Shown one piece after another: positions 1 through 29,806 of a stretch of 29,806 bases of DNA; position 1 is the first letter of the stretch; every line of letters begins with the position of its first letter. The notes beneath the pieces were generated by a model. It saw only the letters and a list, made by a program, of their open reading frames with translations. It made no database searches and had not been told where the DNA came from. The translations under genes and the position numbers were made by a program. Location of the stretch: positions 1 to 29,806 of the IMG/VR virus record IMGVR_UViG_3300009129_000065. One strand, written 5' to 3'. The stretch comes from a virus.

Positions 1-1813
1 TCTCGACGTCACTTAGACATTCCCATGTGCCGCTTGGTGCAGTGTTAGTGCTTTCCTCTAGGAGAGTGTACCAGCTGATGTTTGATGTACTCACACCGGC
101 CCACCTTAGGTTTGAGCCATCGTAGGCTACACCTTTGCTGAGGTCTGTGTTGAGGTTCTTGTGTCGGAAGAAGCCGTAGGTGTCAACAGAACCAGTTGTA
201 CTTGCCTGACGAGCAAATCGCGCATCGCCCTTTTCTCTCGTCATCACCGTTTGACCGTTGGTCGTGCTAGTGCCTGTAGCGTCGAAGCGAGCACGAATAG
301 CCCCGCCACCAACTATACCGATTACGTTTGAGGAGATTCGATACCAACCAGTGTTAGTGTCACCCTCAAAGTAAAACGGAAGGCTGCTTAGGCTTCCGGC
401 GGCGAGCTCAATATGCCCATCAACGCTTACAACACTGTCGCCGTTTCCTAGAGCTACGTTACCACCGCCCGCGTTGATCATGATGCCATTTGCTGCACCG
501 TTGTTGCGGGTTTGGATTTCGTTACCGTCTATCGCGATGTTGGTACCGGTAACATCGCCGATCTGGAAAGCGTGGCCTGTCGATGTCACACTAACGTCGC
601 CGGTGCCGGTTAGTCTAATGCGATTGCTGTAGAACTCACCATCGTTTGATAGTCCAGCGAGATCAGTGTTCCGGCAATACCACTTGAACGGATAGTCTGG
701 TTCTACGGAGGAAAGACTGTCGTTGTCGGCCTCAAACCAAACAGGCCCGACATTAGACTGGACGCGCATAAAGCTCTGGCTGGCGAATCCGACATGACCG
801 ACCTCTACACCGTCAGCGTCAAAGCATTTAACCGCTGCCTCAATGTTTGCGCCATGCGATTCGTTCGCGTCATGCAACTCAATGTACGCAGAGTCGTTCT
901 CGATAATAATGTCGTCGTGGAAGGTCGTCTTGCCTGTGCCGTCAACAACAGACATAGCGACTACCCATAGAGAGCCAGTCCACACCATCATGGTGTCTGT
1001 AGACGTGTTGAAGTACAAGGCACCTGTGGTCAGTGCATCACCGTCATTATCGGTCGTAGGTACGACACCCTTCGCGCCAAGGTAGCGGTCGTCGAAGTTG
1101 TCATAGGATGCTGCTGCGGATGCTGCGGACGCTGCTGCGGCAGACTCGCTGCTCGCTGCGTTGCTCTCGGAAGAGGCTGCTGCGCTCTCGCTGGATGCTG
1201 CCGCGGACTCAGACGCTGCTGCGTTAGTCTCGCTTGTACCTGCATTGGTTTCCGAGTCAGCTGCGTTGTTCTCGCTCACGAGGGCTGCTGCTGCGGATGC
1301 CGCTGCATTGGACTCAGATGTGCCTGCATTGGCCTCTGAGTTAGCTGCCTCGATCTCGGAGAGGTTCGCAGCAATCGCGGAAGCCTCTGCGTTGTCTTCT
1401 GAGGTCTGTGCATCAGCTGCTGATGCGGTTGCACGGTCTGCTGCATCGGACGGGTTCTCTGCCCCCTCGATACGACCGTCGATTAGTTCCTGATAAACCA
1501 TGAGACCTTGCTTGGCAGAAAGGTCGAGGTTCTCAGGAGTGATGTCCGCGCCGTCCTTGAAGCTCACTTCGAGCTCAGTCTTAGGAACGGTGCGTAGAAT
1601 TGTTACACTGTCACCGCTAACCAGCGGGTCTGTTACAGTGATTGTGGAGTCGTCAATCCAGTCAAAGGCTGAATACACAGGATCGCCTGCGCCGTCCAGC
1701 TGACCATTGACCCAGACCTTTACGTCTGCGCGTTTAATGAATCCGAGGGAGAAGCTCACTAGGAAGTTCTGAGGACCACTCGTATAGGTGTATGTGTTTG
1801 TAGTGAGTGCCAC
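1..1813 (-). CDS. Tail fibre protein, T7 gp17-like N-terminus (3' end beyond window)
   Basis: About 604 codons are open from a GTG at 1813 to the left edge, with no stop in this frame, so the C-terminus is missing. The GTG is preceded by AAAGGAG six bases upstream; the first in-frame ATG (near 1502) is about 100 codons inside, so GTG is the right start. The N-terminus (MALTTNTYTYTSG, then FLVSFSLGFIKRADVKVWVNG) looks like the T7 fibre domain that attaches to the tail. Residues about 125-235 are almost pure Ala/Ser/Glu/Asn with repeated SESNAA and SETNAG units, a likely trimeric coiled coil. A DDRYLGAK motif follows, then GALYFNTSTDTMMVWTG, often seen in phage fibres, then a beta-rich distal region ending around a GWYRIS segment. 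The role is host receptor binding. The gene has its own putative phage promoter at 1831-1851. Seen: frame, repeats, RBS. Inferred: receptor role. Confidence 0.88.
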   Translation of the reverse strand, partial: MALTTNTYTYTSGPQNFLVSFSLGFIKRADVKVWVNGQLDGAGDPVYSAFDWIDDSTITVTDPLVSGDSVTILRTVPKTELEVSFKDGADITPENLDLSAKQGLMVYQELIDGRIEGAENPSDAADRATASAADAQTSEDNAEASAIAANLSEIEAANSEANAGTSESNAAASAAAALVSENNAADSETNAGTSETNAAASESAAASSESAAASSESNAASSESAAAASAASAAASYDNFDDRYLGAKGVVPTTDNDGDALTTGALYFNTSTDTMMVWTGSLWVVAMSVVDGTGKTTFHDDIIIENDSAYIELHDANESHGANIEAAVKCFDADGVEVGHVGFASQSFMRVQSNVGPVWFEADNDSLSSVEPDYPFKWYCRNTDLAGLSNDGEFYSNRIRLTGTGDVSVTSTGHAFQIGDVTGTNIAIDGNEIQTRNNGAANGIMINAGGGNVALGNGDSVVSVDGHIELAAGSLSSLPFYFEGDTNTGWYRISSNVIGIVGGGAIRARFDATGTSTTNGQTVMTREKGDARFARQASTTGSVDTYGFFRHKNLNTDLSKGVAYDGSNLRWAGVSTSNISWYTLLEESTNTAPSGTWECLSDVE

Positions 1814-1830
1814 CTTGGGCTCCTTTCGGT

Positions 1831-1851
1831 TATCTTCTATAGGACAGGGTA
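1831..1851 (-). promoter_or_regulatory. Putative phage RNA polymerase promoter P1 (tail fibre)
   Basis: On the minus strand this 21-base element reads TACCCTGTCCTATAGAAGAT plus A. It matches the elements at 17271-17291 (one difference) and 22521-22541 (three differences). The TATAG core resembles the -4 to +1 part of T7-type promoters. It lies between the stop of the upstream internal virion gene and the RBS of the tail fibre, in the coding direction. Promoter function is inferred from repetition and position. Confidence 0.75.
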
Positions 1852-1852
1852 C

Positions 1853-1872
1853 GGGGCGACCGAAGCCGCCCC
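1853..1872 (-). other. Stable hairpin with UUCG tetraloop in the gap before the tail fibre
   Basis: On the minus strand GGGGCGGC, loop TTCG, GTCGCCCC form an 8-base-pair stem (one G-U pair) closed by a C-G pair around UUCG, the especially stable C(UUCG)G tetraloop. It begins six bases after the stop codon of the gene at 1879 and ends one base before promoter P1. No U-run follows, so it is not a classical rho-independent terminator; it could be a pause or attenuation hairpin or protect the 3' end of the upstream mRNA. Confidence 0.6.
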
Positions 1873-1878
1873 TTAGGG

Positions 1879-4800
1879 TTATTTGTCTTTCTGACCGAGG
1901 CTTGTCAGCCAGTCGCCTATGATCATGGTGTTCATCAAAGGCGCTGCTCGGAATGCTTTCTTATCTTGATAGTCAGCATCTCCTGCGGCTGCTTTGATAG
2001 TAGCACCGGGAATACGCAGTGCGTCGTTCGCCCAGCTAAATGCAGCAGGAGACGCAAGCACGTCTCCCGTGTTTCCGTAGCGATTGAAACGCAGGTGATC
2101 CATTCCAGTCATCATAGCAACCGGGTCGAAGTACATAGGAATAAAGCCTGTAGCGTTGGAGTAACTAACAGCACGTACGATATGCTCCATGTTGGTCATA
2201 TCCTTGCCTTCTGCGGCTGCACGGCTGTACGACACTAGCGCGGCCATACCGACACCGTATCCCAAGAGCGCTACCGACCGAGCACCGCCTACTTTAGTCG
2301 CATGTAGGAACTGCTTCTGAGAGGCCAGCATAGGGAAGGTCTTCAAATGCGTGAGCAGAGCACCCATGTCTGTGTGCATCCAAGGATCGGTTTCACCTGC
2401 CAAGGACTTCTGCACAAGGCGGTCTACGTTACGTACAACGCCAGAGCTAAACACTTCGTTGAGCTCGATAGGCCACTGATCGCCGTTGAGGCGCGTGACT
2501 ATTCCGTCTGCATCGAAAGTGACTGTGCCGTTGTCGATCAACCGCTTCATAGCTGCAATGTGATGCTCTTCAAAACCGAAGTCTAAGAACAGTGACTTGC
2601 TTTCCTCTGCGGTTAGGTCTCCCTTTCGGATAGACTGCATTATGCGGTTAGTCGTCATCAATGCGCCTGTCTTCTGCTGAAAACCTTTAATGTAGCGCAT
2701 ACCAGAAACGTAACTCTGCACGTTAACAAGGTTGCGAGAAGAGCGTCTAATCTTGCCTCTCCAATCGCCGTAGTCCATCAACGCGGCATCGTCTAGGTCT
2801 AGGTGCGGACTGAACATATCTTCGTCCCGCCACAACGTACCCGTCATAGCTTTGATGTCCTTGAGCAGAACTTGATCCCGGTCTTTAGCCGCCTTGTCCA
2901 AGATTGTGCGTACACCTGCTTGATCGAGGAAGTTTCGCATACCGTTCTGTGCAATGGCAGCAGCGGTTTCACCGAGCTGCGCGAAACCTACCTTGTTCAG
3001 CCAAGCGAGGTTAACAGCTCGTTTGATGTCAGATGTATAAATCGACTGAGACTCTGGTGCTCGATCCGGGTGCATCCCACTCCAACCCTTCTGAGGGCCA
3101 GCATCAAACGCCGTGAACATAGCACGCATTTCGTTCGGATGCAGGAAGTCTTTATGACCATCTGTAATACCGAGCGCTCGTTGCTCCGCCATCAAAGCTG
3201 TAATAACTTCTTCTCGTGCAGCGGGACTATCGATGCCTTTACGTGCTAGGGCTGAGCCCCCAGCCACACCGCGAGAGTATCGCGACCAGTCGCCTAGCAT
3301 GTCGTTGCTGTAGACGTCTACTAGCTTGAGACCAGAATCGCCGATGTCGATGTCCATATCTACGCCGTTACGAGACTTCGTAAAGCCAGCTTTACTCTTG
3401 TCGGCCTGTGCGCCTTTAAGACGCTTCATGATACCTTCGCGCTCAGTCTTGCTGAGTGTAGAGGATTGAAGCACTGTTTCGAGCCAATCTGCACCGTCAC
3501 CGGACAGTAGGCCAAAGACATTAGTGTCCACACCCTCTGACTGCGCCTTAGCTCGCTGTAGAACGGCCTTAGCAATTACAGCTGCGTCCTTTCCCTCACC
3601 TAATCCACGGCTTCTGAGACCGGCTGCTAGAGCCTCTTCGAGCTCTTCCTGTGTAAAGCGACCTTCGTCTAGGTACTTACGGATAGCGCGTCCCATGATC
3701 TTTTGTGGGTTGTAGTGCGGGTTCTTAGGCAGATCAGCCGTGCCACGCATAGGCGTCTGCTTTCCTCCAAAGCCAGTAAAGACGTCGTGTGCTGTGTTAG
3801 CTGCACCGTCATACATGTTCGCTGCACTAATGATACGCTGGTCAGATGTAGTCAGACCTGTGGTCGAGTAGTCTACGTCTGCATCGTCTACACGATTTAG
3901 GTGTGCATTCTCACGTGCGTTGCGCTCTAAACGTACCTGCCGATTGAACGCCTCAATAGCTCCCTGATTAGCGCCGAAACGGCGTGTAGAGAAGAACTTG
4001 TTCGGCATGTTGTCCGCAGCCCAGTCGTTCATGAGCTTAGAGACGTCTACGAAATTGTCGTTAATTCGTCCGTTATACACTCGCTGTAGTGCTGCTGCGT
4101 TGTTCGATCCACGGTTAGCGCCTGAGGCACTTTCCAAGATGTCTCGTCCAATCCAGTTACCTACGCGAGACTGTGTATCGTACAGCTTAGTTGCTACACG
4201 TGCGCCGCCAAGTCTAGCACCAATAGGGCTCTGTAGAACCTTCTCGAATGCGTTGCGTTCTTCCGCACGACGAGCGTCGAAGTCTGTGCCGCTGATACGG
4301 TCGTCTGCTCGATCGATCCAGTGAGCGGACGTAGCCGAGATGTCTGGATTGTCCAGCTGCAATGAGCGTCCTTCAAAGGTAGTACCCGATGCACGGGCAG
4401 CACCGATCGATTGCTGCTCTACGTCTGCCTCTGGCGGTGCCATAGGTGACGGGCCCGTAGGTTCATCTACGATGTCCTGTACGTTCAGTGCTGGGTCGCC
4501 TGTAGCGATCTGCTGATCGAGGTCTTTTGCCATCTGACGGGCAGACGGACCAAGTACAGCGCCTAAGCCTGTACCTGCGCCAGCACCCATGAGGATTGAC
4601 ATGATGAATGTGTTCTCAGCCTGTGAGTCGGCTGTCATTGCTTCAACGCCGCCAACCAGTGCACCTGCTTGAGCACCTGCTGCTGCGCCCTCGATAGCGC
4701 CCTGTACTCGCCGGGATGCGCTGACGCGTCTTCCAGCTGCTGCAATTGTACGGTAGCCGACCATACCACCTTTCAGTGGTGCGAAGATCATATCAAGGTC

Positions 4801-5367
4801 TACCATAGACGCAGCAAAGCGAGTAGCTCCACCGCCTGTCTGATAGGACAGTCTAGCAGCTTCGGCTCGTTCAGCAAGGATACGGCCCCGCGCACGGAAG
4901 GCTGCTTCTCGTGTCGGCAGACCTAAGAGGTACTCGAAGTCGTCGGCATCCATGCCCTCAAGGAGCTCTTCGGCGTCCTCAGCGCGTGTCGCCCACGATT
5001 CGCCGCTGTCATGCGCTCCGCCGATAACGCCCTTTAGAGCGCCTCCTACGACCGCTGCGGCCCTATCGAAGTCGAAGTCTCCCGGTGTACCGAACATCTC
5101 GGACGGGTCTTCTGGGACTGAGTTAGTTTCGTTGTATGTTTCGAGTGCTGCTGCACCCTCTTCGAGAGCTCGCGTCCCAATGCTGTAGGCTGCGGTTTGT
5201 CTTCCGCCTGCTGCGAGGTTCTCGGTAAATGTCATCTGGTCGCGCATCTCTTCGAGGTTTCTATCCTGAAACGTCGTCGATTGCGGTGCCTGTGTTTCTT
5301 CTTCTTCGGAGGAAGGCATTGCTTCGCTCACCAGCCCCTTACGGACTGTGTCAATAATTTGTACCAT
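1879..5367 (-). CDS. Internal virion protein, T7 gp16-like position (1162 aa)
   Basis: A very large soluble-looking protein encoded just before the tail fibre, the place held by T7 gp16 (about 1,318 aa), which is ejected into the cell and helps form the channel for DNA entry. The N-terminal 50 residues are polar and acidic. Two glycine/alanine-rich hydrophobic stretches, near residues 100-115 (AAAVVGGALKGVIGG) and about 220-275 (including GAIEGAAAGAQAGALVGG and MGAGAGTGLGAVLG), could be glycine-zipper or membrane-interacting segments. The rest is mixed helix with few recognisable motifs. I see no lytic transglycosylase domain here, unlike T7 gp16; a lysozyme-like domain is in the neighbouring gene instead. 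The start ATG has GGAG five bases upstream. Function comes from position and size; sequence similarity could not be tested. Confidence 0.75.
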   Translation of the reverse strand: MVQIIDTVRKGLVSEAMPSSEEEETQAPQSTTFQDRNLEEMRDQMTFTENLAAGGRQTAAYSIGTRALEEGAAALETYNETNSVPEDPSEMFGTPGDFDFDRAAAVVGGALKGVIGGAHDSGESWATRAEDAEELLEGMDADDFEYLLGLPTREAAFRARGRILAERAEAARLSYQTGGGATRFAASMVDLDMIFAPLKGGMVGYRTIAAAGRRVSASRRVQGAIEGAAAGAQAGALVGGVEAMTADSQAENTFIMSILMGAGAGTGLGAVLGPSARQMAKDLDQQIATGDPALNVQDIVDEPTGPSPMAPPEADVEQQSIGAARASGTTFEGRSLQLDNPDISATSAHWIDRADDRISGTDFDARRAEERNAFEKVLQSPIGARLGGARVATKLYDTQSRVGNWIGRDILESASGANRGSNNAAALQRVYNGRINDNFVDVSKLMNDWAADNMPNKFFSTRRFGANQGAIEAFNRQVRLERNARENAHLNRVDDADVDYSTTGLTTSDQRIISAANMYDGAANTAHDVFTGFGGKQTPMRGTADLPKNPHYNPQKIMGRAIRKYLDEGRFTQEELEEALAAGLRSRGLGEGKDAAVIAKAVLQRAKAQSEGVDTNVFGLLSGDGADWLETVLQSSTLSKTEREGIMKRLKGAQADKSKAGFTKSRNGVDMDIDIGDSGLKLVDVYSNDMLGDWSRYSRGVAGGSALARKGIDSPAAREEVITALMAEQRALGITDGHKDFLHPNEMRAMFTAFDAGPQKGWSGMHPDRAPESQSIYTSDIKRAVNLAWLNKVGFAQLGETAAAIAQNGMRNFLDQAGVRTILDKAAKDRDQVLLKDIKAMTGTLWRDEDMFSPHLDLDDAALMDYGDWRGKIRRSSRNLVNVQSYVSGMRYIKGFQQKTGALMTTNRIMQSIRKGDLTAEESKSLFLDFGFEEHHIAAMKRLIDNGTVTFDADGIVTRLNGDQWPIELNEVFSSGVVRNVDRLVQKSLAGETDPWMHTDMGALLTHLKTFPMLASQKQFLHATKVGGARSVALLGYGVGMAALVSYSRAAAEGKDMTNMEHIVRAVSYSNATGFIPMYFDPVAMMTGMDHLRFNRYGNTGDVLASPAAFSWANDALRIPGATIKAAAGDADYQDKKAFRAAPLMNTMIIGDWLTSLGQKDK

Positions 5368-5386
5368 GTTCTCTCCGATTGAGTAT

Positions 5387-5410
5387 CCCCTCCCCGATTA
5401 AAGGGAGGGG
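5387..5410 (+). terminator. GC-rich hairpin; terminator-like only for plus-strand transcription
   Basis: CCCCTCCC and GGGAGGGG form a perfect 8-base-pair stem around the 8-base loop CGATTAAA. In the plus direction it is followed by TTTTATTTA, the layout of a rho-independent terminator, yet no plausible plus-strand gene exists. In the minus (gene) direction the hairpin is followed by ATACTC, not a U-run. It lies in the 49-base gap between two internal virion genes, 19 bases upstream of the next start codon. It may stop antisense transcription, or act as an mRNA processing or stability structure on the sense transcript. Confidence 0.5.
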
Positions 5411-5416
5411 TTTTAT

Positions 5417-8400
5417 TTAGTTCTGTACTTGTGCCAAGGCACGGTTCACTTCTCGCTGGTGATACCATTCACCCATGCGTTCCAGAGTCCATTCGGCTGG
5501 TAGGTCAATGCCTACGCCGTCACGGCCCATAACGAATAGATCAACATCTACACCGTTCGTCTCGTGCATTCCGATAGGACGTACACCAGTTTCACTCAGG
5601 CTGATCTGACGAGCAGTCTCACCTGTCATGTGGTCTTCACCGAACCAGAGCTCTTCTGCCGATGCTCCTACTAGAACACCCCAGCGATCTGGGTCTTGGG
5701 CAGCTTGGTCTGCGATAAACGCTTTGATGACCTTCTGCTCGATACCAGTGATACCAGAATACGATCCTGCGCGTTCACCGAACATCTGATCAACGACTGC
5801 ATGACCGCGTTCCATGACTACCAGACGGTTGCCGATTACAGAGGTACGTCCTAAGACGTCTTCCTGCGTCATCTCAACGATCTTCTCCATAGGGATACCC
5901 AAGTTAGGGTCGAGTGCGAACCTGCGTTCAGCCTCACCTACGATCAGATCAGTCAGCATGTCTTCGTTTTCCTGTGTGAAGACTGCGGCCTCGTCCATAC
6001 CAGTACGTAAGAACGTGTCTTTGATCGTACCCTGTTCCCACCAGCTCTGTACCCAGCCGACGTTCTGTCCAGACATATAGGCACGGACGCCAGCAGATAC
6101 TTGCTGCGCCACGTCGATCTCAGCTGAACCGGGTCGGCCAGAGGTCTGCATAGTGGTGGCGCTAGAAGATGCACGGTCAAGACGACCTTGTGCCGTCTTC
6201 AATGCCGAGGCGATAGACTCAGGGTCAGCTGATGGACCGCCTGCTAGGACTAACAGAGCCTCAGCACGACCACGTGCCTGTCCGTCAGTGAACATGGACT
6301 TCGCTACCTCATGGTGCCCAGCTTTAATTAGGTCCGAGTAGGTAAGCAGAGAGTTCACTACAGTAGGATTAGCTTCGCCGTCTGGTGCGAGATTAGCGAG
6401 CATCTGTGCAGAGTAGATGTCCTGCGCGTCCTGTGATACGACACCAGCTTGTATCCAGTTCTGGATAGTCTGTGCCTGTATCTCTTGGCCGTAGGCTTCC
6501 TGAGGAACCTCACCGCTCTCGACACGTCTGTTCACATCTTTAGCAGTCTGTATAGCAGTCTGTTCTTCATGCAAAGCACGTAGACGCGGAGTTAGCTGCG
6601 CCACGCTGCCAGTCAGGACCGCAGTGTCGATGATGTTTTGATCACGTTCACGATCTGCGCGTACCTTAATCTGCTCTTGAACGAGGGGTGCTATCGTCTC
6701 GATCTGCTTGTTTAGGTTCGTGTCTTGAATACGGATACCGCGATCTGCTGCGAGCTGCCGTGTAGCATCCATGTAAGCCCGCCCCATAGTAGCGATTTCC
6801 GTAGAACTCAGGTTAGGGTCTTGGATAGAAACCTTGAACGCTTCGAGACTTTCAGCCATCTCGCCTCGGAAGGCCCACATAGCATCTGCTGCTTCTGTGT
6901 TACCTGCTTCTGTCTCACGCTTAGCTGCGTTAGTTATAGACGTCAGACGTTGGTCATTGAGGTAGCTCAACGTACCGCGTGTCTGCTGCAAGTCTCTCGC
7001 CTCACGACGCTGGTTGTAGAGGTCTTCGTATTGGCTGTAGTTGATCTCACCAGCCTGTAGGCGCTGCGTAGCGAACTGCATGTCGCGCTGTAGCTCGTAC
7101 TCGCCAGTCATCTGCTGTTGCTCTAGGAGACCGTCGCGCAGTGCCTGTGCTGATTGCAAGGAAGTCTGTGCGATAGATAGGCGCTGTGCTGCTGTCTGGT
7201 AGATGTCCTCTCCCGCCATCTGACGGTTGAGTTGATCGATGTATCCAGCTGTCTCTGCACTCAATGTGCTGACGTCGCCGTCGTAGGCGTCTGCTGCGTC
7301 ACGACCATCGAGATACGCGATAGCTGCGCGTGTAGTATCGCCGCCGTAGTGCTCGACGTTCTCTACCCACGAATACTGGCCTGTACGGGTCATAGTAACC
7401 TGCTCACGGCTGTAGCCGGGGTCGTTACCTTGCCACGCTTCCCATGCGGTATGTCCCTGTGTGTCGTAGATGTACTGACCGAGACGGTCCTGCATAGCAG
7501 GAGTAAGACGCTCGTTGCCTGTTAGACCGAGGCCGTCACGCGCTGTCTTCATGGTGTCGCCGATGATCTGGTACGCTCCGATAGGAGTTGATACCACGCC
7601 ACCGTTACGCGCCGCCACGTACTGTCCGTATGCACCGCTAGGGCTTTGGAACGCAATCGCCTCGTTGATTGTCATGTCTGTGACACGTACGCCTGCGAAT
7701 GGGTTGCCGGGTAGCTCCGAGTCGTTGAAGAGCTTGTTGTAATCTCCGCCGCTCTCTTTAGGGAAGATGTGTACTTCTGCCATAGCACGGAAGCTGGCTG
7801 GCCCACCACCTGCGTCGAGGTTGTTGATCATAGGCTGTGTGAGGTTGCCGACTGTAGCGTAGTCGCCACGCGCCTGTGCTGCTTCAATAGCCACGACTTC
7901 TCGTGTCTGATCCATGATCTCTGCTTGGCGTTGACCGGCGTATGCCACACCAGCTTCATGTGCGTTGAGTGTTAGATGGTGCTCATTGAAGAGCGCAATC
8001 ATGTCCTCAGTCATGCCTTCCTGATCACCGGTGTATCCGCCTGCGTCGATACGCTCTTGAATTTCCTGCATACCACGCTGTAGCTTAGGATTGAACTCAG
8101 CACGTGCACGCTGCTGGAAGCGAGCCTCAGCTGCGTTGATCTGGTTGACCAGCGCTGTAGGCATGTCGTCCATAACACCAGAGGCTTTCAGCTGCTGGTA
8201 CGCTACAGGGTTCATGCGATCGAATGCAGCTACGACGCCCTCTGCCAGTGCCGCTTGACGGCGATCTGCGCTGAGCATCTGTGAACCAGAGCCCTCGACG
8301 TCCATCGCGTTAGCAATGAGTTCGCTGAATGAGCTAGGGTCTTGCGACAACATATGCACGGACTCAACGAGCGTGTCGTATGTGTTCTGTTCTTGGTTCT

Positions 8401-8938
8401 GCATGTACGCCTGCGTGTGCTGTGACACGAGTGCAGGCATCTGGTTAGCCATGTTCTCACGGACCATACGGGCTGTCTGTGGATCGAGCCCTTCGATGGT
8501 CTGGTTCAAACGGTTTACGTATGCTTGACGGAAGGTGTCAGGGTCGTCAGCGTACTGCGACTGTCTGATCATTTCCTGTTGTGCGGAGAGAAGGGAGGCG
8601 GACATAGACTGCGCCTGCATGACGCGGTAGCCTTGGTTGGCCCACTTGTCGCCCTCCATCTCTAAATCTTCGAGGGTCTGGCCCTGCTGGTATGCCATCT
8701 GCCCGTCGAGGACAGAGGCTTCGTGTTCTACGTCTGCACGTTGCTGCCACTTCTGGCCCATCCAGTTCGTAAGTGCAGATGCTAGCTGCGCCTCTCGTGA
8801 ATTGGTCACATTAGGGGCAGCAGGAACCTGCGTGTTCGGGATATGTAGTTCAGACGATGTCGGGATGACGGGGTTTACTTCCGCCTTTCCTGCGAGACTA
8901 TCTGTTACGCCTTCACGGCGCTGTGTTCCTGTTGCCAT
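5417..8938 (-). CDS. Internal virion protein with embedded lysozyme-like domain (1173 aa)
   Basis: Second of three internal virion genes, in the position of T7 gp15 (747 aa) but much longer. Long Gln/Ala-rich helical regions flank a compact domain at about residues 388-505: FPKESGGDYN, with E395 a candidate catalytic glutamate, then VTDMTINEAIAFQ, then STPIGAYQII and a helical end near YDTQGHTAWEAW. This order (E-S-G-G, then a G-A/R-Y-Q segment) resembles phage lambda-type lysozyme/transglycosylase folds used to open peptidoglycan locally during DNA ejection. T7 keeps such a domain at the N-terminus of gp16, so here it has a different location. The ATG at 8938 follows GGATAGGAATACATA. The upstream gp14-like gene ends nine bases before the start. 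Seen: motifs and domain position. Inferred: enzymatic role. Confidence 0.8.
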   Translation of the reverse strand: MATGTQRREGVTDSLAGKAEVNPVIPTSSELHIPNTQVPAAPNVTNSREAQLASALTNWMGQKWQQRADVEHEASVLDGQMAYQQGQTLEDLEMEGDKWANQGYRVMQAQSMSASLLSAQQEMIRQSQYADDPDTFRQAYVNRLNQTIEGLDPQTARMVRENMANQMPALVSQHTQAYMQNQEQNTYDTLVESVHMLSQDPSSFSELIANAMDVEGSGSQMLSADRRQAALAEGVVAAFDRMNPVAYQQLKASGVMDDMPTALVNQINAAEARFQQRARAEFNPKLQRGMQEIQERIDAGGYTGDQEGMTEDMIALFNEHHLTLNAHEAGVAYAGQRQAEIMDQTREVVAIEAAQARGDYATVGNLTQPMINNLDAGGGPASFRAMAEVHIFPKESGGDYNKLFNDSELPGNPFAGVRVTDMTINEAIAFQSPSGAYGQYVAARNGGVVSTPIGAYQIIGDTMKTARDGLGLTGNERLTPAMQDRLGQYIYDTQGHTAWEAWQGNDPGYSREQVTMTRTGQYSWVENVEHYGGDTTRAAIAYLDGRDAADAYDGDVSTLSAETAGYIDQLNRQMAGEDIYQTAAQRLSIAQTSLQSAQALRDGLLEQQQMTGEYELQRDMQFATQRLQAGEINYSQYEDLYNQRREARDLQQTRGTLSYLNDQRLTSITNAAKRETEAGNTEAADAMWAFRGEMAESLEAFKVSIQDPNLSSTEIATMGRAYMDATRQLAADRGIRIQDTNLNKQIETIAPLVQEQIKVRADRERDQNIIDTAVLTGSVAQLTPRLRALHEEQTAIQTAKDVNRRVESGEVPQEAYGQEIQAQTIQNWIQAGVVSQDAQDIYSAQMLANLAPDGEANPTVVNSLLTYSDLIKAGHHEVAKSMFTDGQARGRAEALLVLAGGPSADPESIASALKTAQGRLDRASSSATTMQTSGRPGSAEIDVAQQVSAGVRAYMSGQNVGWVQSWWEQGTIKDTFLRTGMDEAAVFTQENEDMLTDLIVGEAERRFALDPNLGIPMEKIVEMTQEDVLGRTSVIGNRLVVMERGHAVVDQMFGERAGSYSGITGIEQKVIKAFIADQAAQDPDRWGVLVGASAEELWFGEDHMTGETARQISLSETGVRPIGMHETNGVDVDLFVMGRDGVGIDLPAEWTLERMGEWYHQREVNRALAQVQN

Positions 8939-8947
8939 TATGTATTC

Positions 8948-9535
8948 CTATCCTGAGAAGAGGCTGAGCGGGGCGTCAGCGGTTCTATTGCCTTCTGGGT
9001 TGTTCGCGTCCCATGTGTCTATGAGACTTGTTGTAAGACCCAGTAGGGCCGAGGAAGCGTCGGGGAGTACCGGACGTGGGATGATTGTGGTATCCTTTCC
9101 GAGGATCGCATTCATCTTGATGTCGCGAGTATTCTGACGGAGTGCTGCTTGCTGTGCGTTACGGTTCTGTACGCGAGCGAACTGCGCCTGTATCTCAGAG
9201 CGTCGCAGACCCTGTAGTGTAGCGTCAACGCTGCGTCCTGATACACCGGCAGCTGCCGCAGACACTTGTGCCTGCGACTTATGCTTGAGTGCTTGTAGAC
9301 TGATGTTGAACTCTAAGCGTTTGCTTTGGTCCGCCACCTGAGCCTGAGCCAGCGCTACGTTGTTCTGCTGACGTGCCGCAGACATACCCATTAGTACGTT
9401 ACGGTGCGCCTGAGCAGACGTTTGCATCTTGTGCTGGATTTCAGTGATCTTGTTCTGGTCTTGCTGAATAGACGCCTGACCGAGTGCCCCGATAGCTTGG
9501 GTGCCCATCTTGGCATACATATTGAAGTCTACCAT
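8948..9535 (-). CDS. Internal virion protein, T7 gp14-like (195 aa)
   Basis: A small Gln/Ala-rich helical protein between tail tubular B and the large internal virion proteins. The length of 195 aa is close to T7 gp14 (196 aa), the core protein that is ejected and is thought to insert into the outer membrane. The N-terminus (MVDFNMYAKMGTQAIGALG) has a short amphipathic/hydrophobic stretch, then long helices rich in Q, A and K/R, and a proline-containing C-terminus. I place the start at the ATG at 9535: its A is the last base of the upstream TAA stop (TAATG), and AAGGAGG lies about seven bases before it. An in-frame ATG at 9574 would give 13 more residues inside the preceding gene but lacks such support. 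Function is from synteny and size. Confidence 0.8.
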   Translation of the reverse strand: MVDFNMYAKMGTQAIGALGQASIQQDQNKITEIQHKMQTSAQAHRNVLMGMSAARQQNNVALAQAQVADQSKRLEFNISLQALKHKSQAQVSAAAAGVSGRSVDATLQGLRRSEIQAQFARVQNRNAQQAALRQNTRDIKMNAILGKDTTIIPRPVLPDASSALLGLTTSLIDTWDANNPEGNRTADAPLSLFSG

Positions 9536-11919
9536 TAGACCCTCCTTCCACGGGTTTGTACCTGTCCGATCCACTCGATCTCTAGGATCGTCATAGGACG
9601 GACGTCGTCAGTTGAAATTGTCAGTTCAGACCAGTCGCTGCGCTCGCCCCAAGGGACGGTGTAGCTACCGGAGCGGATACCGAGACCGTCGGGATCGTCG
9701 GGATCGTTTGCTACTACAGCCTGCTCGTTGCTCATTTCGCGGTCTGTGGTGCGATACTTAGAGGACATGGTTGCGTTGATGTAACCTGACTCTTCGTAGT
9801 ACAGAACGAACTGCGTGACCACTAGCTTAGTGTTCTTGATTGCCGCCCCGTTACCATCACGAATGAATGGCATGGTTGGCTTAACAGATGCGGTCACAGG
9901 TAGCCCAGTCAGGACCGTAGCCCCGTCAGGCACTGTAGCATTCAAGAAGTAGTAGTCGTACGTACCGTCTCCGTTGTCCACGATCTCGTCGAGCGCTGTC
10001 TGACCGGGCACGGCACAACCTGTGCCTTGTACGATCTTCGCGTTAGGCCACGGCAATACCACGCGTGTACGTGCTTGCGCATCGCTTAGGTCAGTCTCTG
10101 CTGTATCAGTAGCGATCGAGTCCATAACGACTGGGTAGCCCGTCTCTACGTTATCAGGTAGGTCCATGTCGAGTGTAACTACATGAAAGCCTAGCTCGTC
10201 AGGATCGTGCATCAGAAGGTTCATAGTGGAGCCGTCGAAGAACACGTTCTCAACATCGAAGGGGAATGTCCAGCGAGACCACGATGCCTGCACCTTCTCG
10301 TTATTCTCGAAGTAATACTGATACACGTACAGGGTCTTGGACTCTGCTGCGTCGTCAGTCTGTACGATCAGGAACTCGAAGTTCGTGGATGCCACGAGGC
10401 GCTTGACCTTGCCGCTCATGTACTCGTCGGCTGTGGTCGTAATCGCCTCAGCGTCAGATGCTGAACCCTCTGCTGTAGAGTAGAACTCTTTCACCCCAGC
10501 GAAGCCGCCAGAGCTAAACGGGAACATCAGCGTCTTACCTGTTGAGGCTGGACGTGCTGCGTTACCCATCTCGAAGTTCGTTGTCTGAACAAGCGAGGCG
10601 TTACTTGGTGTCAGGGCTGTAGCGCCGGTCAGAATGAACTGGCTGGCGTCAGCAAATAGGATCAAGTCGCGGTCGAAGGGTACGATCCACTGCATCTCGA
10701 ACTCAGTCTCAGCTGTCGATTTGATGTCGATCGCGTCTACTGGTAGCTCAGCTGTAACGGTTGTACGCCAGAAGTCGAGCTCGTCATTGGTCTGAGATGT
10801 AATCAGGTTCGGGCCTGAGATCAACACAAGACGTGACTGGAAACCGTTCATGTCTCGGATGGTCTTACCCACGAAGCTAGGCTCAGGGTTCGTAGAGGCA
10901 TCGCCTACGCGGCGTCCTAGCCAGTCACCCTGTTCAAGTGTTAGAATGCCTCCGATGTCTGTGATCTTGTGTGGCATAGTGCTCAGATCGAAGCTGGAAG
11001 GCTGAGACACATCGAAGTGTTCGTACCATGCGCCCGCTTTATTGAAGCCGCCGCCGACACTAAAGGTAGCCTCAGTCTGGAAGCGTAACCAGATGTCGTC
11101 CTCACCGCCGTCTCCACCAGCGACCCGCGTGAGTGCACCGTTAGCGGCGTACTTGCTGAGGTCTGTGATGTCGTCGGCGTAGTTCATCTGTACCTTGATG
11201 ACGTTGCCGCCGCTACCATCAGTCGCTGTGACTGTGGTGTCGCCGGTCTCTCCGGTACAGTTGATCTGTAGCACGGAACCCTTACGGGCTACGGTTGTGT
11301 TGGAACCGAAGTTGGCGTGAGCTTGTAAGCTGATATTAAGCTGTTTCGCGATCTCTTCGCCTGTGCTGTCTGCTGCGTCGCCTGCATTGGTCCCGTCCGG
11401 TGTCGTATACGATCCTGTGGCTGTATCACCATTAGCGTAAACAACCGTTACGGTGTAGGTGTGGCTGAACTCGCCGCCACCTACTGTGAGGTACGCACGG
11501 TTACGTACAACGTTGGCCTCTGCCGCAGCCGTGCTTGGGTCCATAGCCACTACCTTTTCGCGGTTGTAGACGTAGAGCGTGTCGTTGTAGACATGTACGC
11601 CCATGTTGTTGCCGATATAGGCTGAGTTGCCACCTCTGCTGCGAGGATAGTCTACACCCTCTGCGTCGATTACGCGAAACTCGCCAACTGCGAAGCCGAT
11701 GTGATACTTGTTTCCAGAGATCGTGACTGTGTGCCAATCCATGTCTTCGTCTGCTGTGGCGTTAGTGCCGAGCAGGTTAGACGCTGGCCGGGACGTCAGT
11801 CCCTTGACCACGTCCGAGATCATGTTGTCTTGTGCAGTTACCTGACCATCGTTTCTAATGGCAGGCGGCTGCTGGCTCACGCCCTGCAATAGAGCGCCTA
11901 GTGTGCCTGATACTGCCAT
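9535..11919 (-). CDS. Tail tubular protein B, T7 gp12-like nozzle (794 aa)
   Basis: The length of 794 aa equals that of T7 gp12. The N-terminus MAVSGTLGALLQGVSQQPPA, followed by NMISDVVKGLTSRPA, is the characteristic opening of this family, which forms the hexameric nozzle at the tip of the short tail. The remainder is beta-rich, with many Gly/Asp/Thr segments as expected for propeller-like domains, and ends in RGRRV. AGGA lies about eight bases before the ATG, and the previous gene (tail tubular A) ends nine bases upstream of it. The stop TAA overlaps the next start (TAATG), so production of the gp14-like protein is probably coupled. Confidence 0.93.
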   Translation of the reverse strand: MAVSGTLGALLQGVSQQPPAIRNDGQVTAQDNMISDVVKGLTSRPASNLLGTNATADEDMDWHTVTISGNKYHIGFAVGEFRVIDAEGVDYPRSRGGNSAYIGNNMGVHVYNDTLYVYNREKVVAMDPSTAAAEANVVRNRAYLTVGGGEFSHTYTVTVVYANGDTATGSYTTPDGTNAGDAADSTGEEIAKQLNISLQAHANFGSNTTVARKGSVLQINCTGETGDTTVTATDGSGGNVIKVQMNYADDITDLSKYAANGALTRVAGGDGGEDDIWLRFQTEATFSVGGGFNKAGAWYEHFDVSQPSSFDLSTMPHKITDIGGILTLEQGDWLGRRVGDASTNPEPSFVGKTIRDMNGFQSRLVLISGPNLITSQTNDELDFWRTTVTAELPVDAIDIKSTAETEFEMQWIVPFDRDLILFADASQFILTGATALTPSNASLVQTTNFEMGNAARPASTGKTLMFPFSSGGFAGVKEFYSTAEGSASDAEAITTTADEYMSGKVKRLVASTNFEFLIVQTDDAAESKTLYVYQYYFENNEKVQASWSRWTFPFDVENVFFDGSTMNLLMHDPDELGFHVVTLDMDLPDNVETGYPVVMDSIATDTAETDLSDAQARTRVVLPWPNAKIVQGTGCAVPGQTALDEIVDNGDGTYDYYFLNATVPDGATVLTGLPVTASVKPTMPFIRDGNGAAIKNTKLVVTQFVLYYEESGYINATMSSKYRTTDREMSNEQAVVANDPDDPDGLGIRSGSYTVPWGERSDWSELTISTDDVRPMTILEIEWIGQVQTRGRRV

Positions 11920-11927
11920 AGTTGGTC

Positions 11928-12515
11928 CTACTCAATGCGGGTTAATGGGGATGCAGTTGCTGCACGCCGAACTGCGAAGTTCGCGTACGCTTGGCTGCTA
12001 AAGAAGTTCGCGTCGGAGTTCTTCATGTGTGTGATGATTAGCTGGTTGTACTTGCGCTCTAGGTCTTGGCTGTAGACTTGAACCTTAGCGCTCGCGCCGT
12101 CTTGGTTGACGAAGTAGCGGAAGCGAGCGTCGGCCCGTAGGAACTGGATAGCCACTGGCGGCATCTCGGCTACGGTTAGCTCGTATGTGATCCGGCACTC
12201 AACCGTGTCCGTGATCGTGAAGCTGTATGTGTCCATGTCGAACAGGAAGCCTTCACGGATGACGTAGTTCTTAGAGGGATCGGTAGGGTTGACCGTCAGA
12301 GCGTTGCTTGGTACAACAACCTTGTTGTCTACGTTTGGTGCTAGGTCACGGGTACTGACGTTGAACCAGAGGTCCAGTGCCGAGAAGTCTTCGATGACTT
12401 CCGACAAGATGTCGTCGGCTGTGATGTAGTTAGGGTGCTGATCGTCCTCAGCTGTCAGCTTAGCCGTGCCAGTTGTCGCTAGCATCGAATTGATAAGGTC
12501 GAGACGTACTGTCAT
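11928..12515 (-). CDS. Tail tubular protein A, T7 gp11-like gatekeeper (195 aa)
   Basis: 195 residues, against 196 in T7 gp11, the dodecameric adaptor ring joining connector and nozzle. The N-terminus (MTVRLDLINSMLATTGTA) and the following helical part (DDILSEVIEDFSALDLWFN) are typical of the family: it begins with short helices that plan the ring, followed by a beta-rich middle and a helical C-terminal part (LERKYNQLIITHMKNSDANF). GAAAGG lies just upstream of the ATG. It is the first gene after the capsid terminator at 12580-12625 and no promoter copy is seen before it, so it depends on read-through of that terminator. Confidence 0.92.
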   Translation of the reverse strand: MTVRLDLINSMLATTGTAKLTAEDDQHPNYITADDILSEVIEDFSALDLWFNVSTRDLAPNVDNKVVVPSNALTVNPTDPSKNYVIREGFLFDMDTYSFTITDTVECRITYELTVAEMPPVAIQFLRADARFRYFVNQDGASAKVQVYSQDLERKYNQLIITHMKNSDANFFSSQAYANFAVRRAATASPLTRIE

Positions 12516-12579
12516 GACAAGCCTTTCGTTTAGTGGTTTTTGTTAGTGGAAGACACAGTGGAGAGAACCGTGCCCTCGA

Positions 12580-12625
12580 CAAACAAAAAAAGAGCCCCCA
12601 CTCCGGTTAAGGAATGAGGGCTCTT
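12580..12625 (-). terminator. Strong rho-independent terminator after the major capsid gene
   Basis: On the minus strand AAGAGCCCTCATTCC pairs with GGAGTGGGGGCTCTT over 15 positions (two G-U pairs) around the loop TTAACC, followed at once by TTTTTTTGTTTG. It begins eight bases after the capsid stop codon. This is a textbook intrinsic terminator in the same place as the T7 late terminator T-phi, which follows gene 10 and leaks enough for tail genes. It should make capsid mRNA the most abundant and lower expression of the tail genes. Confidence 0.93.
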
Positions 12626-12632
12626 GATTAGA

Positions 12633-13604
12633 TTAAGTGATGGACTGTACTGCGTAAGCACCATCTGGGCGGTTGAAGTTCGCACCGTAGGCCATCAACG
12701 AGTCGATGAACCACTGACGCTCAATCTTAGAGAAGTACACGTCAGATGTAAGTGGGATAGTTTCACCAGCCATGATAGCGGATGGGTGCAGGATCAGAGC
12801 CTCTGTACGAGCCTCAGCAGCAGAGACGTCATAGAAGTCGCCGTTAGCTGTGGTTGACAGAGGGTGGCCTGTGATAGCCGCAGAAGGCAGACGGTTAGTC
12901 CACACAACTGGGATACCCATGACAGTCTTGAACTTGCCGGAAGCGAAGTCGCCGTTGTCCATGGAGAAGTCGCGGTCGATGATCTTGTCGTTGTTGAGCA
13001 GCACGTTGTACTGTTCAGGCTTAACAAAGACTACGCACTCGTCTGTGTCCATGTCCTTTTCCTGCATGGATACTACACCAGCTTGGATGGCTTCGTAGAA
13101 TGCAGTTGGGTCTAGCTCGTCGCCAGCGGAACCAAGAGTAGCAGTTGTACCTGCACCGAACGCGCCGTTAAGGCCAGATGGAGCAGATGCAGCAGCACCT
13201 TTGATACCAGCAATCAGCATGGACTCGTCGAACAACTTAGCAAGTTCCTTGCCGTGGTCTTTACCGAGCTCAGCGCGTGCGTTGAAGTCGATCTGGAACT
13301 CGTTCAGCATGGAGCGGTTGTCCCGTGCCATAACGACTGTATCGATTGTTACTGATGTGCTACCGAATGCAGTCGCTGTAGCAGGTGGACGTACACCAGC
13401 AGTCAGAGTAGTCAACGATGTCCGGCCAACGCGGCGGTTCAACAGAGTGTCAGTGCCTTTGACGGGCTTGACATTGATGAAGTTCCGCATCATGGACTTC
13501 TTGTGGAATTGTGAGTCAACAACACCACCGTACTGTTCGATCATATCGGCAACGGCCTGATCGGATAGGTGGGTGCTGTCGCTAGGAATGTTTGCGCCTG
13601 ACAT
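12633..13604 (-). CDS. Major capsid protein, T7 gp10A-like (323 aa)
   Basis: A 323-residue protein with the HK97-type capsid pattern of T7-like phages: N-terminal helix with MIEQYGGVVDSQFHKKSMMR, a beta region with RRVGRTSLTTLTAGVRP, and a C-terminal part with HPSAIMAGETIPLTSDVYF and a final NRPDGAYAVQSIT. It is slightly shorter than T7 gp10A (345 aa). AAGGAG lies ten bases upstream of the ATG. It follows the scaffold gene and precedes a strong terminator. I see no evidence of the frameshifted long form known from T7 gp10B: the gene is followed by only eight bases before the terminator stem. Capsid identity rests on order (connector, scaffold, capsid, tubular A) plus sequence pattern. Confidence 0.93.
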   Translation of the reverse strand: MSGANIPSDSTHLSDQAVADMIEQYGGVVDSQFHKKSMMRNFINVKPVKGTDTLLNRRVGRTSLTTLTAGVRPPATATAFGSTSVTIDTVVMARDNRSMLNEFQIDFNARAELGKDHGKELAKLFDESMLIAGIKGAAASAPSGLNGAFGAGTTATLGSAGDELDPTAFYEAIQAGVVSMQEKDMDTDECVVFVKPEQYNVLLNNDKIIDRDFSMDNGDFASGKFKTVMGIPVVWTNRLPSAAITGHPLSTTANGDFYDVSAAEARTEALILHPSAIMAGETIPLTSDVYFSKIERQWFIDSLMAYGANFNRPDGAYAVQSIT

Positions 13605-13636
13605 TAGCAGGTCTCCTTATTTGAGTTTATGAGCGG

Positions 13637-14479
13637 CTAGATGCCGCGTTTACGTCCAGCTTCGCGCTGGGCTTGGATGGTCGCAATCTCTTTCTGAGAT
13701 GCACCTCTACGATGCGCCTTTTCAAGAGCGGCGACATACTCTGCACGGGTTGTAGCTGTGCTAGCTGGGGGAGACACTGAGGTAGGCTCAGCGCGGGGAG
13801 TTTCTACGCTGATGGTAGAGTTACCATCGGCTGCGTTGTAAGAGGATAGGATTTCTGCGACTGCGAACTTCGCTTGTGCGCCACCCTTCTCGATCATGGG
13901 ACGATACTCGGCGAGTGTTTCCTCTGGAATGTTATCTACAGACCATGCCGCGACTTTATCCCAGTTGTCCTTGCCACCGACTGCATCGAATACGACCTTG
14001 TCGGATGCAGCTGATGCTGCCTTGGCGTCGTTGATGTAGACCTCTGTGCCGCGAAGGATGATATTAGCTTGCGCTTTACCAACCTTCTCGACGAGAGCAT
14101 CTCGATCGATCTTGGTTACGTCACCGGCTGCGACGGCATCCCACATCAACGCCTTAGCGTCTTCTGTGCTGATACCGGATTCTTGTAATACGGTAAGAAC
14201 ATCGTTACCGATCTCTGAGCCTGTATCACCCCAGACATTTTTATCGAGTACAGTTTCCTTTGGTTCCTCCGCAGGTTCTTCTGCGGCTGGTTCCTCAGTA
14301 GCTGGCTCGTCGGCAGCGGGTTCCTCAGCAGGTGTCTCTACCTGCTGATCAGCTTTAGTGGCTGGCGTCTGTGTCTCGTCGCCTGCCGGAGGGTTGCTAT
14401 CCAAATCGACTTTGGGTTCTTCTGGCGTAACGGGGTTAGTCGGTGTTTCCTCGACTGGGGTTGTTACTTCTTCGGTCAT
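13637..14479 (-). CDS. Capsid assembly scaffolding protein, T7 gp9-like (280 aa)
   Basis: An acidic, low-complexity N-terminal third rich in Glu, Pro, Ala and Thr (repeated EEPA units around residues 45-75) is followed by a helical C-terminal part ending in basic residues (AHRRGASQKEIATIQAQREAG, RKRGI). Acidic scaffold with a basic C-terminal helix that contacts the capsid protein is the pattern of T7 gp9 (about 307 aa). It lies between connector and capsid genes, as in T7. Two ATGs are adjacent: GGAG is two bases from the one at 14482 and five bases from the one at 14479, so the second is preferred. The scaffold should leave or be ejected before DNA packaging. Confidence 0.9.
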   Translation of the reverse strand: MTEEVTTPVEETPTNPVTPEEPKVDLDSNPPAGDETQTPATKADQQVETPAEEPAADEPATEEPAAEEPAEEPKETVLDKNVWGDTGSEIGNDVLTVLQESGISTEDAKALMWDAVAAGDVTKIDRDALVEKVGKAQANIILRGTEVYINDAKAASAASDKVVFDAVGGKDNWDKVAAWSVDNIPEETLAEYRPMIEKGGAQAKFAVAEILSSYNAADGNSTISVETPRAEPTSVSPPASTATTRAEYVAALEKAHRRGASQKEIATIQAQREAGRKRGI

Positions 14480-14487
14480 CATCTCTC

Positions 14488-16050
14488 CTATGACTGTGCT
14501 TGTTGGTCTACGGCTACTTTACCAGCGTGCTCGGCTACATTAGCCGCGCCTTGCATTTCCTGTAGACGTCCCGCTTCTGCGAGAGCCTGCTGGCGGTTAG
14601 CTTCCATCTCTTCTGCTGTGTTCAAGAATGCCTTGAGGTCCACGTTGCGGTTCGTGAAGACGAACTTAGCGAAGCGTAGTGCGTTCATGGCACCACGTAC
14701 ATCTTCCGGCACGGCTTCCATCATCTGCAAGTCGCCGATGGCTAGACGCAGGTTGTCGATCTGACCTTCCTTGGACAAGGACTCAAGACCAGTGGTCACG
14801 AGTACCTCGAACTGATCACCAAGGCCACCGACTTCTGCATTGAAGTCTACCTTGCTGATAGCGAAGTCAGCTTCACGCTGCTGCCATTGCATAGCCAGCT
14901 GAGAGTACAAGCCTCCGAAGGCGCTTTCGAGCTCGTTAGCTACCATACGGATTTCTTCGGCTGTAACTCTCTCAGCTTGGCGCACGGAGGACATAAGGAA
15001 TGTCTGGGACAGTTCCTGCTCCCATTGCTGGACAAGCTGTACGAGGGTCTGCAAATCATTGCGAGCTCGGACCTCAGGTACAGTGATGTCTTCTCCGTTT
15101 CCGGGCCAGTATGTGCCGCGTGGTGCGGCGTTCAGTTCAGCGATCTGTAGGGACAGAGGCGAACCGGGGCGTACAAAGAACTTGATGTCAGCTGTGACAG
15201 ACGCTAGGTCTACAACTGCTTCTGTGCAGACGTCGATCTGGTGGAACATCGTGGCGTTGTCTTCAACGAGACCGCGGCCATAGTTCTCACCTGCGAACAG
15301 AGACCAGTCTAGGACCAAGAGATCATAGTCTTTCTCGTTCTGGTACATCGGCTTGCCGACGGGGATGCCCTCGACTTCCTGTGTGATCTTCCAGCGCTTA
15401 CCTTCTTTGATGTAGTGAGTGTAGAGGTCCAGCATATCGTTGTCTTTGATACGCGGCTGAGCCTCAAGGATCAAGGTTTTGGTGGCGTCATCGAATGTAT
15501 CGAAACGCTTCTTGTCAGCAAGGACTACTTCGAACTCTTTGCCTTTGAGATCGCGGCGGACGCCGTATCGATCGACAGGATAGAGCACGCGCTCTCCTGT
15601 AGGCAGGCGGCGCAGCAGTACATTACCAGTAACGATAAGGTGCTTAGCTGCCATGATGGCTACGGGGCGGTACTCGACAAGGTTCAGATGGCGCAGCGCG
15701 GCCTCAGAAATCTTCGAGGTTGCGTCGCGTACCATCTCCTGCATCTGGCCGGAGTTCTCTTCGCCGATCTCTTTTTCGAGTTCGAGCTTAGCCTTAGGTG
15801 TCATTGCGATTGTAAAGAACGGGCGGCTCACAGGGAACAGCACGTCTACGATTTTGTTGGCTAGGTGGTTGACCCAGCGAGCGCCTTTGTTGACGCTTCC
15901 ATGAATCTGTTCAGTGTTCTCACCACCGTCAGGCTGCATGATCGCAGCTACGGTCCAGCGAGCGAAGGTCTCAGAGCGGGTGATCAAGTCACCCTTCTCT
16001 GCATCCATCTGTTCCCAAACATCATCGATACGATGTTGCGGTGTTTTCAT
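14488..16050 (-). CDS. Head-tail connector (portal) protein, T7 gp8-like (520 aa)
   Basis: 520 residues against 536 in T7 gp8. The N-terminal sequence (ARWTVAAIMQPDG, then NHLANKIVDVLFPVSRPFF) and the signature QAERVTAEEIRMVANELE at about residues 358-375 followed by GGLYSQLAMQW are strongly characteristic of the T7-type head-to-tail connecting protein. It forms the dodecameric ring through which DNA is packaged and ejected, and nucleates the capsid with the scaffold encoded next. The Gln/Ala-rich C-terminus (about residues 480-520) fits the barrel/crown region. The start ATG overlaps the upstream stop as TAATG. A terminase partner is not in the window. Confidence 0.95.
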   Translation of the reverse strand: MKTPQHRIDDVWEQMDAEKGDLITRSETFARWTVAAIMQPDGGENTEQIHGSVNKGARWVNHLANKIVDVLFPVSRPFFTIAMTPKAKLELEKEIGEENSGQMQEMVRDATSKISEAALRHLNLVEYRPVAIMAAKHLIVTGNVLLRRLPTGERVLYPVDRYGVRRDLKGKEFEVVLADKKRFDTFDDATKTLILEAQPRIKDNDMLDLYTHYIKEGKRWKITQEVEGIPVGKPMYQNEKDYDLLVLDWSLFAGENYGRGLVEDNATMFHQIDVCTEAVVDLASVTADIKFFVRPGSPLSLQIAELNAAPRGTYWPGNGEDITVPEVRARNDLQTLVQLVQQWEQELSQTFLMSSVRQAERVTAEEIRMVANELESAFGGLYSQLAMQWQQREADFAISKVDFNAEVGGLGDQFEVLVTTGLESLSKEGQIDNLRLAIGDLQMMEAVPEDVRGAMNALRFAKFVFTNRNVDLKAFLNTAEEMEANRQQALAEAGRLQEMQGAANVAEHAGKVAVDQQAQS

Positions 16051-16406
16051 TAGAGGCCACCGACCTGACCGACTGCCTTAGTCGTTCCGCCTTTAGCCTT
16101 CTTCTTCTTCGTCAGGGCTGAGGCTGCTGTGCCAGTCGGCGTGTCAGGTGCACCGAGAACAACCTTCGCTTTACCCGCGTCAGAACCCAGAGCAGCTTGT
16201 GCCCGTGCTTCTTCCTCTGCTTCCTCGATTGCTGCCTGCTCTGTAGCCTGTACGGCTGCGGCCTGCTGGTCTTGTTGGTTCTTGAGCTGTGCGTCGTACG
16301 CATCCTGCTGCTGCTTGAGCTGCTTCTTAGCTGCCTTCTTAGCGTCGCTGACACCCTTTAGTGTGGCGACGGCCCCGATAGCTAGTAGTGCTGTTGTTAC
16401 ACCCAT
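16050..16406 (-). CDS. Small coiled-coil protein upstream of connector (118 aa)
   Basis: The first 18 residues (MGVTTALLAIGAVATLKG) are hydrophobic, followed by a Lys/Gln-rich helix (AKKAAKKQLKQQQDAYDAQL), an acidic Ala/Glu helix and a Lys/Gly-rich tail (LTKKKKAKGGTTKA). The predicted product is a short membrane- or particle-associated coiled coil. Small proteins of this type upstream of gp8 in T7 relatives (T7 gp6.7 and gp7.3) are minor virion components needed for infectivity, so a similar role is possible, but I do not recognise the family with certainty. The RBS is very good (AAGGAG, six bases before ATG), suggesting high expression. The stop overlaps the connector start. Confidence 0.8.
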   Translation of the reverse strand: MGVTTALLAIGAVATLKGVSDAKKAAKKQLKQQQDAYDAQLKNQQDQQAAAVQATEQAAIEEAEEEARAQAALGSDAGKAKVVLGAPDTPTGTAASALTKKKKAKGGTTKAVGQVGGL

Positions 16407-16416
16407 AGGTTTCTCC

Positions 16417-16932
16417 TTACAGGCGTAGCGCCCAATATTGTTCGGCGGGTTTATACCCTTTCCGTGTTAAAATTCTTTCGGCTATCCTCGGAGATGTCTC
16501 CAAGGTGCACATGCGTACTTCGTCTACGCCGTTGTCTTCTCCGGCCTTCTGGAACGCATTCAACAACAGGACGCCCTGATTGTCTGTGCAGTACCAGCCC
16601 TGTTCAACGAGGTAGGCTTGATCCCGGAACCCGTCTGGAATTATCCAGCCGCCGATGAAGCCGGTGAGCGATTCTTCAACTTCGTGTTCGTAGACCGCGC
16701 CGTCGTACAGCTCGTGCTTATCGCTGACTGCAGCGTCAGCATAGTAGACCGTACCCTCGTACAGTTTGTGCTTGTCGCTGACTGAGACGTACACTACGCC
16801 TTCCTTCACCATACGATAGAGAGTTTTGGCCGTTTTGTATCCATTCAGAGGTACGTCGTAGTATTCCGTGTTCATGGCGCGGACCAAGTATTGTAGCTGG
16901 GGCAGATCGCGTAGTTTTGCTTCCCTGATCAT
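16417..16932 (-). CDS. GNAT-like acetyltransferase, putative, with internal duplication (171 aa)
   Basis: The N-terminus MIREAKLRDLPQLQYLVRAM is a typical GNAT opening (strand, then helix with acidic/leucine pattern). The middle has GFIGGWIIPDGF and a helix LLLNAFQKAGEDNGVDEVRM, and the end has SPRIAERILTRKGYKPAEQYW, like the C-terminal GNAT helix and last strand. The classical acetyl-CoA loop (Q/R-x-x-G-x-G/A) is not clear, so activity is uncertain. Residues about 50-85 hold two copies of an 18-residue unit beginning VSDKH-LY-G-VY, not expected in the fold. GNAT-like genes just before the connector occur in several T7-like phages; targets are mostly unknown. Start ATG overlaps the upstream stop as ATGA. 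Confidence 0.7.
   Translation of the reverse strand: MIREAKLRDLPQLQYLVRAMNTEYYDVPLNGYKTAKTLYRMVKEGVVYVSVSDKHKLYEGTVYYADAAVSDKHELYDGAVYEHEVEESLTGFIGGWIIPDGFRDQAYLVEQGWYCTDNQGVLLLNAFQKAGEDNGVDEVRMCTLETSPRIAERILTRKGYKPAEQYWALRL
16690..16784 (-). repeat. Tandem duplication inside the GNAT-like gene (54-base period)
   Basis: Bases 16690-16730 and 16744-16784 are the same 41-base block with six differences (35 identical), spaced exactly 54 bases apart. This gives two copies of an 18-residue unit, VSDKHKLYEGTVYYADAA and VSDKHELYDGAVYEHEVE. Most differences are at codon third positions or conservative changes, so the duplication has been kept in frame under selection. Confidence 0.9.
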
Positions 16933-17102
16933 AGCCGACCTCCGATCATAGCTAGCATGGACTCTTTGATGTCCCGCTTAGCCTGTTCGTATCCGATCTC
17001 GTAGTCACCATCACCCTTTACCAGAGTCTTAGCTTCCAGTAGTAGACTAAGATGGTCTCTTACTGGTTCTGCTATAAGGGTTGCTTGTTGTGTCTGTAGC
17101 AT
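16929..17102 (-). CDS. Short unknown gene (57 aa) in the late leader
   Basis: ATG at 17102 with AGGA six bases upstream, ending with TGA that overlaps the next ATG (ATGA). The product begins MLQTQQATLIAEPVRDHLSL and is predicted to be mostly helical, ending KESMLAMIGGRL. It contains DYEIGYEQAKRDIKES. It lies between a 46-codon gene and the GNAT-like gene, downstream of putative promoter P2. No family is recognised. The clean overlap with its neighbour and good RBS are the evidence that it is a gene. Confidence 0.65.
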   Translation of the reverse strand: MLQTQQATLIAEPVRDHLSLLLEAKTLVKGDGDYEIGYEQAKRDIKESMLAMIGGRL

Positions 17103-17110
17103 TTATTATC

Positions 17111-17251
17111 CTATTCTATTACTGTAGCAGTAATCTCTTGGATAACCTGTTCTCCTAGTTCTTCTTGTAGTTCTCTAGGTATATTTAATCCTGATAGATG
17201 ATACTGTATAGCTAGTATAAGCATATCTTCCAGAGATAAGTCATTATACAT
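17111..17251 (-). CDS. Short unknown gene (46 aa), first after promoter P2
   Basis: Start taken at ATG 17251, with AGGA eight bases upstream; an earlier in-frame ATG at 17260 touches the AGG directly and is less likely. The product, MYNDLSLEDMLILAIQYHLS, then GLNIPRELQEELGEQVIQEI, then TATVIE, is acidic and helical. Codons are unusually A/T-rich (many ATA, CTA, GAA, AGA), unlike the adjacent RNA polymerase and structural genes. It is the first gene transcribed from P2, with about 25 bases of leader. No family is recognised. Confidence 0.65.
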   Translation of the reverse strand: MYNDLSLEDMLILAIQYHLSGLNIPRELQEELGEQVIQEITATVIE

Positions 17252-17270
17252 GAGTTTCATCCTATCTGAA

Positions 17271-17291
17271 TATCTTCTATAGGACAGGTTA
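17271..17291 (-). promoter_or_regulatory. Putative phage RNA polymerase promoter P2 (late/structural)
   Basis: The minus-strand element reads TAACCTGTCCTATAGAAGAT plus A, differing from P1 at one of 21 positions and from P3 at two. It lies six bases after the stop codon of the RNA polymerase gene and 20 bases before the first small late gene. It would drive the structural module down to the capsid terminator. Function is inferred from repetition, spacing and the T7-like TATAG core. Confidence 0.8.
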
Positions 17292-17296
17292 AGGTT

Positions 17297-19738
17297 TTAG
17301 CCGAAGAAATACGGGGAATTTAGAACCTGTTCAAGGTCCAGATCGCCCTTCTCTGGCAGAGGTGGTAGCTCGATACCGAGAGCTTTCTCGTGTGCTTCCT
17401 TGAACTCCTTGAGCAAGTCGTTCTCGGAGTGCAGCTTTACGAACTGTTCTTGGATGATCCGTTGGAGCTTACCGGCGTCAGCTGCGTGGGTTCCGAAGTC
17501 ATCGTGGATCATGGCGAAGGAGTTGATACCCTCTGCTAGACAGGCTACGATCACCATCATCATGTGCGTGGCGTCAACGTGGTGCACCTGATTAGGGCTG
17601 CTGCCTTGTCGCTGCTTACGTACGTCGATGTCGTTGGTGTTCGACGCTACCCGGAGGAACAGCTTGCCGCCGATCTGGGTCTCGATCTGCCGGGTCTTGA
17701 ACTTCATACGCTTCTGGATCACTGGGAAGCCCAGAGGGGAGGTGTACGTCAGTCCGTGACCTGCCTTGCCGATGATGGCCGAGGCGTCCTGTATCCACTT
17801 CATAGCGGCCCGTGCTGCGATCACAACCTCACCGATGCTTTCCCAAAGGATAGGGGCGAGGAAGATGCAGTGCTTGAACGCTGTATTCTCTGCGAAGCTG
17901 CGCTCAGCCTTCTCACGATACCACTTGTAGATCGAGCCAGTGCACGCCTGCTGTGTGCTGCCGTAGGGCAGGGTCATGACAGGGGTCTTGGCTAGGCTGC
18001 GTGGCATACTATCGCCGAGGATGAACAGCCAGTTCTTCGCTGCTGGTGTGTCCATTGCTTTCAGCTTAGCGTAGCACACGTCAGCAACGCGCTGGTAGAT
18101 GTCAGCTGGTGTCTCAGCAGGCATGAGGTTCACAGCGCTGCCGCCTACGCTGTCACGCAGCATAGCGGAGAAGTGCTGTAGGCCGTTGCAGGAACCGTCG
18201 AGGCCCACGGGGAGGTGGGACACGAAGTCGCGGTGATCAGCTAGCTCCATGCAGTCACGGAACTCGAAGCACCATGCGAGGAACTGCCAAGGCTTGTCTG
18301 CCTGTGTCCAGACACCGCGGTTCCCGATGGGATCGTCGGCTGCTGCCATGAACTGCTGAGCGTTCTCGAACACCCAAGCTACGCGGTCGTCGTACGATGC
18401 TTTGTCGTAGCCGTACTTGTTCGCGCCGTTGATCATGAACCAGCGGAAGCCGTCTTCACCGAGAGCCTTGCCCTCAGAGAACTCAATCAGCGCCTTGCTG
18501 TGGTCCGTACCCTGTGGGTTCAGGCCAGCTGCTGTGGCGTATACGCGGCCACGGAAGTCTGTTTGATACACATAGAAGAACTCGTCGTGCTTGGTGAGCT
18601 CTTGTGCCAGCCGCATGGTGCGGGAGAAGGCTAGGCTCTTAGCACGGCGCTCGTTCTCAGCTGTGTAGAGCTCACGCATCTCCGCCTTCCAGTTATCAAA
18701 CGCCTCTGCCAGAGGGCTACCCTCAGCAGGCTTGTGATCTTCTGGCAGACCGTCGAGAGGACATGCAGGGAACTCGATCGGTGCTGCACGAGGCATACCG
18801 CATTCGAGGTTGTTCTTCCACACGTACTGCATGACGTCCTTGAGGCGAGTGTTTACCCGCCAGCCGGTGCGCTGCATAGCGTTGATGGCCTGCGTTACGG
18901 CAGGCATTTCAGCGTTCTGGTACGCGTGTTTACGCGACCCGTCGTACGAGTTCGACTTGATCAGCGGGGTGCGGGCTCTAAGCTCAGGGCTGTAGAACCC
19001 GCCCTCCGTGTTCGACACCCAGTCTGCCGGGGGGATAATGCAGGGCATACGATCCGGGCTCATAACTTCCACGGAATCGTTGTGTCGATTGATCCAGTCG
19101 AGACACTCGTCGGTTGGGACGAGCAGCACGATTGTTTGGTTACGCTTGTTCAAGCTCTTCTGCTTCTTGACCAAGTCTGTCACTTCCATGATGAGGGAGA
19201 CGATGAGTGCGCCAGCAGCGACCCTGTCTTCACCTGACCAGTCAGTCCACTGTAGACCACGGTCCTCGCCCTTGCCGCGGAGCACGTTGCGCTTGTGGCT
19301 ATAGCTGGCGATGTTCTTGCGATCGAAGTCTCGGAGCAAGCTGTCGTAGTATTCTTTGTACTCAGTCTCGAAGTGCACGAAACGCAGCTCGTCCTCGCAC
19401 CGCATCCCGATCTGCATACACATGGTTGTGATGTTGTTGTTCGGGCTGTGGATGGAGTTGATGATTGCACGAAGGCCCAGCAAGGCTACCTTGTCTGGGT
19501 CAATCGTGGCAATGAGCTTAGCTACCTTGTTCCGGCGACGTCCGTCAGGGTGCTTACCGTCGAGGTAGAGCTTGATGTGATCCGCGATACGGATGACGTA
19601 GCTACGCAGAAGCGTGCTTCCCGCTGATGTCTCGGAGTTACGGGTCTCCTGTGCCGCTGCCTGCTGGCTGCGGAAGCGTTCTACGCCCTTGTTGACCATG
19701 TGTTCTTCTAGGTCAAGCTGATCTTGTATCGTCGGCAT
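17297..19738 (-). CDS. T7-type single-subunit DNA-directed RNA polymerase (813 aa)
   Basis: All catalytic landmarks of the T7 RNA polymerase family are present: DFRGRVYATA (residues 394-403, the D-x-x-G-R motif), VGLDGSCNGLQHFSAM with D514 (T7 D537), RSLAKTPVMTLPYGS with K584 and Y592 (T7 K631 and Y639), and MIHDDFGTHAAD with D746 (T7 D812). The C-terminus NSPYFFG parallels the aromatic T7 end FAFA. At 813 residues it is shorter than T7 (883). The promoter-specificity loop should lie near residues 680-715 and is not conserved. AAGGGAT precedes the ATG. Its position next to the structural genes is phiKMV-like. It is the last gene of the block headed by putative promoter P3 and sits directly upstream of P2, so it should drive both. 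Confidence 0.97.
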   Translation of the reverse strand: MPTIQDQLDLEEHMVNKGVERFRSQQAAAQETRNSETSAGSTLLRSYVIRIADHIKLYLDGKHPDGRRRNKVAKLIATIDPDKVALLGLRAIINSIHSPNNNITTMCMQIGMRCEDELRFVHFETEYKEYYDSLLRDFDRKNIASYSHKRNVLRGKGEDRGLQWTDWSGEDRVAAGALIVSLIMEVTDLVKKQKSLNKRNQTIVLLVPTDECLDWINRHNDSVEVMSPDRMPCIIPPADWVSNTEGGFYSPELRARTPLIKSNSYDGSRKHAYQNAEMPAVTQAINAMQRTGWRVNTRLKDVMQYVWKNNLECGMPRAAPIEFPACPLDGLPEDHKPAEGSPLAEAFDNWKAEMRELYTAENERRAKSLAFSRTMRLAQELTKHDEFFYVYQTDFRGRVYATAAGLNPQGTDHSKALIEFSEGKALGEDGFRWFMINGANKYGYDKASYDDRVAWVFENAQQFMAAADDPIGNRGVWTQADKPWQFLAWCFEFRDCMELADHRDFVSHLPVGLDGSCNGLQHFSAMLRDSVGGSAVNLMPAETPADIYQRVADVCYAKLKAMDTPAAKNWLFILGDSMPRSLAKTPVMTLPYGSTQQACTGSIYKWYREKAERSFAENTAFKHCIFLAPILWESIGEVVIAARAAMKWIQDASAIIGKAGHGLTYTSPLGFPVIQKRMKFKTRQIETQIGGKLFLRVASNTNDIDVRKQRQGSSPNQVHHVDATHMMMVIVACLAEGINSFAMIHDDFGTHAADAGKLQRIIQEQFVKLHSENDLLKEFKEAHEKALGIELPPLPEKGDLDLEQVLNSPYFFG

Positions 19739-19743
19739 CTATA

Positions 19744-20124
19744 CTATCCCTTCATAGCTGCTCGTTTCTTCCGCGCTTTAGCGTTCTTCGCTAGGCGCTT
19801 CTCTTCTTCTGTCTTGTGGGTTGGATAAATCAAGCCACCGTGCTGAGGCTCTTTGTGCCTCTGACGGTAGGCCATGAGGTTATCAAGCCACTCGTCTACT
19901 GTCAATTTGTTCTTAGCACGTCGGGCTAGGTTATGAATCTTGCCCTCAATACCGTTGCAGTTAATACACAGTACGTCTCGTATGTAGCCCGTGGTGTGGT
20001 CGTGATCGAGGGCAGGCTTCTTACCGCCTGCCTTCATACTACCCTCACACAACGGGCACTTGTACTTCTGCTTAGCTAACAGCTTAGCTCGTACTGGTGC
20101 GATCTGTGCTGTCTTGAGTTTCAT
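19744..20124 (-). CDS. Recombination endonuclease VII-like nuclease (126 aa)
   Basis: A His-Me (HNH-type) nuclease with the endonuclease VII pattern: CPLC (C23, C26), then LDHDHTTGYIRDVLCINCN at residues 39-57, with C53 and C56 completing the zinc site and D40-H41-D42-H43 the metal/catalytic segment. T4 endonuclease VII of this family resolves branched DNA; in T7-like phages that lack endonuclease I, such genes probably clear branched replication intermediates before packaging and may help break host DNA. The C-terminus is very basic (ARKKRAAMKG). The start overlaps the upstream membrane-protein stop as ATGA. It precedes the RNA polymerase gene by five bases. Confidence 0.92.
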   Translation of the reverse strand: MKLKTAQIAPVRAKLLAKQKYKCPLCEGSMKAGGKKPALDHDHTTGYIRDVLCINCNGIEGKIHNLARRAKNKLTVDEWLDNLMAYRQRHKEPQHGGLIYPTHKTEEEKRLAKNAKARKKRAAMKG

Positions 20125-20318
20125 TTATACAGCCTCTGTCTACGAACCTCGTAGTATACCTCCCGCCATATGAGCGCTAAAAAAATAAGAGGAATTATAG
20201 AAACTAAAGCCAGCACAATAATTTCAGTGTGGTACACTAGACCGACGCCTAGTGCGAGAAACGCTAGAATTACACCTACAACTACGGCTGTTGCCCACAG
20301 CGCTGCTATCTTATCCAT
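20121..20318 (-). CDS. Small membrane protein with two predicted transmembrane helices (65 aa)
   Basis: Two hydrophobic helices, about residues 7-28 (LWATAVVVGVILAFLALGVG) and 32-52 (EIIVLALVSIIPLIFLALIW), are followed by a basic tail (REVYYEVRRQRLYK). Size and topology would fit a small class II-type holin, but the position among replication genes, not with lysis genes, argues against a firm holin call. AGAAGGAT lies about eight bases before the ATG. The start overlaps the 47-codon zinc-ribbon gene by eight bases, and the stop overlaps the endonuclease VII start (ATGA). Confidence 0.75.
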   Translation of the reverse strand: MDKIAALWATAVVVGVILAFLALGVGLVYHTEIIVLALVSIIPLIFLALIWREVYYEVRRQRLYK

Positions 20319-20454
20319 CTTCTTGTATCCTTCTGATTAATACCTGCTTGTACTTCGCCCCGCACGTCTTGCACTGGACCCGCTGGTCAACAGCCGAGAT
20401 GTGGGGGCGGGGAGCTTTGATCTCCGTGTCGCAGTAATTGCATTTGAACTTCAC
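20311..20454 (-). CDS. Zinc-ribbon microprotein (47 aa, GTG start)
   Basis: A 47-codon frame starts with GTG at 20454, overlapping the exonuclease stop as GTGA, and ends eight bases inside the next gene. AAGGA lies nine bases upstream. The product contains C5-N-Y-C8 and C28-K-T-C31 (FKCNYCDTEIKAPRP, then VQCKTCGAKYKQVL), a clear four-cysteine zinc-ribbon pattern, with a basic C-terminal helix. It probably binds nucleic acid or a polymerase; the target is unknown. Too short for usual gene-length cut-offs, but the paired CxxC motifs and the two overlaps make it convincing. Confidence 0.8.
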   Translation of the reverse strand: MKFKCNYCDTEIKAPRPHISAVDQRVQCKTCGAKYKQVLIRRIQEDG

Positions 20455-21626
20455 TTACTCATTTCCTTTAGCCATTCGATGACGTCGTCAGGGTTATTGT
20501 TCCGGCGCATCCAGAGCAGCTGCATGTCTGCGATCATGTGCTGCTGCCATGTTGTTGACCTACCGTCGCGGTAGTCGTGCCACTCGTACGTCGAGCCTGA
20601 CCACAGCCAAGCACATACTCGGAAGCATTGCCAGTCTGTCGTGCAGTTCTCTAGGTACTCGTACGCTGCGACTGGGCCTACCTTCGTAGACTTGCCCTTG
20701 AGGTTACGCGTGTCTGGGCAACCCTTAATGTGATCAGCGGTGTCGCCCATGAGCATCTGTGCCCAGAAGAACTTCGTTCCCCAGCCGAGCACCTTCTTAG
20801 TCGTCGTGCTGGTGTCGATCCAGATATCTCCGAAGGGGTCCGTCTCGATCACGACTTCGTCTTGGAAGCAGTAGTGTAGACCGGGGGCCATGCGGAGGTC
20901 TTTGTCCTTGGATACGATCACGGAGTTCTCAGGGTCGTTGTAGTTCGCCTGAGCCATGCCGTCGTCGGCCTCTTGATCGAAGTGGATAACTGCGTTCGGT
21001 AGCTCACCTATGAAGGCTCTGATGGCCTCTAGGTACATTGGCTTATCACGCCCCTTACGGTTGCCTTGGTACTCCTGAGTGAGCGCCTGATCGTCTCTGT
21101 GGCCCTTTGTGGACGCGTTAGGTGTGATGTGTGCCACGTAACTCGTAGCACCTGCCATACGCATGAGGTGATCGAGGCCGTTAAGCGCGTTGTTCTTCAT
21201 GTCCTCCAATGGTACGCGAGGCTTGAGTCCTTCAAGCTGTTCCTTGGTCTCAGCAGAGACTTGATAGCACATGAAGTCTGCGTCGATGTGGGCTACCCTG
21301 TTCGGCACTGCCGGAGGATAGTTCTTATGCTGTTTGGTCTGGTCTGGTAGGTTAGTTGGTATCTTCATCTTCCATACCCTCTCGTATATGTTATGCAGTC
21401 CGTTCTTGTCAGGATGCTTCCGAACCCACATACCAGATGCAGGTTCGAAATGCTTCTTGAAAAAGTTGTCGAGCTTAGCGTTACCAGTAATGATGCTGAG
21501 GTCTACTTGCTCTGACAACCGATCGAAGTCATGGTCCGACATGATCGGAGTGTCCATGTACTCGTAACAGTATGCCGCAACCGATAACCGGATGCGGCGT
21601 CTGCGTTCAGCCTCAACCTCAGTCAC
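20451..21626 (-). CDS. FEN-type 5'-3' exonuclease (T7 gp6-like) with ligase-like N-terminal segment (391 aa)
   Basis: Residues about 110-310 carry the flap-endonuclease/T7 gene 6 pattern: HIDADF (D115, D117), a YQGNRKGRDKP loop (186-196), QEADDGMA (E219, D221, D222), VSKDKDLR (238-245) and LMGDTADHIKGCPD (292-305, the GDxxDxIxG motif). These acidic residues bind two metal ions. The enzyme would remove RNA primers and degrade host DNA. The first 90 residues are extra: AYCYEYMDTPIMSDHDFDRL resembles the Ia helical segment of NAD-dependent DNA ligases. The start is GTG at 21626, sharing its G with the previous stop (TAGTG); no nearby ATG is available. The gene follows the putative ssDNA-binding gene. 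Confidence 0.87.
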   Translation of the reverse strand: MTEVEAERRRRIRLSVAAYCYEYMDTPIMSDHDFDRLSEQVDLSIITGNAKLDNFFKKHFEPASGMWVRKHPDKNGLHNIYERVWKMKIPTNLPDQTKQHKNYPPAVPNRVAHIDADFMCYQVSAETKEQLEGLKPRVPLEDMKNNALNGLDHLMRMAGATSYVAHITPNASTKGHRDDQALTQEYQGNRKGRDKPMYLEAIRAFIGELPNAVIHFDQEADDGMAQANYNDPENSVIVSKDKDLRMAPGLHYCFQDEVVIETDPFGDIWIDTSTTTKKVLGWGTKFFWAQMLMGDTADHIKGCPDTRNLKGKSTKVGPVAAYEYLENCTTDWQCFRVCAWLWSGSTYEWHDYRDGRSTTWQQHMIADMQLLWMRRNNNPDDVIEWLKEMSK

Positions 21627-22486
21627 TACAGACCGAGTGCTGCGAGAGGGTCTTCTTCCGCAGTAGACGGCACGTTCTCGCCGCCCTTTTGCTCAGTCGT
21701 AGTCTCTGCCTTAGGGGTTGGGGCTGGGTTAGGTGCCAAGTCTTCCTTGATCGGAACACCGATACCAGCCACCAGAGCTTCCAGCGGGGAGCCGATGAAG
21801 TTCGATGCTGCCATGGCCTCGTTCTGGATGAAGTTCTTGCTGACCTCGATGTCTTGGCCCTTGCCGTCGTTCTTGGTGTAGGTACCGTCGATGAAGATCG
21901 AGTCCCACTGTTCCTTGCTTGGGTTAGACCAGAGCAACAACTGAACAGCATGTGTAGCTTCCGGTACGTCAAGGATCGTGGTCTCGTTAGTGATCGGGTC
22001 AGTCACAGAAGGTGCACCGATGTCCCACACGCCGTCAACCTTGATGTTAGCGTACGTGTTCTTGCCGTCCTTCGACAGGTTGTGTTTGATCTTCACGAGG
22101 AAGCCTTCACCCAGCAGCTGTGCCATGTGCTTGATGTCTGTCCGACCAGCGAGCATCTTCTTGAAGAGCTTCTGGAAGTTCGACTTCTCGCTTGACGAGA
22201 TCGTCAGCTTCTCACGGTGAATGTTAGTACGTGTCATCTTGACGCCGTCTTTCTCATATTCCGTGATGTGCTTAGGACCATTGAGTTCAAAGGTCAGACG
22301 CACTTCTGCTGCATCCGGCTTGTCTACGCCTTGGTATGGACGCTGTGGTTGTTTACCGATTTCAACGTATCCAATGAAGCGTGCTGTAGTATAACCTTCT
22401 GGTGCTACTGTACGCTCAAAGGCTTTAGTTTCTGTTTGGTCATCATACTGAGCTGCATTACCTGCTTGATCTAGTAGATTAGTCAT
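21626..22486 (-). CDS. Probable ssDNA-binding protein (286 aa)
   Basis: First gene of the block after putative promoter P3, between DNA polymerase and 5'-3' exonuclease, where T7-like phages keep a gp2.5-type protein. The N-terminal part (about residues 28-200) looks beta-rich with mixed charges, including GYTTARFIGYVEIGKQPQRP and FELNGPKHITEYEKDG, as in phage OB-fold-like binding proteins. Residues 250-275 are a Pro/Thr linker, and the tail ends AEEDPLAALGL, an acidic-hydrophobic tip like the C-termini by which single-strand binders contact polymerase and helicase. AGGAG lies about ten bases before the ATG. The role is inferred from tail and context; identity as a binding protein is not proven by motif. 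Confidence 0.6.
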   Translation of the reverse strand: MTNLLDQAGNAAQYDDQTETKAFERTVAPEGYTTARFIGYVEIGKQPQRPYQGVDKPDAAEVRLTFELNGPKHITEYEKDGVKMTRTNIHREKLTISSSEKSNFQKLFKKMLAGRTDIKHMAQLLGEGFLVKIKHNLSKDGKNTYANIKVDGVWDIGAPSVTDPITNETTILDVPEATHAVQLLLWSNPSKEQWDSIFIDGTYTKNDGKGQDIEVSKNFIQNEAMAASNFIGSPLEALVAGIGVPIKEDLAPNPAPTPKAETTTEQKGGENVPSTAEEDPLAALGL

Positions 22487-22520
22487 TGTATTTCTCTCCT
22501 ATTACAATGTTATATTTTCG

Positions 22521-22541
22521 TGTCTTCTATACGACAGGTTA
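22521..22541 (-). promoter_or_regulatory. Putative phage RNA polymerase promoter P3 (middle block, includes the RNA polymerase gene)
   Basis: The minus-strand element reads TAACCTGTCGTATAGAAGAC plus A, with two differences from P2. It begins one base after the DNA polymerase stop codon. An AT-rich leader of about 34 bases separates it from the ssDNA-binding gene. Because the RNA polymerase gene is in the same downstream run of genes, this site would allow the polymerase to amplify its own expression. Confidence 0.75.
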
Positions 22542-22542
22542 A

Positions 22543-24915
22543 CTATCCTGTCGGTTTCCAGTGCTTTAGGTTGAGCATGTTTGGCCCTACCTCTGCATCT
22601 ACAGGGAAGTCTACGGGACTGTCAATACCGTAGAAGTGTTTTAGGAAGTGTTTAACGCTGGACATTATCTTGACGCAAGCGCCCATCACCTTGTCAACCA
22701 CCTCATTCATCATATCGAACCAAGAGCAATCGTGCACAGTGTTCACCATGAAGGCTTTGCCATCGAAGTTCCTTTTCTTGTTGAAGTATCTGAACAGCTG
22801 ACCAAGAGCCAGCTGCATGATCTCGCCGCCTGTCCCTTGTGTCGGGTAGTTCATAATCTCCGGTTGACTGAACTGATCCATGATGCCCTTGTCCTTGAGG
22901 AACTTAGGTGCATCGTACGTACGCCAGCCGTACAGAGTACCTGTAGGTGACTGCCACGTACCCTTGCGGAACGTGCGGAAGCCTCTCTCAGGGTCTCTGA
23001 ACGCCTCTGCGGTAGCATACGCCTCGTCCTCTACCTTCTGGTGGAACTGCACAACAGCAGGATACATCTTTTCCTCTGCCTCGATCATGACCTTAACCTT
23101 CTCAACCGTCATGTTGGCTGAGATAGCGATGGTCGAAGCACCGGCACCATAGGCACGTTGGAACGAGAAGATTTTACACTCAGTACGAAATACGCTCCAC
23201 ACGGCGTTCTTGATGTGATCCTCGTTCTTACACCACTCGACCGCCTCTTCGTAGGTACAGCCCTCACGAGCAGCTACCCTGACGCAGTGGAAGTCCACTC
23301 CGTTGTTGAGGTCTTTGATCAGGTTAGGGTCGCCTGTGAGCAAACCCTGCACAACCACTTCTAGCTGGCTGTAGTCGATCTCGCCCATCGTGCCCTCGTC
23401 TCCGAAGCGGCTGACGAACATCGCCTTGACGCTTGATTTGTCTCCGCGAGGTATGTTCTGCATGTTCGGGTTAGAGCCACTCATACGTCCCGTCACTGTG
23501 GACGTGTGGTTAAGCTGGTGGTGGATGATATGATCGTGTGGCTGGATGCAGGTGAACATACCCTTGAGCTTGCCATCTGCGCCACGGCTGATGTAGTACG
23601 TCCCGATCTCCTTGTCCAATGCAGTCTTGCGACCCAGTGCTTGAAGGAACGGTACGTCGAGGTTTCCGAGTAGCTCTAGCGTGTCGCTGTCTGTGCTGTA
23701 GATGGGGCCACCTTTGCCGTCCTTGAGCGCACCGGGCTTGAGGTCCAGCACCGCTGGATCGACATAGCCCTTGCACTCGTAGAAGAAGTCACGGTAGCGG
23801 GTCTTGACGTCACCGGGCACGTCCACGTTCTTGAACTTGCCTTCGCCGTTACGCTTGCCTGACTTGTACTTGTCCTGTATCCAATTAGCATCCGCTCCGT
23901 CACAGCAATGGGAACATGAGCCGCCGCCTGTGGCGTGGTTGTCTCCCCCACACTGAGGACACAGCGCTGTATCGTATGTCTTGTATAGACCGGTGCCCTC
24001 GTTGTAGCTGCAATACTGCGGATCAACAGGTTTTCCATTAAACAGAGGCCACTTCTCCGTAGCCTTCTTCCGAGCGAGTTCACCAGTCTTCTCGTCGAGG
24101 TACGTGTCCTGTAGCTGATAGCGGATGGTGCCTCCGTAGATCAGGCAGGACTTGTTCGGGCCTGACGACCACTTGAATCCTACCTCTTCTGGAATGTCCT
24201 TAACGTAGTTAATGAGCTCTTCCTCAGCCTCAGCCAGCTTAGCGTTCAGCTCAGCTAGGTCAGCCTTACCGCGGTCTACGTCGCACTTGATGCCGTTGTA
24301 CTCCATCTCGGTCGATGCCAGCAGTCCGTCCATGCGCACCTTAATCATCTGCGTCATGCCGTTTTCTTCTGCTTCCTTGATCTGGCCGAGATAGATTAGC
24401 TCAGTGTTCCCGATGTCGCCGGAGTTACGGCCCTCTTCCTCGGTCCCGATCAGGTAGTCTTCTACCATTGCAGGGTCGATGTCTGAGGTCTGCACGCCAG
24501 CTTCCCAGAGCGCCTTCATTCCGTCGATCTTCTTACGACCACCGTATTGCTCGATGATCTGATCCATGGCGTTCATGTGCGTCTTACGGTCCTGAGCGTT
24601 CAGCAGGTAGTGTCCGTACTGCGTGCACCAGACTCGACCACCGCGCCGATAGAAGTCAGCAAGGTTGTCGTAGTCTGCTACCATCTCGTACAGCAGGTCG
24701 AACTTGATGTTGTGTCCGACCAGTACGTCTACGTTGTCAGGGATGACGAGCTTGTTGTCAGGCGTCTTGCCCTCGAAGCGTGCCATAGAGCACCGCGTAT
24801 CGCCCTCGACCTTCCAGCCGCGAGCCACTACGTAGTTATCAGGATGCCATGGGTTAGCCTTTCGTTTGTGTGATTGATGGATTTGTGTTTCTAAGTCGAA
24901 GATCATGTAGGCCAT
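22543..24915 (-). CDS. DNA polymerase, family A, with 3'-5' exonuclease (790 aa)
   Basis: Exonuclease motifs: FDLET (D7, E9), GHNIKFD (67-73), and GDIGNTE (166-172) with D167 as likely third-site aspartate, though the usual tyrosine four residues before is Arg. Polymerase motifs: A, GEIDYSQLE (511-519, D514); B, RTECKIFSFQRAYGAG (577-592), with Phe at the position of T7 Y526/E. coli F762; C, VNTVHDCSWF (724-733), where HDE is replaced by HDC. An insert with C319, C322, C334 and C337/C338 looks like a zinc ribbon. Motif order and length fit T7-like replicative polymerases (T7 gp5, 704 aa). GGAG sits seven bases before the ATG at 24915; the ATG at 24906 overlaps the upstream stop but lacks spacing. 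Host thioredoxin dependence cannot be judged. Confidence 0.96.
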   Translation of the reverse strand: MAYMIFDLETQIHQSHKRKANPWHPDNYVVARGWKVEGDTRCSMARFEGKTPDNKLVIPDNVDVLVGHNIKFDLLYEMVADYDNLADFYRRGGRVWCTQYGHYLLNAQDRKTHMNAMDQIIEQYGGRKKIDGMKALWEAGVQTSDIDPAMVEDYLIGTEEEGRNSGDIGNTELIYLGQIKEAEENGMTQMIKVRMDGLLASTEMEYNGIKCDVDRGKADLAELNAKLAEAEEELINYVKDIPEEVGFKWSSGPNKSCLIYGGTIRYQLQDTYLDEKTGELARKKATEKWPLFNGKPVDPQYCSYNEGTGLYKTYDTALCPQCGGDNHATGGGSCSHCCDGADANWIQDKYKSGKRNGEGKFKNVDVPGDVKTRYRDFFYECKGYVDPAVLDLKPGALKDGKGGPIYSTDSDTLELLGNLDVPFLQALGRKTALDKEIGTYYISRGADGKLKGMFTCIQPHDHIIHHQLNHTSTVTGRMSGSNPNMQNIPRGDKSSVKAMFVSRFGDEGTMGEIDYSQLEVVVQGLLTGDPNLIKDLNNGVDFHCVRVAAREGCTYEEAVEWCKNEDHIKNAVWSVFRTECKIFSFQRAYGAGASTIAISANMTVEKVKVMIEAEEKMYPAVVQFHQKVEDEAYATAEAFRDPERGFRTFRKGTWQSPTGTLYGWRTYDAPKFLKDKGIMDQFSQPEIMNYPTQGTGGEIMQLALGQLFRYFNKKRNFDGKAFMVNTVHDCSWFDMMNEVVDKVMGACVKIMSSVKHFLKHFYGIDSPVDFPVDAEVGPNMLNLKHWKPTG

Positions 24916-25100
24916 ACTGGTTCTCCGTTGTGATCTAGTGGTACGTTTCTTCCATTCATTGTTAGTGTGAACCTGTCACCAGCATGAAAGGCTGCATACC
25001 ATACGCACACATCATTAGCGCTGTCAATATCGAGGTCAATTGCCACGTTCTTTGGTGTTGCGTCTGCGTTGCTAAATACAAGCCTTACATTGTGTGCCAT
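24903..25100 (-). CDS. Short unknown protein (65 aa) before DNA polymerase
   Basis: ATG at 25100 with AGAGGAAC about five bases upstream; the stop lies 13 bases inside the polymerase gene. The product begins MAHNVRLVFSNADATP, continues KNVAIDLDIDSANDVCVWYA and ends NGEPVWPT, with an alternating beta-like pattern. No family is recognised. Its tight overlap with the polymerase suggests translational coupling. Confidence 0.75.
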   Translation of the reverse strand: MAHNVRLVFSNADATPKNVAIDLDIDSANDVCVWYAAFHAGDRFTLTMNGRNVPLDHNGEPVWPT

Positions 25101-25110
25101 GTCTGTTCCT

Positions 25111-25233
25111 CTACATGAACCGCGATTTGCATCGCATCATGAGTTCCATGATTAGGTCCGTAGGGACCGCTAAGTCGTTGGCCTTGAGGATACGGTAGTA
25201 CCGCTCAAGGACCGCTGTTGATCGATTATTCAC
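25111..25233 (-). CDS. Microprotein of 40 aa (GTG start)
   Basis: A 41-codon frame fills an otherwise empty 125-base gap. GTG at 25233 overlaps the end of the nucleotide pyrophosphohydrolase gene by eight bases (GTGAATAA), and GGAG lies eight bases upstream. The product, VNNRSTAVLERYYRILKAND, then LAVPTDLIMELMMRCKSRFM, is basic and helical. The stop is followed after ten bases by the next ATG. No family is recognised; the case rests on fit, RBS and helix-like composition. Confidence 0.55.
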   Translation of the reverse strand: MNNRSTAVLERYYRILKANDLAVPTDLIMELMMRCKSRFM

Positions 25234-25897
25234 GTGCCATCTCCATCCATTCAATTGGTTGCCATACGTCTAAGTCTACTGTTGGGTCATTTGAAACCCA
25301 CGCTTCTGACCGTGGAAGCCATGTGGCCGCAACAACCTTGCAAATCCTTCCATGGCCGTCGAAGCCCATTCTGTAGTGCCTCAGTTTAACCCAGAAATAA
25401 AGTACGGAAACGTCACCGCTTGGCTTACAATCTTGCAAATCCTTCCAGTGCCTTGAGTTCAGGGGCGGCGGATTGTACGCTGTGTATGCGTGCTCGGTCG
25501 GCGGTGTGTAGCAGTCTTCGCAGCCGTCATCTGGCTCTTCCTCTTTCTCTTCCTTGTGATCCTGAGGCGGTTTGTTGTATGCACCAAGAAACTCTAGGTC
25601 CACGGAAGCCTTCTCGATCTCCATCTGCAACTGGAACAAGATGTTCGTAGCCTCGTGGGCTAGGTGAAACAATCCGCTCTCGTCGTCGATCAGTTCTCCG
25701 CAATCACGGCTCCGCTTGTGACGACGTGCAGCTTGGTCGTAGCGCTCAGATTCTACTGTCTTCCAGCCAGCACGCTCGTACTTCTCTGCGCCGTAGTCCA
25801 GTACCCGATTAACCAGATACAAGGCACCTGCTAGGTCTTGTTCGAGCAGCAGCGGGTTAGATTTCCCGCCGTCTGCTTTGTTCATTTGATCGTTCAT
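25226..25897 (-). CDS. MazG/DUF5664-like nucleotide pyrophosphohydrolase fused to a DUF551-like domain (223 aa)
   Basis: Residues about 7-95 match the phage dATP/dGTP diphosphohydrolase (DUF5664, MazG-like all-alpha) pattern: KADGGKSNPLLL, DYGAEKYERAGWK (E38, E41), RYDQAARRHKR, then GELIDDESGLFHLAHEATN (E68, D71, D72, E73, H78, H81). The acidic residues would hold Mg2+ for hydrolysis of nucleoside triphosphates to monophosphates. An acidic, Cys-containing linker (about 108-145) joins a second domain, about 150-223: VLYFWVKLRHYRMGF, then AATWLPRSEAW and WQPIEWMEMARE, resembling DUF551-type small domains. It may adjust the dNTP pool or remove special nucleotides. The start overlaps the upstream stop (TAATG); AAGGA lies nine bases before. 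Confidence 0.72.
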   Translation of the reverse strand: MNDQMNKADGGKSNPLLLEQDLAGALYLVNRVLDYGAEKYERAGWKTVESERYDQAARRHKRSRDCGELIDDESGLFHLAHEATNILFQLQMEIEKASVDLEFLGAYNKPPQDHKEEKEEEPDDGCEDCYTPPTEHAYTAYNPPPLNSRHWKDLQDCKPSGDVSVLYFWVKLRHYRMGFDGHGRICKVVAATWLPRSEAWVSNDPTVDLDVWQPIEWMEMARE

Positions 25898-26232
25898 TAC
25901 ATGTTTTCCTTCTGTCTAAAGATCGCGGCTTCCATGTCTTGCACTATTTCATAGAAATCTGTTCCGTAGGTCTCTCGTTTCAATTCTTCAAGATACGGTA
26001 TGATTTCCTTATACATGAATGCGTGCAGACTGTCTTTAGCCCCGCGCTTCTTGTGCATAAGTTCCTCTGGATTGTCAGTTGAGTGGAAGTCCACAGCAAG
26101 CCGTGCCTCCATCACGAACCTCTGCTCAACAACATACATCGAAATTGTATCCGGTTCACGTAGCCGGTATTCGACGAAGGGTTTAGTTGGCCGTGGTCTT
26201 TTAATTCCTGTTGATCTAGTCTCGAAATTCAT
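25897..26232 (-). CDS. Unknown protein (111 aa)
   Basis: Start placed at ATG 26232, which overlaps the stop of the membrane-protein gene as ATGA; a longer frame from 26274 would run back into that gene and is unlikely. The product begins MNFETRSTGIKRPRPTKPFV, has a beta-like stretch TISMYVVEQRFVMEARLAVD and a helical C-terminal half, YKEIIPYLEELKRETYGTDF then YEIVQDMEAAIF. No family is recognised. It may be a small alpha/beta protein working with the pyrophosphohydrolase encoded next, whose start overlaps its stop. Confidence 0.75.
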   Translation of the reverse strand: MNFETRSTGIKRPRPTKPFVEYRLREPDTISMYVVEQRFVMEARLAVDFHSTDNPEELMHKKRGAKDSLHAFMYKEIIPYLEELKRETYGTDFYEIVQDMEAAIFRQKENM

Positions 26233-26486
26233 TTCATGATCCACTTCGTATAGAACAGATGTGATGCACCGCAACCTAATGAGCCGCCGATGGCAGCACA
26301 GAAGAACGTCGCGATAGGTGAGTCCGTGTTAGCTACAACGTAGATGAACACGAATTGAGTGATGCTGATGAACCATGAGTTCAGCATAGCAAGTATCCAG
26401 CGGTCATCCCGCAAGAGCTTGCTGTTCATCACTAGGGCGAAGACCGCGCCGAATTGCGCGATCCCTACCAGTGCTAACATCATCAT
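26229..26486 (-). CDS. Small three-helix membrane protein (85 aa)
   Basis: Start chosen at the first of three consecutive ATGs at 26486, which overlaps the previous stop as ATGA and has GAGG five bases upstream. A longer frame up to 26699 has a charged, low-quality N-terminus that reads through two other genes and is rejected. Predicted transmembrane segments are about residues 2-20 (MMLALVGIAQFGAVFALVM), 30-52 (WILAMLNSWFISITQFVFIY) and 57-78 (FFCAAIGGSLGCGASHLFY). The ends are short and polar. No family is recognised; a role at the inner membrane, such as exclusion or anchoring of replication, is open. Confidence 0.75.
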   Translation of the reverse strand: MMMLALVGIAQFGAVFALVMNSKLLRDDRWILAMLNSWFISITQFVFIYVVANTDSPIATFFCAAIGGSLGCGASHLFYTKWIMK

Positions 26487-26632
26487 AAGTTCCTCTCCCA
26501 TGCGTCTATATGCAGATAGTCGGGGTACATCTGACGATAGACTCGTTCCAACCCGACCCACGTACCGGACCATTCCACTTCTAGTCGTAGCGTACCTTCT
26601 CGTAGGGTGATCTCTACCATGAACTTGCTCAT
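26483..26632 (-). CDS. Microprotein of 49 aa with overlaps at both ends
   Basis: The frame starts with ATG at 26632, overlapping the metallophosphoesterase stop as ATGA, and ends with TGA overlapping the next gene's ATG, again ATGA. The product begins MSKFMVEITLREGTLRLEVE, then WSGTWVGLERVYRQMYPDYL, and ends HIDAWERNL: beta-like first half, helical second half. No family is recognised. Two perfect four-base overlaps are good evidence of a real, translationally coupled gene that length filters would miss. Confidence 0.78.
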   Translation of the reverse strand: MSKFMVEITLREGTLRLEVEWSGTWVGLERVYRQMYPDYLHIDAWERNL

Positions 26633-27825
26633 TTGATATGCCCCAACTGTATCGAGAGGCTATCAAAAATCGACGTACGTGCGTTGTCAGAGCGCTCAAC
26701 GTGAGCGAATAGCAACTGAGCAGGTTCTCCGTCGTAACCTACGATACCGGAGTATTCCTCACCGGATCGGCTGTCACCGAAGAACGCGCCGTTCACGACC
26801 AGTCGGTCGTTATTGAAGCGACAGATGTTGTGCTTGTCACCCATGCGGAAGAACGTGATGAACTCTTTGATCTGGTCGATCCGGTTCCCTACGTGCTTCT
26901 TCATGGCCGCACCACTCGTGGCAACACCAACACCGTGTTCGTACAGCACCTTAGCGCCGTAGATTTCGTGAATGTGAAAGCTACCTTCTGGGATAGAGAA
27001 GTTAGCCTTCACACCCGCGGCCTCACACAGCATACGTACAGCGTGGTACATAGGCCATGACAGATGCTCACGTCCCGGCTTGAACATGTTCAGTCCGTGG
27101 TCGTCGTGGTCGTGGTTGCCTGTGATCATGATGACGTCGAGCTCAGCGAACTTGCTGAGGTGCTTGATCACCCGATTAAACAGCAAGTCGATGCCGATCT
27201 TCATCTGATCAGCGGTGCCGATGTCACATGCGCGGCCTGAGTTACTGTGCTTCTTGTCGGACTCAATGATGTCACCGAGAACCGCGAGCACGATCTTGTC
27301 GATGCGGAAGCCGGAGTCGATATACGAGAACAGGCGCTCGGTTACAACCTCCACCCACTCGTTGACGCGGCGCTGGGCAACGTCTGTGTCGTAGTCATCC
27401 ATGAGCTTACCGATCTGTAGGTCAGAGAACAACAGTTCGATTGTAAGCCCCTTAGCGTTAGGGTAGGTCTTACGGGGTGGTAGGACATACAAAGGCACGC
27501 TAGCTGCGCTCACAGCGTCGCTGATGGCGTCTAGCACCTCTTCTGTCGTCAGTTGTGCGTCGAGTGTATTCCGTTGTTGCCGACGCAAGGCGTTATTGGT
27601 GTTCGTGAGGTTCCGGTTCACGCGGACTAGGTCAGCTTGATCCATGATCGTCTTAGTGAAGTCATCCTCGATGGAGTTCACCCAAGTCTGTAGGTTCTGC
27701 CGAGTGACCTTAGCACGGTCGCCGCGGTTCTTATTCATGACCGATGCAGCCTCTACCAATACGCCGCCAGCCATTGCTACAGCGTATTCGATCTCTTCTG
27801 CGGTCCATTCAGTTCGTTTACCCAT
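26629..27825 (-). CDS. Calcineurin-like metallophosphoesterase with HTH-like N-terminus (398 aa)
   Basis: The metallophosphoesterase motifs are in order: SDLQIGK (134-140, usual DxHxG but with Gln for His), LGDIIES (183-189), TGNHDHDDHG (235-244), YEHG (295-298) and MGDKHN (328-333). This is the two-metal core of Mre11/SbcD-type nucleases and related phosphatases. Residues about 8-50 (AEEIEYAVAMAGGVLVEAAS, then VTRQNLQTWVNS) resemble a Fis-type helix-turn-helix, followed by a helical linker, so the enzyme may be guided to DNA. The substrate is unknown; a nuclease role in replication is plausible. AAGGAG lies seven bases before the ATG, which shares its A with the upstream TAA (TAATG). Confidence 0.85.
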   Translation of the reverse strand: MGKRTEWTAEEIEYAVAMAGGVLVEAASVMNKNRGDRAKVTRQNLQTWVNSIEDDFTKTIMDQADLVRVNRNLTNTNNALRRQQRNTLDAQLTTEEVLDAISDAVSAASVPLYVLPPRKTYPNAKGLTIELLFSDLQIGKLMDDYDTDVAQRRVNEWVEVVTERLFSYIDSGFRIDKIVLAVLGDIIESDKKHSNSGRACDIGTADQMKIGIDLLFNRVIKHLSKFAELDVIMITGNHDHDDHGLNMFKPGREHLSWPMYHAVRMLCEAAGVKANFSIPEGSFHIHEIYGAKVLYEHGVGVATSGAAMKKHVGNRIDQIKEFITFFRMGDKHNICRFNNDRLVVNGAFFGDSRSGEEYSGIVGYDGEPAQLLFAHVERSDNARTSIFDSLSIQLGHIK

Positions 27826-28019
27826 TATTGCTCTCCTTCGTAGACTAGCCTACTGATTTCGTCTGGGCCTTCAGTAACCCAGAGCGTGTGTTGTTGATAC
27901 ATATTCAATGCAGTCAGCCCCATACTAGGTACGTATATAGCTGATGTAATATACCGAGGATTGACTGCTGCCTCGCATATAGTACCGTCCTTGTCTTGTT
28001 TAGTGAGATTGATTAACAT
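27825..28019 (-). CDS. Short unknown protein (64 aa), FlbD-like pattern
   Basis: Product begins MLINLTKQDKDGTICEAAVN, then PRYITSAIYVPSMGLTALNM, and ends WVTEGPDEISRLVYEGEQ. The layout (LT at the start, then VNP-x-x-I, then a strand, then V-x-E-x-x-x-E-I near the end) recalls small FlbD-type proteins, a weak resemblance only. It starts nine bases after the helicase stop without a strong RBS and ends as TAATG with the metallophosphoesterase. Confidence 0.7.
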   Translation of the reverse strand: MLINLTKQDKDGTICEAAVNPRYITSAIYVPSMGLTALNMYQQHTLWVTEGPDEISRLVYEGEQ

Positions 28020-28028
28020 TTTTCTGCT

Positions 28029-29291
28029 TTATTCTCCGAGTGCAACAGGTACGTCGTCGTACCGTGCGATTTGTGGTTTGAAGTTGACGGTTGCCCGTGG
28101 ATCACCAGCAGCACCGTCGCGGCGCAGCTTGTTCTTTGGTAGACTGACGTAGCGCAGTCCAGCTAGGTTAGGATCGTTGCTTGAGCCGATCATCAGCTGA
28201 TAGTCGCACGCACCCTGCTTACCCGTCTTGCTGTCCTTCAACATGCCAAGAGTAGGGAATTGCAGACCGTCGCCCTCGTTGCTGATCTGTGACGTAGCCA
28301 TGCCAATGATGTCGTACTTGACACCGAGTTCACGGGCCCAGTCGTACATCAACTCAAGTCCGAGGTCAGTACGCGCTGCGTCACCGAAGCCCCTGATCTT
28401 GTCGATCATATCGTACACCACGATACCGGGATTGTTCGCCCGTATCAGGTTCTCAACCGCGTACGTATCGAGGCCGTGAATGTCCACAATGCGGATGCGA
28501 TGCGGATCACCCACGACCTCAGAGTATAGATCGAGAATGTTGGTGCCTGAGTTGCGCAGGTCAGTGATCTCTGTCAGGGTCATCCCTAACGCAGCTTGAA
28601 TCAAGCGCAGGTAGATCACTTCACCTTTGCCCTCGTTGTTCAGCCACAGCACACAGCGATCGGCCGGTAGCTGAGGGGCCATGAATGTGACTTCACTAGC
28701 GAGTAGCGTGGTCTTACCTCGGTCAGGGCGTCCAGCCCAGATACCGAAGTCACCGCCACGCAGGGCACGCATACACTCGTTCAGACATTCCAGACGGAAG
28801 CTGACGCCGTTGTCAACCGCTCGCTGATCGAGTAGGCTGTCGATGTCGATCTGGATATAGTCCAGCACCTTCACATCGGCGTCCTTCTCGAAGTCGTTAG
28901 CGATCTCTCTGATCTTAGCGTGAATGTTAGGCAGATCGCCTTGGTCCCACTGGTGCAGTGCGTTGGCTAGGTCTGTGCCTAACCGGAGTTCCAACATGCT
29001 GAGCATGATGCCGCTACGTTCCTCTGGCGTAACGTCTTGTTCGATTTTGTTGATGATGCCTTCATAGGCCCGTGCTTGATCGTCAGCCAGCTTAGGGTGC
29101 TGGGAACGGAACACGGGCAAGAACGCTTCCATGTCGATCACGTCTGCCTCAGGCATACGCTCGAAATAGACACCGAAGTCGGTGATCAGGGCTAGGGTTT
29201 GAGGATCGAGCGCCGCCTTGGGCACCCGACCTCTGATCCTGTAGTAGTCCTCTCGGTACTTCAAGATGCGAAGTAAGCTAAGGTCTAGCAT
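28029..29291 (-). CDS. Replicative DNA helicase, DnaB/T7 gp4 C-terminal type (420 aa)
   Basis: A RecA-fold helicase: Walker A GRPDRGKTT at residues 187-195, Walker B-like GIVVYDMID (289-297), then MATSQISNEG (331-340, the DnaB-type QxR/sensor region) and LPKNKLRRDG (384-393, an arginine-finger-like end). The N-terminal 170 residues are helical and resemble the DnaB N-domain. T7 gp4 (566 aa) carries a zinc-binding and TOPRIM primase in front; here neither the cysteines nor a TOPRIM motif exist, so priming must come from another gene, perhaps beyond the right edge, or from the host. The start shares its A with the previous stop (TAATG). It works at the fork with the DNA polymerase. Confidence 0.92.
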   Translation of the reverse strand: MLDLSLLRILKYREDYYRIRGRVPKAALDPQTLALITDFGVYFERMPEADVIDMEAFLPVFRSQHPKLADDQARAYEGIINKIEQDVTPEERSGIMLSMLELRLGTDLANALHQWDQGDLPNIHAKIREIANDFEKDADVKVLDYIQIDIDSLLDQRAVDNGVSFRLECLNECMRALRGGDFGIWAGRPDRGKTTLLASEVTFMAPQLPADRCVLWLNNEGKGEVIYLRLIQAALGMTLTEITDLRNSGTNILDLYSEVVGDPHRIRIVDIHGLDTYAVENLIRANNPGIVVYDMIDKIRGFGDAARTDLGLELMYDWARELGVKYDIIGMATSQISNEGDGLQFPTLGMLKDSKTGKQGACDYQLMIGSSNDPNLAGLRYVSLPKNKLRRDGAAGDPRATVNFKPQIARYDDVPVALGE

Positions 29292-29764
29292 TAGCCGCGA
29301 TCCGGGCCATAAAGTGCTTCACGGACGCCCTCTTCGTGGCCGTCTGAGTATCCGATTTCGTAGCCCTCTTCGTGGCCGCTGGTGTAACCGTCGCTGAGAC
29401 CTACATCGTAGCCCTCTTCGTAGCCTTCGTCTTTTCCGGCCTCGTAGCCCTCGTCGTAGCCCTCCGATACGCCCTCGTTGTAGCCATCGTCGTAGCCGTC
29501 TTCTCGTCCCTCGCCGAGGCCGTTATCGTAGCCATCGTCGTAGCCGATATCGTAGCCATCGTCGCGGCCTCTGTCGTAGCCATAGGACTCGCCGTCACGC
29601 TCGCCGTGGCTATAACCATCATTAAAAGCCTCGTCGCGCTCCTCTTCAACAAGGTATTCAATCCACTCATACAACTTAACCAGATCGTTGCGGTCTAAGT
29701 CTGGGTCACGCCCAGCAAGTTTCGCGATTTCTAGTTCTTGGCCGTAATCAAGTTTATATGTCAT
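29291..29764 (-). CDS. Acidic Gly-X-X-X repeat protein (157 aa)
   Basis: Residues 1-49 form an ordinary acidic helical head ([18 protein letters not shown], then a [16 protein letters not shown] helix). Residues 50-149 are 25 uninterrupted four-residue units, each beginning with Gly; 14 have Tyr next, and the other positions are mostly Asp or Glu. I count 33 acidic and 6 basic residues in these 100, a net charge near -27. GX3 repeats are known in Yae1-type proteins and, in shorter runs, in FliH-like stalk proteins, but here the run is longer than I know for those. A role as a DNA mimic, or a rigid spacer, is open. AGGA lies about eight bases before the ATG. The gene precedes the helicase. Confidence 0.85.
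29318..29617 (-). repeat. 25 tandem 12-base repeats coding Gly-X-X-X
   Basis: This 300-base stretch is an imperfect array of 12-base units; on the plus strand a typical unit is a variant of cgtagccatcgt. Each unit encodes one Gly-X-X-X tetrad of the acidic repeat protein, in phase without interruption. Slippage or unequal recombination could change copy number among related phages. Confidence 0.9.
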
Positions 29765-29804
29765 GTTCGTATCCTATCAGTTGCTTGATTTTCTCTTTGT
29801 GCAC
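29754..29804 (-). CDS. Possible C-terminal end of a gene starting beyond the right edge
   Basis: From the edge one minus frame is open for 16 codons and reads [15 protein letters not shown] before a TAA that lies 10 bases inside the repeat-protein gene. A second frame ends with TGA overlapping the repeat-protein ATG (ATGA), a junction frequent in this genome. Which of them, if either, is the end of an upstream gene cannot be decided from 42 bases. Confidence 0.25.
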
Positions 29805-29806
29805 GT

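Follow-up and report, generated by a model that had tools for sequence, protein, structure and literature searches.

Three near-identical 21-base elements in the 29,806 nucleotides of virus record IMGVR_UViG_3300009129_000065 analysed here (the window) are very probably promoters of the phage's own T7-type RNA polymerase (RNAP), with a probability of roughly 0.9 judged from sequence comparison. This reading was preferred because of the strand and place of the elements, their spacing to start codons, their absence elsewhere, the sites kept in relatives with diverging sequence, and the covariation with the RNAP specificity loop. Promoters of phage RNAPs are of a known kind, and the window phage represents the expected system with a new spelling; the original prediction had valued a clear set because such promoters have been hard to recognise in phiKMV-like genomes, but it is not the first such set, as promoters of relatives had been predicted before (PMC11475235, PMC3765740). 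The element sequence, the clade-wide slot and the RNAP-element covariation are new; no earlier statement of the latter two was found in the literature searched, which left most subscription journals outside its scope.

All recognisable genes of the window were on the minus strand and followed a phiKMV-like order: helicase, exonuclease, holin, a dATP/dGTP diphosphohydrolase-type protein, DNA polymerase, SSB-like protein, exonuclease, endonuclease VII and RNAP; then small ORFs, portal, scaffold, capsid, tail tubes, internal virion proteins and tail fibre (coordinates in Table 1). The single coding strand and the RNAP immediately 5' of the structural block place the phage in the Autographiviridae with a phiKMV-like layout, and the RNAP belongs to the T7 family, with all the catalytic equivalents (D537, K631, Y639, D812) intact. 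The phrog_862 protein was assigned a putative SSB role from its gene position. An acetyltransferase-like protein (phrog_1249; 16417-16932, minus strand) was encoded where phiKMV has gp28/Rac, a protein that shuts off the host RNAP; in the phage collection searched, homologues of this type were present only in MedPE-SWcel-C56 (C56), ParMal1 and ParKuw1. The protein at 25226-25897 (minus strand) matched “endolysin; inhibits RNA polymerase” in PHROGs and the dATP/dGTP diphosphohydrolase N-terminal domain in Pfam, and its lysis label looks wrong. PHROG and Pfam searches gave no match for a 1173-aa protein in the internal-virion slot (5417-8938, minus strand). The strong intrinsic-terminator-like hairpin immediately 3' of the capsid gene had the same position as T7 T-phi.

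Table 1. Elements, genes and hairpins of the window, and corresponding elements of other phages
Feature	Position	Strand	Sequence	Remarks
P-SSB	22521..22541	-	TAACCTGTCGTATAGAAGACA	predicted +1, G at 22527; 41-nt leader, SSB-like ATG 22486
P-late	17271..17291	-	TAACCTGTCCTATAGAAGATA	predicted +1, G at 17277; 26-nt leader, ATG 17251
P-fibre	1831..1851	-	TACCCTGTCCTATAGAAGATA	predicted +1, G at 1837; 24-nt leader, tail-fibre GTG 1813
DNA polymerase	22543..24915	-		precedes P-SSB
SSB-like protein	21626..22486	-		phrog_862, family of unknown function; first gene after P-SSB
Exonuclease	20451..21626	-		phrog_107; after P-SSB
Endonuclease VII	19744..20124	-		phrog_423; after P-SSB
Single-subunit T7-type RNAP	17297..19738	-		813 aa
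46-codon ORF	17111..17251	-		first gene after P-late; small similar ORF in L007
Portal (head-tail adaptor)	14488..16050	-		after P-late
Major capsid protein	12633..13604	-		after P-late
Intrinsic-terminator-like hairpin and T tract	12590..12625	-		strong; immediately 3' of capsid gene
Tail fibre	2..1813	-		after P-fibre; extends off record end
Hairpin	1853..1872	-	GGGGCGGCTTCGGTCGCCCC	abuts P-fibre upstream; no T run
ParMal1 element			CCTATCCCTCACATATAGACA	3 copies
ParKuw1 element			CGAACCCACCATAGGACA	3 copies
Atu_ph03 element			(G/C)TTATCCTTCGTATAAGGAA	6 copies
C56 element			CCTTATGGACCCCTATTGGA	4 copies: 2 and two variants
G005 element			CCCCGCCTTATAG	4 copies
L022 element			TTAGGCGGTCGCTATAAGAG	2 copies
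L007, L097-L099 element			CTTAACCATCC(A/G)CTATGAA	post-RNAP and post-DNA-polymerase sites
L021 element			TTAATCCCTCCCTTAAGAT	
L101 element			CTAATCCCTCCCTATAGAG	
L019 element			TTATCCCTCCACTATAGAGA	
phiKMV (L015) repeats	20489, 20675, 34953; 710 (minus)		GGTTATGTCACMYACANWGGA	one directly after RNAP gene
LUZ19 (L121) repeats	21115, 21312, 35590; 731 (minus)		GGTTATGTCACMYACANWGGA	one directly after RNAP gene

The core CCTGTC(C/G)TATAGAAGA was found exactly three times in the window, on the minus (coding) strand only. The pattern CCTGTCSTATAGAAGA occurred without mismatch at 1833-1848, 17273-17288 and 22523-22538, always on the minus strand, and a scan of both strands of the whole window (an incomplete 29.8 kb virus record lacking the early and terminase regions) to 3 mismatches gave no fourth copy; the expected number, 0.42, is a figure allowing 3 mismatches and is hence too mild on the observed rarity. 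As first described, the three 21-mers differed from each other at 1-3 positions. They constituted the sole dispersed 16-mer family of the window with at least 3 same-strand copies at up to 1 mismatch, and none of 100 dinucleotide shuffles contained any such family.

All three elements were located, without ORF overlap, in the 582 bases (2.0% of the window) outside ORFs, and each started 1-27 nt past the stop codon of the gene before it. P-SSB separates DNA polymerase from SSB; P-late separates the RNAP from the late block, at a site (6 nt beyond the RNAP stop) also filled in relatives; and P-fibre lies in the gap from the last internal virion protein to the tail fibre. These ~20-bp intergenic repeats thus had the placement originally proposed, in gaps, in the coding direction and at the start of gene blocks, and no copies were seen inside genes or on the plus strand. 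It speaks against the promoter reading that copies number only three in this incomplete record and that the motif scan gave none directly 5' of the major capsid gene. A TATA-G initiation region (-4 to +1) was present in all three, +1 being assigned from the G of TATAG, and the predicted leaders contained ribosome-site-like sequence (AAGGAG in that of P-fibre).

The elements might instead be host promoters, of the sigma-70 or another type, or else form an operator for some phage regulator, and a sigma-70-like pair does occur by chance near 17270-17243. This is very improbable: the conserved block lacks a -35/-10 pair, sigma-70 matches did not exceed the shuffle expectation, and the TTGACA...TATACT pair found at the same place in L081 is quite unlike the elements; besides, neither a host promoter nor an operator would give a reason for covariation with the phage RNAP. 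Signals at the RNA level, either for processing or for termination of read-through transcripts, are less probable still. A stable hairpin lies upstream of or overlaps two copies, with CGACAGG-N8-CCTGTCG (22523-22555, minus strand) overlapping P-SSB and a UUCG hairpin adjoining P-fibre, but P-late has none (z = +0.7), the conservation concerns the linear sequence and excludes the hairpin, and a T run is absent. The hairpin at P-SSB could matter in read-through RNA.

As promoters of the phage RNAP, the elements would each span ~23 bp (-17 to +6) and comprise an AT-containing CTTAA/GTTAA (-16 to -12), the recognition core CCTGTC (-11 to -6), which would be read by the RNAP specificity loop, then a TATA part for melting and the start G. 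In phiKMV, early and middle genes are transcribed by the host enzyme and late genes by the phage enzyme (PMC7552054). By this scheme, the host RNAP would act first on the earlier genes, including that of the RNAP; the phage RNAP, on which the elements would depend, would then initiate at +1, driving the structural block from P-late and topping up fibre expression from P-fibre. Read-through from P-SSB would cover the SSB, nuclease and RNAP genes, and by reaching the last of these the polymerase may boost its own synthesis.

The closest named phages by RNAP identity were C56 (49%), the Paracoccus phages ParMal1 (45%) and ParKuw1 (44%), and Atu_ph03 (42%). In relatives, the gaps after the RNAP, after the DNA polymerase and before the tail fibre held a repeated, strand-specific element whose sequence was phage-specific (Table 1); in Atu_ph03, ParMal1, ParKuw1, C56 and G005 no copy was on the opposite strand. 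The motif search over relatives hence found the same gaps filled, but with a spelling that differed phage by phage. Divergence was graded among the nearest relatives (L007, L097-L099, L021, L101 and L019), and the recognition core would be drifting jointly with the specificity loop while the sites are kept. In a generic test of ~80 loci, many of them short fragments, a 20-mer of the post-RNAP gap recurred on the same strand at 18-20 of 20 positions in about one third, against typically 15-17 on the opposite strand (a few controls at 18-19). An exact 20-mer search of IMG/VR matched only a near-identical contig (L004), and a search for fibre-side neighbours with the internal virion protein returned only one contig, of the same phage. 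The repeats of L056, L058 and L043 were set aside as partly palindromic with a high control-strand score; a dimer-site reading of the palindromes in the Atu_ph03 and L034 elements was rejected, since these follow from C at -7 to -5 and GGA at +1 to +3. A tandem pair of promoter-like elements preceded the SSB-like gene of L101 (6369 and 6395), and in L031 an apparent tRNA-like sequence (ending GGTTCAAATCC...) lay behind a promoter-like element, ~50-140 nt past the RNAP stop.

The equivalent of T7 RNAP N748 is Glu in the window RNAP and Asp in T3 and LUZ100, and C at -11 is common to the window elements, T3 and the TSS-mapped LUZ100 promoters; the window elements and T3 also have C at -10. Covariation was analysed in 29 non-redundant RNAPs of at least 38% identity, by PGLS corrected for the tree (built without the specificity loop) and for locus composition. 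Because the +1 register is ambiguous in relatives without TATAG, the measure, C minus G over the 30 nt that follow the RNAP stop, was register-free. At the 748 position, an acidic residue was associated with +4 C over G (p ~5e-4), and a basic residue with -5, favouring G (p ~0.006, three cases only). The acid-to-C trend is in line with N748D, which switches T7 RNAP to T3 promoters (PMC11477551). C56 is an exception, with Asp and yet GG at -11/-10; therefore this residue is not the whole recognition code. The covariation matches the recognition part to the specificity loop at the level of the clade, and for the window RNAP by itself such a match is presumed. The C/G content of the elements across the clade thus followed the 748-equivalent residue, in keeping with the suggestion that this polymerase has probably evolved its own recognition sequence.

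The upstream half, originally called unlike T7, is better described as T3-like (AGTTAACC / TTAACC): AGTTAACC of T3 phi1.1 is identical in P-SSB at -17 to -10. Similarly, TATA-G was present as noted, but the initiation part is SP6-like, CTATAGAAGA at -5 to +5 of P-late and P-fibre being identical to one SP6 promoter. Positions -9 to -6 (TGTC) match neither T3 nor SP6, with which 9-12 of 23 positions are shared overall. Promoters had been predicted for Agrobacterium phage Atu_ph02 (Atuphduovirus) and Rhizobium phage RHEph02 (PMC11475235, Table 1), both of the same RNAP clade (42% and 40% identity) and in the same gaps, with a recognition sequence unlike that of the window phage; the published Atu_ph02 prediction, TTATCCTTCGTATAAGGAATA, equals the Atu_ph03 element found de novo here, and that of RHEph02 is similar to the element of the RHEph02-like L038. 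In the screen of PMC11475235, whose library includes Atu_ph02 and RHEph01/02, none of the 16 enzymes whose DNA-binding domain had less than 30% identity to that of T7 was active on its predicted promoter; prediction is therefore not proof. Promoter prediction is also described as the limiting step for using new phage polymerases (PMC11475235). The RNAP/element pairs found across one clade share a slot and have a residue that tracks base preference; they make a phiKMV-like polymerase-promoter code directly testable and are candidate orthogonal pairs.

In LUZ100, TSS-mapped phage-specific promoters (PMC10134795) occupy matching sites, phi2 just after the RNAP and tandem phi2/phi3 before SSB; LUZ100 differs in promoter sequence (AATTACCACACAGGTATGGA), RNAP (36% identical), T7-like gene order and temperate features. 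For JG068, with a phiKMV-like gene order, a 16-bp motif was predicted (PMC3765740) before the post-DNA-module gene and the tail fibre, and also before the capsid; as given in PMC11475235 (TCAGTAGACTATCTAG), it differs from the window elements. The Roseobacter autographivirus paper reported no promoters.

Another reading is that the elements are places where one strand is nicked site-specifically, as happens in the virion DNA of phiKMV-like phages (CGACxxxxxCCTA/CTCCGG). The nick motifs of phiKMV and LUZ19 are intergenic and on one strand, one lying ahead of the phiKMV gene that occupies the SSB position (PMC3517423), and the same doubt was voiced over the KP34 motif by its authors (PMC4411677). 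The nick consensus is nevertheless absent from the window (2 matches at 3 mismatches vs. 7.4 expected), and the elements have a T7-family initiation sequence at their ends, open leaders with ribosome sites and show clade-wide specificity-loop covariation; this reading is very unlikely. For phiKMV and LUZ19, the “phage-specific promoters” annotated in GenBank read CGACN5CCTACTCCGG, which is the published nick motif (PMC3517423). It is possible, though rather doubtful when taken jointly, that the post-RNAP gap is a widely kept promoter slot, that the charge at T7-748 is a general part of the recognition code (C with an acidic and G with a basic residue, near -11/-10), and that these GenBank promoters are nick sites, the true ones being the GGTTATGTCACMYACANWGGA repeats; promoters of unculturable phages could then be read from the RNAP sequence and one gap. 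The GGTTATGTCACMYACANWGGA pattern was derived from its own copies in two closely related phages, which makes its shuffle statistic optimistic. The post-RNAP gap of both phages contained GATTATGTCACCCACATAGGA, with near copies ~190 nt further downstream, towards the end of gp37 and, on the opposite strand, at the left end.
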